DNA from: Pseudoselenomonas ruminantium
GTDB taxonomy: Bacteria; Bacillota; Negativicutes; Selenomonadales; Selenomonadaceae
DNA length: 64,000 nucleotides
Assembly (NCBI RefSeq): GCF_900104055.1
Contig: NZ_FNJQ01000007.1
Coordinates: 1 to 64,000 of the forward strand
Direction: 5' to 3'
The notes under the pieces were generated by a model. The model worked only from the letters and a program-made list of their open reading frames with translations. It had not been told where the DNA came from and made no database searches. Of this stretch, positions 1-64,000 are shown piece after piece; position 1 is the first letter of the stretch; every line of letters starts with the position of its first letter. Position numbers and translations under genes: made by a program.

Positions 1-197
1 AACTCAACAGAATAGCGCTGATGATGTCGTTTGAAGAATACATCCGGGCCGCAAGCATCATAGTTACGAACCCATTGCCTGAAGGATCTGCTGTCAACGC
101 CTGCATCCGCGGCTATGGAGGCATAACTGCCCTCTCCACGTTTATACTTTTCAATGAAGTGGATTTTCTCTTCGGGTGATAATCTCTTCTTGTACAT
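1..197 (-). CDS. IS3-family transposase OrfA, N-terminal part
   Basis: The minus strand encodes at least 65 residues beginning MYKKRLSPEEKIHFIEKY and continuing through a helix-turn-helix (SYASIAADAGVDSRSFRQWV) before leaving the window. This is the DNA-binding helix-turn-helix of IS3-family OrfA proteins, which recognises the terminal repeats; the catalytic DDE part would be encoded by orfB beyond the left edge. The start ATG is at 195-197, just inside the terminal hairpin (201-258), which could limit its translation. No frame disruption is seen in the visible part. Confidence 0.8.
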   Translation of the reverse strand, partial: MYKKRLSPEEKIHFIEKYKRGEGSYASIAADAGVDSRSFRQWVRNYDACGPDVFFKRHHQRYSVE

Positions 198-262
198 AAA
201 ATGCTCCCTATCAAGCAGACAGTTTTATTATTTCTTCTGTCTACCTAATAGGGAGCATATCA
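1..262 (-). mobile_element. IS3-family insertion sequence, left end (partial)
   Basis: The element runs off the left edge. On the minus strand its terminus reads TGATATGCTCCC followed by a GGTAGACAG block, which lines up with typical IS3/IS150-group terminal repeats (TG tip at 262, repeat about 239-262). An OrfA-type transposase start lies 65 bases inside it. The stretch 201-258 is also a hairpin: 11-bp arms ATGCTCCCTAT/ATAGGGAGCAT plus inner arms AGACAG/CTGTCT. Only this end is visible, so intactness cannot be judged. Confidence 0.75.
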
Positions 263-297
263 TACCGGCGCAATGCTGGTATAGGGCTTTTGTTTTT
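262..297 (+). terminator. possible intrinsic terminator beside the IS end
   Basis: ATACCGGC (262-269) and GCTGGTAT (275-282) form a short stem with one G-T pair, followed by a T-rich tract (287-297). It begins exactly at the IS tip and would stop + strand transcription from the IS side. It could also be chance. Confidence 0.35.
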
Positions 298-350
298 ATG
301 CAAAAAATATTCCACAAAATCGGGGGAAAATATTCCAAAGAAAAATAAAC

Positions 351-392
351 ACGCCGAAAACGGTTGACAATACGCCGAAAACGGTGTATAAT
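351..392 (+). promoter_or_regulatory. consensus sigma-70 promoter with tandem operator-like repeats
   Basis: A perfect -35 TTGACA (364-369), a 17-base spacer and a perfect -10 TATAAT (387-392) lie just upstream of a tiny gene. The 14-mer ACGCCGAAAACGGT occurs twice, at 351-364 and 372-385. The copies are 21 bases apart, about two helical turns, with the second filling the spacer. Each has a CCG-AAAA-CGG dyad. A consensus promoter bracketed by paired sites suggests tight repression of the downstream small genes, perhaps by the helix-turn-helix protein at 749-961 (inference). Confidence 0.8.
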
Positions 393-423
393 ATAATCAA
401 GAAATGAGGAAAGGAGGAAGCAG

Positions 424-546
424 ATGAAGAAAAGATGGAACATAAATAAAATGTCCAAGCTAATAACAGCAATAGCGAAACTGCTAGCAGGGATTGCGGC
501 CGTGATAGCATCGATAGCTAAGCTGATAGAAAGCTTGGACAAGTAA
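424..546 (+). CDS. 40-residue amphipathic small peptide
   Basis: A 40-residue reading frame begins MKKRWNINKMSK and continues with a long run of I/A/L residues in a helical pattern (ITAIAKLLAGIAAVIASIAK) ending LIESLDK. It has a strong ribosome binding site (GGAAAGGAGG, 408-417) at normal spacing and follows a consensus promoter, so it is probably expressed. Basic N-terminus, hydrophobic amphipathic helix and small size are typical of membrane-active peptides such as type I toxins, holin-like or modulin-like peptides, but no family is recognised. A 10-bp GAAA-loop hairpin follows the stop codon. Confidence 0.6.
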   Translation: MKKRWNINKMSKLITAIAKLLAGIAAVIASIAKLIESLDK

Positions 547-551
547 GGGAA

Positions 552-575
552 AGCGGGAGGCGAAAGCCTCCTGCT
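552..575 (+). other. perfect GAAA-tetraloop hairpin
   Basis: AGCGGGAGGC (552-561), loop GAAA (562-565) and GCCTCCTGCT (566-575) form a 10-bp stem with one G-T pair. It lies between two small genes and has no T-run after it, so it is more likely an mRNA stabiliser or translation-control element than a terminator. Confidence 0.6.
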
Positions 576-605
576 GATACCACCATTATATCATCTGCGA
601 GCAAT

Positions 606-752
606 ATGGAAAAGTCAAAATTACTGGCGGTTATTACGGGAGGAATATTCCTGGCTGACTGCATATTCTCTACAGAAATTGCTATGGCCGTTATTCTAGG
701 CACCATGGGAATAGCAACGATCTATACCACGTTGAAGGAGCTGAAACTATGA
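606..752 (+). CDS. 48-residue putative membrane peptide
   Basis: A frame of 48 residues starts MEKSKLLAVITGG and is hydrophobic over about residues 5-40 (one long or two short membrane segments), ending in a polar TLKELKL tail. Its stop overlaps the start of the next gene in an ATGA arrangement (749-752), indicating translational coupling. No strong ribosome binding site is seen before the ATG, so expression may depend on the upstream peptide. Family not recognised; holin-like or toxin-like roles are possible only by analogy. Confidence 0.45.
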   Translation: MEKSKLLAVITGGIFLADCIFSTEIAMAVILGTMGIATIYTTLKELKL

Positions 753-961
753 CAGAGAAAGATTTGTTACAGTCTGTGATGACGGCAACAGAGGCGGCAG
801 AACGATGGGGAAAGGCTGATAGAACAGTGCGGCAGGCATGCACTGGCTACAAAGGAGCCCCGCCAAGGTTTAAGGAGGGCGAGTTCCGCCAATCAGGAAA
901 AGTTTGGCTGATTACTGTGGAAGGCATGACGCGCGTCTTTGGCGCAGAACCGGCGAAGTAA
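749..961 (+). CDS. small helix-turn-helix DNA-binding protein
   Basis: This 70-residue protein contains a MerR/excisionase-like helix-turn-helix: TATEAAERWGKADRTVRQAC (about residues 12-31), then a basic wing (PPRFKEGEFRQSG) and a short C-terminal strand (VWLITVEGMTRVFG). Such proteins are common in plasmids, phages and integrative elements, where they act as small regulators or recombination directionality factors. It overlaps the upstream 48-residue gene by 4 bases and is followed by a strong hairpin terminator. It is a candidate regulator of the promoter at 364-392 (inference). Confidence 0.65.
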   Translation: MTEKDLLQSVMTATEAAERWGKADRTVRQACTGYKGAPPRFKEGEFRQSGKVWLITVEGMTRVFGAEPAK

Positions 962-965
962 AATT

Positions 966-1006
966 AAGCAAGGCTTGTACTGATGTAAGTCAGCAGGGCC
1001 TTGCTT
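966..1006 (+). terminator. intrinsic terminator after the HTH gene
   Basis: AAGCAAGGC (966-974) pairs perfectly with GCCTTGCTT (998-1006), followed by ATTTCC. It ends the small-peptide/HTH operon. Confidence 0.65.
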
Positions 1007-1118
1007 ATTTCCTTGCATATGCTATACTAGAATTACAGTGAAAAGCATTTGAAGGCTTTTGCAGGGCGGGGATCGTTGACTACCATGCGCAGGGTACGAG
1101 ATTCCCGCCTTAGTTTAT
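1001..1118 (+). ncRNA. possible small structured RNA
   Basis: A promoter-like pair TTGCTT (1001-1006) / TATACT (1023-1028, 16-base spacer) precedes a stretch without a convincing reading frame. It holds two hairpins: AAAAGC/GCTTTT (1041-1060), then a long one with arms GGCGGGGAT (1065-1073) and ATTCCCGCC (1101-1109) and an inner GTACC/GGTAC stem. A T-rich tail follows (TTAGTTTATTTT), so the second hairpin could be the RNA's terminator. No known RNA family is recognised. Confidence 0.35.
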
Positions 1119-1152
1119 TTTGCGAATAGTACATGACGAACGACAAACTAAA

Positions 1153-1183
1153 AGCCCATGCCAGCACAACACCGGTATGGGCT
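1153..1183. terminator. hairpin, terminator-like on the minus strand
   Basis: AGCCCATGCC (1153-1162) pairs with GGTATGGGCT (1174-1183) with one G-T pair. On the minus strand it is followed by TTTAGTTTG. The rest of 1184-1477 contains a repeated GTCAACG motif (1229, 1243) and AT-rich sequence leading to alaS, with no gene seen. Confidence 0.45.
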
Positions 1184-1477
1184 AATCTTTTATAAAATGT
1201 ACGCGATACATAAACACAGACCTTTCTGCACTGTCAACGGTTTGTCAACGAAAACACGGTTTTACCTTGAGATACGATAAAATACAGTCTGAACGAAAAA
1301 ACATATAGAATGGGCGTGAACCTACATAGAGACAGGGGGAAAGAAAATTTTTGAGGTATAGTAATATTATTATTTTACCATTCTGGCTTTTTGTGCTAAA
1401 ATAGGAACGTTAAGTTTGTAAATTACGGCAGATTTCTCATTCTGCTGCAAAAATATACCTAATGGGGGTAGATTTGT

Positions 1478-4105
1478 TTGAAGTATATGAGTGGTAATGA
1501 ACTGCGCGAAGCTTATTTGCAGTTCTTTGCAGAAAAGAAGGGGCATTTACGCCTGCCCAGTTTCTCCCTGATTCCACAGGATGATCCGACGCTGCTTTTG
1601 ATTGGTGCCGGTATGGCGCCGCTGAAGCCGTTCTTCACGGGCAAGATGAAACCGCCCCGTACGCGTGTGACCACGAGCCAGCGCTGCGTGCGTACCGGCG
1701 ATATCGAGAACGTAGGCCGCACTGCCCGCCATCAGACTTTCTTCGAAATGCTGGGCAACTTCTCCTTTGGCGATTACTTCAAGGGCGAAGCTATTCCCTG
1801 GGCTTGGGAATTCCTGACGGAAGTCGTGGAGCTGCCGAAGGATAAACTCTGGGTTACGGTTTACCCGGACGATGATGAAGCCATCGAAATCTGGAAATCC
1901 CAGCCGGGATTCCCGCAGGACCATATCGTCAAGATGGAAGACAATTTCTGGGAAATCGGCCCTGGCCCCTGCGGTCCGGACTCTGAAATCTACATCGACC
2001 TGGGCGAAGAACGCGGCTGCGGCAGCCCGGACTGCGCTGTCGGCTGTGACTGCGACAGATACCTCGAAATCTGGAACCTCGTGTTCACCCAGTACGACAA
2101 GCAGGAAGATGGTTCCTACAAGAACCTGGCCCATAAGAACATCGATACGGGTTGCGGCCTGGAGCGCCTGGCTTCCGTTGTACAGGAAAAGAAGACCAAC
2201 TTCGAGACGGACCTGCTGTTCCCGATTATCGAATACGCTGCTGGCGTTGCCGGCGTGACCTATGGTGAAGATGCCGAAAAGGATATCTCCCTGAAGGTTA
2301 TCGCTGACCATGCCCGTTCCATGTCCATCATGATCATGGACGGCATCCTGCCCTCCAACGAAGGCCGCGGCTATGTGCTGCGCCGCATCCTGCGCCGTGC
2401 CATTCGCCATGGCCGCATGCTGGGCATCAAGGATAAGTTCCTCGAAGGTGCAGTCAATGCCGCTGTGGAAATCTTCCGCGGTGCCAAGGACTTCGAAGAA
2501 CTCGTCAACAAGGCAGATTACATCAAGAAGGTCATCAGCCTCGAAGAAGACCGTTTTGCTGCTACCCTCAATCAGGGCATGGAACTGCTGGGCGCTGAGA
2601 TCGAAAAAGTCAAGGCTGCCGGCAAGACGGCTCTGGATGGCGAAGTTACCTTCCGTCTCTATGATACCTTCGGTTTCCCCTGGGAACTCACGGAAGAAAT
2701 CCTCCATGAAAATGGTTTGGAACTGGATAAAGAAGGCTTTGACAAGGCTATGGACGAGCAGCGCACCCGCGCCCGCAACGCCCGTGCTGAAAATACCCGC
2801 GTGGCCGTGCCTGACCTTTCCTCCATTGATGTCAGCAAGCTGACGGTGGATGAAAAGGCAACGGCAGGCAAAGTCGTGGCTATCTGGCAGGATGGCAAGC
2901 TGGTGGATGAGATTACCGACGGTCAGGAAGCCGGTGTTATCCTCACGACTACGCCGTTCTATGCAGAAGGCGGCGGGCAGGTTGGCGACGAAGGTATCCT
3001 GACCTCCGAACTGGGCCATATCAGCGTCAGCAACGCCAAGAAACTGCCGGATGGCACCGTTTACCATGTGGCCTATGTGGAAGAAGGCCAGCTCAAGGTT
3101 GGCGACGAAGTGCAGATTGCTGTCAACAAGGCACAGAAACTGGCTTCTGCCCGCAACCATACGGCTACCCATCTGCTGCAGGCTGCCCTCAAGAAGGTCG
3201 TGGGCGACCAGATCAGCCAGGCTGGTTCCTCCGTTACGCCGGAACGTTTGCGCTTCGACTTCACGAACTTCGAACCGGTGACGGCTCAGCAGCTGGCTGA
3301 TGTGGAAGAACTGGTGAACAATGAAATCCTTAAGGGCCAAGATGTGGAAATCTCCCATATGAGCCTGGAGGAAGCAAAAGAAGCCGGCGCTATGGCCTTG
3401 TTCTCCGAAAAATACGGTGACGTGGTGCGCGTGGTCAAGGTTCCGGAATTCTCCATGGAACTCTGCGGTGGCTCCCATGTGGCTAATGTCGGCCAGATTG
3501 GCATGTTCAAGATCGTCAGCGAAAGCGGTGTAGCTTCCGGCGTGCGCCGTATCGAAGCCATCACGGGCAAGGCTGCACTGGATTATGCTAACAATAAGAT
3601 GGCTGTCCTCGCTGAAGCTGCAGCTAAGCTCAAGACCAAGGAAGAGGAAGTACCGGCTCAGATCGAGAAGGTACAGGGCGAGATGAAGGCCATGCAGAAA
3701 CAGCTTGACGAAGTGGCTGCTATGCGCGATAAGGCTGATGCGGCAAAACTCATCGCTGGCCTGCAGGAAGTGAATGGCGTCAATGTGGTATGCGGCAAGA
3801 CCAATGCCGGCAGCATGGACGAGCTGCGCGAAGTGGCTGATATGACCAGCTCCAAGCTGGACACGCCGAGCGTCGTGGTACTGGCCTGCGCTAACGACGG
3901 CAAGGTGAACCTCGTGGTCAAGGCAACGAAAGAAGCCAATGCCAAAGGCATCCATGCCGGCAAGATCATCAAGGAAGCTGCGGCCATTGTCGGCGGTGGC
4001 GGCGGCGGCCGTCCGGACATGGCTCAGGCCGGCGGCAAGAATGCTGAGGCTCTGCCCCAGGCATTTGATAAGGCTGTGGAAGTAATCAAAGCTCAGCTGG
4101 GCTGA
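1478..4105 (+). CDS. alaS: alanyl-tRNA synthetase
   Basis: AlaRS charges tRNA-Ala with alanine in the cytoplasm. The 875-residue length is full for the family. N-terminal class II catalytic core (MSGNELREAYLQFF; RTTSQRCVR-like and RHQTFFEMLGNFSFGDYF motif 2 region) is followed by the tRNA-recognition region. The editing domain has the zinc-binding HTATHLLQ (about residue 565) and CGGSHV (about residue 664) motifs, and a C-terminal oligomerisation domain rich in GG follows. A TTG start at 1478 is chosen because GGGGG (1464-1468) is 9 bases upstream; ATG at 1487 is the alternative. No T-box leader was recognised upstream. A strong terminator follows, so it is monocistronic. Confidence 0.97.
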   Translation: MKYMSGNELREAYLQFFAEKKGHLRLPSFSLIPQDDPTLLLIGAGMAPLKPFFTGKMKPPRTRVTTSQRCVRTGDIENVGRTARHQTFFEMLGNFSFGDYFKGEAIPWAWEFLTEVVELPKDKLWVTVYPDDDEAIEIWKSQPGFPQDHIVKMEDNFWEIGPGPCGPDSEIYIDLGEERGCGSPDCAVGCDCDRYLEIWNLVFTQYDKQEDGSYKNLAHKNIDTGCGLERLASVVQEKKTNFETDLLFPIIEYAAGVAGVTYGEDAEKDISLKVIADHARSMSIMIMDGILPSNEGRGYVLRRILRRAIRHGRMLGIKDKFLEGAVNAAVEIFRGAKDFEELVNKADYIKKVISLEEDRFAATLNQGMELLGAEIEKVKAAGKTALDGEVTFRLYDTFGFPWELTEEILHENGLELDKEGFDKAMDEQRTRARNARAENTRVAVPDLSSIDVSKLTVDEKATAGKVVAIWQDGKLVDEITDGQEAGVILTTTPFYAEGGGQVGDEGILTSELGHISVSNAKKLPDGTVYHVAYVEEGQLKVGDEVQIAVNKAQKLASARNHTATHLLQAALKKVVGDQISQAGSSVTPERLRFDFTNFEPVTAQQLADVEELVNNEILKGQDVEISHMSLEEAKEAGAMALFSEKYGDVVRVVKVPEFSMELCGGSHVANVGQIGMFKIVSESGVASGVRRIEAITGKAALDYANNKMAVLAEAAAKLKTKEEEVPAQIEKVQGEMKAMQKQLDEVAAMRDKADAAKLIAGLQEVNGVNVVCGKTNAGSMDELREVADMTSSKLDTPSVVVLACANDGKVNLVVKATKEANAKGIHAGKIIKEAAAIVGGGGGGRPDMAQAGGKNAEALPQAFDKAVEVIKAQLG

Positions 4106-4131
4106 ATGAAATACTAAGATAGGCTGTTCTA

Positions 4132-4170
4132 AGCCCGGCATAATCTTTAGCGAAAAGATTACGCCGGGCT
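4132..4170 (+). terminator. intrinsic terminator of alaS
   Basis: AGCCCGGC (4132-4139) pairs with GCCGGGCT (4163-4170), extended by an inner TAATCTTT/AAAGATTA stem, and is followed by TTTT. Confidence 0.9.
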
Positions 4171-4217
4171 TTTGGGCAGTTACTGCATATCGTACAAAAT
4201 CCCAAGGGGGGAGAAAT

Positions 4218-5231
4218 ATGGAAGTAGATATTACAGAGAAAGCGAAGAACTTTATCCGCTTTGGCTTGCTTGGACTGATAGCCTTGGCAGCCTTAGCTGG
4301 CGGCGGCTTGTATCTCTATCAGCATAGTCAGCGCAGTTTCACGGTCAGTGATGCATTGGTGGTAGGGAATGAATCCGTTATCACCGCCAAGGGCGAAGGC
4401 AAGATCACGGAAGTGCTGGTGCAGGACGGCGACTATGTGGAAGAAGGCGCTGTGATTGCCCGCGTGGAGTCCAAGATCACGCCAGAGGACATTGCTCAGC
4501 TTGAGCAGAATGTCCAGCTGGCCCAGCAAAGCTATGCTCAGTTGCAAAAGGGGACTACTGTGGCACAGCCTCAGGTTCCGGTAGCTGTGTCGGTCGATAG
4601 CGGCGCACAGCGCCGGGCTGCCGATGCCTATGCCCGGTTGCAGCGGATGAATGAGCTCTTCAATATGGGCGCCATCAGCGCGGCCAAACGCGATGAAGCA
4701 GCAGCCGCCTATGCCGCGGCCAAAGCGGCCGCCAGCTCGGCGCCTGCCGCCGCTCCAGCCCCTGCCCAAACGACTGTGATTCCCACCAGCCCGGAAGTGC
4801 TCAAGCAGGCCGAACTGCAGGTCAAGCAGGCCGAAGCCGCTCTGGCCAATGCCAAGAGTGACCAGCAGGTCAAGGAAATCGTAGCCACCGCCACCGGCGT
4901 GGTCAGCCTGGCAGATGGCATCGCCGCGGACAGCGAACTCAAGACCGATCAGGAAGTGGCCAGGATTCAGGCCAGCAATGATGCTTGGCTCGAAGCCAAA
5001 CTGACCGAAGGTCAGACGGCTAAAGTACGCCTGGGAGAATTCGTCAATTATGAAATTGACGGTCATAAACTGCAGGGAACTGTGCAGGAAATTGCCACGC
5101 CGGAGTTTGACGAGTCAGATTCTGACCAGTCAAATTCGCTGACGACAGTCAAAATCTCCCTGCCTGCTGACCCGTCATTTGTCATCAAATCGGGCATGCA
5201 GGGGAAAATAACTTTCCCGCTGAGTGATTAA
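4218..5231 (+). CDS. HlyD/EmrA-type membrane fusion protein
   Basis: This 337-residue protein has one N-terminal membrane helix (about residues 13-33) and a lipoyl/barrel-sandwich half (ITAKGEGKITEVLVQDGDYV). A coiled-coil hairpin spans about 93-215, interrupted by an Ala/Pro-rich loop (ASSAPAAAPAPAQ), and is followed by the second lipoyl half and a beta-barrel ending IKSGMQGKITF. Such periplasmic adaptors link an inner-membrane pump to an outer-membrane channel and fit a diderm cell. The MFS gene 166 bases downstream may be its pump in an EmrAB-like pair (inference). Ribosome site GGGGGGAG lies just before the ATG. Confidence 0.85.
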   Translation: MEVDITEKAKNFIRFGLLGLIALAALAGGGLYLYQHSQRSFTVSDALVVGNESVITAKGEGKITEVLVQDGDYVEEGAVIARVESKITPEDIAQLEQNVQLAQQSYAQLQKGTTVAQPQVPVAVSVDSGAQRRAADAYARLQRMNELFNMGAISAAKRDEAAAAYAAAKAAASSAPAAAPAPAQTTVIPTSPEVLKQAELQVKQAEAALANAKSDQQVKEIVATATGVVSLADGIAADSELKTDQEVARIQASNDAWLEAKLTEGQTAKVRLGEFVNYEIDGHKLQGTVQEIATPEFDESDSDQSNSLTTVKISLPADPSFVIKSGMQGKITFPLSD

Positions 5232-5397
5232 AGTCCATAATACATAAACGAGCGACAGATTTCGTATGATTTCTGCCGCTTGTTCTGTTATAGCGGCAAT
5301 AAATTTTATAGGATTGACAGGAATAAAGATATTTTTGACAAATTATACAAATAGGTATCAGCCGCTGAGAAATTTGACTGATAAGAGGGTGAGAGAA

Positions 5398-6549
5398 ATG
5401 GAGCGAATGAGTTTTTGGGCAAAAAATGATTTATCCGTGTTATTCCTGTTATCGATCTTCATGAATGGTTTTGAGACGGGCGGCTATCAGGCATCACTGC
5501 TTTATATCGGCCAGGAGTATGACCTGTCAATCGGGCAGCAGGGACTCTTGGCTGCAGTGCAATTGTTTGCGACAATGATTGCCCCTTTGCTGCTGGGACC
5601 ACTAGCGGATAAGATTGGCAAGAAAATCATGCTGGTGGTGTTCACAGCCAGTCGGTTGCTTTCTGCGGCCTTCATTTTGCTGGCCACCAATTCGATGATT
5701 TTTGCGGTGGGGATTTTTGTGCTGGGCTTTGCCTGCAGTATCGTGCAATATGTGGCCATTGCGGGCATGCAGGATGCGTATCCGCTCACGCGCAACCGGC
5801 GCATGGGTTATATCACGGCCATGTTTGCGCTGGGGGCCGTCATTGCGCCGCTGGTCGTTGGTTTTTCTCTGGAAACGCCCTGGGGCTGGCGGGCCTTCTT
5901 TGCCCTAAGCGCGTTTATCTTCCTGCTTCTTACCATTGCCCTGGCCAAGACGAGTTTTGCACCGCGTGAGGAAGCCTCGCCTGTGGAACTTGCTCAGGCA
6001 GAAGGCGGCATCTATTACAAGGGTGCAGCTCTGCTCTGCGTGATCATGTTCATCTATGTAGGGGTGGAAAACGGCTTGTGCTTTTTCCTCAACAGCTTCA
6101 TGCAGGATACCATGAATTCCTCGCGTGGCTATCTGGCCCTGTCGCTTTTCTGGCTGGCCATGATACCGTCGCGGTTTCTCTGTGGTTTCTTTGCCGACTA
6201 CCACAGCCGGCTCATCTACATCGCACCGCTGGGCGCGGCTTTGACACTCGCGCTTTTGACCTTGCTGACGCAGGAGCTGCTGGCTTTTGTCGTGGTGTTT
6301 GCCTGCGGCTTCTTCTGCGGCGGCGTTTATCCCAATGTGCTGACCTATGTGGCAGATTTTGCAGGGGGACGTACGGCCACGGTTACGGCGGCTATCACGG
6401 TGGCAACCGGTGTGGGGGCTACGGTCATCTCTGCTTCCTTTGGCTTCCTGCATGAGCATTTCGGTTTTTCAGGCGCGTTCCTGGTCCTGGCTGCACTTTT
6501 GGGCGTGGATATATTGGTGGCAGCAATGGTGCCACAGCTGCGTAGATAA
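5398..6549 (+). CDS. MFS transporter
   Basis: A 383-residue major facilitator with about 12 membrane helices. The loop 2-3 motif GPLADKIGKKIMLV is visible near residue 68, and a second-half relative (GFFADYHSRLIYIAP) follows a central cytoplasmic loop. An open frame extends upstream to 5266, but ATG 5398 is chosen because GAGGGTGAGAG directly precedes it and the extension does not resemble an MFS N-terminus. Substrate cannot be read from the sequence; drug/metabolite export is plausible given the adjacent EmrA-like adaptor. Confidence 0.85.
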   Translation: MERMSFWAKNDLSVLFLLSIFMNGFETGGYQASLLYIGQEYDLSIGQQGLLAAVQLFATMIAPLLLGPLADKIGKKIMLVVFTASRLLSAAFILLATNSMIFAVGIFVLGFACSIVQYVAIAGMQDAYPLTRNRRMGYITAMFALGAVIAPLVVGFSLETPWGWRAFFALSAFIFLLLTIALAKTSFAPREEASPVELAQAEGGIYYKGAALLCVIMFIYVGVENGLCFFLNSFMQDTMNSSRGYLALSLFWLAMIPSRFLCGFFADYHSRLIYIAPLGAALTLALLTLLTQELLAFVVVFACGFFCGGVYPNVLTYVADFAGGRTATVTAAITVATGVGATVISASFGFLHEHFGFSGAFLVLAALLGVDILVAAMVPQLRR

Positions 6550-6663
6550 CAACTCGCCGCACATGCACAAGAAGGAATTTTATGACATTTATAGAAATTA
6601 GAAATATAGTTTCAATATATGCATCATAAAATTGTGCGTTGGAATTATGGGGAGGTTGCTATC

Positions 6664-6996
6664 ATGGCAAGTGAAGTCATACAAAAGGAAACAAGATTGG
6701 CTAACGGCTGGCTGGCGTGGAGTATTGAAGGCCGTATCGATGTTGCGACCTCGGATTCGATTTACCAAAGCGGTGAGGAAATTGTCAATCGGGAAGCGAA
6801 GACCGTTATGGATATGAGCCGTGTGGATTATATTTCCAGTGCCGGGCTGCGTGTGCTCCTGCGCTTGCTGAAGAAAGCAAAGAAGGAGGGCAAGGAGTTC
6901 ACGGTGGTGGGGGCCACTGGACCCGTGAAGATGGTCTTGGTCGATAGCAATATGGACACGCTGCTGAATCTGCGTGAATCCCTGGATGATTTATGA
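6664..6996 (+). CDS. STAS-domain anti-sigma factor antagonist (RsbV/SpoIIAA-like)
   Basis: A 110-residue single STAS domain. The motif VMDMSRVDYISSAGLRVLL (about residues 43-61) holds the serine that anti-sigma kinases phosphorylate in this family. ATG 6664 is chosen because GGGGAGG (6649-6655) precedes it; an upstream in-frame ATG at 6619 lacks one. It is the first gene of a run that continues into the PP2C phosphatase 46 bases downstream, which would dephosphorylate and activate it. The cognate kinase (RsbW-like) is not in the window. Confidence 0.9.
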   Translation: MASEVIQKETRLANGWLAWSIEGRIDVATSDSIYQSGEEIVNREAKTVMDMSRVDYISSAGLRVLLRLLKKAKKEGKEFTVVGATGPVKMVLVDSNMDTLLNLRESLDDL

Positions 6997-7042
6997 GGGA
7001 CGCAGCTCGTGAGGCCGGCAAGAAGGAAGTGGGAGAGGAAAA

Positions 7043-9760
7043 ATGACCATACAACGGAAAATCCTGCTTCTGGTGATTGGGACAGGAATCATCTATTTCC
7101 TGATTTTGGGGGCATTATCCTTTATGGGGATGCTGCAGGCGGAAAACGATGCCATCGAAAAAGGGAATGAAATGGGCGTGACCGTCGGCAAGTTTTCCGA
7201 GGATTATGCGGTACGTGCAACCAATGAGCAGCTCTTTTCGCGGGCACAGGAAACTGCGCTCCGGATGGAACAGAAATTCAATTTTGTTTTGGATGATGCC
7301 AAAAACATCGCCAAAATGGCAGAAAAATTTCTGAACAACCGGGAAAGCTATTTGCCGAAATACTTGGATGAGCCCACAGATCCATACCTTTTTGCCCATA
7401 AGGCATATATCTATTATAATCCCGGCGTGCGTGAACGGCTGGCGGCAGAGCCTGCCCTGCAAGAAAGATTTGCGCTGCTTTCCAATATAAGGGATACCAT
7501 TGAATTCTTATCCAATTTTTATCCCAGCGGCTCGGTGTGCTATCTGGCAGCGGAAGATGGCTGCTTCATACGTGCGGATGGCCTGTCCGCAGGACAGGAA
7601 ATGGTCGTCTGTGACCAGCCAATCCTGGAACGCCGTTATGATTTCAAGGCGCGGCCCTGGTATATCAAGGGGAAGCAGGCTGGAAAACCTGTAGTTTCGG
7701 ATTTATATGGCTCTATGAACGGTTCCTCGGAGATAAGCTGTGTCGCTCCCTACTATGAGAACGGGAATTTTGCTGGGGTGGCGGGCATAACGATAACCCT
7801 GGATGCCTTGCATGAATTCGTGCACAATCGAGAAGCGGATGACAAGGACATCAATTTTGTATTGGATAAAGAAGGACAGGTGATTATGTCCTCCCAGCGG
7901 AATGGGATGTTATCCGTTTCGAATAAACCACTGGATCTGCGTCAGACGGCGGAGGCGGATCTGGCTCAGGCTGCTGTGGAAATGACGGCAGGAAAGAGTG
8001 GGACGGCCCTGGTTACCGTGGATGGTGAGAAATTTTATCTTGCCTATGTGCCAATCCCGAGCATGGGGTGGAGTTTTGGCACCCTTACGGAACAAGAAGC
8101 GGTAGTGGCCCCGGTCCGTGACATAAAAGCTACCGTAGACCAAAGCAGTGCGGAATTCGCAGCTGCCATGTCGAAGCTTTTCCGGCAGAATATCCTGCGC
8201 ATGGGCGCCCTGTTGCTGGTCATTTTCGGCTTGCTGGTCCTGCTCAGCAGCAAGGCCGCGCAGAAATTCGTGCAGCCCATCCTGGCCCTGACAGAAGGGG
8301 TCCGGGAAATCGCCAAGGGAAATCTGGACAAGCACATTGAAGTCAGGACCGGCGATGAGATTGAAGAACTGGCCGATACCGTCAACAGCATGTCCAGGGA
8401 TCTCAAAACCTACATAGAGAATCTGGCCAGATCTGCTGCGGAAAAGGAACGTCTGGCTGCCAGCATGGCATTGGCGGAGCGAGATCGTTTCGTCAACAAG
8501 CTGCTGAAGTATTCCATGTCCGGCGAGAACCCTGATAAAGTTTTGAAACAAATGATGGAATATCTGGGCCATGAACTGGAGGCTGAACGGACCTACATCT
8601 TTGAGGAACTCAGGGACCACCATTTTGCTAATACTTACGAATGGTGCGACGAAGATATAACATCGGAAATCGATAATCTGCAGCATCTTCCCTATGAGGG
8701 GGTTGTGGATGTATGGTATGAGGAGTATCAGAAAAGTGGTTGTGTCATCATCTATGATTTGGAGGAATACCGCTGTATCAGCGAGGGCATGTATCAGGTG
8801 CTGAAACCGCAGGGCATCCACTCACTGGTCACGGCTCCTTTGGCTATCGATGGCAAGTATATCGGCTTTTTTGGCGTGGATAATCCGCCACCGGAGAAAA
8901 TCAAGGCCATTGCCGAAACCTTGAAGCTGATGGCCTATTTCATTTCGACCATCGTACGGCAGAAGCAGCATCTGGCGCAGGAAGCCGAACGCATCGAAAA
9001 GGAACTGGACGGTGCCAGAAAGATCCAGGCCAGCATGCTGCCCAATATTTTTCCCGCCTATCCTGAACGCGGGGAGATCGACCTTTACGCAGCCATGTAT
9101 CCGGCCAGGGAGGTGGGCGGCGATTTCTATGATTTCTATCTGCTGGATAATCGCCATCTGGCCGTCACGATTGCGGATGTGTCCGGCAAGGGGGTGCCTG
9201 CGTCCTTGTTCATGGTCATTTCCAAGACGATCCTCAAGAACGAGGCGCTGGTGGCCATGGGGGAGGCAGCAGGCGCAGAGACTGACTGGAGCCAGGTCAT
9301 GGAGCGGGCTAACCGCAAGCTTTGCGAAAATAACGATGAACTGATGTTCGTGACGGTGTTCTTTGGGGTGTTGGATATGGACACGGGCGAGTTCATCTAT
9401 GTGAATGGCGGACACAATCCTCCCCTTTGGTGCCATGATGGGAAATTTGCTTATCTGCGCATGGAAAAGAAAAGCAATATGCTCGGTGTCATAGAGGAGG
9501 AACGCTATCATGCGTATCGTCTGACCCTGGTTCCGGGAGACAAGATATTTCTCTATACGGACGGTGTGACGGAGGCGATGGATGCTTCCGGGGCAATGTA
9601 CTCAGAAGGGCGCTTGCTGGAACGGCTGAATGCCTGCTGTGAGAGCAGTGTGCAGAAAATACTGGCTGGCGTGAAGGCGGATGTGAGCAGCTTTGCCGGC
9701 GATGCGGAGCAATCCGATGACATCACCATGCTGGCCCTTGCCTATAGAGGCCGGGCTTGA
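7043..9760 (+). CDS. Cache-HAMP-GAF sensor with PP2C (SpoIIE-type) phosphatase
   Basis: A 905-residue membrane sensor phosphatase. In order: membrane helix 7-29, extracytoplasmic double-Cache-like sensor to about 375, second helix about 385-410, HAMP linker (ILALTEGVREIAKGNLDKH), GAF-like domain about 480-640, a helical linker, then a PP2C/SpoIIE domain. That domain has the metal-binding motifs VGGDFYDFY, ADVSGKGVPASLFM, GGHNPPL, DGVTEAMD and DDITML, all of which appear intact. It should dephosphorylate the STAS partner encoded just upstream when an external ligand is sensed. It lies in the same run as the peptide exporter genes, which suggests control of that system. Confidence 0.9.
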   Translation: MTIQRKILLLVIGTGIIYFLILGALSFMGMLQAENDAIEKGNEMGVTVGKFSEDYAVRATNEQLFSRAQETALRMEQKFNFVLDDAKNIAKMAEKFLNNRESYLPKYLDEPTDPYLFAHKAYIYYNPGVRERLAAEPALQERFALLSNIRDTIEFLSNFYPSGSVCYLAAEDGCFIRADGLSAGQEMVVCDQPILERRYDFKARPWYIKGKQAGKPVVSDLYGSMNGSSEISCVAPYYENGNFAGVAGITITLDALHEFVHNREADDKDINFVLDKEGQVIMSSQRNGMLSVSNKPLDLRQTAEADLAQAAVEMTAGKSGTALVTVDGEKFYLAYVPIPSMGWSFGTLTEQEAVVAPVRDIKATVDQSSAEFAAAMSKLFRQNILRMGALLLVIFGLLVLLSSKAAQKFVQPILALTEGVREIAKGNLDKHIEVRTGDEIEELADTVNSMSRDLKTYIENLARSAAEKERLAASMALAERDRFVNKLLKYSMSGENPDKVLKQMMEYLGHELEAERTYIFEELRDHHFANTYEWCDEDITSEIDNLQHLPYEGVVDVWYEEYQKSGCVIIYDLEEYRCISEGMYQVLKPQGIHSLVTAPLAIDGKYIGFFGVDNPPPEKIKAIAETLKLMAYFISTIVRQKQHLAQEAERIEKELDGARKIQASMLPNIFPAYPERGEIDLYAAMYPAREVGGDFYDFYLLDNRHLAVTIADVSGKGVPASLFMVISKTILKNEALVAMGEAAGAETDWSQVMERANRKLCENNDELMFVTVFFGVLDMDTGEFIYVNGGHNPPLWCHDGKFAYLRMEKKSNMLGVIEEERYHAYRLTLVPGDKIFLYTDGVTEAMDASGAMYSEGRLLERLNACCESSVQKILAGVKADVSSFAGDAEQSDDITMLALAYRGRA

Positions 9761-9824
9761 TTGCCACTGCCTTGGGGACGAGATATGGACCAAGAATCCT
9801 CAGGGCAAGGAGGGGAAACGATAT

Positions 9825-10985
9825 ATGAGAAAATATTTTTTTGTGGGCCTGGCATTGGTACTGGTCCTGGCTTTGATGGTCATTGCCTATGGTGCTTATC
9901 TGAATGATCGCGGGGAGAGCCAGATAACTTTGCGCATGGAGGAGCGGCGGGTAGAACTGGTAGGTGTGAAGGCTGACCGGAGGGAACTGCATCCGCTGAT
10001 AAAGTTCTCGGCAGTCAATCTCTATGCGAACCGTGTGGCGGATGCTGTGGCCCTGACGGAAGGGCGGATCATAGAGGCTTATGCCGCTGTCAATGGGTAC
10101 GTTCACAAGGGAGACCTGCTGTTCCGGCTGGAAAATGATAATATTGCCCTGTCCATCCAGGAAGCGGAAGCAGGAATCCTGAGCGCTGAAGCAGAACTGG
10201 CTCGCGCTACCAATAACTTTGACCGTTACAGCAAGCTGCGGATGGCAGAGGCCGCCTCCCCGCAGCAGTATGACGAAGCCAAGGCTGCCTATGTAGCAGC
10301 GCAGGGGAAGCTCAAGGCAGCGGTGGCCAAGCGGGATATGCTGCTGGTGAACAAGGCGCGCTGTGAGGTTCGTTCCCCTATCGACGGTACCGTGCGCATC
10401 ATCTACCGGCAGCCAGGAACCTATGTGCCCAGCGGGACATCCCTGGCCCTTATCGGCAATTACAATGAGATGTATTTTTCACATCAGGTCAGCGATAACA
10501 GGGTGCAGAGATTGCAGCAAGGGCAGGAGGCGGAATTTGTCTTCCCCGGCAAGGAGTTCAAGAACTTGGAGAATATGGCCGGGGAGAGTGCCCCGGATCA
10601 GGTCTTTCATGCGGTATTGATGGAGATATCCCCGCCGCTTTCCGAGCCGGGAGCCGCCCGCACCCTGCTATGGAAGCTGGACAATCCTTTGGGGCTGCTC
10701 ACGCCCCAGACCTATGGCACTGCCTATCTGAGGCTGGGCGTCCGGGCCGATGCCCTCTGCGTGCCGCTCTCGGCCATGACCGATAAGACACGCCAGGCGG
10801 TCTTTGTCTATCGCGATGGTCAGCTGGAAAGAAAAGCAGTTACAACCGGCAGGGATGATGGGGAGTATATTGAGGTTTTGAGCGGTCTGGAACCGGGGGA
10901 AATCGTCATCATCTCCGGCACAGATCATTTACAGGATGGCATGAAGGCCAATGTGACGCTTAGGGGGGAGCAGGATGGCAGATAA
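9825..10985 (+). CDS. RND/MacA-type membrane fusion protein
   Basis: A 386-residue periplasmic adaptor: signal/anchor helix (YFFVGLALVLVLALMVIAYGAYL), lipoyl half (EGRIIEAYAAVNGYVHKGDLLF), helical hairpin about 110-180, second lipoyl half (EVRSPIDGTVRIIYRQPGTYV) and beta-barrel with membrane-proximal domain to the end. ATG 9825 follows AGGAGGGG; a longer upstream frame overlaps the PP2C gene and is rejected. It ends 11 bases inside the next gene, the NHLP-type secretion protein, indicating coupling. A second adaptor in a peptide-export operon is unusual and may help cross two membranes. Confidence 0.85.
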   Translation: MRKYFFVGLALVLVLALMVIAYGAYLNDRGESQITLRMEERRVELVGVKADRRELHPLIKFSAVNLYANRVADAVALTEGRIIEAYAAVNGYVHKGDLLFRLENDNIALSIQEAEAGILSAEAELARATNNFDRYSKLRMAEAASPQQYDEAKAAYVAAQGKLKAAVAKRDMLLVNKARCEVRSPIDGTVRIIYRQPGTYVPSGTSLALIGNYNEMYFSHQVSDNRVQRLQQGQEAEFVFPGKEFKNLENMAGESAPDQVFHAVLMEISPPLSEPGAARTLLWKLDNPLGLLTPQTYGTAYLRLGVRADALCVPLSAMTDKTRQAVFVYRDGQLERKAVTTGRDDGEYIEVLSGLEPGEIVIISGTDHLQDGMKANVTLRGEQDGR

Positions 10986-11952
10986 GGGAAAAAGCCAGAA
11001 CGTGGGAAGTTTTTTCAATCAGGAAGCCATTGACAAGCTGCGTTCCCCGGAAAAACTGGATACCATGGTGCGCATTACAGGCCCCATGGGCTGGATGGGA
11101 CTGGCAGCTGTCTGCATCCTGTGTTTCTCCGTTGTCCTCTGGTCCATTTATGGTTCTTTTACGGAAAAGGCAGAGGGCATGGGACTCATCATGGATGTAT
11201 CCGGGGTGAGAAATGTTTCCCATGCGGCTACCGGGCGGATTACGGATATCTATGTGAAGACTGGCAGCCAGGTGCATGCAGGGCAGCTTATCGCCCATAT
11301 GGAACATCCCGAGCAATCGGCAGATACCCGCATGGCTCAGTATGGCACGGGGCTGGCAGCAAATGACCGGGACGTGCAGTCCAAGATCTATCAATACGAT
11401 GCCAAACGGCAGCAGCAGACGGCCAAAGAGGATATCTACTGCGAGTATGATGGTATCGTGGATGAGGTGATGGCGTCAGAAGGGCAGATCCTGCAGGCAG
11501 GGGTTCCGCTCTGTACCGTGCGTCTGACAGAGGAGCGCAAGGACCTTTCGGGGGTGCTATACATTCCCGTGGACAAGGGCAAGCGGGTGGTACCGGGGAT
11601 GACCATCCAGCTGGCGCCTAACGGTGTGGATGTGAGCCAGACCGGCAGCCTTTTGGGAATCGTGGAAAGTGTTTCCCAATATCCCATGTCTGCCGCCGGC
11701 ATCGAAAAGGGATTGGGCAATGCACAGCTGGCCCAGTATGTGCTTTCCAAAGACGGCGGGGCCGCCGTGGAGGTGCGGTTCAGCCTCGTAAAGGATGCTT
11801 CTTCGGCTTCCGGCTATCTCTGGACTTCTGTGGTGGGTAAGCACGCGCCCATCACGCCGGGGAGTTATTGTACGGGAGCGGTGGTCATTGAGCGACAGAT
11901 GCCCATCGAGAAGGTTTTTTACAAGATCAGCCAGTGGTTGAGGAGCAGGTAA
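10975..11952 (+). CDS. NHLP bacteriocin-system secretion protein (HlyD-like)
   Basis: This 325-residue protein matches the HlyD-like component of NHLP/NHLM peptide export systems. The N-terminal FFNQEAIDKLRSPEKLDTMVRIT segment is characteristic, followed by one membrane helix (about 39-60), a short lipoyl-like half (AATGRITDIYVKTGSQVHAGQ), a brief coiled coil and the second half (EYDGIVDEVMASEGQILQAG). It would bridge the ABC exporter encoded next to the outer envelope. It overlaps the preceding adaptor gene by 11 bases and is 37 bases ahead of the C39 peptidase transporter. Confidence 0.93.
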   Translation: MADKGKSQNVGSFFNQEAIDKLRSPEKLDTMVRITGPMGWMGLAAVCILCFSVVLWSIYGSFTEKAEGMGLIMDVSGVRNVSHAATGRITDIYVKTGSQVHAGQLIAHMEHPEQSADTRMAQYGTGLAANDRDVQSKIYQYDAKRQQQTAKEDIYCEYDGIVDEVMASEGQILQAGVPLCTVRLTEERKDLSGVLYIPVDKGKRVVPGMTIQLAPNGVDVSQTGSLLGIVESVSQYPMSAAGIEKGLGNAQLAQYVLSKDGGAAVEVRFSLVKDASSASGYLWTSVVGKHAPITPGSYCTGAVVIERQMPIEKVFYKISQWLRSR

Positions 11953-11989
11953 GCTATGCCAAAGTGACAGCGGCGGAATGGAGTTTGAT

Positions 11990-14224
11990 ATGGGGATGAA
12001 GACCTGGGAAGCATTAAGCAAGCTGAAAAACAAATATTTCCCTGAAACCCGCCGGGTAAAGACACCCACTGTGCTGCAGATGGAGGCTGTGGAGTGTGGG
12101 GCAGCGTCTCTGGCCATGGTGCTGGCCTATCATGGCAAGTGGCTGCCTTTGGAACGGCTGCGTCAGGAGTGCGGGGTTACCCGTGACGGCAGCAACGCAG
12201 CCAATATCATCAAGGCGGCCCGCAGGCTGGGCTGCGAGGCCCAGGGCCGGGCGGGGCGTCCTCAGGCACTGTTCAAACAGGACTTTCCCCTGATCCTTTT
12301 TTGGGAATTCAATCATTTTGTGGTCATGGAGGGCTTCCGGGGAAATACAGTCTTTCTGAATGATCCGGCTATGGGCAGGCGCAGCATGGAATGGCAGGAA
12401 TTCCTGTCTTCCTATACGGGCGTTTACCTGAAGATCGTCCCCGGCCCCGAATTCAGACGGGAGGGGCGGCCCTATAGCATTGTCAGGGCTGTGTCCGCCA
12501 AGCTCATGCAGGACAAGTGGGCGGTGCTGTTCCTTTTGCTGCTGGGGCTCTGCATGGTGTTGCCGGGCCTGGCAGAACCTGTCTTCAGCCAGATCTTTTT
12601 TGACGATATCTTTTCTATGAAGCATCCGGACTGGACGCAGTATTTGCTGCTGGCCATGGGCGGGACCATCATCATGAATGGCATTATGACCGCTATGCGC
12701 TGTTCGACCCTGCTGTCCTGGCAGAAAAAACTGACGCTGGTGGACTCTTCCGCCTTTTTTTGGCATGTGCTCAGGCTGCCCATTACGTTTTTCCAGCAAC
12801 GCTTTGCCGGAGAGATTGCCTCCCGCATCCAGTTCAATGAGAGCAATGCCGATGTGCTCTCGGATCAGGCGGCAACCTCCCTGTTGGATTGTCTGATTGC
12901 TCTTTTCTATCTGGCGTTGCTGCTGTCCTATAGTGTGCCTCTGACCTTGGTCGGCATATTCATCAGTGTGGTGAATGTCTTTGTTTTTTTCTACATGCGA
13001 CGCCATATGACGGATATCATGATGCATATGCAGCAGGAAAAGGGCAAGGAATATGGCACGCTCATGGCGGGGCTGATGATGATTGAGAGCATCAAGGCCA
13101 GTGGCACGGAAGGGGACTTCTTTGCCAAGTGGGCCGGGTATCAGGCCAAAGGGCTGATGGCCATGCAGAAGATGCAGCTTTGGGCACTGAAGTTAAAGCT
13201 GCTGCCCACCCTGCTGTCGGGACTCACCAGTGCGATGATCATGGCCGTGGGTGGCTTTTCCGTCATGGAAGGGGTCATGACCGCCGGCATGTATACCGCC
13301 GTCTCCGGTCTTCTGCCCAAGTTTCAGGAGCCCATGAACAAGCTGCTGGCTTTCGGCAATCTCCTGCAGAATATGGAAATGCAGATGCGCCGGCTGGATG
13401 ATGTCTGGCGCTATGGGATTGACCGCTTGAACTATCCGGAAACGCCGCTCCAGGCTAAGGACGGCAAATTCCGTCTGACCGGCCAGCTGGAACTGAAGGA
13501 TCTGAGCTTTGGCTACAATCTCCTGGAACCGCCGCTTTTGGAGCATTTTGACCTGACGCTGGCGCCCGGGCAGTGGGCGGCGGTAGTCGGTTCCTCCGGC
13601 AGCGGCAAATCCACCCTGGCCAAGGTCGTAGCGGGACTCTACGAGGAATGGTCGGGGGATATCCTGCTGGACGGACAAAAGCGTCGCGACATCCCCCGGG
13701 AGGTTATTGTCAGCTCGGTGGCCATCGTCGATCAGGATGTGTTCCAGATGACGGGAACTGTGGCCGAGAATATCTCTTTTTTTGATAAATCCCTGCCGAA
13801 GGAAGATATCATCCGGGCGGCGCAGGATGCCTGTATCCATGAGGATATCCTGAAACTGCCCGGAGGTTATGAGGCCCAGGTGGCCGAAGGCGGCATGAAT
13901 TTTTCGGGCGGTCAGCGGCAGAGACTGGAAATCGCCCGTGCTCTGGCCGGCAATCCCTCCCTGTTGATCCTGGATGAGGCTACCAGTGCCATTGATCCCC
14001 TGACGGAGCAGGTCATCCTGAAAAATATCCGCCGCAGGGGCTGTGTCTGCCTGTTGGTGGCCCATCGCCTTTCGACCATTCGCGAAGCAGACGAGATCAT
14101 TGTCCTGGAGTGCGGAAAAATCGTGCAGCGGGGCAGCCATCGGGAGCTTATCGGCAAGGATGGCCCTTACCGCCGTCTGGTAGAAGAGCGGGAAACGGAA
14201 GAGGATGCAGATGTTCTGGACTAG
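11990..14224 (+). CDS. NHLM-type peptide ABC transporter with C39 leader peptidase
   Basis: A 744-residue peptidase-containing ABC transporter. An N-terminal C39 domain (about 1-135) has catalytic Cys36 in MEAVECGAASLAMVL, His109 in EFNHFVV and Asp124 in LNDPAMG. The membrane domain spans about 155-440, and the ATPase has Walker A GSSGSGKSTLAK, signature FSGGQRQRLEIA and Walker B LLILDEATSAID. It should cut after the Gly-Gly of the leaders at 18691 and 20813 and export the cores. ATG 11990 is preferred because GGAG is 6 bases upstream; an in-frame ATG at 11978 lacks a ribosome site. Confidence 0.93.
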   Translation: MGMKTWEALSKLKNKYFPETRRVKTPTVLQMEAVECGAASLAMVLAYHGKWLPLERLRQECGVTRDGSNAANIIKAARRLGCEAQGRAGRPQALFKQDFPLILFWEFNHFVVMEGFRGNTVFLNDPAMGRRSMEWQEFLSSYTGVYLKIVPGPEFRREGRPYSIVRAVSAKLMQDKWAVLFLLLLGLCMVLPGLAEPVFSQIFFDDIFSMKHPDWTQYLLLAMGGTIIMNGIMTAMRCSTLLSWQKKLTLVDSSAFFWHVLRLPITFFQQRFAGEIASRIQFNESNADVLSDQAATSLLDCLIALFYLALLLSYSVPLTLVGIFISVVNVFVFFYMRRHMTDIMMHMQQEKGKEYGTLMAGLMMIESIKASGTEGDFFAKWAGYQAKGLMAMQKMQLWALKLKLLPTLLSGLTSAMIMAVGGFSVMEGVMTAGMYTAVSGLLPKFQEPMNKLLAFGNLLQNMEMQMRRLDDVWRYGIDRLNYPETPLQAKDGKFRLTGQLELKDLSFGYNLLEPPLLEHFDLTLAPGQWAAVVGSSGSGKSTLAKVVAGLYEEWSGDILLDGQKRRDIPREVIVSSVAIVDQDVFQMTGTVAENISFFDKSLPKEDIIRAAQDACIHEDILKLPGGYEAQVAEGGMNFSGGQRQRLEIARALAGNPSLLILDEATSAIDPLTEQVILKNIRRRGCVCLLVAHRLSTIREADEIIVLECGKIVQRGSHRELIGKDGPYRRLVEERETEEDADVLD

Positions 14225-14235
14225 GAGTGAAGGAT

Positions 14236-16944
14236 ATGAGGCTTTTAGCCGGTCAAAGAATGAAGCTCAGCGAAGCTGGAACGGTTGTTTTGGTAAAACA
14301 GGGCAGGGCCGAAGTCTATGCCTTGATGGAGGAGAACGGTCATCGTCTCTTCCTCATGGAGCTGGCCGCCGGGGAAGCGGCCTTTCATTCCGCAGATGAA
14401 TTTGAGGAGATTACCATAGAGGTGTATGCTCTGGGGGATGTGGAGCTTGAGGAACAGCTCTTGGCAGAAATGCAGGCAGATGAACTGCTGCCCCTGATGC
14501 GCCATTGGTTTCAGGAGCTTATCCGCCTGCCCTGGCTGCGGCTTATGGCCGACCGGGGCGATGAGATATTGAGAACCTGGGTAGATGGTTCTGTGCTGGG
14601 GCAGGTAAAGCAGGAGCCGGAAAAATTGCGGGAGGATTTCACGGAGAATCAGAGCATTTTCGCCATGCTGGCCGGGGTGCGCTTTGCTGCTCAGGATGAA
14701 AGACTTTCCAATCGCATCAGGGGGCGCATGCGCCACAAACACCGCCTGCTGGCTGAGACCATGGCCCATCTTTTGGGCGAGGATTGGGTATCGGTATCCG
14801 GCAGTGGCCAGGACAGCGCCAAATTGGAAGAGGCGGTTTTCCTGGTGCGTGCCGTGGCCCATCATTTGGGCATGGCTGAGGAAGAGATTGCCCTGAACAA
14901 GGAGACCGCAGAAAAGCTGGATTCCTTGGGGGTGCTGCGGCGCCTGGTGGCCAAGGGAGGCATGGAAATGCGCCTGATCCGGCTGGAAAAAGGCTGGGAA
15001 GCATGTGATTGCGGGGCCATGCTGGGTTATTTCGGCGAAAAGAAACAGCTGGCAGCTTTGCTGCCCACTTCGGCTTCCAGCTATAAGCTGCTGACCCGGG
15101 AAAATATGGCAGGCGTGCCCGTCACTCGTGAAATAGCGCAGGTTTTCGTGGGGGATGCCTTTCTCATCTATCCGGGATTGCCGGATGCGAAAATGGGGCG
15201 CTGGGATTTCCTGCGCTTCATGGTGCGCCATACCTGGCAGACGGATTGGAAATCAATTCTTCTGGCGGGGCTGGTCATGGGGCTTATTCCCTTGCTCACG
15301 CCCATTGTCACGGAGACCATGTTCCAGGACCTCATTCCCATCCTGGATCGCAAGGGGCTGGCCACCGTCACGCAGGTGGTGCTGGTGGCGGGCTTTACCA
15401 CGGCAGCTCTGGCCACGGTGCGCTCTTTGGCCGTGCTGCGCCTGACCTCCCTGGGGACACTTCGGGGACAGGCCGCTCTCTTTGGCAGGCTGCTGAAGCT
15501 GCCGCCGGTTTTTTTCCGCCGCTTTCAGTCGGGAGAGCTAGCGGAGCGGATGCAGGCGCTGGATCGCTCGGTCATGCTGCTCAACAATGAATCGGTGGGA
15601 GCGCTGCTGTCCTTCGTCTGTTCTTTCTGGAGCTTAGGGCTGATGTGCTATTATAGCATGAAGCTTACAGGCATTGCCCTGCTAGTCTGGCTGATCTACC
15701 TGTCCATCTTTGCTTTCCTGCTCTATCGGTTGACAAAGGCGCAGAAGGAGATGACGGCGGCCCGGAACAGGACCTCTGGCGTCCTGGCACAAATCTTCAC
15801 GGGACTGGCCAAGTTTCGCACGAAGGGTACAGAGGAACAGGCCTACCATCTATGGGGGGAACAGTTCGCCCTGGAACTCAGTCAGAATATCCGGGTGCGC
15901 AGGCTGAAGAATATCGGCACGGTCCTGGCGGCCATGCAGCCGTTGCTTTTGATGTTGATCCTTTACTACAATGGGCTCATGGAGCTGGTTACAGCCAAAA
16001 GTGGCGACACTACTGCTGCTGAGGCACTCGGGCTGGCGGCCAAGCCCATGACCGTGGCGACCTTCATTGCCTTTCAGGCCGCCTTCACAGCATTCAACAC
16101 TTCCTTGGTGGCAATCATGCCCATTTTGGAAAACTTGTCGGTCATCAAGCCTTACTTCGATAATCTCCTGCCGATATTGGAGGCCGAGCCGGAGACCTCC
16201 GAGGAGAGAAAGGAAGCCGGTGTGCTTTCCGGAGCCATCGAAGTGAGGAACATCACTTTTGGTTATTTGCCGGGAAGCACCGTGCTGGATGATGTGAGCT
16301 TACGCATTGCTGCCGGGGAGCAGGTGGCCATCGTGGGCAGATCCGGCTGTGGCAAGTCTACTCTGATCCGTCTGTTGCTGGGATTTGAAAATCCCGGCAA
16401 AGGTGCCATCTATTATGATGGACAGGATCTATCCGAGCTTTCGCTGCCCTCCGTGCGTGCCCAGATGGGTGTCGTGCTGCAGAATGGGCAGCTTATGAGT
16501 GGCGACATCCTGCACAATATCATTGGCACCAACAATCTGACCTTGGAGGATGCCTGGGAAGCCGCCGAAGCGGCGGGCATTGCCGAGGATATCCGTCAGA
16601 TGCCCATGCAGATGAACACCATGGTCAGCGAGGGCAGCACCAATATTTCCGGCGGACAGCGCCAACGTATCCTGATTGCCAGGGCGCTGGCCCTGAAGCC
16701 GTCCATCATCGTCTGTGATGAGGCCACCAGCGCGCTGGATAACCGCACGCAGGCCATTGTGACCAAAAGCCTGGCCAAGCTTCATGCCACCCGTATCATT
16801 GTGGCGCATCGGCTGTCTACCATCCGTCATGCGGACAGGATCATCGTGCTGGATAAGGGGCATATCGCAGAAAGCGGCAGTTTTGAGGAGCTGGTGGCCA
16901 GAAATGGCATTTTTGCTTCCTTTGTGAAGCGTCAGACCGCATAA
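14236..16944 (+). CDS. NHLM-type ABC transporter, second subunit (no peptidase)
   Basis: A 902-residue partner exporter. The N-terminal ~330 residues resemble the cyclic-nucleotide-binding-like region found in the second NHLM transporter; a membrane domain (about 365-650) and an ATPase follow, with Walker A GRSGCGKSTLIR, signature ISGGQRQRILIA, Walker B IIVCDEATSALD and the His switch VAHRLST. No C39 domain is present, so leader cleavage is left to the upstream gene. ATG 14236 follows AGGAG (14223-14227) at 8 bases; GTG 14227 is the alternative. The gap to the upstream gene is 11 bases. The pair is expected to act as a heterodimer. Confidence 0.92.
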   Translation: MRLLAGQRMKLSEAGTVVLVKQGRAEVYALMEENGHRLFLMELAAGEAAFHSADEFEEITIEVYALGDVELEEQLLAEMQADELLPLMRHWFQELIRLPWLRLMADRGDEILRTWVDGSVLGQVKQEPEKLREDFTENQSIFAMLAGVRFAAQDERLSNRIRGRMRHKHRLLAETMAHLLGEDWVSVSGSGQDSAKLEEAVFLVRAVAHHLGMAEEEIALNKETAEKLDSLGVLRRLVAKGGMEMRLIRLEKGWEACDCGAMLGYFGEKKQLAALLPTSASSYKLLTRENMAGVPVTREIAQVFVGDAFLIYPGLPDAKMGRWDFLRFMVRHTWQTDWKSILLAGLVMGLIPLLTPIVTETMFQDLIPILDRKGLATVTQVVLVAGFTTAALATVRSLAVLRLTSLGTLRGQAALFGRLLKLPPVFFRRFQSGELAERMQALDRSVMLLNNESVGALLSFVCSFWSLGLMCYYSMKLTGIALLVWLIYLSIFAFLLYRLTKAQKEMTAARNRTSGVLAQIFTGLAKFRTKGTEEQAYHLWGEQFALELSQNIRVRRLKNIGTVLAAMQPLLLMLILYYNGLMELVTAKSGDTTAAEALGLAAKPMTVATFIAFQAAFTAFNTSLVAIMPILENLSVIKPYFDNLLPILEAEPETSEERKEAGVLSGAIEVRNITFGYLPGSTVLDDVSLRIAAGEQVAIVGRSGCGKSTLIRLLLGFENPGKGAIYYDGQDLSELSLPSVRAQMGVVLQNGQLMSGDILHNIIGTNNLTLEDAWEAAEAAGIAEDIRQMPMQMNTMVSEGSTNISGGQRQRILIARALALKPSIIVCDEATSALDNRTQAIVTKSLAKLHATRIIVAHRLSTIRHADRIIVLDKGHIAESGSFEELVARNGIFASFVKRQTA

Positions 16945-17012
16945 AATCAAAGTGGAAAGAAGGATATCCCAAATAAAGGACGAATACTATAAAAATATCA
17001 AAGAAAAATCTG

Positions 17013-17063
17013 AAAGGAGAAAACTGCTGGAATAGTAGATAAATTTGTCTGTTATTCCAGCAG
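17013..17063 (+). promoter_or_regulatory. perfect 11-bp hairpin between ribosome site and start codon
   Basis: AAAGGAG (17013-17019) is followed by CTGCTGGAATA (17024-17034), an 18-base loop and TATTCCAGCAG (17053-17063). The maturase start TTG is at 17076 with no ribosome site of its own. Folding would bring the upstream ribosome site to about 16 bases from the TTG. The hairpin could alternatively be a weak terminator between exporter and maturase genes, or an operator. Confidence 0.6.
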
Positions 17064-17075
17064 ATCAATGCAATT

Positions 17076-18614
17076 TTGCGAATCAGCACCTATGAAATCG
17101 TTCTGCCCCTTATGGATGGCAGCGAGGAAATCGAAGAGCGAGCGCTTTTGGTAAATGGTCTCTATGGAGCCTATGATGTGGTGACCAAGCCGGAGGCTGC
17201 AAAAATCGCAGCCGGGAACTTGGATGGGCTTTCCGCTGATCTTCAGGAACGGCTTCTGCGCAGAGGGCATCTGACCGTCAAGAGCGAGGCGGAGGAGCTG
17301 GCCGACCTGAAGCTGCTGGGCCGCCTCTACCGGATGGTTCAGGGGCGGACTGTGGCCGGGCTTACCATCATCCCTACCTATGACTGCAATTTCCGCTGTC
17401 CCTATTGCTATGAGCAGCATCGTCTGAAAAAAGGACAGGCATGGCTGGAACATACCATGAATGAGGAAATGGCTGCCGCGATCTTTGCTGCTGTGAAGGA
17501 CTACAAGAAGCGTGGTTACGCGCTGAGCGAGTGCACCTTATATGGTGGCGAGCCGTTGCTGGCAAAAAATGCAGCCATCGTGCGGGATATCTTGGTGCAT
17601 TGCCGGGACTTGGGCTTGAACGTGAATGCCATCACTAATGGCTATGAGCTGGAAAGCCATCTGGATGCCCTGGCTGAATATGGCTGTGAATGGCTGCAGG
17701 TGTCGCTGGATGGCGTGGGAAAAATGAATGACCGCCGCAGGGTCCATAAAGACGGGCAGCCGACCTACGAACGCATCCTCCATAACATCGAGTTGGCTCT
17801 TCAGCGGGGGATCGGCGTGCTCCTGCGCGTGAATGTGGGCAGGGAAAACCTTTCCCATATCGGAGCGATGGTGGCAGATTTCCAGTCCCGGGGATTGATT
17901 CCCCAAGAAAATGCTCAGGGGGGAAAAAACAAGCGAGGAAAGTTCCGTTATTATTTCAGGGCTGCTACGGATGATCGGCATCCCGAAAAGAACGTCACCG
18001 GGCAGGCCATCATGGAGGAACTGCTGCACATTGGCTTTAAGCCTGAGGAGGCATTGGAGCACCAGCTCCAATATCAGAATCTCGCCGAGACGCTCCGAAA
18101 AATCTTTCAAAAGAAGGATATGCCATCGTTCTCACCGGCTTTTTGCGGTGCGGAGCAGGGGATGATCGTAGCAGATCCTTTCGGCAATGTTTATCCTTGT
18201 TGGGATGTGGTGGCCTTGGACGGCACGGCGGTGGGCTTTACGGATGTGGAGGCCGGAAAATTCAAGCTGAGTCTTGCCAAAGCTAAGTGGCGCACTCGCA
18301 CCGCGGATCTGCTGCCAGCCTGCCAATCCTGTCCCTATGTCTTTATCTGCCGCGGAGGCTGTGCCTGCCACGCCTTTCAGGAACATGGCAGTTACTTCCG
18401 TGAACATTGCGGCGAGACAAGGGCGGATTTCGAGCTTTTGGCACCAATCCTTGCCGGGGAGTGGTGGCTGAAACATAAGGAAGAGGAACTTTCCCTGTCG
18501 TTGCATGGTCCGCTGTCCCGTCTCACGGAGGCAGAGCGCCAGTGCATGCAGCAATCGCAAAGCTGGCAGGAGATGTTGGCGATAGGCAAAAGGGTGGGCC
18601 TTATCGGCACATGA
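17076..18614 (+). CDS. radical SAM/SPASM peptide maturase, copy 1
   Basis: A 512-residue radical SAM enzyme that should install a modification on a ribosomal precursor peptide. A ~90-residue N-terminal region likely helps bind the leader. The radical SAM core begins at TYDCNFRCPYCYE (cluster Cys104, 108, 111), with SAM motif YGGEPLL. A C-terminal SPASM domain has Cys in FCGAEQ, VYPCWD and CQSCPYVFICRGGCAC for auxiliary clusters. It is a clear paralogue of the gene at 22257; both start MR(I/V)STYEI(V/I)LPL from a TTG. The first precursor follows 76 bases downstream. The modification type (thioether, C-C crosslink or other) cannot be told from sequence. Confidence 0.93.
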   Translation: MRISTYEIVLPLMDGSEEIEERALLVNGLYGAYDVVTKPEAAKIAAGNLDGLSADLQERLLRRGHLTVKSEAEELADLKLLGRLYRMVQGRTVAGLTIIPTYDCNFRCPYCYEQHRLKKGQAWLEHTMNEEMAAAIFAAVKDYKKRGYALSECTLYGGEPLLAKNAAIVRDILVHCRDLGLNVNAITNGYELESHLDALAEYGCEWLQVSLDGVGKMNDRRRVHKDGQPTYERILHNIELALQRGIGVLLRVNVGRENLSHIGAMVADFQSRGLIPQENAQGGKNKRGKFRYYFRAATDDRHPEKNVTGQAIMEELLHIGFKPEEALEHQLQYQNLAETLRKIFQKKDMPSFSPAFCGAEQGMIVADPFGNVYPCWDVVALDGTAVGFTDVEAGKFKLSLAKAKWRTRTADLLPACQSCPYVFICRGGCACHAFQEHGSYFREHCGETRADFELLAPILAGEWWLKHKEEELSLSLHGPLSRLTEAERQCMQQSQSWQEMLAIGKRVGLIGT

Positions 18615-18690
18615 TCTTCCCCAAGGCAATTGCGGGCGGCGGCCCTAAAACGCAAGTGTTCACTTCTTTACCATGAGGAGGTTTTTCAAA

Positions 18691-18909
18691 ATGTCAAATG
18701 AGTTCACCAAGGAACAGATTGAGAAGGCTTTGGCCTGCCAGACTGTGGAAGAGCTGTTAGAGGCAGCAAAATCTGAGGGCATCGAGATCAGCCAGGAGGA
18801 GGCTGAAGCCTTCATGGCTGAGAAGGAAGACCGGGAACTGGATGAGGAGACACTTATGCAGGTGGCAGGTGGCAAAAAAGACTCCCGTTGCCTGTTTATC
18901 GGCTATTGA
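18691..18909 (+). CDS. Nif11-like precursor peptide 1 (11-residue core, one Cys)
   Basis: A 72-residue RiPP precursor. The helical leader has KALACQTVEELLEAAKSEG and EEAEAFMAEK, then LDEETLMQ and the cleavage motif VAGG (residues 58-61). The predicted core after Gly61 is KKDSRCLFIGY, one of the shortest expected for this leader class. ATG 18691 is chosen because AGGAGG (18677-18682) precedes it; an in-frame ATG at 18673 lacks a site. The leader signature A-C-x-T-x-E-(x)n-A-K-x-x-G-(I/V)-E is shared with the second precursor. It lies between maturase copy 1 and the pseudo-radical-SAM gene. Confidence 0.88.
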   Translation: MSNEFTKEQIEKALACQTVEELLEAAKSEGIEISQEEAEAFMAEKEDRELDEETLMQVAGGKKDSRCLFIGY

Positions 18910-18944
18910 GGCTTAGCGCTTTAGGGGATGGATGGAGGCGGAAC

Positions 18945-20738
18945 ATGGAAAGACAGGAACTTACGGTCGCGGAATACCTGGCACATCTTCGCCGCCATCC
19001 CTTGCCGGCAATCCTTTCAACGGAGTGCCTGGCGGCAATGTCGAATATCGAAAAGCAGTATGGGAAAATGCCTGCTGAACTGACGGGGCTGGAAGTAAGG
19101 CTTACCGAAGCGGTGCGGCATGTGGATTACATCCTGAAAATCAATGATACAAATATCCCCGCCGTGGAAGAACTCTGGTATGAGCTGGACTATGAGGAAT
19201 TTGCCAAAGGCGGCAGCCTGGAGCCCTGTCTGTTTGCCAATACCAGCCACTTCTTTGCGGATGGCGGCAAGCAGGAGGTGCTTTGGGAACAGATGCTGCC
19301 AGCCTTCCTCGGGAAGCGGCGGGCCGAAAAACTTCGCCAGCCCCTTGAGCAGGTGATGGCAGCATTGCCTGAGGGCGCCTATATCAAACAGATGGGCACG
19401 ATGAATAGTCGCGGCGAGCTTGACATCATGCGTCTGGTCATCTGGTTCCCCTCGTGGGAAAGTGTTTTCCCCGGGGTAAAGGCGTTGGGCTGGCCGGGGG
19501 ATCGTGAAGCCCTGCAAGCTGCGCTTCAGCCCTGGCAGGATATGGAAGGAATCGCCATCAATCTGGATTTAGGGGAACAGGGCATTTTGCCCAAAATCGG
19601 CGTCGAATTATTCTTCTCCTGGCGTCATCCTCTGCTGGTGGATAAGCTGATTGCCTGGCTGGAGGCGGTAAAGCTTTGCCTGCCGGAAAAAGGCCAGGCT
19701 CTGCGGCAGTGGATCCGGATTCGTCCGGATGGCAATCCGGTGATTCAGCCCTCCATCGTGTATTTCAAATTGAATTACAAAGCGGGAAAGATCACAGGAG
19801 CCAAAGCGTATTTAGCGCAGACGCCCTGTCTGCTGCATCATTATTTTGATGCTTATGATCGTCCTGTTTACGCACAGATACAACTGCAAGACCAAACGAA
19901 CACCCTGCCTGCAGGCGAGGCGCTTAGATGGCTTGAGGAATGCGCAGACAATCGGGTGCGCAAGGTGCAATTCATAGGAAGCCGTACCTATGAACCGCTG
20001 GGCAGGCTCCTGGCGGCATGCAGGGCGCTGGGGATTGAAGCAGAAGTATTGCTTACAGGAGAAGAAAACAGAACCTGGCTGGAAAAAAACATCCGGGCAG
20101 GAGTCGCAGCCTTCCTGATTGAAGCAGATACCGTGGAGACATGGTTGCCAACCGTGAAAATCCTGCGGGAATTGCAATTCCCGGATGTGCGGGTAAGGTG
20201 GCGTATGGCCCCGGAAATGGCAGACCGTCTGCAGGAAATCAGCCATCTTTTTGCTGAGGATGTTGGCGTAAAAGAGCTTATCCTGACGGGCATGCGGCCA
20301 GGTGCAGATGGTGTTTTCAGCCATAGGGAGTTGGCGAAAATTGCCGCTTTCCTGTGGGAATATAAAAAGCAAGCCACAGCGGGAAGGGACGGCAAAGAAC
20401 AGATGCAGATCACGGTGGATCCATGCTTTTCGGCACTCCGTGCCGTTTTAGGCGGCAGGGATTCCACGAAAAACGGCAATCGCGGCATTGCGCGGGGCTG
20501 CGGTGCAGGCCGGGACCATTTCTGTGTGAATGCCGGCGGCAGGCTTACCCCCTGTGCATATCTGGATCTTGATGGGGAAGAGGCCTCTTTGGCTGAATAC
20601 TGGGAAAGCGCAGATCGCTTGCAGGACCTTCGCACCCGTGATGCACAGCATGCCCGCCCTTCCTGCGCAGGCTGTGCCTATGAACGGCGCTGTCTGCCCT
20701 GCCCGGTTGTGGCCGGGAAATGTTACCTGCCGGTTTGA
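18945..20738 (+). CDS. unknown domain fused to a radical-SAM-like pseudoenzyme with SPASM domain
   Basis: A 597-residue protein, family not recognised. Residues ~55-295 resemble the stand-alone protein at 21193: matching blocks such as LDLGEQGILPKIGVELFF vs FDLYPDGTLGDNLGVALSF, and a C-terminal AKAYLAQ. Residues ~305-500 look like a radical SAM barrel (PVYAQIQLQDQTN, then LPAGEALRWLEE and VRKVQFIGSR). The CxxxCxxC loop after strand 1 is gone and the GGE position reads GSR. The SPASM part is intact in cysteines: C519, C527, C537, C574, C577, C583, C586, C593. It probably cannot bind the SAM cluster but may hold auxiliary clusters or present the precursor. ATG 18945 follows GGAGG; the upstream frame is not used. 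Confidence 0.75.
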   Translation: MERQELTVAEYLAHLRRHPLPAILSTECLAAMSNIEKQYGKMPAELTGLEVRLTEAVRHVDYILKINDTNIPAVEELWYELDYEEFAKGGSLEPCLFANTSHFFADGGKQEVLWEQMLPAFLGKRRAEKLRQPLEQVMAALPEGAYIKQMGTMNSRGELDIMRLVIWFPSWESVFPGVKALGWPGDREALQAALQPWQDMEGIAINLDLGEQGILPKIGVELFFSWRHPLLVDKLIAWLEAVKLCLPEKGQALRQWIRIRPDGNPVIQPSIVYFKLNYKAGKITGAKAYLAQTPCLLHHYFDAYDRPVYAQIQLQDQTNTLPAGEALRWLEECADNRVRKVQFIGSRTYEPLGRLLAACRALGIEAEVLLTGEENRTWLEKNIRAGVAAFLIEADTVETWLPTVKILRELQFPDVRVRWRMAPEMADRLQEISHLFAEDVGVKELILTGMRPGADGVFSHRELAKIAAFLWEYKKQATAGRDGKEQMQITVDPCFSALRAVLGGRDSTKNGNRGIARGCGAGRDHFCVNAGGRLTPCAYLDLDGEEASLAEYWESADRLQDLRTRDAQHARPSCAGCAYERRCLPCPVVAGKCYLPV

Positions 20739-20812
20739 TGTCAGGCATTTATGCATAATGCATATGATGCTTAACATATCTTTTTCGTTCACGAATTTAA
20801 GGAGGTTTTCTT

Positions 20813-21058
20813 ATGGAAAGCAAGATCGATCCGAAACTCATGACCAAGGAAATGCTGGCTAAGGCTATGGCCTGTGAGACGCCGGAAGCCATCAGCGCGC
20901 TGGCAAAGGAAAATGGTGTCGAATTGACCGCAGAAGAGGCCAAGAAGCTTTTCGACAATCTGGAAAATTTTGATGTGAATCTCTCCGATGAAGCTATGGA
21001 AAAAGTGGCCGGCGGCGAATTGTGCTGGGAAGTCTGCCATAGCCCCTCCACGTATTGA
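20813..21058 (+). CDS. Nif11-like precursor peptide 2 (13-residue core, CxxxC)
   Basis: An 81-residue RiPP precursor. Its leader carries KAMACETPEAISALAKENG and EEAKKLFDNL, then LSDEAMEK and VAGG (residues 65-68). The predicted core is ELCWEVCHSPSTY, with Cys71 and Cys75 flanking W-E-V, plus His and an aromatic C-terminus. AAGGAGG lies 7-8 bases before the ATG. It shares the leader signature with precursor 1 but its core is unrelated. A strong hairpin terminator (21125-21165) follows, so most transcripts may stop after it, giving excess precursor over the downstream enzymes. Confidence 0.9.
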   Translation: MESKIDPKLMTKEMLAKAMACETPEAISALAKENGVELTAEEAKKLFDNLENFDVNLSDEAMEKVAGGELCWEVCHSPSTY

Positions 21059-21124
21059 GCCGAAAACATTAGCTGCCACAACGACCGCAGGATAGCAGTG
21101 TACTGGCAGGCATGATCTTTTGAG

Positions 21125-21165
21125 AATGGTAAATCCTTTTGGCTATCCCAAAGGGATTTACCATT
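21125..21165 (+). terminator. intrinsic terminator/attenuator after precursor 2
   Basis: AATGGTAAATCC (21125-21136) pairs with GGATTTACCATT (21154-21165), with an inner TTTGG/CCAAA stem, and is followed by TTCTTTAT. It lies within the cluster between the precursor and maturation genes, as expected for a partial terminator. Confidence 0.85.
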
Positions 21166-21192
21166 TTCTTTATCCATCAGGAGGGCAGGATT

Positions 21193-22233
21193 ATGGACAG
21201 GATGGATGCCAGAGAAGCTTTTGAACGTCTTTATGCAAGGGTGGCCGCTGAGGGACGCGAGGAGATGCTGTTTGGCAAGGAGACTTATGAAAAGGCCGTC
21301 AAAGTGTTGGATAAATATGCGGTTGCCAATGCAGGCAAGGGCATATTTGAGTTTGAATTTCCCTTTACCGGGCAGCCGCGCATGGATTTGCTGGCAGGAT
21401 ATGAATGCCGCAACCTGTGTGCTCCGGTGAATTTTGTGGGAGAGGTAAATCCGCTTATCCAAAATTTCTTTGATGCATTTGCCCGGGAACCGTCTTTTGC
21501 AGATTATGTCTATGGCTATTCCTTTGACCTTTCTGCCGGAGCGTCAGAAGACACCATGCCCGGGCTCTATCTGCTGCCACCTTTAGGCCGGCCGACGGAA
21601 GCTTATGTGCCGATCCTGCTGAAAACTCTGGGCGGGGAGGCGTTCATTCCCAAGGTAATGAATGCTTTTGCTGAAGCGCCTTTTAGATGGCAGCCGCATT
21701 ACGCGGGTTATATGGCAGGGCGCCCTGGCGCACCCACCCGCTTAGGATTTTCCATCAAGAAAGCAGACTGCCTGTATTATGCGGAAAAACGAGAAGCGCT
21801 TCTGCTGGATATCGAAACCTATATGGGCCGGGAATTTTCCCCGGAAGGCCGGGAGCTTTTACGCTTTTTGGCCGCAGGAGGCTGGATATACGATCTGCAG
21901 TTTGACCTTTATCCCGATGGAACGCTGGGGGATAATCTGGGGGTAGCGCTTAGTTTTGACAGCAACGATGTAGACCCGCGCAAGGCTGCCGGATTTTTGG
22001 AACGAGGGGCTGCCGGAGAAAAGCTGCGTTATCTGGAACACATCGGGCTGGCGGATTCCCGTTGGCGGCAGATGGATCGTGCCTGCTATGGTGTGCAGCA
22101 CATCGTGCACAGCGAAGGCAAACGAAGGTTGGCAGGAGATGTGGTGAAATTGGATGGCATCAAGGTGCGTTTCAAAAAGGGGAACGCCTATTTGGCCAAG
22201 GGATATCTTTTGGCGCAGTCCTATTATCTATGA
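21193..22233 (+). CDS. unrecognised peptide-cluster protein, stand-alone copy of the fused domain
   Basis: A 346-residue soluble protein without signal peptide. I do not recognise its family. It shows repeated alpha-beta-beta units (FEFEFPFTGQPRMDLL; TRLGFSIKKADCLYYAEK; YDLQFDLYPDGTLGDNLGVALSF; GIKVRFKKGNAYLAKGYLLAQ) and resembles residues ~55-295 of the 597-residue protein at 18945. ATG 21193 follows AGGAGGGC; an in-frame ATG inside the terminator at 21139 is rejected. Its position between precursor 2 and maturase 2 mirrors the fused copy beside precursor 1, so a role in precursor binding or tailoring is inferred. Confidence 0.7.
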   Translation: MDRMDAREAFERLYARVAAEGREEMLFGKETYEKAVKVLDKYAVANAGKGIFEFEFPFTGQPRMDLLAGYECRNLCAPVNFVGEVNPLIQNFFDAFAREPSFADYVYGYSFDLSAGASEDTMPGLYLLPPLGRPTEAYVPILLKTLGGEAFIPKVMNAFAEAPFRWQPHYAGYMAGRPGAPTRLGFSIKKADCLYYAEKREALLLDIETYMGREFSPEGRELLRFLAAGGWIYDLQFDLYPDGTLGDNLGVALSFDSNDVDPRKAAGFLERGAAGEKLRYLEHIGLADSRWRQMDRACYGVQHIVHSEGKRRLAGDVVKLDGIKVRFKKGNAYLAKGYLLAQSYYL

Positions 22234-22256
22234 ATTGGCAGGGGAGGCGGCATGAT

Positions 22257-23801
22257 TTGCGCGTAAGTACCTATGAAATCATTTTACCTTTGATTGACCG
22301 GAATGGCAGCGAGAGTCAGGAACATGCGCTGCTGGCCAATGGAATTTATGGTGCCTTTGATGTAATACCGAAGGAGGCAGCAAGCAAGATCGCCGCCGGC
22401 GATATCGCAGCGTTAGCGCCAGCCTTGCAGGAACGGCTTCTGCGGCGCGGACATATAACCAATAAGGACGCGGCAGCGGAGCGCGACGACGCCTTGCTGA
22501 TTGCCCGCCTTAGCGCCAAGCTGGTAACCGATCCGCGCATCGTTCTCTTTGTCATGCCAACCTATGACTGCAATTTTCGCTGTCCCTATTGTTTTGAAAG
22601 GAAACGCCTGCGGCATGGTCCGGAATGGCTGTCTAAGACCATGGCGCCTGAGATGGTCGAGGCCATTTTTCAGGCCGTGGAACATGAGCGGAAACGGGGC
22701 CGTCATATCGAAAGCTGCACCCTCTTTGGCGGCGAGCCCTTCCTCAAAGAGAATTTCGCCGCCGTGCAGAAAATCTGCCAGCGGGCGGGAGCACTCGGGA
22801 TTCCGCTGAATGCGATTACCAATGGCTATGAGATAGATTGTTTTCGGGAACTGCTGGAACAATATCCCTTCCGGAATTTGAAAATAGCCGTAGATGGGAC
22901 AGGGGCCGCACATGACCGGCATCGCCGCCATAAAGATGGCCTTCCTACCTATGCACGCATCATGGATAATATCGCACTAGCCCTGTCAAAAGGCGTAGAT
23001 GTTACATTGCGCATAAACATCAATCGGGAAAATGTCGGTGAGATCAAGAAACTGCCGGAAGACTTGGCCGCACGGGGGCTCATGGAGCCGGGAAAAGATG
23101 CGAAGGGCTGGGGAACGTTTGAATACAGTTTCAAGGCGGTGGAAGAAGCGGATACCTTACCCACGCATATGAGTGAAGGCGAAGTCTTGCAGGCCATCAT
23201 CGCAGCGGATCCGGTAAAAGATGAGTTGCAGGCATTGGAACACGAGAGCCTGTATGTGAATGCGGCGGTGGGCTTGCGCCGGGCGATGACGAAAAAGCAG
23301 CTGCCCTATCTTACGGCCGGCCATTGCAATGCCGTGAAAGGCAAGGCCATCATCGATCCCTATGGTGAGATCTTCCCCTGTGCCTATCTTCTCGACGATG
23401 CCAGGGAAGGCATTGGTTATGTGGATGAGGCAGAGGGGCGCTTCCTGTATAATTTCCGCAAGGCCAAGTGGGATGCTCGTACCGGGGATATTCTAAAACC
23501 CTGCCAAAGCTGTCCTTATATCTTCTTCTGTGGCGGCGGTTGTGCCATGAAGGCCAAGAAGGCAGAGGGAAATCCTTTCCGGCATCATTGTGGCAATATC
23601 CGGGAGATTTGGGATTATACAGCCGCCCGCGTAGCAGCAGATGAATGGGCAAAGCGGGGAAATGAAGAACTGACCCTTTCTTATGCCGAGCCTTTGTCTC
23701 GTTTGAGTGCATCCCAGCAGGAGAGACTGTGCACGACCAACAGCAGGAAAGAAATCTTTGCCACGCTATTGGCGCTGGGATTTTTTGAGGGAAAAACATA
23801 A
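22257..23801 (+). CDS. radical SAM/SPASM peptide maturase, copy 2
   Basis: A 514-residue paralogue of the gene at 17076. The core begins PTYDCNFRCPYCFE (Cys105, 109, 112), with SAM motif FGGEPFL, and the SPASM cysteines lie in HCNAVKG, IFPCAY, CQSCPYIFFCGGGC and HHC near the C-terminus. A TTG start at 22257 is chosen because GGGGAGG (22241-22247) is 9 bases upstream and the protein then aligns from residue 1 with copy 1; an overlapping ATG (22252) opens only a 4-codon frame. It is 23 bases after the stand-alone domain gene. By position it should act on precursor 2 (ELCWEVC core). Confidence 0.93.
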   Translation: MRVSTYEIILPLIDRNGSESQEHALLANGIYGAFDVIPKEAASKIAAGDIAALAPALQERLLRRGHITNKDAAAERDDALLIARLSAKLVTDPRIVLFVMPTYDCNFRCPYCFERKRLRHGPEWLSKTMAPEMVEAIFQAVEHERKRGRHIESCTLFGGEPFLKENFAAVQKICQRAGALGIPLNAITNGYEIDCFRELLEQYPFRNLKIAVDGTGAAHDRHRRHKDGLPTYARIMDNIALALSKGVDVTLRININRENVGEIKKLPEDLAARGLMEPGKDAKGWGTFEYSFKAVEEADTLPTHMSEGEVLQAIIAADPVKDELQALEHESLYVNAAVGLRRAMTKKQLPYLTAGHCNAVKGKAIIDPYGEIFPCAYLLDDAREGIGYVDEAEGRFLYNFRKAKWDARTGDILKPCQSCPYIFFCGGGCAMKAKKAEGNPFRHHCGNIREIWDYTAARVAADEWAKRGNEELTLSYAEPLSRLSASQQERLCTTNSRKEIFATLLALGFFEGKT

Positions 23802-23813
23802 GGAGGCTGCTTC

Positions 23814-25121
23814 ATGCTGAAATATTCACGCTACAATCACTTAGTAAGAATTCCCGACGAGGAGGCCTTTGCCCTGGTGAATTTCCGTACGGGTGCAGTT
23901 GCGCGCCTGTCCCCCGTGCAAAAGATTGTTTTTGAGCAGGCTGAGGACCTGCCGGTCTCAGCTAAGGCCATCCAAAAACTCCGGCAGGGAGGTTTCCTGG
24001 TCGATTATGATGAGTTGCGGCATATGCGCACGCAGATATTTTCTGCTGGTGGCACTGGCCGGGCGCTGGGGTTGACCATCTGTCCGACGCTGGCCTGCAA
24101 TTTCCGCTGTCCCTACTGTTTTGAACAGGCCAGGGGCGGGCGTATGACCCCGGAGGTGCAGGATGCCATCGTGGCTTTTGCGCAGGAAAATATGGAAAAA
24201 TTTGCCTTGCATCGTTTGACGGTTACCTGGTTCGGTGGTGAGCCGCTGCTTTGCCCGGATATCATCGAAAATCTTTCGGTCCGGCTTATGGGAATCTGCC
24301 AAAAGCTAGGGGCAAGCTATGCAGCCGGTATTTTCACCAATGGCTGGTTCCTCACAGAGGAGAACCTGGCGCTGTTGGAACGGGCGAAAGTGACCACCAT
24401 ACAGATGACACTGGATGGGGCCACGCCTGAGACGAACGATCATCTGCGCCGTGAGGCAGGGGGCGGCTCCAGCTTTGCCCGCATCATGGAGAATATAAAA
24501 AAACTGCGTCCTTATGCGGAAGATAAAGCTCCCCATGTCATCATCCGCTACAACATGAATCGGGAGAACGCTCCGTATTTTGGAGCGCTGGCTGCCAAGA
24601 TCGAGGCTGCCGCCCGGGAAACCGGCGTGGACATCACGGCCTATCCTGCCAAGATGGATAGCAGCATAGAAAATCCCCAGCACATCCGGGATGCGGCCCT
24701 GTCTCTGGACGAATATGGCCGTCTGGCCAGTTCCAATGCTGTACTGAACATCAAAACACCGGCACATTTTCGCGGGCTTTACTGCATGGCCCAATATCCG
24801 CATGCCTATGCCATAGACGAGCTGGGGGATCTGTATAAATGTTTGGAGCTCGTAGGCCGGCAGGAGTTCGTCATGGGGAATGTGAGGAGCTTCCGTCCCT
24901 TCAAGGAGCCGGCAGAAGGCATTGAGAATATGGATCGCTTTTTTGAGACAATATTTCCGGAGCAGGATGCGGAGTGCATGGCCTGCAAGGCTTTCCCGCT
25001 CTGTCTGGGCGGCTGCCCGCGCAAACGCGTTGCAGGGGAGAGAAGCTGCCTGTCCCTGAAAAGCGATCTGGATGGTTACGCTTTGGCACGTTATCGGGAA
25101 ACAAGGAGTCAGGATAAATGA
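23814..25121 (+). CDS. radical SAM/SPASM peptide maturase, distinct type
   Basis: A 435-residue radical SAM enzyme from a different subfamily than the two paralogues. The ~85-residue N-terminus (YSRYNHLVRIPDEEAFALVNF) is typical of leader-binding heads in SPASM maturases. The core has PTLACNFRCPYCFEQ (Cys95, 99, 102) and WFGGEPLL; the SPASM part has LYCMAQ, LYKCLE, CMACKAFPLCLGGC and a late Cys. AAGGAGG precedes the ATG; the gap to maturase 2 is 12 bases. It overlaps the next radical SAM gene by 4 bases (ATGA). A second modification of one or both cores is the natural reading. Confidence 0.9.
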   Translation: MLKYSRYNHLVRIPDEEAFALVNFRTGAVARLSPVQKIVFEQAEDLPVSAKAIQKLRQGGFLVDYDELRHMRTQIFSAGGTGRALGLTICPTLACNFRCPYCFEQARGGRMTPEVQDAIVAFAQENMEKFALHRLTVTWFGGEPLLCPDIIENLSVRLMGICQKLGASYAAGIFTNGWFLTEENLALLERAKVTTIQMTLDGATPETNDHLRREAGGGSSFARIMENIKKLRPYAEDKAPHVIIRYNMNRENAPYFGALAAKIEAAARETGVDITAYPAKMDSSIENPQHIRDAALSLDEYGRLASSNAVLNIKTPAHFRGLYCMAQYPHAYAIDELGDLYKCLELVGRQEFVMGNVRSFRPFKEPAEGIENMDRFFETIFPEQDAECMACKAFPLCLGGCPRKRVAGERSCLSLKSDLDGYALARYRETRSQDK

Positions 25122-26221
25122 TACAGGAATTCAGGGATGTTGGGGACGCGCAGGAAAAAAACGCAGTCTGCCGAAAATTCTGCGATCCACAGGCAAATGC
25201 CTATATGATCTTCATGGGGAGGATGGATCGCGAAAACGGTGCTGGAAATTATATCCAAATGTGCTGCGGCGGCATCATGCATCCGCCTAAAGTGAAGTAT
25301 GGCCAAACTCCGGCAGAGACCTTCCGGAATTTTTTTGCGCTCCGGGAGCAGGTGATACGGAACTCGGTGGAACAAGAGGGCAGCGAAGATAAGAAAGGAT
25401 TTTACTGCCATGTCTGTGAGCAGTTTGTCCAGCGGGATGACCGCCCCTGGCATTGCCGTGCCGATATTTCCCTCGTCAATATCACGGTCTCGCCTGCACC
25501 CTGCCAGGGTAATTGCTTTTATTGTGATTTACGGCATGATTGGTATGTATGGCGGGATACCGCAGAGGTGCATGCCGGCTACGAGCGCTTGCTGGAGACT
25601 TTGGCATACGGCAGGAGGAAGGGGCTGATCAGTCCTGAGGCACGATGGGTGTTTGCGTCAGGGGAGATCACCATTCACCCTTACAAGACGCAGTTCTTGG
25701 AATTGCTGGCCGGCCAGTATGCTGTTTTCTGCACCAATGGCTTTTTGTATGATGAAGACCTCGCTGAGTTTATCCGGCAGAATCCCCGTGCCAGGATCAA
25801 TATCTCGCTGGATGCAGGTACGGCAGAAACCTGGAAAAAGGTCAAAGGCTTTGATAATTTTGCGCAGGTCAAGGCCAATTTGAGGCGATACAATGCTGAC
25901 AGTGCGGGCGGCAGCTCCCTGCTGGAATTGAAATACATTGTCTGTCTGGACATGAATGATAAAGAAGAGGACTATCAGGGATTTGTGGGATTTGCTAAGG
26001 AATTGGGGGTCCGTCAGATCACCTTGTCCAGAGATATGCGCTATATGTATGCCAAAGCCTATTTGCCGGGAGGCAATCGCCATTCTAAGCTTATTGCCGC
26101 TGCGGCAAGACTCCATGCCCTGTGCGTGGAAGCTGGCTTTGACATCAAATGGCTGGCCTATACCCAGGCGGATATTGCGGCCATTGAAGCATTATCCGGT
26201 CAGATATCAACAGTACGCTGA
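25118..26221 (+). CDS. radical SAM protein with Cys-rich N-terminus
   Basis: A 367-residue radical SAM protein. The cluster motif PCQGNCFYC (Cys129, 133, 136) sits after an unusual N-terminal region with extra cysteines (C18, C22, C49, C50, C97, C100, C113), which may bind another metal or Fe-S cluster. The SAM-binding GGE motif reads SGE (FASGEITIHP). It has no SPASM tail. Barrel landmarks include FCTNGFLYDEDL and INISLDAGTAETWKKVKG. It overlaps the upstream maturase by 4 bases, so the two are probably co-translated. Substrate unknown; it could modify the peptide or activate another cluster protein. Confidence 0.82.
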   Translation: MIQEFRDVGDAQEKNAVCRKFCDPQANAYMIFMGRMDRENGAGNYIQMCCGGIMHPPKVKYGQTPAETFRNFFALREQVIRNSVEQEGSEDKKGFYCHVCEQFVQRDDRPWHCRADISLVNITVSPAPCQGNCFYCDLRHDWYVWRDTAEVHAGYERLLETLAYGRRKGLISPEARWVFASGEITIHPYKTQFLELLAGQYAVFCTNGFLYDEDLAEFIRQNPRARINISLDAGTAETWKKVKGFDNFAQVKANLRRYNADSAGGSSLLELKYIVCLDMNDKEEDYQGFVGFAKELGVRQITLSRDMRYMYAKAYLPGGNRHSKLIAAAARLHALCVEAGFDIKWLAYTQADIAAIEALSGQISTVR

Positions 26222-26245
26222 GGGCATGGCAAGGGGGGATTTTTC

Positions 26246-26536
26246 TTGTATCCTGTATTAGCGAAATCCAGTGCGTTGGTAACGCAGAAGTTCCGGGAAT
26301 TTTTCTGGCCTACGGTGCTGGCGACCATGGCCCTGCAGGTGGGCACGATCCTGGACAGCATCATCGTGGGCAATCTGCTGGGACCGGATGCCATGGCGGG
26401 TGTCGGGGTATGTATGCCGCTCACACAGATCCTGGGCGCAATTTCAGGGGGTGCGCATGCTGGTGCGCTATGTAATCCCTATGAGCTGAAACAAAAAACA
26501 GCCTTGGATACAGCATATTTCCCTGAGCCGGAATAA
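26246..26536 (+). pseudogene. truncated MATE-family exporter
   Basis: The first ~68 residues (SALVTQKFREFFWPTVLATM, then GTILDSIIVGNLLGPDAMAGVG) match the start of MATE/multidrug antiporters, but after AISGG the frame diverges and ends at 96 residues; full MATE proteins are about 450. A TTG start at 26246 follows GGGGGG. It is probably a deletion remnant of an exporter at the end of the peptide cluster. No later MATE segment is seen before the terminator at 26626. Confidence 0.75.
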
Positions 26537-26625
26537 GCGTTTTATCTTCTGTCTGAAATACAGGATGATTTCGACAATCTGTATGTAAAGAGCATGTGTT
26601 TTTGATGGGTTTACATAACGAAACA

Positions 26626-26664
26626 AAAAGCTTTGGAAAGCGAAAAAATCTTTCCAGGGCTTTT
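26626..26664 (+). terminator. intrinsic terminator ending the peptide cluster
   Basis: AAAAGC...GGAAAG pairs with CTTTCC...GGCTTTT, followed by CTTTTATTT. It separates the peptide cluster from the yerC-his genes. A TATAAT at 26684-26689 may be the next promoter's -10. Confidence 0.8.
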
Positions 26665-26756
26665 CTTTTATTTACGGTTATGCTATAATGAGTGACATAA
26701 TTTCACAAACTAAAGGATTAAAGATAAAAAGCAAACGCATGAAGGAGGAGAGGGAA

Positions 26757-27059
26757 TTGGTTAATCCCAAACTGCGTGATGCGCAGAACGATATGTTGTT
26801 CCAAGCGATATTATCTTTGGAAAACATGGAGGAATGCTATCAGTTCTTTGAAGATATCTGCACGATCAGCGAACTGAAGGCATTGTCTCAGCGTCTGGCA
26901 GTGGCCCGGATGCTGAAAGGGGGACATATCTATGATGATATCGTGGCCCGTACCGGTGCCAGTACGGCAACTATCAGCAGGGTGAAGCGCTGCCTGAACT
27001 ATGGTGCAGATGGCTATAAGATTGTTCTGGACAGGATACCTGCTGATAAGGCAGAGTGA
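26757..27059 (+). CDS. YerC/YecD-family TrpR-related DNA-binding protein
   Basis: A 100-residue regulator. It has the TrpR-like helices FEDICTISELKALSQRLAVARML and the helix-turn-helix IYDDIVARTGASTATISRVKRCLNYG. A TTG start at 26757 is chosen because AGGAGGAGAGGG lies just before it and the length then matches family members; a longer frame starts at 26688 on top of the putative -10. Homologues are often found beside his genes, as here (hisZ 24 bases downstream), so control of histidine biosynthesis is plausible but not proven. Confidence 0.85.
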   Translation: MVNPKLRDAQNDMLFQAILSLENMEECYQFFEDICTISELKALSQRLAVARMLKGGHIYDDIVARTGASTATISRVKRCLNYGADGYKIVLDRIPADKAE

Positions 27060-27083
27060 GTTATTGCGAGGGGAGTAGTGTTC

Positions 27084-28268
27084 ATGGAAAAAGACAGAAG
27101 TTTATTGAAGATTCCTTATGGCACCCGGGATTTCCTGCCGGCTGAAGCGGCGGGGAAACGAGTGGTGGAAACGCGGTTGGCTAAGCTCTTTTCCCAATGG
27201 GGGTATGAAGAGGTCGTGACGCCGTCCATCGAATATCTGGATACCTTGAGCCTGGGCGGCAGTAAAAGTATCGGCAATCATCTTTTCAAGCTCTTTGATA
27301 GGGAAAATAAGACCGTAGCCCTGCGCCATGAAATGACGACTCCCATCGCCAGACTCGTGAGCACCCGCTTGCAGGACAGCCCCCTGCCGCTCAAGCTTTC
27401 CTATATCAGCAGCGTGTTCCGTTATGAGCAGACACAGGCCGGCCGGCAGTGCGAATTCTATCAGGCCGGCGTCGAACTGATGGGCCCGGGCAGTCCCGCA
27501 ACCGATGCGGAAGTCGTGGCCCTGGCTGTAACAGGACTCTTGCGGTCCGGTTTGACGGAATTTACCGTCTGCCTTGGGCAGGTAGAATTCTTGAATGGCA
27601 TCCTCAATCAATACCGTCTGAGTGAACAAGAGCAGGCTGAACTCAAAGAGGCCATGGAACGGCGCAATCTCGTAGAACTCAATCAACTGGTGGATGAACT
27701 GAGCCTGCCGGAAAATGCCAAACAGGTATTGAAGAATCTGCCCCTGCTCAATGGCGGCGAGGAACTGTTGAAGAATGCCTATGATCTGGCCCTCAATGAA
27801 CAGAGCCGCCGGGCGCTGGATAACCTGGCTGAAATCTATCGTCTGCTCAAAGCCTATAAAGTGGAAAAATACGTACGGTTTGACCTGGGGATTATCCGGG
27901 ACTTCAGTTATTATACGGGCATGGTTTTTGAAGTTTACGCGCCGGGGCTGGGATATCCGCTCTGCGGTGGCGGCCGTTATGACCATCTGCTGGCAGATTT
28001 TGGCACGGCCTGCCCGGCTACAGGCTTTGCATTGGGCATCGAACGAATCCTGCTGGCCATCGAGCGGCAGAAACTGCCAATGCACAGCCTGCCTCGCGAT
28101 GTCTATGTGGGTTATGCTCCTGGCAAGGAAGTGGCCGCCATTGAAAGGGCAGCGGCTCTGCGGGAACAGGGTAAATCTGTGGAACTGGCCGTCAGCAGTC
28201 AATCCGAAGCAATGGCGAAAGAAAGCCAGCAGCTTAAAAATTATGCGGCTTTAGAGTATCTGGCATGA
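27084..28268 (+). CDS. hisZ: ATP phosphoribosyltransferase regulatory subunit
   Basis: A 394-residue paralogue of histidyl-tRNA synthetase catalytic cores (YGTRDFLP start; FKLFDRENKTVALRHEMTTPIARLV; FEVYAPGLGYPLCGGGRYDHLL; GFALGIERILLAI). HisZ is not a tRNA synthetase; it binds short-form HisG to form the first enzyme of histidine synthesis and mediates feedback. The short HisG encoded downstream requires it, which supports the call. ATG 27084 follows GAGGGGAG. Its stop overlaps the next start by 4 bases. Confidence 0.93.
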   Translation: MEKDRSLLKIPYGTRDFLPAEAAGKRVVETRLAKLFSQWGYEEVVTPSIEYLDTLSLGGSKSIGNHLFKLFDRENKTVALRHEMTTPIARLVSTRLQDSPLPLKLSYISSVFRYEQTQAGRQCEFYQAGVELMGPGSPATDAEVVALAVTGLLRSGLTEFTVCLGQVEFLNGILNQYRLSEQEQAELKEAMERRNLVELNQLVDELSLPENAKQVLKNLPLLNGGEELLKNAYDLALNEQSRRALDNLAEIYRLLKAYKVEKYVRFDLGIIRDFSYYTGMVFEVYAPGLGYPLCGGGRYDHLLADFGTACPATGFALGIERILLAIERQKLPMHSLPRDVYVGYAPGKEVAAIERAAALREQGKSVELAVSSQSEAMAKESQQLKNYAALEYLA

Positions 28269-28777
28269 TCCAGCGAATCCGGCAATTTTACCGGGCGATG
28301 ACAGCAAGGATAACACCTGCGGATAGACAATGGGTGGAGGAAAGCTTGCCCGCGGATGCACAACAGCTGTTTTATGCGATGCATCCGGCTGACCAGTATC
28401 ATTCCCTGAATGTAGCCAAAACGGCCATGCATTTATCCTCAGAGCATCCTAGCGTAGATAGCGCACTGCTGCTAAGGGCAGCGCTGCTCCATGATGTGGG
28501 GCGTGTGCAGGGAGATATGGATGTTATGGGCAAGGTGTTGGCTGTATTGGTCAAACATTTTTTCCCGCAGAAAGCGCGGCAGCTGGCCGAACAACAGCAT
28601 GGCTGGTTGGAGCATATCATGTATGTCTATTACCATCACCCGGAAATCGGCGCATTCAAACTCGAAACAATCGGCATGACCGAAGAGGCGGCCATTATCC
28701 GCTATCATCATGTCCCGGCTGCAGGAAATGAACCGCTCGAACTCGTGCTATTGCGGGCGGCGGATGAATTGAACTGA
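28265..28777 (+). CDS. HD-domain phosphohydrolase-like protein
   Basis: A 170-residue HD-domain protein: YHSLNVAKTA, ALLHDVGRVQ (the HD pair), YYHHPEIGA and IIRYHHVPAAG supply the metal-binding histidines and aspartates typical of the family. It is translationally coupled to hisZ (ATGA overlap) and precedes hisG by about 70 bases. Substrate is unknown. Insertion of an HD gene between hisZ and hisG is unusual, and a nucleotide-linked role is only a guess. Confidence 0.85.
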   Translation: MIQRIRQFYRAMTARITPADRQWVEESLPADAQQLFYAMHPADQYHSLNVAKTAMHLSSEHPSVDSALLLRAALLHDVGRVQGDMDVMGKVLAVLVKHFFPQKARQLAEQQHGWLEHIMYVYYHHPEIGAFKLETIGMTEEAAIIRYHHVPAAGNEPLELVLLRAADELN

Positions 28778-28794
28778 TATTTGACAATTGACTT

Positions 28795-28819
28795 TTGACC
28801 GGTCAGATTGACTGGTCAA
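28795..28819. promoter_or_regulatory. paired 12-bp palindromes upstream of hisG
   Basis: TTGACCGGTCAG (28795-28806) and TTGACTGGTCAA (28808-28819) lie 13 bases apart, start to start, shortly before hisG. Near-identical sites occur upstream of the L,D-transpeptidase gene (51956-51992). They look like repressor operators; the -35-like TTGACA at 28781 is close by. Confidence 0.55.
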
Positions 28820-28846
28820 TCCAGCGATAGAATTGGAGGCTCGTGT

Positions 28847-29509
28847 ATGAAGTCTGAAATGGAGTATCTTACCATTGCCCTGCCCAAGGGCAAGCTCTTT
28901 GGCCTGTCGGCGGATCTGCTGGCAAAAATCGGCTATACCGCGGAAGGCCTGTCGGATAAATCCCGGAAACTCATCATCACCAATGAGGAGAAGAAGATAA
29001 AATTCATCGTGTCCAAGACTGCCGATGTACCGACCTATGTGGAATATGGGGCGGCAGATATTGGCATCATCGGCAAGGATGTGCTGCTCGAAGCGGAAAA
29101 AGATGTCTATGAACTTTTGGATATGGGCTTTGGCAGATGTCATCTGATGATGGCCGTGCCCAAGGCTGAGAAACGAGCCAAGCTCATGGATTACAACCAT
29201 ACGCGCGTAGCCACGAAATTCCCGCATATTGCTGAGAAATTCTTCCGTCAGCAGGGGATGCAGATGGAATATATCAAGCTCAATGGTTCCATCGAATTGG
29301 GGCCTATCGTGGGACTTTCCGAGAGCATTGTGGATATTGTGGAAACCGGCACCACGTTGAAAGAAAATGATCTGGAGGAAATCGTCTCCATCCAGGAAGC
29401 TACGGCCAGGCTGATTGCCAACCGGGTGAGCTTCAAATTGAAATTTGATCGGATCCATACGTTGGTGGAAGAATTGCGGAAAATCTTAGAAGCGGAGGCA
29501 GCAAAATGA
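28847..29509 (+). CDS. hisG: ATP phosphoribosyltransferase catalytic subunit, short form
   Basis: A 220-residue HisG that joins ATP and PRPP in the first step of histidine biosynthesis. Start YLTIALPKGKLFG, substrate-binding ADIGIIGKDVLLE and the PRPP loop VDIVETGTTLKEN are visible. The C-terminal ACT-like regulatory domain of long HisG is missing, as in forms that need HisZ. ATG 28847 follows TTGGAGG. The stop overlaps hisD by 4 bases. Confidence 0.96.
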   Translation: MKSEMEYLTIALPKGKLFGLSADLLAKIGYTAEGLSDKSRKLIITNEEKKIKFIVSKTADVPTYVEYGAADIGIIGKDVLLEAEKDVYELLDMGFGRCHLMMAVPKAEKRAKLMDYNHTRVATKFPHIAEKFFRQQGMQMEYIKLNGSIELGPIVGLSESIVDIVETGTTLKENDLEEIVSIQEATARLIANRVSFKLKFDRIHTLVEELRKILEAEAAK

Positions 29510-30849
29510 AGATAGTCAAAGCAAGCGAATTAGGCGAGGCAGCCATCAATAAAATGTTGCAGAAACCGGCTTTTGATGAGGTGGAATTGAGCCCCAAGAT
29601 TCGGGAAGCCAATAAGGCAACCTTTGGCAAGGATATGACGGCGGCAGAGCTCGTGGCCCAGATTGTCCGCGATGTGCGCTTCGAAGGTGATAAGGCTGTC
29701 CTGCGCTATACGAAACTGATTGACAAGGTTGATTGCGATATTAAGGATTTGCTGGTAACCGAGGAAGAATTTGCAGCGGCGGAAAAACAGGCAGATCCGG
29801 AAGTCGTTGCTTCCTTGAAAAAAGCGGCAGAGAATGTGCGCCGCTATCATGAGGAGCAGAAGCCGAATTCCTGGATGACTTACCGTGAGCATGGCTCCTT
29901 GCTCGGTCAGTCCCTGATTCCGCTGGATCGAGTCGGCATCTATGTGCCCGGCGGCACGGCGGCCTATCCGTCTTCGGTTATCATGAACGCTATGCCGGCT
30001 GTGGTAGCTGGTGTAGGGGAAATCGTCATGATGGTGCCGCCCAAGAATGGCGCCATCAATCCCTATGTGCTGATCGCCGCCCGCCTGGCCGGAGTCAGGA
30101 AAATCTACAAGATTGGCGGCGCGCAGGCCATCGCTGCCCTGGCCTTTGGCACGGAGACCATTCCCCGTGTCGATAAGATCACAGGTCCTGGCAATATCTT
30201 TGTGACCTTGGCCAAGAAGGAAGTCTATGGTCATGTGGATATCGATATGCTGGCCGGTCCCAGTGAAATCTTGATCGTGGCAGATGAGAGTGCAGATCCG
30301 GTCTATACGGCAGCGGATATGCTGAGCCAGGCTGAACACGATCCCCTGGCTTCGAGCATCGTGATCACTGACAGTGAGAAATTGGCCCGTCAGGTGGCAA
30401 TCGAAGCAGAAAACCAGCTGCAGAAACTGCCCCGGCAGGAAATCGCCCGGGCTTCCATCGAGCGCAATGGCCTGATTGTCATTGCGGACAATATGCAGCA
30501 GGCCCTGCGCTTTGCCAATACTTCGGCGCCGGAGCATCTGGAACTTCTGACGCGCGAACCGTTCCAGCTGTTGCCCTATGTGCGTCATGCCGGAGCCGTG
30601 TTCCTGGGCGCTTATTCGCCGGAGCCGCTGGGCGATTACTTTGCCGGGCCGAACCATGTACTGCCCACGGGCGGCACGGCCCGCTACTACAGCGTATTGA
30701 ATGTGGAAACCTTTATGAAACGCACGAGCCTGATTTCCTATACCCAGCCCGCTTTGGAAGCGGTCAGTGAGGATATCATCCGTCTGGCCGAAACGGAAGG
30801 ACTGCAGGCTCATGCCAATGCAATTCGCTTGAGAAAGGGGAAGATGTGA
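29506..30849 (+). CDS. hisD: histidinol dehydrogenase
   Basis: A 447-residue HisD, which oxidises L-histidinol to histidine in two NAD-dependent steps. Family landmarks include VPGGTAAYPSSVIMNAMPA, KITGPGNIFVTLAKKEVYG, DMLAGPSEILIVAD and SAPEHLELL, with the catalytic and zinc ligands in GPNHVLPTGGTARYY. Length is usual. It is coupled to hisG by a 4-base overlap and is 3 bases ahead of hisC. Confidence 0.97.
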   Translation: MKIVKASELGEAAINKMLQKPAFDEVELSPKIREANKATFGKDMTAAELVAQIVRDVRFEGDKAVLRYTKLIDKVDCDIKDLLVTEEEFAAAEKQADPEVVASLKKAAENVRRYHEEQKPNSWMTYREHGSLLGQSLIPLDRVGIYVPGGTAAYPSSVIMNAMPAVVAGVGEIVMMVPPKNGAINPYVLIAARLAGVRKIYKIGGAQAIAALAFGTETIPRVDKITGPGNIFVTLAKKEVYGHVDIDMLAGPSEILIVADESADPVYTAADMLSQAEHDPLASSIVITDSEKLARQVAIEAENQLQKLPRQEIARASIERNGLIVIADNMQQALRFANTSAPEHLELLTREPFQLLPYVRHAGAVFLGAYSPEPLGDYFAGPNHVLPTGGTARYYSVLNVETFMKRTSLISYTQPALEAVSEDIIRLAETEGLQAHANAIRLRKGKM

Positions 30850-30852
30850 ATT

Positions 30853-31923
30853 ATGTTGAAATACCGTACCGGACTTAAAGATATGCCGTCCTATGATGTG
30901 GTGGAACGGGATTGGAAGATAAAAGTCAACGCCAATGAATGCAATATGAACCTGCCACCGATGGTCGAAGACCGGGTGATGGGCAGATTATCCCGTGTGG
31001 CCTTTAACCGCTATCCAAACGAGGAATATGATTATCTTTGCGAACAGATTGCCGACAATCATAATCTGCAGAAAGAAAATGTCCTGTTGGGCAATGGTTC
31101 CAGTGAAATCATTGAAAAACTCTTTTACTGCTTTGGCGGTACCAAGGCAAAGAAAATCGTCTATCCCGTACCTTCTTTTTCCATGTATGGCATCTACGCC
31201 AAGGCGGCGCAGGCGCAGGGAATCCCCGTGGATCTGAACGAAGATTACACGCTGGACAAGGAAAGATTCGTTCAGGTCGTCAATGAGGAAAAGGCAGGAC
31301 TCGCCGTTATCTGCAATCCCAACAATCCGACAGGCAATGGTTACAGCCTGGCTGATATGGAATATATTGCGGCCAATATTCACAGCAATTGTGCCTTATT
31401 GATCGATGAAGCCTATATGGAATTCTACGGCCAGACCGCAGTGGGGCTGCTGGCCAAATATCCGAATCTGATCGTGGCCAGGACCTTCTCCAAAGCCTAT
31501 GGATTAGCTTCGGCCCGTGTCGGTTATATGCTGGCCTCTAAGGAAATCGTGACGATGATTGGCAAGTCCTATATGCCCTATCATATGAATGTCCTGTCGC
31601 TGGTTACGGCCGATATCGTCTATCAGATGCGTCATGAATATGTACCGCGCATTCAGATGATGATTGCGGAACGCAAACGCATGCTGACGCTTTTGGATAA
31701 ACTTCCCGGCGTAACGGTTTATCCTTCGGAAACGAATTTTATCCTCATAAAATATGCCAAAGCTGAGGATTTAAACAAGTATCTCGAAGAAAAAGGTATT
31801 GGCCTGCGCAGTTTCGGCAGGGCGCCACGGTTGGAAAACTGCCTGCGCATTTCTATGGGGCTGCGGGAAGAAAACGATGCCTGGTACAATGAGATGAAAG
31901 CCTTTGTGGAGGGACGGGCATGA
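30853..31923 (+). CDS. hisC: histidinol-phosphate aminotransferase
   Basis: A 356-residue PLP-dependent class II aminotransferase converting imidazole-acetol phosphate to histidinol phosphate. The PLP lysine lies in RTFSKAYGLAS, with NPNNPTGNGYS and LLIDEAYMEF for cofactor binding. It overlaps hisB by 4 bases. Confidence 0.95.
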   Translation: MLKYRTGLKDMPSYDVVERDWKIKVNANECNMNLPPMVEDRVMGRLSRVAFNRYPNEEYDYLCEQIADNHNLQKENVLLGNGSSEIIEKLFYCFGGTKAKKIVYPVPSFSMYGIYAKAAQAQGIPVDLNEDYTLDKERFVQVVNEEKAGLAVICNPNNPTGNGYSLADMEYIAANIHSNCALLIDEAYMEFYGQTAVGLLAKYPNLIVARTFSKAYGLASARVGYMLASKEIVTMIGKSYMPYHMNVLSLVTADIVYQMRHEYVPRIQMMIAERKRMLTLLDKLPGVTVYPSETNFILIKYAKAEDLNKYLEEKGIGLRSFGRAPRLENCLRISMGLREENDAWYNEMKAFVEGRA

Positions 31924-32507
31924 GTAGAGAAACTGCGGTAAAAAGAGAAACTGCTGAAACGAAGATTGCCCTAAATTTGAATCTGGATGGTACGGGGAAA
32001 AGCCTGCTGGATTCCGGCATTGGCTTTTTTGATCATATGCTGAATCTGATGACAGTCCATGGATTGATGGATCTGGAACTGCGCTGTGATGGCGACTTGG
32101 AAGTCGATGGCCATCATAGCGTGGAGGATATCGGCATTGCCTTAGGCGATGCTTTTAAAGAAGCAATTGGCGATAAAAAGGGAATCTGCCGTTATGGTAC
32201 CTTCTATCTGCCGATGGATGAGGCATTGGCGTTCGTATCCCTGGATATCAGCGGGCGGCCGTTCCTCGTCTATGATGGCGGGGAAATGGCGCCGATGGTG
32301 GGCGGTTTTGATACGGAACTGGTGGAGGAATTCCTGCGGGCTTTTGCGGTGCATGCAGGACTCACCCTCCATGTAAAAGTGCTCTATGGTAATAATACCC
32401 ATCATAAGATTGAAGCGATTTTCAAGGCTTTGGGACATGCGCTGCGGATTGCCGTAAGCCATGATCCAAAGGTCACGGGAGTTCCATCGACGAAAGGGAT
32501 GCTCTAA
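31920..32507 (+). CDS. hisB: imidazoleglycerol-phosphate dehydratase
   Basis: A 195-residue monofunctional HisB. The two metal-binding repeats FFDHMLNLMTVHG / DGHHSVEDIGIALG and HAGLTLHVKVLYG / NNTHHKIEAIFKALG are intact. There is no fused histidinol-phosphatase domain, so that step must be done by a separate enzyme not seen here; the HD gene in the operon is one speculative candidate. Confidence 0.97.
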   Translation: MSRETAVKRETAETKIALNLNLDGTGKSLLDSGIGFFDHMLNLMTVHGLMDLELRCDGDLEVDGHHSVEDIGIALGDAFKEAIGDKKGICRYGTFYLPMDEALAFVSLDISGRPFLVYDGGEMAPMVGGFDTELVEEFLRAFAVHAGLTLHVKVLYGNNTHHKIEAIFKALGHALRIAVSHDPKVTGVPSTKGML

Positions 32508-32519
32508 GGAGGGCGGCTG

Positions 32520-33137
32520 ATGATTGCGATAATTGACTATGGCGTAGGCAATTTATTCAGTGTGGAAAAGGCCTTTGCCGCGCTAGGCGCAGAGGCAAAG
32601 ATTACCAATAATCCGGATGAGATAAAAGCAGCCGAAAAGCTCGTTTTGCCTGGCGTAGGTGCTTTTGGTGACTGCATGAAAAATCTTGAAGGCAGCGGGC
32701 TGATTCCGCTGCTCAAAGAGGAAGTTGCTACCAGCAAGCCGCTTCTGGGAATTTGCGTAGGCTTGCAGATCCTTTTTGATGGCAGCGAGGAATCGCCGGA
32801 AGCGAAAGGCTTGGGGTTCATTCCCGGCCAGGTAAAACGGATTCAGGCTGAGGGGCTGAAAGTGCCGCATATGGGATGGAACCGGCTGCATCTAACTGAA
32901 CCGCGGCAGGAAAAGGATTTGTTCGCGGGGCTGGAGCAGGATAAGGAATATGTGTATTTCGTGCATAGTTATCATGCGGTTCCGGAAGATAAAGCTGTTG
33001 TCACGGCTTTAACAAATTACGGCGGAGAAGTTACGGCTGCGGTACAAAAAGATAATATCATTGCTACGCAGTTTCATCCGGAGAAATCTGGAGATGTAGG
33101 ACTTCATATAATAAAAAACTTTTGCGATTTGAAGTAA
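32520..33137 (+). CDS. hisH: imidazole glycerol phosphate synthase, glutaminase subunit
   Basis: A 205-residue class I glutamine amidotransferase. The nucleophile Cys lies in LLGICVGLQILFDGSEE and the catalytic His/Glu in ATQFHPEKSGDVG. It feeds ammonia to HisF, which is not encoded in this window. GGAGG lies 6-7 bases before the ATG. A 95-bp repeat separates it from hisA. Confidence 0.96.
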   Translation: MIAIIDYGVGNLFSVEKAFAALGAEAKITNNPDEIKAAEKLVLPGVGAFGDCMKNLEGSGLIPLLKEEVATSKPLLGICVGLQILFDGSEESPEAKGLGFIPGQVKRIQAEGLKVPHMGWNRLHLTEPRQEKDLFAGLEQDKEYVYFVHSYHAVPEDKAVVTALTNYGGEVTAAVQKDNIIATQFHPEKSGDVGLHIIKNFCDLK

Positions 33138-33150
33138 ATGCGTAATTATG

Positions 33151-33245
33151 TACTTTTCTTTGGCGCAAAGAAAAGTACCAAAAGAAACAGCGGACTGAAA
33201 TTCCATCCAGGAATTTACGTCCGCGAGCGCTCATCCTTGAGCGCT
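33151..33245 (+). repeat. 95-bp triple-hairpin dispersed repeat, copy A
   Basis: Three inverted repeats in a row: TACTTTTCTTT/AAAGAAAAGTA, GCGGACTGAAATTCC/GGAATTTACGTCCGC, and AGCGCTC/GAGCGCT. The same 95 bp occurs inverted at 45826-45920 with 8 differences, two of which are compensatory in the middle stem. It sits between hisH and hisA. Confidence 0.9.
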
Positions 33246-33289
33246 AGGCGTTTGTGCTGTTTTTCTCTTTGAGGGTATAGGGGGATTCT

Positions 33290-34015
33290 ATGATTATTTT
33301 TCCGGCGATTGATATTCGTGGGGGTAAATGTGTTCGTTTGTTGAAAGGTGATTTCAATCAAGAAACCGTATTCTCGGATAGTCCTGCGGATATGGCTCGC
33401 AAGTGGCAGGCTCAGGGAGCTGAGTACCTGCATTTAGTGGATTTGGATGGGGCTTTAGCTGGTTCTTCGCAGAATCTGGCGGCCATTGAGGAAATACTGA
33501 AATCTGTGGATATTCCCACGGAACTTGGTGGCGGGATTCGGACGATGGAGCAGATTGATCAGCTTTTGTCGATGGGAATTACTCGGGTCATTCTGGGGTC
33601 GGTTGCCGTCAAAAAACCTGCTTTGGTGAAAGAAGCCTGCGCAAAATATGGCGAACGTATTGTGGTGGGAATTGATGCCAAAGATGGGATTGTGGCTGTG
33701 GAAGGCTGGGGAGAATCCGGCAATATCGGCGTGATTGAACTGGCACAGGAAATGAAAAAAGCTGGCGTCAAGACGATCATCTATACGGATATTTCCCGCG
33801 ATGGCACGTTAAGCGGCGTAAATGTAGAAGCCACGGTCAAGCTCGCAAAAGAAAGTGGCATAAAAATCGTTGCTTCCGGTGGAGTAAAATCGTTAGACGA
33901 TATCAAAGCGTTAAAAGAACAGGAAGCTGCTGGCATTGAGGGCGTGATTGCCGGTAAATCCATTTATATGGGAACCTTGGATTTAACGGAAGCCATCAAA
34001 GCGGCAAAAAGCTGA
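33290..34015 (+). CDS. hisA: ProFAR isomerase
   Basis: A 241-residue beta/alpha-barrel enzyme that opens the ribose of ProFAR. It starts IIFPAIDIRGGKCVRLLKGDF; catalytic Asp residues lie in AIDIRGG and YTDISRDGTLSG; VASGGVKSLDDI binds phosphate. AGGGGG precedes the ATG. It is the last his gene here; hisF and hisIE, which normally follow, are absent. Confidence 0.97.
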   Translation: MIIFPAIDIRGGKCVRLLKGDFNQETVFSDSPADMARKWQAQGAEYLHLVDLDGALAGSSQNLAAIEEILKSVDIPTELGGGIRTMEQIDQLLSMGITRVILGSVAVKKPALVKEACAKYGERIVVGIDAKDGIVAVEGWGESGNIGVIELAQEMKKAGVKTIIYTDISRDGTLSGVNVEATVKLAKESGIKIVASGGVKSLDDIKALKEQEAAGIEGVIAGKSIYMGTLDLTEAIKAAKS

Positions 34016-34044
34016 TATTTTTCCGAAAATTTCTCAAAAAATAC

Positions 34045-34073
34045 TTGCCAAATCTGCTATTATTGTCTACAAT
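34045..34073 (+). promoter_or_regulatory. sigma-70 promoter of the small coiled-coil gene
   Basis: TTGCCA (34045-34050), a 17-base spacer and TACAAT (34068-34073) lie about 38 bases before the ATG at 34112. Confidence 0.7.
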
Positions 34074-34111
34074 GATAGCAGATATATTTTTCTATAAAGG
34101 AGAAATGAACG

Positions 34112-34315
34112 ATGGCAAGAAAAGCAAATTACGAAGAGAAAATCAATGCTATTGAAGCAAAAATCGCCAAGAAGCAGGAAGAAGTCAAGGCTCTGAAAAA
34201 GCAGCTGGATGATCTGAAATCCAAGAAAGCTCAGGATGATTTCAAAGAACTGACGGAATACATGACGGCTAACAACCTGAATGCTTCTGACGTTCTGGCT
34301 TCCATCCGGAACTGA
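34112..34315 (+). CDS. small charged coiled-coil protein
   Basis: A 67-residue protein, mostly a Lys/Glu-rich coiled coil (EEKINAIEAKIAKKQEEVKALKKQLDDLKSKK) with a short C-terminal helical tail (FKELTEYMTANNLNASDVLASIRN). It has its own promoter, an AAGGAGA ribosome site and its own terminator, so it is probably well expressed on its own. It faintly resembles DUF4315-type proteins; function unknown. Confidence 0.7.
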   Translation: MARKANYEEKINAIEAKIAKKQEEVKALKKQLDDLKSKKAQDDFKELTEYMTANNLNASDVLASIRN

Positions 34316-34326
34316 TTATTCACATG

Positions 34327-34365
34327 AAAAAGGAACCATACCTATTGAGGTAATGGTTCCTTTTT
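34327..34365. terminator. bidirectional terminator between convergent genes
   Basis: AAAAAGGAACCAT pairs with ATGGTTCCTTTTT, with an inner ACCT/AGGT stem. A-run and T-run flanks let it work on both strands, for the coiled-coil gene (+) and the gene at 34387 (-). Confidence 0.85.
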
Positions 34366-34386
34366 GCTTTATGTGCCAGAATGATT

Positions 34387-34740
34387 TTATAAATCTTCGT
34401 GGACTTCCGTGAAATAGATTACTGTTACGGTATCTTCCATCAGGATCCGGCGTTTGTAGATTTTCTCGAAATCGGCTACCAATTCTTCCTGCGAGTTGAT
34501 TTCCGGATTCTGGTGACCTAAGTCATTGGAGGTCAAGGTGCCCATGGTCTTTACCCTGACTTTGTCGAGATAAGCAGGATAGAGTTTGTGTTTGGGCTCG
34601 CCTTTTACGCCAGTGGTGATCCAGACAATAGAGCCTTCCGGATAGAGTTGGCTTACATCCCCTAAACGCACGGTGCAGTTCTTCGTGCGTTCCATCAGCA
34701 TTTTCTTATGCTTGGCAGCTTGAAAATTCAAGGCCATCAT
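34387..34740 (-). CDS. hypothetical PUA/ASCH-like protein
   Basis: A 117-residue protein. MERTKNCTVRLGDVSQLYPEGSIVWITTG and HKLYPAYLDKVRVKTMG resemble the beta-barrel of PUA/ASCH RNA-binding domains, where a basic ligand pocket sits beside a strand such as CTVRLG. The C-terminus is acidic. It is transcribed divergently from the kinase gene at 34903 and against the local gene direction. GGAG lies about 10 bases before the start. The family call is tentative. Confidence 0.55.
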   Translation of the reverse strand: MMALNFQAAKHKKMLMERTKNCTVRLGDVSQLYPEGSIVWITTGVKGEPKHKLYPAYLDKVRVKTMGTLTSNDLGHQNPEINSQEELVADFEKIYKRRILMEDTVTVIYFTEVHEDL

Positions 34741-34902
34741 AAAGCAACATCTCCTATCTGTTTGTTTATAATAAATCCTTGTCTTTTATTATAACATGAA
34801 ATTTACAGTATTGATAGAGCTTATGTGTAAAGTTGTATAGCAGGATTTTTCTTTTCCTTCGCGAATATACGAATATGTTACAAGATATGAGGAGGCGGCA
34901 TT

Positions 34903-35883
34903 ATGGATGGACAGCGTTTACGGGAATTTTTGGCTGCTAAGCCGGAACAGTGCAATGTTTTGGTGGTGGGCGATATCATGCTGGATAAATATTATTATGG
35001 GGAGGTTACCCGTATATCCGGTGAAGCACCTGTGCCAATCACGCGGGTACAATCCTCTACGGAAAAGCTGGGCGGCAGTGCCAATATCGCTTACAGCTTA
35101 GCCGTGCTTGGCTGCAAGGTCAGCATTGCCGGTTTCGTGGGAAAAGATTCCCATTGTGAAAGCCTGGTAGAAAAATTCCAGCATTATGGCATCGATGCCA
35201 GCGGACTTATCTATACGAGCCGGCCAACCACGACCAAGGTGCGTATCATGAGCGGCAACCAGCAGATGTTCCGGCTGGATTTTGAAGCGGCGCAGGCTAT
35301 CGATTTGGCGGATATGGCGCGCTACGAACAGTATATCGGTGATAAGCTCAGTGAAAGCCTGGACTGTGTGATTATCTCCGACCATGCCAATGGCGCCTGC
35401 ACGGACGCTTCCTGTAGCTGGATCATCGAAAAATGCCATAATCATGGCGTTCCGGTAGTCGTAGATATGAGTACCAGTTCCTGGGTGAATTATCGTAATG
35501 CCGATTATGTGGTTGCTAACCTCAAACGCATTAATCAGCAGCTATTGCAGCCCATTGAAAATGAAGATGCAGCAGTGGAGAAGGCCTGCCATTATCTGAT
35601 GCGCAAATTCCATATCAAGAACATCATTGCCACCCGCTCACAAAAGGGCATGGCCCTGGTGCGGGAAAATGAAACCGTGCATATTCCCACAAAGGCGCAG
35701 GAACTCTTTGATGTTCTGGGTGCTACCGATGCCGTGACAGCTGTTTTCGGTCTGGCCTTGGCTGGAGGACTTCCGCCCGCCTTGGGGGCTTATCTGGCCA
35801 ATCTGGCCGCCAGCCGGGTTGTCACCCGTTTGGGAACCTATGCCGTTACCCGCGAAGAACTTGAGAGTCTGCTCGTACAGTGA
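34903..35883 (+). CDS. heptose-7-phosphate kinase-like PfkB-family kinase
   Basis: A 326-residue ribokinase-fold kinase. VLVVGDIMLDKYYYGEVTRISGEAPVPI is very close to the start of RfaE/HldE domain 1, which phosphorylates D-glycero-D-manno-heptose 7-phosphate for LPS inner core. The substrate loop LGGSANIAYSLAVLG follows. The usual GAGD anion-hole motif reads GATD (VLGATDAVTA) with the catalytic Asp kept, and the SDYAKG stretch reads SDHANG. No adenylyltransferase domain is fused. It supports an LPS-bearing diderm host; exact sugar specificity is inferred. AGGAGG precedes the ATG. Confidence 0.8.
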   Translation: MDGQRLREFLAAKPEQCNVLVVGDIMLDKYYYGEVTRISGEAPVPITRVQSSTEKLGGSANIAYSLAVLGCKVSIAGFVGKDSHCESLVEKFQHYGIDASGLIYTSRPTTTKVRIMSGNQQMFRLDFEAAQAIDLADMARYEQYIGDKLSESLDCVIISDHANGACTDASCSWIIEKCHNHGVPVVVDMSTSSWVNYRNADYVVANLKRINQQLLQPIENEDAAVEKACHYLMRKFHIKNIIATRSQKGMALVRENETVHIPTKAQELFDVLGATDAVTAVFGLALAGGLPPALGAYLANLAASRVVTRLGTYAVTREELESLLVQ

Positions 35884-35931
35884 TATACTATATAGTATGT
35901 TTTGAGAACCGATTGCAGTAGGAGTGATTTT

Positions 35932-38847
35932 GTGAAGGTTAATGACCATATCCATGGATTTAAAGTAATAAATCGCAGTGAGAGCAAGGAAACCAGCTCC
36001 ATTGCCTGGACGTTTGAACATGAAAAAAGTGGCGCCCGCCTTTTTTTCTTACAGAACGATGATGATAATAAGGTATTTTCCATCAGCTTCCGTACGCCGC
36101 CTTTTGACGATACTGGCGTGGCGCATATCGTGGAGCATTCCACGCTCTGTGGCAGCCGCAAATATCCGCTGAAGGAACCGTTTGTGGAACTGGTGAAAGG
36201 TTCCCTCAACACCTTCCTTAACGCCATGACCTATCCGGATAAGACCATGTATCCTGTGGCCAGCCGCAATGATAAGGATTTCCAGAACCTGATGGATGTC
36301 TATCTTGATGCCGTGTTTTATCCGAACATGCTGGAAAATCCGCAGATCCTGATGCAGGAGGGCTGGCATTATGAAATCGATGATGCCAAGGCACCGCTTA
36401 CCTATAGTGGTGTGGTTTATAATGAAATGAAGGGCGCGCTTTCGGCACCGGATGATCTGCTGGAGAGCCGGATCATGGCTGCCCTTTACCCGGATAATAC
36501 CTATGGCTATGAGTCCGGTGGCGATCCCGAGGCCATTCCGCAGCTCAGCTATGAGATGTTCAAGGATTTCCATCAGCGCTATTACCATCCCACCAACAGC
36601 TATATCTATCTCTATGGCGATCTGGATATCGAAGAAAAGCTGGCTTATCTGGATGCGGAATACCTGTCCCATTTTGACCGCATTAAGATTGATTCCCATA
36701 TCGAAAAACAGCCGGCCTTTGCGAGCCTTCAGCGTCAGAACCTCCAGTATCCGGCCAGCCCCGATGAAGATACGGCGGAAAAATCCTTCCTGTCCCTGAG
36801 CTGGGTGGTCGGTGAATCCCTGAACCTCACGGATATGATGGGGCTGGAAATCCTCGAGCACGCCCTGCTCAGAACGCCGGCAGCTCCCTTGCGCAAAGCC
36901 TTGATCGATGCCCAGCTGGGCAAGGATGTGGACTCTTCCTTTGAAGAGGATATCCTGCAGCCTTTCTTCAGCATCATCATCAGCAATTCCGAAGCGGACC
37001 GGGTGGATAAATTCTACAGCATCGTGCAGGAAACCCTGCAGAAACTGGCGGCAGAGGGCATTGACCGCACCCTGCTCGAAGCTTCCATCAACCTGCTGGA
37101 ATTCCGCCTGCGCGAATCGGATTTTGGTTCCGCACCCAAGGGGCTTATCTATGGCATCCGCATCATGAAAACCTGGCTCTATGATGGCGAACCGGAAAAG
37201 GTATTGGCCTATGAACCGATAATCCAGGCCATGAAGGACGGACTTAAGAATGGTTATTTCGAAGATCTGATCCGCCGCTATTTCCTGGACAATCCGCATG
37301 CTGCGCTTATCACCATGGAACCTTCCAAGACCATGGCCGCAGAACGCGAGGAAAAACAGACGGCAATGCTGGCTGAGCGCAAAGCCGCGCTGAGTGATGC
37401 CGATATCCAGCAGCTGATTGCCGACAACAAGGCCTTGAAGGAACGCCAGCAGAGCGAGGACAGCGAAGAAGCGTTGAAGACCATCCCGCTGCTGAAGCTT
37501 AGCGATATCCGCCGTAAGCCCTATGAACTGCCACTGGCAGAAAAAGAGCTGGCCGGCACCAAGGTACTCTTCAGCGATATCGAGACCAGCGGTATTGTCT
37601 ACCTAAGTCTGCTCTTTGATGCTCAGGTAGTGCCGCAGGAAGATATTCCTTACGCCTTCCTCCTGAGCGAGTTGATTGGCAACGTGGACACCGAGCAGAG
37701 CACCTATGCAGAACTAGCCAACCGCAAGAACCTGCACACCGGCGGTATCACCTATGATATCGTGACCTATACACGCAACAATGAGCCGGATTCCAATACG
37801 CCGAAATTCAAGGTCAAGGCCAAGGTCCTGCGGGAAAAACTGCCTAAGCTGCTGGAACTCTTGCAGGAAATCTTGACGACCAGCAAGTTCAGCGATGAAA
37901 AGCGCATCAAGGAACTATTAGAGCAGGAACAGGCTACGATTGAGCTCAATCTGCAGCGTTCGGCCCATCAGGTCGTCAGCGCCCGTCTGGCTGGCTATCT
38001 GACACCTGCCGGCCGTTATGCCGATGAAGGCGGTCTGCCTTTCTATCCCTTTATCAAAGGCCTGCTGGCTGATTTCCCGGCTAACCTGCCGGCCATCGCG
38101 GCAAAACTCAGCGAACTGGCAAAGATGATCTTCAACCAGCATAATCTGATTGTCAGTGTAACGGACCGTGCCGAGTATTACGATGGTTTCGCGACAGAAT
38201 TCGGCAAATTCCAACAGGGCTTGGGGCAGGAAGTCTATCCTGCGCAGGAATACCATTGGGATTTACGGGCCCTTAACGAAGGATTGACTTCCTCCAGCCG
38301 TGTGCAATATGTGGGTAAAGGCGCCAACTTCCTGAAGCTTGGCCATCGGTTCACGGGTACCATGCATGTGCTGGAAACCATCCTGCGCTATGATTACTTC
38401 TGGACGAAAATCCGCGTTCAGGGCGGTGCTTATGGGGCATTTACGAGCTTCAACCGCAACGGCATGATGTACTTTGGTTCCTATCGCGATCCAAATCTGA
38501 CGGAAACGCTGGATGTGTTCAATGGTACGGCAGATTACATTGGAAACTTTGCGGCTTCCGAGCGCGAGATGGATAAATATATCATCGGCACCATGAGCAA
38601 TATCGACACGCCGCTGACGCCGCAGATGAAAGGCAGTGCCGCTGCCACCTGCTGGCTGAGGGGGATTACCGAAGCTGACCGCCAGCAGGCAAGGGATGAG
38701 ATTCTCAATACCCGTCAAAAAGATGTACAGGCTTTGGCCGGGCTGGTGAAGGACTGCATGGATAAGAACGTTCTCTGCGTATTCGGCGGACAGGATAAGA
38801 TCCAGGAAAACCAGCAGGTTTTCGGCGAAGTCCGGCCGGCACTTTAA
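35932..38847 (+). CDS. M16C (presequence-protease-like) zinc metallopeptidase
   Basis: A 971-residue insulinase-family protease, usual length for the PreP/Cym1 type. The inverted zinc motif HIVEH is near residue 64, with the distal Glu in the FVELVKGSLNTFLNAMTYPDK region typical of M16C. The second half contains the inactive M16 repeats (YFWTKIRVQGGAYGAFTSF). These enzymes degrade unfolded peptides within a closed chamber. A GTG start at 35932 is chosen because AGGAG is 8 bases upstream; the frame extends to a TTG at 35902. A terminator follows at 38884. Confidence 0.93.
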   Translation: MKVNDHIHGFKVINRSESKETSSIAWTFEHEKSGARLFFLQNDDDNKVFSISFRTPPFDDTGVAHIVEHSTLCGSRKYPLKEPFVELVKGSLNTFLNAMTYPDKTMYPVASRNDKDFQNLMDVYLDAVFYPNMLENPQILMQEGWHYEIDDAKAPLTYSGVVYNEMKGALSAPDDLLESRIMAALYPDNTYGYESGGDPEAIPQLSYEMFKDFHQRYYHPTNSYIYLYGDLDIEEKLAYLDAEYLSHFDRIKIDSHIEKQPAFASLQRQNLQYPASPDEDTAEKSFLSLSWVVGESLNLTDMMGLEILEHALLRTPAAPLRKALIDAQLGKDVDSSFEEDILQPFFSIIISNSEADRVDKFYSIVQETLQKLAAEGIDRTLLEASINLLEFRLRESDFGSAPKGLIYGIRIMKTWLYDGEPEKVLAYEPIIQAMKDGLKNGYFEDLIRRYFLDNPHAALITMEPSKTMAAEREEKQTAMLAERKAALSDADIQQLIADNKALKERQQSEDSEEALKTIPLLKLSDIRRKPYELPLAEKELAGTKVLFSDIETSGIVYLSLLFDAQVVPQEDIPYAFLLSELIGNVDTEQSTYAELANRKNLHTGGITYDIVTYTRNNEPDSNTPKFKVKAKVLREKLPKLLELLQEILTTSKFSDEKRIKELLEQEQATIELNLQRSAHQVVSARLAGYLTPAGRYADEGGLPFYPFIKGLLADFPANLPAIAAKLSELAKMIFNQHNLIVSVTDRAEYYDGFATEFGKFQQGLGQEVYPAQEYHWDLRALNEGLTSSSRVQYVGKGANFLKLGHRFTGTMHVLETILRYDYFWTKIRVQGGAYGAFTSFNRNGMMYFGSYRDPNLTETLDVFNGTADYIGNFAASEREMDKYIIGTMSNIDTPLTPQMKGSAAATCWLRGITEADRQQARDEILNTRQKDVQALAGLVKDCMDKNVLCVFGGQDKIQENQQVFGEVRPAL

Positions 38848-38883
38848 GCTGATATTTCTATAAGAGTCTATATTTACGAAACC

Positions 38884-38912
38884 GTCCCTGCTGGTAAATA
38901 ATCAGCAGGGAC
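38884..38912 (+). terminator. intrinsic terminator after the M16 peptidase
   Basis: GTCCCTGCTG (38884-38893) pairs perfectly with CAGCAGGGAC (38903-38912), followed by ATTTTTAT. Confidence 0.9.
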
Positions 38913-38994
38913 ATTTTTATGGCATCTTGAAAAGCTGCACCATACGTATCACACCTCATGCTCCTTAGGACTGGTATAACAATAGAAAATATAG

Positions 38995-39000
38995 TATAAT
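38995..39000 (+). promoter_or_regulatory. probable -10 box for the rfbACB operon
   Basis: TATAAT at 38995-39000 lies 33 bases before the rfbA start. The -35 is weak (TGGTAT at 38972 with a 17-base spacer). Confidence 0.45.
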
Positions 39001-39032
39001 AGAGTGTATTGTGACAACGGGGGTGTATTGAT

Positions 39033-39905
39033 TTGATCAAAAAGGGAATCATTTTAGCTGGTGGATCGGGAACACGGTTGTATCCGCTTACCAGGGTGGT
39101 ATCCAAGCAGTTGATGCCTGTATACGATAAACCCATGGTCTATTATCCGCTGAGCACGCTGATGCTGGCAGGGATCAAGGATATTCTGATCATAACTACG
39201 CCTCAGGACAGCGAGCAGTTCAAAAAGCTGCTGGGGGATGGCAGTCAGCTGGGCATTAGCATAAGTTATGCGGTACAGCCCAGCCCGGATGGTTTGGCGC
39301 AGGCTTTCATCATCGGTGAGGAATTCATCAACGGCGAAGGCTGCGCTCTGGTGCTTGGGGATAACATTTACTATGGTTCGGATCTGGCCCAGTCGGTACA
39401 GCGAGCTGCAGCCATGGATGAGGGTGCGACCGTCTTTGCTTACTATGTATCTGATCCGGAGCGTTATGGCGTTGTTGAGTTCGATCGCGACGGTCATGCA
39501 CTAAGCCTGGAGGAAAAACCGGCTCAGCCAAAGTCTAACTATGCGGTAACAGGCCTGTATTTCTACGATAAGGACATCGTGGATGTGGCTAAGTCCATCA
39601 AGCCCTCAGCTCGTGGGGAACTGGAAATCACGGATGTGAACAAGATTTATCTGGAGCGTGGCAAGCTGCAGGTGGAGAAGATGCGCCGCGGTTATGCCTG
39701 GCTGGATACAGGGACACATGAATCCCTGCTGGATGCAGCGGCTTTCGTGCGCACGATCCAGGCCCGTCAGGGACTCAAGATTGCCTGCATCGAGGAAATT
39801 GCCTATCGCATGGGCTACATCAGCGCGGAACAAGTACTGGAGCTGGCAAAACCACTGGCCAAGAATGAATATGGTCAGTATCTGCAACAGATTGTAACGG
39901 AATAA
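39033..39905 (+). CDS. rfbA: glucose-1-phosphate thymidylyltransferase
   Basis: A 290-residue RmlA that makes dTDP-glucose, first step of dTDP-L-rhamnose synthesis. [32 protein letters not shown] is the nucleotide-binding signature, with LGDNIYYG and the C-terminal [16 protein letters not shown] start at 39033 follows GGGGGTG; length is normal. It heads an operon with rfbC and rfbB; rfbD is not present. Confidence 0.96.
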
Positions 39906-39923
39906 TGGGAGAGACTATATATA

Positions 39924-40484
39924 ATGAAAGTAACAGAAACAAAACTGAAAGGTGTCTATGTTGTAGAACCGCAGGTCTTTGGCGATGCCCGGGGTTGGTT
40001 TACGGAGAGTTGGTCGGAGAAGAAGCTCGCGGAAGCTGGCATCAAGGCTGATTTTGTACAGGACAATCACTCTTATTCTGCGCAAAAGGGGACTTTGCGC
40101 GGCCTGCACTATCAGCTCAATCCCATGTGCCAGGCCAAGATGCTGCGTTGCACCCGCGGGAAAATCTTTGACGTGGCTGTGGATATCCGCAAAGGCTCAC
40201 CCCAGTATGGGCAGTGGGTAGGTGTGGAGCTGTCGGCCGAAAATCACAAGCAGCTCTTCATTCCCCGTGGCTTTGCTCATGGTTTCATCACGCTGACCGA
40301 TGATGTGGAAGTACAGTATAAGGCAGATAATTACTATGCACCGGAATGTGACGGCAATATCCGCTGGGATGATCCGGAAATCAATGTCGAATGGCCCATC
40401 GAGCCGGTCATCCTTTCCGACAAGGACAGAGTTGCGCCGCTGCTTAAAGAGCGCACGGATTTGAATTTTGTATATGAAGGTTAA
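39924..40484 (+). CDS. rfbC: dTDP-4-dehydrorhamnose 3,5-epimerase
   Basis: A 186-residue cupin epimerase. GTLRGLHYQ holds the catalytic His; VFGDARGWFTESW and FIPRGFAHGF are further family motifs. It is 18 bases after rfbA and 23 before rfbB, in the same operon. Confidence 0.96.
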   Translation: MKVTETKLKGVYVVEPQVFGDARGWFTESWSEKKLAEAGIKADFVQDNHSYSAQKGTLRGLHYQLNPMCQAKMLRCTRGKIFDVAVDIRKGSPQYGQWVGVELSAENHKQLFIPRGFAHGFITLTDDVEVQYKADNYYAPECDGNIRWDDPEINVEWPIEPVILSDKDRVAPLLKERTDLNFVYEG

Positions 40485-40507
40485 TTGACTTAAGGGGATT
40501 ATTTTCT

Positions 40508-41551
40508 ATGAATATCGTTGTTACCGGTGGTGCCGGTTTTATTGGTTCTAATTTCGTTTATTACATGCTCAAGAACCGTCCGGAAGATAAGATCATTTGC
40601 TTTGACAAGCTGACCTATGCGGGCAATATGGCTACGTTGGATGAAGCCATGAAGTATGAGAACTTCAAGTTCATCCGTGGGGACATTGCCGACCGCAAAG
40701 CTGTCTATCATATGTTTGAAACGGAAAAGCCGGATGTGATCGTGAACTTTGCGGCTGAATCCCATGTGGACCGTTCCATCGAAAATCCGGAGATTTTCCT
40801 GCAGACCAATGTGATTGGTACCAGCGTACTGCTGGATGCCTGCCGCAAGTATGGCATCGACCGTTATCATCAGGTGTCTACGGATGAGGTTTATGGCGAT
40901 CTGCCTTTGGACCGACCGGACCTGTTCTTCACGGAAACGACTAATCTGCATACTTCCAGCCCATATTCGGCCTCCAAGGCTTCTGCAGATTTGCTGGTCA
41001 TGGCTTATCACCGTACTTACAAGGTGCCAACGACCATTTCCCGCTGCTCCAATAACTACGGTCCGTACCATTTCCCGGAAAAGCTGATTCCATTGATGAT
41101 CATCAACGCCCTGGGTGGCAAGAAACTGCCGGTATACGGCGACGGCCTCAATGTACGTGACTGGCTCTATGTGGAAGACCATTGTGCAGCCATCAATCTG
41201 ATCCTGCAGAAGGGCAAAGTCGGTGAAGTCTATAATATCGGCGGCCATAACGAGAAAGCCAATATCGATGTTGTCAAGACAATTCTGAAGCAGTTAGGCA
41301 AAGGCGAAGATATGATTGAATATGTCAAGGATCGCAAGGGACATGACCGCAGATATGCCATCGATCCAACCAAGATCCACGAAGAACTTGGCTGGCTGCC
41401 GGCAACGAAATTCGAAGATGGCATCAAGGCAACGATCCAGTGGTATCTGGATAATCGTCAATGGTGGGAAGAAATCATCAGCGGCGAGTATCAGGATTAC
41501 TATGAACGGATGTACGAAAAGAATTCAGATTTGGAATATGCACGAATCTGA
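40508..41551 (+). CDS. rfbB: dTDP-glucose 4,6-dehydratase
   Basis: A 347-residue short-chain dehydrogenase-type enzyme making dTDP-4-keto-6-deoxyglucose. It has the NAD-binding VTGGAGFIGSNFVYY, the ESHVDRSI loop, and the catalytic YxxxK within SPYSASKASADLL. It is the last + strand gene before the strand switch and is followed by a hairpin terminator. Confidence 0.96.
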   Translation: MNIVVTGGAGFIGSNFVYYMLKNRPEDKIICFDKLTYAGNMATLDEAMKYENFKFIRGDIADRKAVYHMFETEKPDVIVNFAAESHVDRSIENPEIFLQTNVIGTSVLLDACRKYGIDRYHQVSTDEVYGDLPLDRPDLFFTETTNLHTSSPYSASKASADLLVMAYHRTYKVPTTISRCSNNYGPYHFPEKLIPLMIINALGGKKLPVYGDGLNVRDWLYVEDHCAAINLILQKGKVGEVYNIGGHNEKANIDVVKTILKQLGKGEDMIEYVKDRKGHDRRYAIDPTKIHEELGWLPATKFEDGIKATIQWYLDNRQWWEEIISGEYQDYYERMYEKNSDLEYARI

Positions 41552-41582
41552 TCACAAAAGAGGATAATTTATTCCAATACGA

Positions 41583-41624
41583 AAAAACGGACCTCGTAGA
41601 ATCGTTTCTAAGGGGTTCGTTTTT
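41583..41624 (+). terminator. intrinsic terminator of the rfb operon
   Basis: AAAAACGGACC (41583-41593) pairs with GGTTCGTTTTT (41614-41624) with one G-T pair, followed by ATTTTT. Confidence 0.8.
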
Positions 41625-41704
41625 ATTTTTAGGTATAAAGTATAGCATGTAAATTTCAAAACGCTGACAGAGCCTGTTAACGGCAATAAAAAATGCCTCA
41701 ATTC

Positions 41705-41739
41705 ATAACTTCCGATAATTTATACTTATCGGAAGTTAT
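41705..41739. other. perfect 14-7-14 palindrome, dif-like
   Basis: ATAACTTCCGATAA (41705-41718), spacer TTTATAC and TTATCGGAAGTTAT (41726-41739) form a perfect inverted repeat. The inner ACTTCCGATAA / TTATCGGAAGT halves resemble Firmicute dif half-sites (ACTTCC.A.AA and TTAT), though the spacer is 7 instead of 6. It lies exactly where gene strand flips from + to -. No T-run follows, so a terminator is less likely. Confidence 0.45.
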
Positions 41740-41762
41740 ACACATAAAAATGTTGATAAGTA

Positions 41763-41803
41763 AAAACCAGCTGATTTTTCCTGAGAAAAATTCAGCTGGT
41801 TTT
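41763..41803. terminator. bidirectional terminator between rfbB and polC
   Basis: AAAACCAGCTGA (41763-41774) pairs with TCAGCTGGTTTT (41792-41803), with an inner TTTTC/GAAAA stem. Placed between convergent genes, it likely ends polC transcription on the minus strand. Confidence 0.8.
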
Positions 41804-41848
41804 AATACTATCCTGCTTTATAAAAATTTATCTGCAATTTGTCTGCAT

Positions 41849-44800
41849 TTAACAGAATAATGCAATCTGGTCTGTCTCTCCCATGCCATCCAAACATCCA
41901 TGGTCTTTGAGGATATCGATGTTGGTTTTGGAAATACCAGTTCGGCGGCGCAAGTCTTCAATACTGGTAAAGATACCATCTCGGCGGGCTTCGACAATAC
42001 TTTGCGATGCCTTGGCTCCCATACCGCCTAAACTGGCCAATGGCGGCAACAAGGATTTTTCATGGATAATGAACTTTTCGGCATCCGATGTGTAGATATC
42101 TACATTCTCACAGTCATAACCTCTGAGGTACATTTCCCAGGCCAGCTGCAATACGATTAATGTTGCGTTCTGCTTGGCATCGAGTTTTTTCTCCTTGGAA
42201 ATCTCCTCCAATTCTTTAATCTTGTCCCCAACAAAATCTTTTCCTCTGGCAATGACGTTGGCATCGAATTCGTCGGCCCGGATAGAAAAATATGCTGCAT
42301 AGTAAGCCAAAGGATAATGCACCTTACAGAAGGCAATGCGGTAAGCCATCATAACATAAGCTGTTGCATGTGCCCGCGGGAACAGGTATTTGATTTTCTG
42401 GCAGGAGTCGATATACCACTGCGGAATATCCCCGTCCTGCAGTTTCTTCACCACATCTGGATCGATGCCCTTCCCCTTTCGCACTTTTTCCATAGTCTTA
42501 AAGGACAGCAAGGGATCAATACCATGATGGATCAGGTACATCATGATATCGTCACGGGCAGAGATGGCATTCTTGATGGTACACTGGCCGCTGCGGATCA
42601 AGTCCTGGGCGTTGCCCAGCCACACGTCCGTGCCATGGGAAAAGCCGGAAATACGCACCAGATCCGAGAACACATCCGGATTGGTATCGTCAATCATCTG
42701 CCGGGTAAAGGGCGTACGGAATTCAGGGATGCCGAAGGTGCCCGAGGTTGCCCCCAGTTCTTCCGGTGTCAGGCCCAAAGCATCCGTACAGTTGAAGAGC
42801 GACATGGTCGCCACGTCATCAAACGGTATGGTTTTCGGATCGCGGCAGGTCAGGTCTTCCAGCATCTTGATCACCGTCGGATCATCGTGTCCCAGGATAT
42901 CAAGCTTAACCAGACGGCTGCTGATGGAATGATAATCGAAATGGGTGGTGATCGTGCCGCAGTTCATATCATTGGCCGGATGCTGTATAGGCGTGAAGAA
43001 ATGCACGTCCATATCTCGGGGCACAACCATGATGCCTGCCGGGTGCTGGCCGGTTGTGGACTTTACGCCCATGCAGCCATGTGCCAGACGGTCGATATAG
43101 GAGATATGTTTCTTGATGCCCTTTTCTTCAAAATACTTCTTCACATAGCCAAAGGCTGTCTTATCGGCAACGGTCTGGATGGAACCGGCGCGGTATACGT
43201 TGTCCTTACCAAAGAGGATTTCCGTATACTTATGGGCTACAGGCTGATAAGTCCCCGAGAAGTTCAGGTCGATATCAGGGACCTTGTCCCCATCGAAGCC
43301 CAGGAATACGGCGAACGGTATATCGTGACCGTCCTTTATAAGCGGCGTGCCGCAGACCGGGCAGTCCATATCCGGCAGGTCATAGCCGCAGCCATAGGAA
43401 CCATCCGTTATGAACTTGCTGTACTGGCAATGCGGGCAGCGCCAATGCGGTGGCAGTGGGTTAACCTCGGTAATCCCCGTCATCGTGGCGATAAAGGATG
43501 AACCTACGGAACCACGGGAGCCTACTAGATAGCCATCGTCGTTGGATTTTTTCACGAGGCGCTGAGAAATGAGATACAACACCGAAAAACCGTGGCCGAT
43601 AATGGGCTTGAGCTCCTGCTGCAGCCGTGCTTCCACGATTTCCGGCAGATTTTCGCCGTACATGGCCTTGGCCCGATTATAGGACATGCTTTGAATTTCC
43701 TCGTCAGCACCGGGAATCATAGGCGAATAGAGATCATCCGGAATCGGTTTGAACTTCTCGATCATATCATTGATCTTCCGGGGATTGGTCACGACGGCTT
43801 CATAGGCCGCTTCGGCTCCAAGGTATTCGAACTCGGCCAGCATCTCTTCAGTGGTGCGAAGGTATAAGGGTGGCTGCATATCCGCATCATCAAAGCCTTT
43901 TCCCTTCATTAATATGGCGCGGTAAATATAGTCCTCGGGATTCAGGAAATGCACATCGCAGGTAGCAACCAGCATCTTGCCCAGCTTTTTGGCCAGCTCT
44001 GCTACCTTGAGGTTGATATCAATCAAATCCTGGTCCGTATTGATATTCGGAAATTTATCGCTGCGTTTCAGGAAGTCATTGTTATGGATGGGCTGGATTT
44101 CCAGATAGTCATAGAAGGAGGCAATCTCAATGAGCTGTTCCTCGCTCTGCCCCTCCACGATTGCCCGCATCAGCTCGCCCGCTTCGCAGGCTGAACCAAT
44201 GATGATGCCATCCCGGTACTCCTCGATGATTCTCTTGGGCAGACGGGGCTGGCGATGGAAATATTTGACATGGGACAGGGAGACCAACTGATAGAGATTA
44301 CGCAGTCCGTTGGGATTCTTGGCCAGGAAAATGATATGGTTGGCCCGCTTCTGTTCGAAATCATCACCAGTCAGATAACCTTCCATGCCATAGATAACTT
44401 TGATATTGAGTTTTTCTGCCGCCTTTGCTGCATCCGGATAAGCCTGCACCACACCGTGGTCAGTGATGGCAATGGCCGGCCAGCCCCAGCTGTCAGCGGT
44501 CTTGATCAGGTCCTTCACCGAAACCACGGCGTCCATGGCACTCATGGTCGTATGGGCATGGAGTTCCACGCGTTTGACTTCGGCGTTGTCCTCGCGTTTC
44601 TTGACTTCTTTCTTGGCCAGAGCGTCCACAAAGACTACATACTCATTCATATAAGTATCGAAGCGCACAGAGCCTTTGATGCGCACGGCCATGCCTTCTT
44701 TGAGCTTGCCCATGATCTCGTCGAAGTCTTCTTCCTGGCCATTGCGCCCCTTGCCGGGCTTAAAGAATTTCTTGCAGGCAATGCCGTCGGATTCATCGGA

Positions 44801-45691
44801 CAGACAGAAGGCCAGCATCTTCGTGCCGGTCTTGAATTCGATGGTCTTGAGTCCGGAACCAGCACCCTCGCCGATAAAACCTTCGAGGATGACGTTTTTC
44901 GTCTCGCCTTCCAGCTCGGCAATAAGCTGCCGCTCGCCCATGATGCTGCGGCCGAAAATGGTATTGCCAGCCCCCTGTACCACCACAGGACGGGAAAGAT
45001 CTTCCCGCTTGGGGGCAGGTGCGGCTTGGGGCTTATCACTGGCTGCTGGTTTCGGTGCGAGAGCCGCTTTGGCTGGTGCAGCAGGTGTAAAGTCTGCCTG
45101 CGCTTCGGCCACGCGTTCCTTGTACACGGCTGCCTGATATTCTGGCGTGTCAAAGCTGTCATCTACGGAAAGATTCTGCAGGACTTCGTCACTGGCCTCG
45201 CAAACCACAGGACAGCGATAGCCCAATATATCTTTAATGGCTCTGCCCATCAGCTGAGTTACGGCATGAGCCCGCATGATCTCACCGCCCAGCTCTCCGG
45301 GAACCTTGATAATGAGTTTGCTTCCGTCAACTACATATTTCGACCGTTTCAAAAGCTGGAAAACCGTCGGATTGCCTTCGGCTACAATCGTAACCAGCTG
45401 CGGCCAGACCTTGCTGATACCATCTTCGATATCAATGATATCCTGATAGAAGATGACCGATTGCAGATTGCACTTGCCCTTGATCTGCTCAGCCGCCCGC
45501 TGTAAGAGTGCATCCGGAATGAGTGTCTGACTGGTCAAGGCAATTTCCCAGAGACTAATCTTGATGCTGACCTCCACATGACGAATCACCGCATTTTTCA
45601 GCAGTGTCTTTTCCTCATCCTGCAAGGTCATCCCCTGCACCAACTGCCAAAACATATTCTCTTGTTGCGGAACAATACGGTATTTCTGCAT
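41849..45691 (-). CDS. polC: DNA polymerase III alpha subunit, PolC type, without exonuclease domain
   Basis: A 1280-residue replicative polymerase. N-terminal region ~1-230, OB-fold (~235-365), PHP domain starting VELHAHTTMSAMDAVVSV, polymerase palm with PDIDLNFSG, the four-Cys zinc site CPHCQYS...CPVCG (~755-790), and C-terminal LFPRAHATAYVMMA and helix-hairpin-helix regions mark it as PolC. The PHP domain runs straight from IYGMEGYLTGDDF to HIIFLAKNPNGL: the ~160-residue DEDD proofreading exonuclease normally inserted there is missing and no DxE motif (as in FDVETTGL) occurs. Proofreading must come from elsewhere. A GAGGTG near the start lies at the edge of a repeat. Confidence 0.96.
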   Translation of the reverse strand: MQKYRIVPQQENMFWQLVQGMTLQDEEKTLLKNAVIRHVEVSIKISLWEIALTSQTLIPDALLQRAAEQIKGKCNLQSVIFYQDIIDIEDGISKVWPQLVTIVAEGNPTVFQLLKRSKYVVDGSKLIIKVPGELGGEIMRAHAVTQLMGRAIKDILGYRCPVVCEASDEVLQNLSVDDSFDTPEYQAAVYKERVAEAQADFTPAAPAKAALAPKPAASDKPQAAPAPKREDLSRPVVVQGAGNTIFGRSIMGERQLIAELEGETKNVILEGFIGEGAGSGLKTIEFKTGTKMLAFCLSDESDGIACKKFFKPGKGRNGQEEDFDEIMGKLKEGMAVRIKGSVRFDTYMNEYVVFVDALAKKEVKKREDNAEVKRVELHAHTTMSAMDAVVSVKDLIKTADSWGWPAIAITDHGVVQAYPDAAKAAEKLNIKVIYGMEGYLTGDDFEQKRANHIIFLAKNPNGLRNLYQLVSLSHVKYFHRQPRLPKRIIEEYRDGIIIGSACEAGELMRAIVEGQSEEQLIEIASFYDYLEIQPIHNNDFLKRSDKFPNINTDQDLIDINLKVAELAKKLGKMLVATCDVHFLNPEDYIYRAILMKGKGFDDADMQPPLYLRTTEEMLAEFEYLGAEAAYEAVVTNPRKINDMIEKFKPIPDDLYSPMIPGADEEIQSMSYNRAKAMYGENLPEIVEARLQQELKPIIGHGFSVLYLISQRLVKKSNDDGYLVGSRGSVGSSFIATMTGITEVNPLPPHWRCPHCQYSKFITDGSYGCGYDLPDMDCPVCGTPLIKDGHDIPFAVFLGFDGDKVPDIDLNFSGTYQPVAHKYTEILFGKDNVYRAGSIQTVADKTAFGYVKKYFEEKGIKKHISYIDRLAHGCMGVKSTTGQHPAGIMVVPRDMDVHFFTPIQHPANDMNCGTITTHFDYHSISSRLVKLDILGHDDPTVIKMLEDLTCRDPKTIPFDDVATMSLFNCTDALGLTPEELGATSGTFGIPEFRTPFTRQMIDDTNPDVFSDLVRISGFSHGTDVWLGNAQDLIRSGQCTIKNAISARDDIMMYLIHHGIDPLLSFKTMEKVRKGKGIDPDVVKKLQDGDIPQWYIDSCQKIKYLFPRAHATAYVMMAYRIAFCKVHYPLAYYAAYFSIRADEFDANVIARGKDFVGDKIKELEEISKEKKLDAKQNATLIVLQLAWEMYLRGYDCENVDIYTSDAEKFIIHEKSLLPPLASLGGMGAKASQSIVEARRDGIFTSIEDLRRRTGISKTNIDILKDHGCLDGMGETDQIALFC

Positions 45692-45702
45692 AAATCTAAA
45701 TA

Positions 45703-45784
45703 CACCTCATCCATCGCCTTGCGGTCCCCTGCCCGGGGAGTCCACAGGACTCCCGCGACTACGTCGCCCCCTCAAGGGGGAGGC
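45703..45784 (-). repeat. CACCTCATCC...AAGGGGGAGGC intergenic repeat, copy 1
   Basis: A cassette of hairpins beginning CACCTCATCC (45703-45712) and ending GCCCCCTCAAGGGGGAGGC (45766-45784), with inner stems GGGAGTCC/GGACTCCC (45736-45754) and GCGAC/GTCGC. The same start and end blocks recur at 61727-61777. Read on the minus strand its edge gives GGATGAGGTG just ahead of polC. Confidence 0.75.
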
Positions 45785-45825
45785 CTTTCATACTGGCACC
45801 AAAAATATTCGGTCTATCGTTGCTC

Positions 45826-45920
45826 AGCGCTCAAGGATGAGCGCTGGCGGACGTAAATCCCGTGATGGGATTTCAGTCCGCGTTTTCTTTTGTTACTTTT
45901 CTTTGCGCCAAAGAAAAGTA
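45826..45920 (-). repeat. 95-bp triple-hairpin dispersed repeat, copy B (inverted)
   Basis: Reverse complement of the repeat at 33151-33245, same 95-bp length, 8 differences. The middle stem reads ATCCC/GGGAT instead of ATTCC/GGAAT, a compensatory pair. It lies between the lytic transglycosylase gene and polC. Confidence 0.9.
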
Positions 45921-45932
45921 AGGGGATATGCA

Positions 45933-46544
45933 TTATTCAGGATACAACTCTCTATACTTTTTGCGGTCACCAATAACCTGTCTTACATAATCCCGCGTTT
46001 CCTTAAACGGAATCGCATTGATATCATGGAACTCATAGTTCCAATCATTCTCCTCCATCCACGACTTGACATTGCCGCGCCCGGCATTATAGGCTGCCAG
46101 CGCCAGCACGTCATTGCCCTTGAATTCTTTTTCCAGTTCAGCCAGATACCAGGTGCCATAGCGGATATTGCGGTCCGGCTCATGGAGATTGTCCAGACTA
46201 TAGTTCTTATCGCCAAGCTGCCCGGCAATCCATTCAGCCGTATCCGGCATCAACTGCATGAGTCCTACTGCTCCGCGGTGAGACAAGGCTGTATGCTTGA
46301 ACTTGCTCTCGCTCTTGATGACGGCTGCAGTCAGGTTACTGTCCACATGATAGACCTCCGCATATTTCATCACCGTATCATGATAGGGGTACACATAAAA
46401 ATACTTGCGCTGTACTGGTTCGAACTGCAGTACCAAAAACGCACTGAGACTCACCATTAAAATAAATAAAGCAACGCAAAAGCAGGTGGCCATGCGTCGC
46501 TGAATACGCCGATTTTGCTGGACCCTGTCACGAAATCCCTGCAT
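45933..46544 (-). CDS. soluble-lytic-transglycosylase-like protein (SLT domain)
   Basis: A 203-residue membrane-anchored murein lytic transglycosylase. One N-terminal helix (about 19-42) is followed by an SLT domain: catalytic Glu in AAVIKSESKFKHTALS, then GAVGLMQLMPDTAEWIA, NIRYGTWYL and ALAAYNAGRGNV. It would cleave glycan strands with 1,6-anhydro ends in the periplasm. ATG 46544 follows AAGGAG and overlaps the end of coaE by 17 bases, so the two are co-translated. Confidence 0.92.
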   Translation of the reverse strand: MQGFRDRVQQNRRIQRRMATCFCVALFILMVSLSAFLVLQFEPVQRKYFYVYPYHDTVMKYAEVYHVDSNLTAAVIKSESKFKHTALSHRGAVGLMQLMPDTAEWIAGQLGDKNYSLDNLHEPDRNIRYGTWYLAELEKEFKGNDVLALAAYNAGRGNVKSWMEENDWNYEFHDINAIPFKETRDYVRQVIGDRKKYRELYPE

Positions 46545-47136
46545 GGGTCCACTCCTTCCAAAGTTTTTCTGCCTGGGAAAAGCTATCCTCCAGGCTGCCA
46601 TTATTATCGATAAAGGTATCTGCCCGCTGCTTTTTCTCCGTCAGCGGCATCTGAGCGGCAATGCGCCCTTGGGCTTCGGCCTCCGTATAGCCGTTGCGCC
46701 GCATCAGACGTTCAAGCTGGACAGCTTCGTCCACAAATACCAAACAGTTCTCTTCTGTCATTTTATCCCATCCGGCCTCAAAGAGCAATGGCACATCGAG
46801 GATTATGACGGGAAAATTTTTTCGCTGCATACAGGCAATCTGCTGGCGCATCACATGTTCAAGGATGGGATGCGTATGCTCATTGAGCCACTGACGCTCA
46901 TTCTTGTCGGCAAAGACCTTCTGCCCGATAGCTCGCCGGTCAAGAGTGCCGTCAGGCTGGAGAATATCCTCACCAAAATGCTGCACATAAATCTTATAAA
47001 GTACGCGCCGTGGCTTGGACAGATGGTGGGCAATGGCATCCACATTGAGAACAGCGGCGCCCTTATCGCGGAAGAATTTAGCCATGGTGCTCTTGCCGCT
47101 GGCGATGCCGCCGGTAAGACCGATAATCCTTGCCAT
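46528..47136 (-). CDS. coaE: dephospho-CoA kinase
   Basis: A 202-residue P-loop kinase for the last step of CoA synthesis. IIGLTGGIASGKSTMAKF is the P-loop; VLNVDAIAHHL and ILDVPLLFEAGWD are family motifs; RMRRNGYTEAEAQGRI forms the lid. ATG 47136 follows AGGAG at 5 bases; its first base overlaps the stop of mutM (TGATG). The polA-mutM-coaE order is common in Firmicutes. Confidence 0.95.
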   Translation of the reverse strand: MARIIGLTGGIASGKSTMAKFFRDKGAAVLNVDAIAHHLSKPRRVLYKIYVQHFGEDILQPDGTLDRRAIGQKVFADKNERQWLNEHTHPILEHVMRQQIACMQRKNFPVIILDVPLLFEAGWDKMTEENCLVFVDEAVQLERLMRRNGYTEAEAQGRIAAQMPLTEKKQRADTFIDNNGSLEDSFSQAEKLWKEWTHAGIS

Positions 47137-47966
47137 CAACACTCCTCCTGACAATGGGGACAGAAATGAGTGCCTCTGCCGCCAACAATTATGCGTTCAA
47201 TCGGTGTCTGACAATTGCGGCAGGGTTCTCCCTTGCGGGCATAGACATAGAGATGGTCCTGATGGCTGCCCTTGCCACCTTCCCCATTCTGATAATCGCG
47301 GAAGGTCGTGCCGCCATCTTCGATGCCTGCGGCAATCACCTGATTGACACTTTCCCAAAGCCGCTGGCATTCTCCTGCTGACAAGGAACTGGCCGGCCGC
47401 AGGGGATGAATGCCTGCTAAGAACAGGGCTTCATCCGCATAGATATTGCCAATGCCGCCAATGTATTTCTGATTGAGCAGGAAGGATTTGATAGCTGTTT
47501 TCCGCCGGCTGACTGCCTGCTCAAGATACTTAGCCGTAAAGTCTGCCGACAATGGTTCCGGCCCCATTTCTGCCAGGCCCTTCAACATGGTCCGCTCCTC
47601 GGGCTTGATGCCATGGATGGTTCCCAAGGTGCGGGTATCGCCGTAAACGAGACTGGCTCCATACTGCAGATGGAAGATAACTCTGGCATGGCTATCGGTG
47701 GTTTTGCCTGTCGGCTCAAACACCAGCCGTCCGGTCATGCGCAGATGAAAGACGACTTCATTGCCATTATCCAGTTCCATCAGCAGGTATTTTCCCCGAC
47801 GGTTCATGCCCTTGATGGTCCGGCCTGTGACCATATCCCGGAAACCTTCTGTATCCGGCCACTTGATCATGCGCGGCAGGCGAATGTCCAGATCCATGAT
47901 TTTTTTGCCCGCCGTCTGTTTGTCCAGATAGCGACGGATGATTTCTACTTCCGGCATTTCCGGCAT
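47136..47966 (-). CDS. mutM: formamidopyrimidine-DNA glycosylase
   Basis: A 276-residue base-excision repair enzyme removing 8-oxoguanine and FaPy. MPEMPEVEIIRRYL provides the catalytic Pro2 and Glu3 after Met removal; HLRMTGRL and the C-terminal zinc finger CRNCQTPIERIIVGGRGTHFCPHCQ are intact. The start overlaps the end of polA, and the stop overlaps the coaE start. A longer upstream frame (to 47999) is rejected because the N-terminal proline must follow Met1. Confidence 0.95.
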   Translation of the reverse strand: MPEMPEVEIIRRYLDKQTAGKKIMDLDIRLPRMIKWPDTEGFRDMVTGRTIKGMNRRGKYLLMELDNGNEVVFHLRMTGRLVFEPTGKTTDSHARVIFHLQYGASLVYGDTRTLGTIHGIKPEERTMLKGLAEMGPEPLSADFTAKYLEQAVSRRKTAIKSFLLNQKYIGGIGNIYADEALFLAGIHPLRPASSLSAGECQRLWESVNQVIAAGIEDGGTTFRDYQNGEGGKGSHQDHLYVYARKGEPCRNCQTPIERIIVGGRGTHFCPHCQEEC

Positions 47967-47967
47967 C

Positions 47968-50577
47968 TTATTTCGCCTCCGCCCAATTCTTCCCTGCATG
48001 GATATCGATGACCAAGGGCACGGATAATGCCGTTACCTGCTCCATCGCTTCCTTGAGGATTTTTTCCACCTGTTCCCGTTCGCCATCGATTACCTCCAGC
48101 ACCAGTTCATCGTGAACCTGTACGAGAATGCGGCTCTTGACGTTGGCTTCTTTGAGCTTATGATAGACGGCAATCATGGCCAGTTTGATGATGTCCGCAG
48201 CTGCGCCCTGAATCGGGGTATTCATGGCCATGCGCTCAGCCAGGGAACGCTGCATGAAGTTGCGGCTGTTGATGGCCGGCAGGTCCCGGCGGCGGCCAAA
48301 GATTGTCGTCACATAGCCATCAGCATGCGCTTTTTCCACAATATCGTCGATAAATTTCTTAACACCAGTATAACGGGCAAAGTAATTATCAATATAGCTC
48401 TTGGCATCCTTGCGGGCAATATGCAGATCCTTGGCCAAGCCAAAATCGCTGATACCGTAGACAATGCCGAAGTTGACTGCCTTAGCATGGCTGCGCTGCT
48501 GGCTGCTGACTGCTTCCAACGGCACATTGAATACTTCCGAAGCCGTGCGGGCATGGATATCCTGATCCTGGCGGAATGCATCTATGAAGCGTTCATCTTG
48601 AGACACATGAGCCAGGATGCGCAGTTCTATCTGGGAATAGTCGGCCGATAACAGGCAGTCATAACCTTCACCTGGTTCAAAGAGCGCACGGATGGCTCGG
48701 CCTTCCTCCGTACGCACGGGAATATTCTGCAGGTTCGGATCCGAACTGGAGAGCCTGCCCGTAGCCGTCACGGTCTGATTAAAGGTCGTATAGATGCGTC
48801 CTTCTTGGCCAATCAAATCCCGCAGGCCATCGATATAGGTGGATTTGAGCTTGCTCAGCGTGCGGTAATGCAGGACCTGCTCCACGATTGGGTGCTTGTC
48901 CCGCAAAGCTTCCAACACTTCCGCATTGGTGGAATAACCGGTCTTGGTCTTCTTCACCGGCGGCAGTTCCAAGCGTTCAAACAGGACTTCCCCCAACTGT
49001 TTGGGCGAGTTGATATTGAATTCCATCCCAGCCAGTACATAGATATCTTCCTGCAGGGATTTCAGCCGGATTTCCAGTTCCTGCCCTTTCTTGTCCAACT
49101 CATCCCGGTTGATATAGATACCATTCTGTTCAATGGCAGCCAGGACCTCTACGAGCGGCAGTTCGATTTCACGGTAAAGTTTGTCCAGCTGCAATTCCTG
49201 TAACTTAGTCATAAGGATAGGCTGCAAGGCTGCCAGTATATGCGCCTGCCAGGCAGCTTCTTCGTATTCATCGGCAAAGCTTTCCGGTTTGGTCTCCTGC
49301 GGCAGATACATAGCCATCAGGCGATCCATTTCGTATTTGCTGGCCTCCGGATTCAAAAGATACGCCGCCAGTTCCACATCAAAATAGGACTTTGCAGGGA
49401 CAAAACCTGCCTGATAGAAGGCCTTGAGGTTATAGACCACCGTATTTTTCTGCGCACAGATTCCCTTGACCAAGGTCATATCCTCTGCCTTATCCACCAG
49501 GATCAATTTCTGCGCAGGCAAAGTACAGATGAGCAACGCCTGCACCTGGGCAAAGGGCTTCTCCGCAGCAAAGATAGCGCTAAGCGCCAGACTGTCTGCA
49601 GCTGTCAATTCTTTCTGCAGTTCCTCGCCCTGCAGCTGCGTATAATTTAAATCAGCTGCCACGGGTTCCGGCATAACGAACTCCAGCACAGGATTATCTG
49701 CCCCTTCGCCGTAGAGTTTAGTGAAGTTCTTCCAGACGGCCTTCAGTTCATAAGCATCACAGAAGGCACGCATCTTTTCATGGTCGGGGGTGATGGCATA
49801 GCTGTCCCAAGCCAGTTCCATATCCGGCACTTGGCATTCAATGGTAGCCAGTTCCTTGGATAGTACGGCCTGTTCCCGGTTGTTCACCAGATTCTCCTTG
49901 AGCTTCTTGCCGGAAATTTCGTTGATATGCTCATAGACGCCCTCCAACGAACCATAGGCAATCAGGAGTTTCCCTGCGGTCTTCGGCCCTACGTTGGGCA
50001 CGCCAGGGATATTATCCGAGGTATCCCCCATCAATCCTTTATAGTCGATGAGTTTTATGGGTTCAAAGCCATATTCTTCCTGAAAAGCGGCTTCATCATA
50101 TTCTTTCAGATTCGAAATGCCCTTCTTGGTCAGCAGGACCTTCAGATTAGGTCGCACCAACTGCAGGGCATCCTTATCTCCTGTCACCACCAAAACATCG
50201 TGACCTGCTCCTGCCGCCTTTGTCGCCAATGTGCCGATGATATCATCGGCCTCATAGCGTTCCTTTTCGATAAATGAGATACCAAAAGCTGCTGCAAATT
50301 CATGCAGCAGCGGAATCTGGGCGAGGAGCTCTTCCGGTGTTTTGTCCCGGGTTCCCTTGTAGTCAGCATACCGTTCCGTGCGGAAAGTCTTCCTGCCTTT
50401 ATCGAAGGCAATGACCAATTTGTCCGGCTTCAGTTCTCCCAACAGCTTCGTGAGCATATTGGAAAAACCGAAGATGGCATTGGTATGATGGCCCTGGGAA
50501 TCCGTCAAGTCAGGCAGCGCATAAAAGGCACGATACATCAGGCTGCTGCCGTCCAAAATCACAAAACGCTGGTTCAA
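47968..50577 (-). CDS. polA: DNA polymerase I
   Basis: An 869-residue Pol I for gap filling and Okazaki processing. The 5' nuclease domain (VILDGSSLMYRAFYAL; YEADDIIGTLA; GDKDALQLV) spans ~1-290. The middle domain has the 3'-5' exonuclease fold but lacks the first DxE (reads ALSAIFAAEKPFA), so proofreading is probably inactive. The polymerase domain has motif A LLSADYSQIELRILAH, motif B RSHAKAVNFGIVYG and motif C LVQVHDELVLE. It is 32 bases downstream of the L,D-transpeptidase gene. Confidence 0.96.
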   Translation of the reverse strand: MNQRFVILDGSSLMYRAFYALPDLTDSQGHHTNAIFGFSNMLTKLLGELKPDKLVIAFDKGRKTFRTERYADYKGTRDKTPEELLAQIPLLHEFAAAFGISFIEKERYEADDIIGTLATKAAGAGHDVLVVTGDKDALQLVRPNLKVLLTKKGISNLKEYDEAAFQEEYGFEPIKLIDYKGLMGDTSDNIPGVPNVGPKTAGKLLIAYGSLEGVYEHINEISGKKLKENLVNNREQAVLSKELATIECQVPDMELAWDSYAITPDHEKMRAFCDAYELKAVWKNFTKLYGEGADNPVLEFVMPEPVAADLNYTQLQGEELQKELTAADSLALSAIFAAEKPFAQVQALLICTLPAQKLILVDKAEDMTLVKGICAQKNTVVYNLKAFYQAGFVPAKSYFDVELAAYLLNPEASKYEMDRLMAMYLPQETKPESFADEYEEAAWQAHILAALQPILMTKLQELQLDKLYREIELPLVEVLAAIEQNGIYINRDELDKKGQELEIRLKSLQEDIYVLAGMEFNINSPKQLGEVLFERLELPPVKKTKTGYSTNAEVLEALRDKHPIVEQVLHYRTLSKLKSTYIDGLRDLIGQEGRIYTTFNQTVTATGRLSSSDPNLQNIPVRTEEGRAIRALFEPGEGYDCLLSADYSQIELRILAHVSQDERFIDAFRQDQDIHARTASEVFNVPLEAVSSQQRSHAKAVNFGIVYGISDFGLAKDLHIARKDAKSYIDNYFARYTGVKKFIDDIVEKAHADGYVTTIFGRRRDLPAINSRNFMQRSLAERMAMNTPIQGAAADIIKLAMIAVYHKLKEANVKSRILVQVHDELVLEVIDGEREQVEKILKEAMEQVTALSVPLVIDIHAGKNWAEAK

Positions 50578-50609
50578 GCGAATTCCTCCTATTCAATTAC
50601 TTCTGCTAA

Positions 50610-51926
50610 TTACTTGGTCTTTTCTTCCTTAGCCTGTTTCGACTCGCCTTTGACTTCTGCCTTGCTTTCCTTTTTCACGTCCGCTTTGGCATCGTTTTTG
50701 GCTTCAGCCTGCTCAGCACTATGATCGATTTTCTGCGTTGCATCGATCTTCTCATCCGTTTTGGTCGTTACAGTTTCCTGCGTTTCCACCGGAACGAATT
50801 TCATGACATAGTTATTATTGTCCAAAGTACCGCCGAGCTTGAAGAGCGTCTTGGCATCGGCTGCCTTGCAGTAGAGCACATCCTTCTTGTCTACGCCCGG
50901 AGCTGTTCCCAGCGTACTGATAAGCTTCTGCGCAGCAGCATCCCAGCCCAGGTTCACATGCGCTGCATCGGCCAAATCAATCGCCGGCAGATACATGACG
51001 CCATCCTGTTCAACGGCCTTGTTCTTCATCTTCTCGCCATTGACATAAAGCGGATAAACCTTGGCCACATAGGTGGGCTCGCCATCGGAAGCATTGATTT
51101 TTGCTTCAATATCTTCGTTGCTGACGAAGTTGGCTACACCATAACCGGCCAGCCACTTATTGACATCTTCGACATTGAGGTTCTGCCAGCCATAGCCATC
51201 CGGATAGATATAGTAAACAACGGTATTATCATCGAGCTTCTCAACCACGACACGGTTGTAGGTGATTTCTACCGGCGTGCCGATCTTCACCAGATCAAAC
51301 AGTGCTTCTATATCCTTTTCATGCAGGCGGATGCATCCGTTGGATACATAATGACCGATGGAATTGGGACGGTTGGTGCCATGGATACCATAGTTGCCCC
51401 GAATCTGCATCCAGCGGTAACCCAGCGGGCAATCCGGACCGGAAGGGATGCTTCTGCCCGTAGCAGGATCTGTCCAGGTGGGATTATAATCCTTGGATTC
51501 GATCTTGTAATAGCCTACCGGAGTCGGCGTGGAAGCCTTGCCCGGTCCAATGGGATACAGGCGGATTTTCTTGTTGCCTTCAAACAATGCCAGCGAACGG
51601 GCTGCAAGGTTAATGGAAATCTTTCTTTCCTGCGATTGTTTTTCCGTTTCTACCGGAGCTGGTTTTTCCTGTTTATTTTCAGCAGCAGGTGCAGGTGCTG
51701 GCTGCGCCGCTTTTTCCTCCGGCTCTGCCTTAGGCTGCTGGGCTGCCACCTGAGCCTGTCCCGCAGCTATTGCTGCCGCTTTTTCCTCCATCGTCGGTTC
51801 CTTGATCTGCACGGACATATCCGCAAAAGTAGGAACATGATCTGCTTGTTCTGCAGCTACATAGGAACTTATCCCACTGGTCAACAAGGCTGCCCCCACC
51901 AAACCGGCACAAATATTCTTGAGCAT
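50610..51926 (-). CDS. L,D-transpeptidase (YkuD family)
   Basis: A 438-residue exported protein. Signal peptide ~1-25 (ICAGLVGAALLTSGISSYVAA), a Pro/Ala/Lys-rich linker, then a YkuD domain with HGTNRPNSIGHYVSNGCIRLHEKD holding the catalytic His and Cys. A copper-amine-oxidase-N-like stretch (VKVYPLYVNGEKMKN...) and a Lys/Glu-rich C-terminal tail follow. It would form 3-3 crosslinks in peptidoglycan or attach proteins to it. ATG 51926 is chosen since the longer frame (to 51992) runs through the 12-bp palindrome array. Confidence 0.92.
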   Translation of the reverse strand: MLKNICAGLVGAALLTSGISSYVAAEQADHVPTFADMSVQIKEPTMEEKAAAIAAGQAQVAAQQPKAEPEEKAAQPAPAPAAENKQEKPAPVETEKQSQERKISINLAARSLALFEGNKKIRLYPIGPGKASTPTPVGYYKIESKDYNPTWTDPATGRSIPSGPDCPLGYRWMQIRGNYGIHGTNRPNSIGHYVSNGCIRLHEKDIEALFDLVKIGTPVEITYNRVVVEKLDDNTVVYYIYPDGYGWQNLNVEDVNKWLAGYGVANFVSNEDIEAKINASDGEPTYVAKVYPLYVNGEKMKNKAVEQDGVMYLPAIDLADAAHVNLGWDAAAQKLISTLGTAPGVDKKDVLYCKAADAKTLFKLGGTLDNNNYVMKFVPVETQETVTTKTDEKIDATQKIDHSAEQAEAKNDAKADVKKESKAEVKGESKQAKEEKTK

Positions 51927-51955
51927 AATCGATATCTCTTCTCTCTCCATAAAAT

Positions 51956-51992
51956 TTGACCGGTCAATTGACTTGTCAAATTGACTGGTCAC
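51956..51992. promoter_or_regulatory. three tandem 12-bp palindromes upstream of the L,D-transpeptidase gene
   Basis: TTGACCGGTCAA (51956-51967, perfect palindrome), TTGACTTGTCAA (51968-51979) and TTGACTGGTCAC (51981-51992) lie head to tail in the leader of the gene, just downstream of the predicted transcription start. Matching sites lie upstream of hisG (28795-28819). They look like operators of one regulator. Confidence 0.6.
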
Positions 51993-51998
51993 TACACT

Positions 51999-52027
51999 AT
52001 CCTATCATTATGGCAGGATTTTTTCAA
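51999..52027 (-). promoter_or_regulatory. probable promoter of the L,D-transpeptidase gene
   Basis: On the minus strand, TTGAAA (52027-52022), a 17-base spacer and TAGGAT (52004-51999) precede the palindrome array. Confidence 0.5.
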
Positions 52028-52099
52028 TAAGAATATACACGAATCTGAAAAAACATCCGTCAAACATCAACGGAAAAGAATTTATAATTTTCCCAACTC

Positions 52100-52128
52100 A
52101 AAAGGCCGTCTGCAACAGGCGGCCTTTT
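52100..52128. terminator. terminator hairpin AAAAGGCCG/CGGCCTTTT
   Basis: AAAAGGCCG (52100-52108) pairs with CGGCCTTTT (52120-52128) around a short inner stem. It is symmetric, so it can act on both strands; here it most likely ends the trmD operon on the minus strand. Confidence 0.8.
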
Positions 52129-52195
52129 GAGGTTATATATCCAGCACACATTACAGGAATTATGTTCTCTCAGAATATTTCCCACGCACAGAATA

Positions 52196-52927
52196 TTATT
52201 CATTTTCTGCTAAAAACTGCCTGTCTTTATCCGACAGTTCTGCTTTGTCCAGAAGGTCAGGCCGGTGTTTCTTCGTCACAAGCAGGGACTGCTCGCGGCG
52301 CCACTGGCGGATCTTGGCGTGGTCACCGTTCAGGAGTACCTCGGGCACTTCCATGCCTTCGAACTCTCTGGGCCGGGTATACTGGGGAAATTCCAGCAAA
52401 CCTTCGTAGAAGGAATCCGTCGGTGCAGAATCCTCATGTCCCAGCACGCCTGGCAGCATTCTGGATACTGCATCCGTGATGACCATAGCCGGCAGTTCGC
52501 CGCCGGTCAGCACGAAATCACCGATGGAGATGGCTTCATCGGCCAATTTATAGATGCGGGCATCAAATCCTTCGTAATGGCCGCAGATAAAGACCAGCTG
52601 ATCATAGCCTGCCAGTTCCTTGGCCTTGGCCTGATTGAAGGTCGGACCGGACGGATCCATGATCAGCACGCGGCGGTTGGCTGCGTATTCTTCCGTACGG
52701 GAGAGCACGTCCCGCACAGCCTTGTACATCGGCTCCGGCTTCAGCACCATGCCCGCGCCACCCCCAAAGGGGCTGTCGTCTACATGATGATGCTTGTCCT
52801 CGGCAAAGTCCCGGAAGTTGGTGAAATGGATATCGAGAATGCCGTTATCCACAGCCCGTTTGGTGATGCTGTCACCGAATGGGCCAGAGAACATCTCCGG
52901 GAAGATGGTCACCATATCAATGCGCAT
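52196..52927 (-). CDS. trmD: tRNA (guanine37-N1)-methyltransferase
   Basis: A 243-residue SPOUT methyltransferase that protects against frameshifting by m1G37. MRIDMVTIFPEMF start, LVFICGHYEGFDARI and SIGDFVLTGGELPAMV form the SAM-binding knot. It overlaps the end of rimM by 11 bases; last gene of the ylxM-trmD operon. Confidence 0.96.
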   Translation of the reverse strand: MRIDMVTIFPEMFSGPFGDSITKRAVDNGILDIHFTNFRDFAEDKHHHVDDSPFGGGAGMVLKPEPMYKAVRDVLSRTEEYAANRRVLIMDPSGPTFNQAKAKELAGYDQLVFICGHYEGFDARIYKLADEAISIGDFVLTGGELPAMVITDAVSRMLPGVLGHEDSAPTDSFYEGLLEFPQYTRPREFEGMEVPEVLLNGDHAKIRQWRREQSLLVTKKHRPDLLDKAELSDKDRQFLAENE

Positions 52928-53462
52928 CGGAAATCTCCTCAGGCATCTCGACAACCATGCGGCCGCCAGGTACATCAATCTCCTTGACCACGGCCTTGAG
53001 GGCCGGAATCAGCAGTTCTCCGCCATCCGTACGGCGAGTCTGATAGACATCATTGCTGCCCGTGCGCAGGACATTTTCCACCTTGCCGAGTTCCTTGCCT
53101 TCGCTATCATAAACCGTCAGGCCGATGATATCAAAGGTATAGTATTCGCCTTCCTGCAGGGGAGCAGCCTCACTGCGGTCAACGGTCAGCAATCTGCCCG
53201 TCAGGCTCATAGCGGCTTCACGGACAGGATATTCCTTGAACTTCATCAGCACATACTGCTTATGGTACTTGCAGCTCTCGATATGGAGCATTTCACTGCC
53301 CACCATGACTTCCGTCATGGTCTCGAAACGCTCGACAAAGTCCGTCAGCGGGATGATGCGCATTTCTCCATGGATGCCATGGGGGGCGCCTACCTTGCCG
53401 ATGGTCACGCGGTTCTTGTCGCGCTTGTTTTTCTTAGCTGCGAATGGCGATAACTTTGTCAT
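52917..53462 (-). CDS. rimM: 16S rRNA processing protein RimM
   Basis: A 181-residue ribosome maturation factor for the 30S head. RVTIGKVGAPHGIHGEMRI marks the N-terminal RimM domain; a PRC-barrel (IIGLTVYDSEGKELGKV, NDVYQTRR) and LIPALKAVVKEIDVPGGRMVVEM close it. The annotated start overlaps the upstream gene by 29 bases; a later start near RVTIGK is possible. Confidence 0.94.
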   Translation of the reverse strand: MTKLSPFAAKKNKRDKNRVTIGKVGAPHGIHGEMRIIPLTDFVERFETMTEVMVGSEMLHIESCKYHKQYVLMKFKEYPVREAAMSLTGRLLTVDRSEAAPLQEGEYYTFDIIGLTVYDSEGKELGKVENVLRTGSNDVYQTRRTDGGELLIPALKAVVKEIDVPGGRMVVEMPEEISDAH

Positions 53463-53865
53463 CTTCCACCAGCACTTCCACGTTCATGATTTCACGCATA
53501 TCGTCGCCCACATGAACTTCTACCTGATGTTCGAGCGTGCCCTGCACGATTTCTGCGCCCAGTACCATCTTTTCCATCTCTTCCTTGCGGGCCAGGGACT
53601 CTTCACGGAACTGCAGGCGCTTGTTGCGCTCTTCGCCGAAATGAGCCTGAATGGCCTGCAGACGCTGGATTTCCTCAGCCGTCGGTGCCTCAGCATCTGC
53701 CGGCTGGTTTTCCTGCATCACACGCTTTTCCTGGATATTGAGCTGCTGCACTTCGAGCTCAGCGCGGTTGATGCCCTCGGTCAGGTCCGTGAGAATCTTG
53801 TTCTTGAGTTTTTCCGTTAATTTTGCCTTAATGGTTACAGGCACTTTCAGTGAAATAGAATCCAT
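53434..53865 (-). CDS. ylqD: YlqD-family protein
   Basis: A 143-residue protein with a long helical central part (about 30-95, Glu/Gln/Arg rich) and a C-terminal beta segment (EHQVEVHVGDDMREI, VEVLVEDDKVIAI). Position between khpA and rimM matches ylqD of Firmicutes; function unknown. ATG 53865 follows AGAGGAA. Confidence 0.8.
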   Translation of the reverse strand: MDSISLKVPVTIKAKLTEKLKNKILTDLTEGINRAELEVQQLNIQEKRVMQENQPADAEAPTAEEIQRLQAIQAHFGEERNKRLQFREESLARKEEMEKMVLGAEIVQGTLEHQVEVHVGDDMREIMNVEVLVEDDKVIAIRS

Positions 53866-53942
53866 GACAGTTCCTCTTTTCTCTTTCTTTTTTACAGCAA
53901 AAAAACGGCAAGACACCCAAAGGTAATCCTGCCGCTTTTCAT

Positions 53943-54170
53943 TTAAATAATCTCAACCGTGACTTTCGTATTTTCCCGAGTGGCCGCGGCTTTGACCACG
54001 GTGCGCAAAGCTTTGGCGATGCGCCCCTGGCGTCCGATGACCTTACCCATGTCATCTTCTGCCACATGGAGGCTGAGCACGGTCTGCCCGTCCTCCTGCC
54101 GTGAAGAAACCTCCACGGACTCTGGATGCTCCACAAGGGACTTGGCGATTACTGCAACAAGTTTTTCCAT
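53943..54170 (-). CDS. khpA: KH-domain RNA-binding protein KhpA
   Basis: A 75-residue single KH domain with the GxxG loop VIGRQGRIAKALR. It usually partners with KhpB/Jag in RNA binding tied to cell shape. ATG 54170 follows GGAGAG. It lies 15 bases after rpsP. Confidence 0.92.
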   Translation of the reverse strand: MEKLVAVIAKSLVEHPESVEVSSRQEDGQTVLSLHVAEDDMGKVIGRQGRIAKALRTVVKAAATRENTKVTVEII

Positions 54171-54185
54171 GTCGCTTCTCTCCAA

Positions 54186-54455
54186 TTACTTCTTCTTGGA
54201 TTCAGCGAACTTAGCCATAATGCCCTGCTTGCTGAACAGATTTTTAACGGTATCGGTCGGCTGAGCACCTTTGTTCATCCAATCAAGAACCTTTTCCTCG
54301 TCGAGGCTGACAACTGCCGGCTGCTTGGAAGGATCGTAGTTACCGAGAATCTCGATGAAACGACCATCACGCGGAGCACGGGAATCAGCTACTACCACGC
54401 GGTAGAAGGGGTTCTTCTTTGCACCCATACGGTTCAAACGAATCTTTACTGCCAT
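54186..54455 (-). CDS. rpsP: 30S ribosomal protein S16
   Basis: An 89-residue S16: [33 protein letters not shown] is the family signature. GAAAGGTGG precedes the ATG. It lies between ffh and khpA as in other Firmicutes. Confidence 0.97.
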
Positions 54456-54494
54456 GAAATTTCACCACCTTTCGAAAGTGTAATGATTTAAAAT

Positions 54495-55877
54495 TTAACG
54501 CATGAACGGCATCTTCGGGAAACCACCAAGGTTTCCGAGCGCCCCGAGACCTGGGAAGCCCTTGCCCTTCTGCATTTTTTTCATTTTCTTCATCATCTTT
54601 TTCATTTCGCCAAACTGCTTCAAGAGCTTGTTGACGTCCTGCACCTTGGTGCCGGAGCCCATGGCGATACGCTTGCGGCGGCTGCCGTTGATGATGGAAA
54701 TATCAGCGCGTTCCTTCGGCGTCATGGAACGGATGATGGCCTCAATCTGGCGCATCTCCTTGCCATCGAGGTCAATATCCTGACCTTCGAGCTGTTTCTT
54801 GAGCCCGCCCATGCCGGGAATCATGCCTAAGATGTTTTCCAGCGAGCCAAGTTTCTTGACCTGCTGCATCTGGGAGAGGAAATCATCCAGAGTGAATTCA
54901 TCCTTGCGGAGCTTCTTCTCCATTTTCTTGGCTTCTTCCATATCGAAGGTCTGCTGGGCTTTTTCCACGAGGGAAAGTACATCGCCCATGCCGAGGATAC
55001 GGGAAGCCATGCGGTCCGGATGGAAGGGCTGGAGCGGTTCCAGCTTCTCGCCCACACCGACGAACTTTATGGGAACATTCGTGACTGCTTTGACGGAAAG
55101 CGCCGCACCACCGCGGGCATCGCCGTCGAGCTTGGTCATGATGACACCGTCTAAGCCAAGGCTTTCGTTGAAGGTCTGCGCCACATTGACCGATTCCTGA
55201 CCGGTCATGGCATCCACAACGAGCAGGATCTCATGTGGTTTGACTTCTGCCTTGATATCGCGAAGCTCCTGCATCAGGGCTTCGTCAATCTGCAAGCGGC
55301 CTGCCGTATCGATGATGATCACATCGTTGGCATGGCTTTGCGAATAAGCGATCGAGGATTTGGCAATGGTCACCGCATCCGTACCCTGCTCCATAGAGAA
55401 CACGGGGATGTCCAATTGCTTTCCTACTACCTGCAACTGCTTGATAGCAGCCGGACGGTAGATATCGCAGGCAACGAGCAAAGGCCGTTTGCCCTGCTTC
55501 TTGAGGGACAAGCCCAGCTTACCAGCGGAAGTGGTCTTACCAGCACCCTGCAAACCTGCCATCATGATGATGGTGGGCGGATTCGGGCTCATATTGATGC
55601 GACTCTGCGTGCCGCCCATGAGGTTCGTAAGTTCCTCATCAACAATCTTCACGACCACCTGAGCCGGCGTCAGAGTTTCCAAAATATCCTGACCAATGGC
55701 CCGTTCCTTGACGGTCTTGATGAAATTCTTGACGACCTTGAAGTTGACATCTGCTTCGAGAAGTGCCATCCGCACTTCCCGCATGGCTTCGTTGACATCA
55801 TCTTCCGTCAACTTGCCATGACCGCGAAGCTTCTTGAATGTCTCCTGCAAACGGTCGGATAAACTCTCAAATATCAA
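54495..55877 (-). CDS. ffh: signal recognition particle protein
   Basis: A 460-residue SRP54 GTPase that targets membrane proteins. N domain, then G domain with GLQGAGKTTSAGKL, DTAGRLQID and TKLDGDARGGAAL, then a Met-rich M domain (MPGMGGLKKQL; GSGTKVQDVNKLLKQFGEMK) binding signal peptides and SRP RNA. It overlaps the ylxM stop by 4 bases. Confidence 0.97.
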   Translation of the reverse strand: MIFESLSDRLQETFKKLRGHGKLTEDDVNEAMREVRMALLEADVNFKVVKNFIKTVKERAIGQDILETLTPAQVVVKIVDEELTNLMGGTQSRINMSPNPPTIIMMAGLQGAGKTTSAGKLGLSLKKQGKRPLLVACDIYRPAAIKQLQVVGKQLDIPVFSMEQGTDAVTIAKSSIAYSQSHANDVIIIDTAGRLQIDEALMQELRDIKAEVKPHEILLVVDAMTGQESVNVAQTFNESLGLDGVIMTKLDGDARGGAALSVKAVTNVPIKFVGVGEKLEPLQPFHPDRMASRILGMGDVLSLVEKAQQTFDMEEAKKMEKKLRKDEFTLDDFLSQMQQVKKLGSLENILGMIPGMGGLKKQLEGQDIDLDGKEMRQIEAIIRSMTPKERADISIINGSRRKRIAMGSGTKVQDVNKLLKQFGEMKKMMKKMKKMQKGKGFPGLGALGNLGGFPKMPFMR

Positions 55878-56242
55878 ACGGATACCTCCTGACCGAGTCC
55901 CTGTCCAATATAGGGTTCCAATCGGTCAAGGACTTCATCAACAGCCTTGGCATTGGCCGGCTGCTTTAGCCCTTTGATTGACTCGTAGATTTTTGCCAGC
56001 TCCTGACGCTCCCTGTTATAGCGCGAGGCCAGGCCCAGCTTCTTTTCGTAGGACTCCATCGCCTTCTCACTGCGATGGATATTGTCGTAAACCGCCTGCC
56101 GGGATATGCCCAGCTCCTCACCGATTTCCGACAAGGAAAAGTCCTCAAACAGGTGCAAGCGCAAACATTCCTGTTGCTTCTCCGTCAGGAGTGCCCCATA
56201 CAAGTCAAAAAGCGTGGACAAATATAAGAACTGCTCCATCAT
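55874..56242 (-). CDS. ylxM: YlxM-like SRP-operon helix-turn-helix protein
   Basis: A 122-residue protein with a sigma-70 region 4-like helix-turn-helix (LTEKQQECLRLHLFEDFSLSEIGEELGISRQAVYDNI), as in YlxM, the partner gene of ffh. ATG 56242 is chosen because AGGTG is 6 bases upstream; earlier in-frame starts lack a site. Confidence 0.9.
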   Translation of the reverse strand: MMEQFLYLSTLFDLYGALLTEKQQECLRLHLFEDFSLSEIGEELGISRQAVYDNIHRSEKAMESYEKKLGLASRYNRERQELAKIYESIKGLKQPANAKAVDEVLDRLEPYIGQGLGQEVSV

Positions 56243-56415
56243 GGTCATCACCTGCTTCGAAATTAGGTGCCAAGGTTTCCCCCTTGACATAGGCTATTAT
56301 AGCGAAGGTCCAAGAGACTGTCAAGTGTTTTTCCTTGTCAGCTGGAAAATTTATGGAAAAAATTTTTTCATTCGGTTATAATTTAAGACAGATTTGAATT
56401 TAGGAGACGAAGCAC

Positions 56416-57204
56416 ATGCATCAATATTTATTCTTTATCGGCGACTTTCCCATCCGTTCTTATGGGCTGGTGATTTCCCTGTCCATTATCCTGGCCACTG
56501 GTGTTGGCTATTTCTTGGTCAAACAGGATGGGCGCGGAGTCGAAAAATATATCGTCGATCTCGGCATCTACTGCGGACTGGCAGGCCTTTTGGGCGCGCG
56601 CCTCTGGGATGTGTTCTTCTTCGACTGGGATTACTATTCCCACCATCTGACGGAGATATTGAACGTCTGGCAGGGCGGCATGGCCATTCAGGGCGGTGTA
56701 ACGCTGGGCGTGCTCACAGGCATCACCTACTGCCGCTATCATAAGCTGGACACCCTGCACCTGATGGACGTACTTGCACCGGCCATTATCTTAGGTCAGG
56801 CGCTGGGACGCTGCGCCAACCTGCTGAACGGTGATGCCTTCGGGGCCCCCACGGGCGGCAATTTCGGCATTGTCTACCCTGCCACCACATTGGCCGCACA
56901 TACCTATGGCACGCAGCCTCTGTGGCCCGCCGAGATCTGGGAAGGCCAGCTCGATATGGTCATCTTCGCCCTGCTGCTGATCTTCCGCGGCACGGTAAAC
57001 CACGCAAAAGGGCAGTGCTTTGCCCTCTATGTGATGCTCTACTGCGCCGCCCGCTTTGGCCTGGAGTTCCTGCGCGGCGATTATGCGGAAAAAGTGCTGG
57101 GCTTTATGACCAGCGGTCAGACCACCAGCGCGGTTGGCTTTGCTTTGGCCTTTATCGCCTTTATCGCCTTTATCTATCTGCAAGGGAAAAAAACATCTGC
57201 CTAA
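56416..57204 (+). CDS. lgt: prolipoprotein diacylglyceryl transferase
   Basis: A 262-residue inner-membrane enzyme with about 7 helices that adds diacylglycerol to the lipobox Cys of lipoproteins. FPIRSYGLVISLSII and the signature LGRCANLLNGDAFGAPT are clear. It is a lone + strand gene in a - strand region. TATAAT at 56377-56382 is a likely -10, 34 bases before the start. Confidence 0.95.
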   Translation: MHQYLFFIGDFPIRSYGLVISLSIILATGVGYFLVKQDGRGVEKYIVDLGIYCGLAGLLGARLWDVFFFDWDYYSHHLTEILNVWQGGMAIQGGVTLGVLTGITYCRYHKLDTLHLMDVLAPAIILGQALGRCANLLNGDAFGAPTGGNFGIVYPATTLAAHTYGTQPLWPAEIWEGQLDMVIFALLLIFRGTVNHAKGQCFALYVMLYCAARFGLEFLRGDYAEKVLGFMTSGQTTSAVGFALAFIAFIAFIYLQGKKTSA

Positions 57205-57210
57205 AGAAAA

Positions 57211-57234
57211 TGGGACTGCAGTTCAGCAGTCCCA
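57211..57234. terminator. terminator between lgt and the convergent gene
   Basis: TGGGACTGC (57211-57219) and GCAGTCCCA (57226-57234) form a 9-bp stem followed by TCTTTTAT; on the minus strand it is followed by TTTTCTTT. Confidence 0.8.
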
Positions 57235-57238
57235 TCTT

Positions 57239-57604
57239 TTATATGGCCACGGCCCATTCTTCCTCTGGCACCATCACCAGACGATTGCTCTTCAACGGCA
57301 GGTTCAATGGCCGCAGGTCCAGTTCCCGCGGGCGCCATTTCCGCACAGGCTCGTCCTCAGGTTCCACATAATGCGGTGCGGAAATGCAGGACAGCTGGCA
57401 GTAGCCCAGGTCGCGAATCCACTCGTCGAGCATGGTCTGCACCACCAGCATCTGGCTTTTTGACATATCAGGATTTTCCTTGCATATTCTGGCAGTCCCC
57501 AATGAGTCGAGCAATATTTCCCCTGTAACCGCTTCTGGAGACAGGCCGAAGCCAAACAGCTCCTCTGCTCCCATGCGCCCCAAACGCTCAATCCAAACCA
57601 GCAT
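57239..57604 (-). CDS. hypothetical protein
   Basis: A 121-residue soluble protein that I do not recognise. The N-terminal part is helical (IERLGRMGAEELFGFGLSPEAVTGEILLDSLGTAR), with a Pro-rich middle (PHYVEPEDEPVRKWRPREL) and a hydrophobic end. ATG 57604 follows GAGGAG at 9 bases, so it is probably translated. It stands alone between lgt and metK. Confidence 0.6.
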   Translation of the reverse strand: MLVWIERLGRMGAEELFGFGLSPEAVTGEILLDSLGTARICKENPDMSKSQMLVVQTMLDEWIRDLGYCQLSCISAPHYVEPEDEPVRKWRPRELDLRPLNLPLKSNRLVMVPEEEWAVAI

Positions 57605-57696
57605 AGCAATCAACTCCTCTCGTTAATACAAGATGACTAGTTTTCCCATGTATTATGATTAGACATTTCTGGCAAATATCCTTCAAATATAGACAA

Positions 57697-57731
57697 AGGA
57701 CTGAAAAAGTTTCTGACACTTTTCCAGTCCT
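57697..57731 (-). terminator. terminator of metK
   Basis: AGGACTG (57697-57703) with AAAAGT pairs with ACTTTT and CAGTCCT (57725-57731); on the minus strand TTTGTCT follows. It lies 18 bases past the metK stop. Confidence 0.75.
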
Positions 57732-57748
57732 GTCTTCTTATGTTTTAA

Positions 57749-58939
57749 TTATAAGCCTGCTTCTTTTTTCAGCACGTCAGCTTTGTCCGTGTGTTCCCAG
57801 GGCAGGTCCACATCGGTACGGCCGAAGTGGCCATAGGCTGCAGTCTGCTTGTAGATGGGACGGCGCAGGTCGAGCATCTTGATGATGCCGGCCGGACGCA
57901 GGTCGAAGTGCTTGCTCACGAGTTCCTCGATCTTTTCCTCATCCACCTTGTTGGTACCAAAGGTATCTACCATGACGGAAACCGGATATGCTACGCCGAT
58001 GGCGTAAGCCAGCTGAATCTCGCACTTGTCGGCCAGGCCGGCAGCCACGATGTTCTTGGCCACATAACGGGCAGCATAGGCGGCACTGCGGTCCACCTTC
58101 GTGGGATCCTTGCCGGAGAAAGCGCCACCGCCATGACGTGCCCAGCCGCCATAGGTATCCACGATGATCTTGCGCCCCGTGAGGCCGGAGTCACCCTGCG
58201 GACCACCGATCACGAACTTGCCCGTCGGGTTGACGAAAATACGGGTATCTTCCTTGAGCAGTTCGGCGGGCACAACCGGCTTGATCACATGCTCGATGAG
58301 GTCCTTGCGGATCTGCTCGAGCGTCACGTCTTCATCATGCTGGGTGGAGATAACGATGGTATCCACAGCCACAGCCTTGCCATCTTCATAGGCAATAGTA
58401 ACCTGCGTCTTGCCATCCGGACGCAGATACGGCAGCGTGCCATCCTTACGGACTTCCGCCAAGCGGCGTGCCAGACGATGCGCCAAGGCAATGGGCAGCG
58501 GCATGAATTCCGGCGTCTCGTTCGTTGCGTAACCAAACATCATGCCCTGGTCGCCGGCACCAATGGCTTCAGCGGCATCCATCCCGCCTTCACGCGACTC
58601 GATTGCCTCATTAACACCCTGCGCGATATCCGGGGACTGCTCATCAAGCGAAACGAGGATACCGCAGGTAGCGGCGTCAAAACCATATTTTGCACGCGTA
58701 TAACCGATTTCCTTTACCGTATCACGAATGATCTTCGGAATATCGACATAGCACTTCGTGGAAATCTCGCCAACGACATGAACCTGTCCCGTCGTCACCA
58801 TCGTTTCACAGGCCACGCGGCCCATCGGATCCTCAGCCAGGATGGCATCGAGGATGCTGTCGGAGATCTGGTCCGCCATTTTATCCGGATGACCTTCCGT
58901 TACGGATTCCGACGTGAACAGCATGCGTTTCTTACTCAT
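57749..58939 (-). CDS. metK: S-adenosylmethionine synthetase
   Basis: A 396-residue MetK making SAM from ATP and Met. [31 protein letters not shown] and [17 protein letters not shown] (P-loop) are intact. It is controlled by a SAM-I riboswitch in its leader. SAM supply is relevant to the many radical SAM enzymes of the peptide cluster, though the genes are not linked. Confidence 0.98.
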
Positions 58940-59007
58940 AATCTTTCCTCCTTAAATGTAGCATAAACTGCTGCGCTGAATTAGCTCGTCTCCGTTGGCA
59001 AAAAGAA

Positions 59008-59033
59008 AAGGCTCTCATAAATGAGAGCCTTTC
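59008..59033 (-). terminator. riboswitch expression-platform terminator
   Basis: AAAGGCTCTCAT/ATGAGAGCCTTT forms a perfect stem followed on the minus strand by TCTTTTTG. It shares GAGAG sequence with the 3' side of riboswitch P1, allowing an antiterminator. Confidence 0.92.
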
Positions 59034-59035
59034 AT

Positions 59036-59147
59036 CTTTACTCTCATCTTCTAGGACTATGCCTAAAGGAATTGGCACCGTTTCACGTTCATGATGGTTG
59101 CCGCAGCTTCATCGGGCCTATCCCTCCACTGCTCTGGATGAGTTTCT
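59036..59147 (-). ncRNA. SAM-I (S-box) riboswitch
   Basis: On the minus strand, ACTCATCCAGAGCAGTGGAG, then AGGCCCGATGAAGC, GCGGCAACC, GGTGCCAATTCC and a closing GATGAGAG match the SAM-I core and its P1, P2 and P3-P4 elements. A terminator hairpin (59008-59033) and metK lie downstream, so high SAM should stop metK transcription. Confidence 0.96.
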
Positions 59148-59228
59148 ATTCAGCTGTAATTGATAATTTAATTTTACATGATTATTTTCCTACTGTCAAG
59201 GAAAATAGTCGAAACACTTTGATATTGG

Positions 59229-61709
59229 TCACAGGACGCCCCGGAAATAGTGGCCGCGGGTAATATCCAGGCCTTCCTGTTGCTTCAGTTCCGCTTCCTG
59301 GGCTTCGTCCAGGTTAGCAGGCATCTGCATGGCTTTTCTGTAAGCTGCCACAATCCGGGAGATTTCCGCTGACTCCATGGCCTTTGCTTCAATCTGCAAG
59401 GTCCTGATGCCTGCTCCTCTAAACTTCATGGCATGAGGCAGCATCGAGAGCGTCTTGCTGTTGAGTACGTGCATATGGCAGAACTGGTCCATGCGCAAAG
59501 GGAATAATGCCTCCTTGCGGTCTTTCAGTGCATACCGCCCTTTCGTGCAGGGATGACTGCAGGCACCTTCGCCCACATTGCCTAAGAAACTGCCCGTCAC
59601 GCAGTATTCGGAAACCATCAGTTCCAGGCGGCCATGCACAATGGCACTCAGCGGCAGATTGCTTTCCTTGGCCAGAGCCTCCATCTGCTGCCATTTGAGT
59701 TCCGGCGACAAGGTAGCGGATGCCACGCCATAATCCTCAAGGAAGGCCAGTGTGCTCTTATTGTAGGAAATCAGGCTGTAATCGGCATGAATGGCAAAAT
59801 CCGTCAGCCGCTTGACCAGATGCAGCTGAGCGATGTTATGAACATGCACTGCCGCCGGCGGAAAATTTTTCGCCGCTGTCAGGATTTTCTCAAAGAATGG
59901 TTGGAAATCATCCCGCATAATGCGCGGCAGGTTGAAGTCCAGACGGACACCAGCCTTCTGCGCCAGATGCCAGGCCTTTTCATAGTCCATCACAGTCAGG
60001 GCTTCATGTTCATAGGATTCCCCGCCGAAGATGATGCCATCCGCACCGCCGTCGATAGCAGCCCGCAGCTTGGCAAGAGTGTCCACCGCCACCATGAGTT
60101 TCGGCTGCGTCAGCTTGCCGGCAAATTTTTCTGCTTTGAAGGGCACCGGCTCTGTCACCCGCAGGGGATAATGCGCCAAACGCTGTGCATCCAATTCTTC
60201 CACGGCCTGACGCCGGGCTTCGTTGATCTCACTCATGGGCACCATGACTTCGCCGTTGATTTCCGTCGTAAGCTCAGTCAATTCGTAAACGGAAGTGCCG
60301 AGTCTGTCCACCTGCTTGCGAATGACATCTTCGGACAGAGGCCGTTTCTTGGCGGCTTCACCGATAAAATCCGTCTGACCGTGGCCAGTATGCCCTGCGT
60401 TATCCCGCAGGATGACCGTCAAGGGCTCGCCGATAGCAGACTTGACTTCTGCCGTAATCGGGATGCGCCGCACGGGCGCACCGCTGGCATATTTTTCCTT
60501 GGCACTTTCCATCAACTGAGCATCATAGACCTTGAATACCCGGTCATGGTCACGGACGGCAGCGGGAATCGCAAACCGCACCGTATCGCCACTTTCTGCA
60601 ACGGTCAGTTTTTGACCTTTGACATCTGACATTTCGTTGATGGTCGCCGTTACCCGGCCGCCGACTTTCACCCAGAAGTCAACCTGATCCCCCAGTGCTA
60701 ATTTCCCGCTGAGCTTCACGGTCACAAGGCGTTTATCCCAGTCGTAGGCGGTAACCCGGCCAATCAGAAGGCCGCGGTTATTGGGACGGCGGTCGCTCAT
60801 CATCTTCTTGCCGGGACGGTCCACCAGGTAAGCCGTCGTAAAGTCACGGTTGAAAATCTGCGCCAGATTGTCCCGCGCTGACTGGTCAATCGTATAATCC
60901 TGACCGGTCAGATACAAATCGATAGCCGCGCGGTAGGTACCCACAACCGTTGCCACGTATTCCGGACGCTTCATGCGGCCTTCGATTTTGAGCGAAGCCA
61001 CGCCCGCCTTGATCAGGTCTGGTATCACATCGATGGTATTGAGGTCACGCGGCGAGAGCAGATAACTGCCAGCACGATCTCCGAGCACATCATCCCCATG
61101 CTCATCCACCAGGGTATAGGGCAGGCGGCAGGGCTGGGCACAACGGCCACGGTTGCCGCTGCGGCCGCCGATCATGCTACTCATTAGGCACTGTCCCGAA
61201 TAGCAGACACAGAGCGCTCCATGCATGAATACTTCGATTTCCACATCACAATGTGCGCAGATATGGGCAATTTCCTTCAAAGACAGTTCGCGGGAAAGCA
61301 CCACGCGGGAAAACCCAAGTTCCTGCAGGGCTAGTACGCCTTCGAGGCTGTGTACCGTCATCTGCGTGCTGGCATGCAGCGGCATATCGGGGATGATTTC
61401 CCGGGCAATGCGGGCCACGCCTAAATCCTGTACCAAAATCGCATCCGCGCCAGCATCCCGCAGGAACAAGAGATATTCCTTGAGCGCCGGGATTTCCTCA
61501 TCGTCGACGATGGTATTGACCGTGACATTGATCAGCACATCCCGCAAATGCGCAAAACGGATGGCCTCACGCAGGCCATCCTCATCAAAATTATTGGCAT
61601 AGGCCCGGGCACCAAACTGCGTGCCGGCCATATAGATCGCATTAGCGCCGCTTTCCACGGCTGCAATCAAAGCCTCCCGGCTGCCCGCCGGGGCTAGTAA
61701 CTCAATCAT
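59229..61709 (-). CDS. U32 peptidase-family protein (RlhA-like)
   Basis: An 826-residue U32 family protein. The N-terminal barrel starts LLAPAGSREALIAAVESGANAIYMAG; the family signature EVFMHGALCVCYSGQCLMSS with GNRGRCAQPCR holds cysteines probably binding Fe-S. A DUF3656-type middle domain and a second U32-like half (VGEGACSHPCTKGRYAL) follow. Homologues such as RlhA hydroxylate 23S rRNA cytidine; protease activity is doubtful. AGGAGG precedes the ATG; a repeat lies just upstream. Confidence 0.9.
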   Translation of the reverse strand: MIELLAPAGSREALIAAVESGANAIYMAGTQFGARAYANNFDEDGLREAIRFAHLRDVLINVTVNTIVDDEEIPALKEYLLFLRDAGADAILVQDLGVARIAREIIPDMPLHASTQMTVHSLEGVLALQELGFSRVVLSRELSLKEIAHICAHCDVEIEVFMHGALCVCYSGQCLMSSMIGGRSGNRGRCAQPCRLPYTLVDEHGDDVLGDRAGSYLLSPRDLNTIDVIPDLIKAGVASLKIEGRMKRPEYVATVVGTYRAAIDLYLTGQDYTIDQSARDNLAQIFNRDFTTAYLVDRPGKKMMSDRRPNNRGLLIGRVTAYDWDKRLVTVKLSGKLALGDQVDFWVKVGGRVTATINEMSDVKGQKLTVAESGDTVRFAIPAAVRDHDRVFKVYDAQLMESAKEKYASGAPVRRIPITAEVKSAIGEPLTVILRDNAGHTGHGQTDFIGEAAKKRPLSEDVIRKQVDRLGTSVYELTELTTEINGEVMVPMSEINEARRQAVEELDAQRLAHYPLRVTEPVPFKAEKFAGKLTQPKLMVAVDTLAKLRAAIDGGADGIIFGGESYEHEALTVMDYEKAWHLAQKAGVRLDFNLPRIMRDDFQPFFEKILTAAKNFPPAAVHVHNIAQLHLVKRLTDFAIHADYSLISYNKSTLAFLEDYGVASATLSPELKWQQMEALAKESNLPLSAIVHGRLELMVSEYCVTGSFLGNVGEGACSHPCTKGRYALKDRKEALFPLRMDQFCHMHVLNSKTLSMLPHAMKFRGAGIRTLQIEAKAMESAEISRIVAAYRKAMQMPANLDEAQEAELKQQEGLDITRGHYFRGVL

Positions 61710-61726
61710 TCCATTTCCTCCTAAGA

Positions 61727-61777
61727 CACCTCATCCGTCAGCCTTACGGCTGACACCTTCCCCTCAAGGGGAAGGCT
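61727..61777 (-). repeat. CACCTCATCC...AAGGGGAAGGC intergenic repeat, copy 2
   Basis: CACCTCATCCGTCA (61727-61740), hairpin GTCAGCC/GGCTGAC (61737-61754) and hairpin CCTTCCCC/GGGGAAGG (61756-61775). It shares both ends with the copy at 45703-45784. It contains the scpB stop codon, so the last residues of ScpB come from the repeat. Confidence 0.8.
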
Positions 61778-62396
61778 TATCTTCGGCTTTCAATGTTTCT
61801 GTATTCTCTTGCAGATGCTGCATTTCCTGGAACAGCTCCATCTGCTCGTTATCGAGCGCGGCCACGGCTTCTTCCGTACTCGGCAGTTCCGGCAGGTCCT
61901 CCAGCGTGTTTATCCCAAAACAGCGCAGGAAGGTATCCGTCGTGCCATAGAGTATCGGCCTGCCTAAGACTGGCTTGCGGCCTACCTCAGCGATAAGTTC
62001 CAATTCCAACAGTTTCTGCAGGGCGCGCTCCACGCGCACACCGCGGATATTCTCAATCTCCGCTTTCGTGATTGGCTGCTTGAAGGCCACGATGGACAGG
62101 GTTTCCATAGTCGGCGCCGATATCTTCCGGTCCACCACCTGGCTCAGCCGTTCCACCGTTCTATAGGCCTCAGGCCGGGTGGCGAGCTGATAGCCGCCTG
62201 CAACCTGCCGCAGGGTAAGGCCGCTATGGCGTTCATCGAGTTCTGCCTGCAGGCGTGTCAATGTATTCTGGGTTTCCACCACACCCATTTCCATGATATG
62301 GGCGATTTCCTTCACGCTCATGGGATTGCCTGCCGCAAAGAGCACGGCTTCCACCAACCCCGTCGCCGCTACTTCTGCCCGTTCTTTCTCAGGCAT
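61764..62396 (-). CDS. scpB: segregation and condensation protein B
   Basis: A 210-residue winged-helix partner of SMC and ScpA. GLVEAVLFAAGNPMSVKEIA and TLSIVAFKQPITKAEIENIRGV are family motifs. The final residues EDKPSP and the stop are encoded within the intergenic repeat at 61727-61777. ATG 62396 follows GGAGGAGGAAG and lies just inside the end of scpA (8-base overlap). Confidence 0.95.
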   Translation of the reverse strand: MPEKERAEVAATGLVEAVLFAAGNPMSVKEIAHIMEMGVVETQNTLTRLQAELDERHSGLTLRQVAGGYQLATRPEAYRTVERLSQVVDRKISAPTMETLSIVAFKQPITKAEIENIRGVRVERALQKLLELELIAEVGRKPVLGRPILYGTTDTFLRCFGINTLEDLPELPSTEEAVAALDNEQMELFQEMQHLQENTETLKAEDKPSP

Positions 62397-63114
62397 GGAC
62401 TTCCTCCTCCCGGACACAGATATAGATTTCCGCAAATGGCCGCTGCTGCCTGACCGTGACCGTCCGCAGTTTCATGAGTTCCAACAGCGCCAAAAAGGTT
62501 ACGATCAATTCGCTGCGCGTGCCCGAGCGAAACGCCTCCGAAAACAATAATTTTCCCCGGCTGCGGCCCAAGAGCAGGATGATGTCCTCCATCTTGCCCT
62601 TGATGCTGTATTCCTCTGGCTCCACCAAGGCTTTTGGGATGGTTAGTTCTTCCTTCACCAATAAGACCGTACGGAATGCATCCACCAACAGATCCAGCGA
62701 CAGATTTCCCGGCGGCAGATGATGCACGGGCAGCTCCATGGGCTCGCGGGCCACAAACCGCTCCTGTACCCCTGCCATATCGCCCAGGACCTGACTGACC
62801 TGCTTGAACTTGCGGTATTCCAGGATCCGCTGCACCAGTTCAAAACGCGGATCTTCCTCCGGTTCTCCTTCCTCTTTGGGCGCTTTGGGCAGCATCATGC
62901 GGGACTTGATCTGCAATAAGGTCGCGGCCATCACCAAAAAGGAGCTGGCAATCTCGATATTGAACTCCCGGAATTTATCCAAATAGTCCAGATACTGCCG
63001 CGTCAGCTCCGCTATGGGGATATCGTAGATATCAATCTTGTTCTTCTCAATCAGATGCATCAGAAGGTCCATCGGACCTTCAAAGGCATCGAGTTTAAAT
63101 TTGTAATCTTCCAT
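62389..63114 (-). CDS. scpA: segregation and condensation protein A
   Basis: A 241-residue kleisin of the SMC complex. FEGPMDLLMHLIEKNKIDIYDIPIAELTRQYLDYL is the N-terminal SMC-neck binding region; LVTFLALLELMK... ends with a C-terminal winged helix. It overlaps scpB and follows the M50 gene by 7 bases. Confidence 0.96.
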   Translation of the reverse strand: MEDYKFKLDAFEGPMDLLMHLIEKNKIDIYDIPIAELTRQYLDYLDKFREFNIEIASSFLVMAATLLQIKSRMMLPKAPKEEGEPEEDPRFELVQRILEYRKFKQVSQVLGDMAGVQERFVAREPMELPVHHLPPGNLSLDLLVDAFRTVLLVKEELTIPKALVEPEEYSIKGKMEDIILLLGRSRGKLLFSEAFRSGTRSELIVTFLALLELMKLRTVTVRQQRPFAEIYICVREEEVHA

Positions 63115-63121
63115 GCAAAAA

Positions 63122-63748
63122 TCAGATAAAAGGACTCAGCAACAGCCTGAAGATCTGCCAGATCAGATTGCGGCAGGGAATCAGGATCATGCTGAGCACC
63201 GGCGTCATCAACAATACAATCAGGATAAGGAAGCTATAGCGCTCCAAGCCCGCGAGTTTATAGGCCATATCCCGGGGCAGCAGCTGCATGAGTACATGCG
63301 AACCATCCAACGGTGGCAGCGGAATCAGATTGAAGATACCGAAGCCGATATTATACTCGATAATCAGCCGGAAAACCATGTAAACGCCAGCCGTCATATC
63401 GCCGCCCATACGGTCAAACACCACCAGCACCACCAGGGCCAGAAATGCCGTGACAAAATTCGCCATGGGGCCAGCCAGCGACACCAGGATATCATCCCGC
63501 TGGGGATTCTTGAAATTGCGAGGATTGATCTGCACGGGCTTGGCCCAGCCGAAATGCACGAGGAAAAGCATCAGCATACCAATCGGATCGATATGCGCTT
63601 TGGGGTTCAGCGTCAGCCGCCCCATGAGCCGCGGCGTAAAATCGCCCAGCCAGACCGCCACTTGGGCATGAGCATACTCATGGATTACCATGGCGATAAT
63701 CAGACCTGGCAGGCCTGCAATGATCATCATCGGATTGAAATCAAACAT
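63122..63748 (-). CDS. site-2 protease-like M50 membrane metallopeptidase
   Basis: A 208-residue integral membrane protein with about 5-6 helices. HEYAH holds the zinc ligands and Glu, and NLIPLPPLDGS the third ligand. It matches the short YwhC/YdiL-type M50 family next to scpA in Firmicutes. It may cleave membrane substrates within the bilayer; the substrate is unknown. Confidence 0.92.
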   Translation of the reverse strand: MFDFNPMMIIAGLPGLIIAMVIHEYAHAQVAVWLGDFTPRLMGRLTLNPKAHIDPIGMLMLFLVHFGWAKPVQINPRNFKNPQRDDILVSLAGPMANFVTAFLALVVLVVFDRMGGDMTAGVYMVFRLIIEYNIGFGIFNLIPLPPLDGSHVLMQLLPRDMAYKLAGLERYSFLILIVLLMTPVLSMILIPCRNLIWQIFRLLLSPFI

Positions 63749-64000
63749 TTACTTCTCCCTCCGGCTGCGTTCGAGCATCAAAATAGCGGTTACCGATTTA
63801 GCATCATAGATCTCGCCATTCAGCACCAATTCCACGGCCTCTTCGAGCGGCATCTTCACCACGTTGATGAACTCATCTTCGTCTGTATGCTGCTTGCCAG
63901 CTTTGAGGCCCTCTGCTGCATAGATATGGATGTATTCATTGGAAAAACCAACCGTCGTTGCCACGGTCGTCAGTTTCGTGATGCGTTCCGCTTCATAGCC
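63749..64000 (-). CDS. NUDIX hydrolase, ADP-ribose pyrophosphatase-like (C-terminal part)
   Basis: At least 84 residues, open to the right edge, ending 1 base from the M50 gene. GYEAERITKLTTV, then VGFSNEYIHIYAAEGL and EDEFINVVKMPLEEAVELV, is the typical C-terminal half of ADP-ribose pyrophosphatases; the Nudix box itself lies beyond the window. The internal ATG at 63964 is not the true start. Confidence 0.88.
   Translation of the reverse strand, partial: GYEAERITKLTTVATTVGFSNEYIHIYAAEGLKAGKQHTDEDEFINVVKMPLEEAVELVLNGEIYDAKSVTAILMLERSRREK

Follow-up and report, generated by a model that had tools for sequence, protein, structure and literature searches.

RiPP precursors of the NHLM/Nif11 (N11P) type and their exporters were reportedly set out by Haft et al. 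in 2010. A Nif11-leader-dependent ABBA prenyltransferase, MppC, has been published (PMC12715784), and rumen surveys describe "sactipeptide" clusters that are expressed by Selenomonas and vary with feed efficiency, whose identity with the present cluster is not established (PMC8241843). The locus described here lies in a window of 64,000 nucleotides (the whole stretch of DNA analysed) from Pseudoselenomonas ruminantium. The sequence supports its assignment as a RiPP cluster that combines Nif11-like precursors and NHLM export with several radical SAM maturases. The initial annotation had considered the combination apparently undescribed, and no printed description of it was found in searches of an open-access library, subscription papers being mostly outside the search.

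Organization of the Cluster

The features of the cluster are collected in Table 1. The STAS/PP2C switch, the fusion proteins, the NHLM transporter pair, the Nif11-like precursors and the maturases seen in the initial annotation are all present on the + strand, with intergenic gaps of -11 to 134 bp. The same-strand span, placed there at about 20 kb (6664-26536), is kept as far as 26221, the end given there having taken in a MATE fragment. This fragment of 96 amino acids is truncated, was rejected as a core part and is left out of the cluster, the end of which is set to 26221. The rsD gene, found in none of the other 59 genomes (60 searched in all), was rejected on that ground and, judged by its distribution, is probably strain-specific; neither it nor the MATE fragment is probably a core part. 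Relatives have the same gene set, which argues against radical SAM genes being neighbours by chance, and this explanation was rejected.

Table 1. Features of the cluster, in positions of the window
Feature	Position	Strand	Evidence
STAS protein, anti-sigma-antagonist type	6664..6996	+	PF01740 56.8 bits
dCache-HAMP-(GAF)-SpoIIE sensor phosphatase	7043..9760	+	PF07228 156, PF02743 70, PF00672 47 bits
Membrane fusion protein 1, RND_mfp type	9825..10985	+	TIGR01730 187 bits, cut-off 95
Membrane fusion protein 2, NHLM HlyD	10975..11952	+	TIGR03794 239 bits, cut-off 156
NHLM ABC1: C39 leader peptidase, permease, ATPase	11978..14224	+	TIGR03796 966 bits (cut-off 853); PF03412 109 bits
NHLM ABC2	14227..16944	+	TIGR03797 722 bits, cut-off 709
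rsA, radical SAM/SPASM maturase, module A	17076..18614	+	PF04055 80, TIGR04085 51 bits; CNFRCPYC
preA, Nif11-like leader, ...VAGG / core KKDSRCLFIGY	18691..18909	+	TIGR03798 30.4, PF07862 15.4 bits
fus, predicted ABBA prenyltransferase fold + radical SAM fold without CxxxCxxC + SPASM	18945..20738	+	AlphaFold pLDDT 89.3
preB, Nif11-like leader, ...VAGG / core ELCWEVCHSPSTY	20813..21058	+	TIGR03798 37.5, PF07862 24.2 bits
Hairpin then T-rich tail, 3' of preB; terminator or attenuator	21125..21170	+	RNA fold
duf, free protein of predicted ABBA prenyltransferase fold, module B	21193..22233	+	AlphaFold pLDDT 90.7
rsB, radical SAM/SPASM maturase, rsA paralogue	22230..23801	+	43% identity to rsA; CNFRCPYC
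rsC, radical SAM/SPASM protein	23814..25121	+	PF04055 65, TIGR04085 52 bits
rsD, radical SAM protein, 4-bp overlap with rsC	25118..26221	+	PF04055 40 bits

The start of membrane fusion protein 1 is set at the ATG at 9825, which has AGGAGG upstream, and the GAF domain of the sensor phosphatase scores under its cut-off. The three models TIGR03794, TIGR03796 and TIGR03797 are all over cut-off, meeting the criterion for an NHLM export system. STAS genes also occur in related clusters (e.g. L039, L040, L041, L052, L053 and L059), and in L041 a HATPase_c_2 gene is placed between STAS and SpoIIE.

All four of rsA, rsB, rsC and rsD carry CxxxCxxC and score over the PF04055 cut-off. This is the number of radical SAM genes counted previously, from which the degenerate fifth homologue, fus, had been missed. 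The paralogy proposed for the two SPASM maturases is borne out by the identity of rsA and rsB over 506 aligned residues, and the two further radical SAM proteins correspond to rsC and rsD, the SPASM domain of rsC (TIGR04085 cut-off 27 bits) having been overlooked. Among the named SPASM maturase families (CefB, Clo7bot, TIGR04463, PapB and others) rsA, rsB and rsC remain under every curated cut-off with best scores of 137 of 600, 108 of 525 and 192 of 525 bits, respectively, and their best sub-threshold matches are thioether- and crosslink-forming maturase families.

The fold of 21056-21192, containing the hairpin after preB, has a z-score of -5.06 with 0 of 200 shuffles equally stable, and L039 and L071 each have a hairpin of different sequence in the corresponding position (z -3.5 in both). 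Neither promoter-like sites (8 vs 14.2) nor terminator-like sites (18 vs 19.7) are commoner than in shuffles, the latter scan having missed the preB hairpin.

Precursor Peptides and Their Cores

Both short Nif11-like precursors are present as first annotated, with the qualification that preB is over the leader cut-offs of TIGR03798 (32.3 bits) and PF07862 (23.8 bits) and preA is under both. The two are 41% identical and have cores of 11 (preA) and 13 residues (preB). The calculated [M+H]+ of the unmodified cores is 1329.698 for preA and 1553.640 for preB. Nine of the 11 residues of the preA core are identical in S. ruminantium HD4, a strain that also carries the cluster.

Cores found beside intact or separate versions of the radical SAM and ABBA parts have a C-terminal Trp in all 18 cases counted, which stand for only 6 genomes because several precursors share one locus. 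This count excludes matches with E > 1e-4, those longer than 160 amino acids and those lacking a GG motif past residue 40. The matches dropped from intact or separate loci comprise two contrary to the rule, L067 13277-13786 (Phe end) and L148 6089-6421 (another leader type, Lys end), and one in agreement, L060 9443-9589 (Trp end). L147 yielded no precursor, and L148 is included although its 20 kb shows no prenyltransferase gene. L136-L138, where the radical SAM relative stands alone, show weak precursor-like matches, none ending in Trp.

In the group with degenerate fus the cores are mostly short and 63 of 64 contain Trp or Tyr; precursors of loci with duf but without a full fus (L042, L058, L059, L062 and L063) are excluded from the 64, and 21 duplicate loci were taken out by hand. 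Both residues are absent from 1 of 59 representative cores compared with 11.7 expected, and Trp or Tyr touches Cys in 33 of the 59 compared with 17-20 expected (0 of 5000 shuffles in each case). The 59 cores are not fully independent of each other. The presence of Cys in the cores is not significant (p 0.11), and aromatic residues up to two positions away from Cys show no significant excess over shuffles made within cores (p 0.26). Near-identical cores cross lineages: a Selenomonadaceae MAG has GCYPDCKNDYCFEN, of which Lachnospiraceae isolates have close variants.

Predicted Fold of duf and fus

The unknown domain of the initial annotation is indeed present in fused and free form, and its predicted fold is now identified as that of ABBA prenyltransferases. 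Structure comparison of the duf model with CymD gives Z 16.1 (290 residues, rmsd 4.3), and that of the N-terminal half of the fus model (residues 6-296) gives Z 16.2 (264 residues, rmsd 3.8). In both models the criterion of a ten-stranded antiparallel ABBA barrel is met, and with a second aligner all 50 matches listed for the duf model are ABBA prenyltransferases. The ABBA domain of fus comprises residues ~1-300 and the radical SAM/SPASM region ~303-597, the model of the latter half matching PqqE (Z 21.9) and SuiB (Z 20.6); the fus profile also matches PqqE (E 2.5e-10) and SuiB (E 7.6e-10) by sequence.

Direct alignment of duf with the fus N-terminal domain by hhalign gives E 9.3e-5 at a probability of 59%, and the protein L010 bridges them, being matched by both profiles (E 1e-44 and 2.5e-10); on these profile matches the two domains are homologous. 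The polar barrel-strand residues E51, D115 and R188 are kept in 20 of 20 rows drawn from duf, fus and the separate forms, and D62, R194, K312, K324 and Y326, also on barrel strands, are kept in at least 90% of the 20. The conserved residues include Arg, Lys and Tyr, the types that make up the pyrophosphate-binding shell of ABBA prenyltransferases, as judged from sequence conservation alone. The prenyltransferase frame of L147 lacks the motif of the last two strands.

No sequence search links duf to a known prenyltransferase. It belongs to no Pfam or NCBIfam family, has no prenyltransferase-family match at E 0.1 and, like a separate-gene prenyltransferase, gives no match at E 10 in searches of PDB sequences; a profile search of genome contigs with the duf alignment was unproductive. 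Membership of the ABBA fold family is still possible without a sequence match, and the fold alone, without an assay or a product, is no proof of prenyl-transfer activity.

Degenerate Radical SAM Half of fus

CxxxCxxC is missing from the fus of this cluster and from 41 of 44 aligned homologues, with the SPASM cysteines kept, and fus was rejected as an ordinary radical SAM enzyme for lack of this motif. The GGE motif is also absent from the radical SAM/SPASM domain, the fold of which is kept in the model. Four fus homologues retain CxxxCxxC, and two or three other genomes encode the ABBA and radical SAM halves separately, by two genes within a single cluster. The tree places these states in the order separate, fused, fused-degenerate with a single motif loss (support 100); it was built by a quick method with SH-aLRT support only and an outgroup of three chosen by hand. 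After the loss the radical SAM barrel diverges fastest, with a mean pairwise identity of 37% compared with 63% for the ABBA part, whereas the order is reversed in three intact pairs (barrel 52%, ABBA part 41%). The dead radical SAM/SPASM part is probably now a binding or scaffold domain. The missing motif would also suit a recent pseudogene-like remnant with no role; this can hardly be maintained against 47 distinct degenerate loci with full-length frames and retained SPASM cysteines, in which the ABBA part keeps its average identity across lineages.

The 46 named loci include Selenomonas, Succiniclasticum, Lachnospiraceae and Spirochaetia, with the ruminant gut indicated by at least 33 record titles. 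Lachnospiraceae are also supported by two records not titled as MAGs (L101 and L103), and Spirochaetia rest on MAG-type records only. The fus of L104 (titled Lachnospiraceae) is almost identical to those of L069 and L078 (titled Selenomonadales), so one of these MAGs may, on sequence grounds, be misbinned. A plasmid home for fus was rejected, as none of 72,556 plasmid records gave a match. Eighteen degenerate loci are flanked by at least 6 kb on either side; an rsA/rsB-like gene is missing from 7 of them, and 5 lack both this gene and the B12-type radical SAM gene, which counts against the pathway proposed below.

Proposed Pathway and Alternatives

The reading judged moderately probable is that of an exported RiPP in which two tiny peptides are modified by radical SAM enzymes and prenylated, with the chemistry and the role unproven. 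Two modules, A (preA, rsA and fus) and B (preB, duf, rsB and rsC), would use one common exporter. The leader would bring each precursor to its radical SAM enzyme, which may alter or cross-link the core, probably at Cys and aromatic residues. The ABBA enzyme is predicted to add an isoprenoid to a core Trp or Tyr. The C39 domain would then cut after GG and the peptide be exported. Expression may be coupled to an outside signal by the STAS/SpoIIE pair, and the hairpin 3' of preB could keep precursor mRNA above enzyme mRNA. A lanthipeptide or cyanobactin pathway was rejected, no such family being present among the cluster proteins.

The pattern of Trp or Tyr with Cys is also compatible with radical SAM cross-linking alone, which counts against the prenylation reading. 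The ABBA-fold proteins could in that case be RRE-like peptide-binding chaperones, no longer prenyltransferases, and the product simply a radical-SAM RiPP cross-linked by thioether or C-C bonds, for which W or Y beside Cys is suitable. The family matches of rsA, rsB and rsC point the same way, all of them sub-threshold, and no prenyl-donor gene is recognised within 6664-26221. Prenyl diphosphates are supplied by general metabolism. However, the barrel strands carry Glu, Asp, Arg, Lys and Tyr residues that vary little or not at all among 20 diverse rows, and no other part of degenerate fus is as well conserved as the ABBA domain. Such conservation exceeds the needs of a binding scaffold, and the chaperone role appears quite improbable.

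The function of the exported peptides is a separate question. ComX of Bacillus is a prenylated pheromone, and the tiny, hypervariable cores and the STAS and SpoIIE genes adjoining several clusters, together with the interposed HATPase_c_2 gene of L041, would fit ComX-like extracellular pheromones sensed by the dCache phosphatase, which would in turn control the cluster. This is unlikely without being negligible, as two species have almost the same preA core, a similarity not required of a self-recognition signal, there are no receptor-binding data, and no kinase gene lies between STAS and SpoIIE here, the nearest strong HATPase_c_2 match being ~60 kb off on the same contig. Narrow-spectrum bacteriocins acting between rumen bacteria are a possibility placed only just short of an even balance: it is in keeping with NHLM export, with loci that each encode several different precursors and with the sharing of near-identical cores, for example GCYPDCKNDYCFEN, between lineages, and against it no immunity gene is recognised and there are no activity data.

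Comparison with Known Systems

With the predicted peptide prenyltransferase family, absent from Pfam and NCBIfam, the unknown domain becomes an enzyme candidate open to assay, fused to radical SAM/SPASM in one lineage and later to its dead form. The separate, fused and degenerate states provide a rare dated series for partner swapping among RiPP enzymes, and the system offers a bench model for leader-guided lipidation with peptides of 3 to 40 residues, as well as a candidate family of rumen peptides with related kits in many ruminant-gut bacteria. A broader proposal, held tentatively and with somewhat less than even confidence, is a new RiPP class in which an ABBA prenyltransferase is partnered with, and was once fused to, radical SAM/SPASM. 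Its ancestor would have acted on peptides with a Nif11 leader and a terminal Trp; the fused radical SAM half would then, in the rumen branch, have lost its cluster once to become an iron-sulphur scaffold for substrate handling, with separate rsA-type and B12-type radical SAM partners taking over. The cores, thus freed, may have become tiny and hypervariable, a peptide vocabulary common to rumen Negativicutes, Clostridia and Spirochaetia.

The cluster resembles the NHLM/Nif11 (N11P) systems in its exporter and in preB, and differs in preA lying just under the leader cut-off, in the shortness of its two cores and in maturases of no named family. PqqE and SuiB share the fold of the fus C-terminal half, and CefB, Clo7bot and TIGR04463 are among the best sub-threshold family matches of rsA-rsC; fus, however, lacks the SAM-cluster motif, and rsA-rsC reach 100-190 bits where 525-600 are asked. 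The cyanobactin prenyltransferases also apply an ABBA fold to peptides, with LimF and PagF among the Foldseek matches, but their sequences are unrelated in all searches and no cyanobactin protease genes are recognised in the cluster. PagF and LimF act once the leader is removed (PMC12715784).

MppC/MppE of Moorena share with the present system a Nif11-like leader, a short core, a leader-requiring ABBA prenyltransferase and an aromatic acceptor, Trp (PMC12715784). No lanthionine synthetase family occurs among the scanned cluster proteins, and the criterion for a prenylated lanthipeptide of the MppC type is not met. The part of the report available describes no radical SAM/SPASM fusion, and the Moorena ring is formed there via a class II lanthionine synthetase, in whose place radical SAM enzymes are present here (PMC12715784).

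The gene cluster and its precursors

The window lies on contig C63, from a draft genome of 3.2 Mb, and carries a cluster of 14 genes, all on the + strand, with intergenic gaps ranging from -11 to 134 bp. Family scans confirmed the switch, the two membrane fusion proteins and the paired NHLM ABC transporters (both above family cut-offs) proposed in the initial annotation, together with its four radical SAM proteins, rsA to rsD, all of which contain CxxxCxxC. Of the two Nif11-like precursors, preB scores above the Nif11-leader cut-offs and preA slightly below. The precursors share 41% identity, and their predicted cores begin after VAGG, reading KKDSRCLFIGY in preA and ELCWEVCHSPSTY in preB. The corresponding cores in Selenomonas ruminantium HD4 (L039) are KKDSRCMYIGY, identical to that of the window at 9 of 11 positions, and GDSSICWEICHSPGTY. 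The HD4 locus also contains a decayed extra copy, which retains a fragment of a precursor and the C-terminal portion of an rsA-like gene. Related clusters have a second leader type, reading MNENVKKFLEEAEKN...VAGG in L059 and L042, and its occurrence in the same clusters suggests that the exporter serves additional peptides.

The sequence after preB is predicted to fold into a hairpin of 21 pairs with a T-rich end, far more stable than shuffled sequences (z -5.06). In the two close relatives, which hardly differ from one another, this position also has a hairpin (z -3.5), differing in sequence from that of the window. A general promoter and terminator scan showed no excess. STAS and SpoIIE genes lie beside several related clusters, with a HATPase_c_2 protein placed between them in L041. 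No HATPase_c_2 gene is found between STAS and SpoIIE in the window; contig C63 has one about 60 kb further, beside another SpoIIE gene. In the second partner-switch group the figure for SpoIIE is 50% in the phosphatase part. Only one of the two overlapping opposite-strand frames in the window can be the main gene.

Coordinates of features in the window, on contig C63 and in related loci
Feature	Location	Remarks
Gene cluster	window 6664-26221	+ strand
Overlapping frame	window 1478-4105 (+)	875 aa
Overlapping frame	window 1547-4141 (-)	864 aa
MATE transporter fragment	window 26246-26536	96 aa, between rsD and next gene
Histidine biosynthesis operon	window 27078-34015	after cluster; sequences recognised by eye, no family scan
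Second partner-switch group	L144 6135-12755; C63 about 66-73 kb	weak STAS match, HATPase_c_2, SpoIIE
Frame with MATE-like start and HATPase_c_2 match	L144 11004-12755	584 aa; C63, outside window
Decayed extra copy	L039 6085-7123	
Second leader type	L059 2251-2535, 3062-3307; L042 3556-3801; L071 5346-5627	
B12-type radical SAM protein	L045 331-2244	also L047, L054, L090, L099, L107, L113
UPF0489 protein	L147 3967-4902; L148 8203-9147	adjoins separate-gene form
Distant duf homologue	L160 8959-10029	plasmid pNP243

Predicted ABBA fold of duf and fus

Family scans gave no match to any known family for the free protein duf or for the N-terminal half of fus, the two forms of the unknown domain in the initial annotation. 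Homologues were aligned (17 for duf, 44 for fus) and structures predicted for both proteins. The duf model (pLDDT 90.7) has ten paired strands with flanking helices, and all 22 Foldseek matches at E <= 0.001 are prenyltransferases, the best being CymD (2.0e-5). A second aligner superposes duf on CymD with Z 16.1 and an rmsd of 4.3 over 290 residues, and all 50 entries among the matches listed are ABBA prenyltransferases. In the fus model (pLDDT 89.3) residues 6-296 superpose on CymD (Z 16.2, 264 residues, rmsd 3.8) and residues 303-596 on PqqE (Z 21.9, 262 residues, rmsd 3.4) and SuiB (Z 20.6). The duf protein and the N-terminal half of fus are related, as seen from profile comparison (E 9.3e-5, probability 59%), the L010 protein that bridges them and a joint alignment of 20 rows with invariant E, D and R and near-invariant D, R, K, K and Y. 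These residues map on or beside the barrel strands, and we infer that they bind prenyl diphosphate.

Loss of the radical SAM motif in fus

In the alignment of fus homologues 41 of the 44 rows are gapped where L060, L061 and L067 read CPLxCPQC, and the GGE that follows the motif in these three is absent from the other 41. Six SPASM cysteines are kept in all 44 rows and two more in 40 and 42. L145 is a fourth intact fusion. The prenyltransferase and radical SAM protein are encoded by separate genes in L146, where they adjoin, and in L147, with three frames between; L150, a short contig, has a weak prenyltransferase match and a radical SAM fragment. In a tree built from 52 radical SAM halves, using three stand-alone relatives as the outgroup and without the motif columns, which the gap filter dropped, the separate forms come first (98) and the fused forms make one group (98), with all 41 degenerate rows beyond one single branch (100). 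After this motif-loss branch the ABBA part is conserved but the barrel is not, the mean pairwise identities of degenerate fus (820 pairs) being 62.6% for ABBA, 36.9% for the barrel and 51.6% for SPASM, compared with 40.8, 51.7 and 56.6%, respectively, for intact fusions (3 pairs).

Co-occurring genes and distribution

A precursor is present in 31 of the 47 distinct loci with degenerate fus, an NHLM ABC gene in 25, an rsA/rsB-like gene in 24 and a B12-type radical SAM gene in 7; many of these loci lie on short contigs, and the corresponding counts for the 18 with at least 6 kb on both sides are 15, 14, 11 and 4. Neither an rsA/rsB-like nor a B12-type gene was found in 5 of these 18. The B12-type protein is a radical SAM protein whose B12-binding match is weak; it recurs in the vicinity of degenerate fus, frequently at loci without rsA. 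At three intact loci the exporter is present and an rsA/rsB-like gene absent. The rsC gene is labelled in the window, L039, L042, L059 and L071, each of which also has duf. Membrane fusion genes occur in none of six Lachnospiraceae-titled loci with ABC genes versus three of four Spirochaetia-titled loci, as expected if they function in export across an outer membrane. UPF0489 is the peptide-arginase family described in PMC12703449, and its location beside the separate-gene form means that peptides of that form may also be modified to contain ornithine.

Matches spanning the N-terminal half of fus were found in at least 22 of 300 genomes of the class, where a tally of 141 consists mostly of SPASM-only matches, and duf in 12 of 300. 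A duf profile search of 398 genomes across the phylum returned only the window's own copy. Scanning named genomes gave 46 loci in Selenomonadales/Acidaminococcaceae (hosts including Selenomonas, Schwartzia and Succiniclasticum), Lachnospiraceae and Spirochaetia. A ruminant, or a part of its gut, is given in 21 of their titles; 12 have RUG codes, which we take to be rumen uncultured genomes, 3 name rumen-derived species and 10 give no origin. The bovine-rumen Butyrivibrio fibrisolvens plasmid pNP243 encodes a distant duf homologue (22.6%, 98% covered) annotated as a hypothetical protein, and the adjoining asparagine-synthase, PqqD and peptidase genes suggest a lasso-peptide cluster.

Composition of the peptide cores

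At loci with intact or separate forms all 18 distinct cores counted, from six genomes and 10 to 46 residues long, end in Trp; the count left out some rows, two of which end in other residues. The 64 distinct cores counted at degenerate-fus loci have a median length of 17 residues (range 3 to 40), with 58 containing Cys, 63 containing Trp or Tyr and 5 ending in Trp. Reduced to 59 representatives and compared with 5000 shuffles, only one lacks both Trp and Tyr versus a mean of 11.7 with redealt letters, and Trp or Tyr adjoins Cys in 33 versus 17.0 (redealt) and 19.7 (within-core shuffles), values reached in 0 of 5000 shuffles in each case. Absence of Cys from the representatives (6 versus 9.2 expected, p 0.11) and an aromatic residue within two positions of Cys (within-core shuffles, p 0.26) are not significant. 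One core from a Selenomonadaceae MAG (L046), GCYPDCKNDYCFEN, also appears in the Lachnospiraceae records L101, L103 and L111, with between one and three differences.

Proposed pathway and comparison with known systems

Most likely, the leader-bound precursor would be altered by rsA in module A or by rsB and rsC in module B, with prenylation by fus or duf, and the C39 domain would then cut after GG before peptide export. The order of steps, the modified residue and the prenyl donor are inferred. Searches of an open-access library returned no account of the window cluster, nor of an ABBA prenyltransferase that is either a fusion with or a partner of a radical SAM/SPASM enzyme; as subscription journals lie mostly outside that library, this is weak evidence of absence. 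Passages of PMC12703449, PMC4289311, PMC11002830, PMC13289728 and PMC8241843 likewise describe neither. None of RiPPs, Nif11 leaders, NHLM export or peptide prenylation is new in itself; the novelty lies in how they are combined and in the degenerate fusion enzyme. The published MppC requires a Nif11-like leader and geranylates a core Trp (PMC12715784), making it a close functional precedent for the window cluster but one without radical SAM partners.
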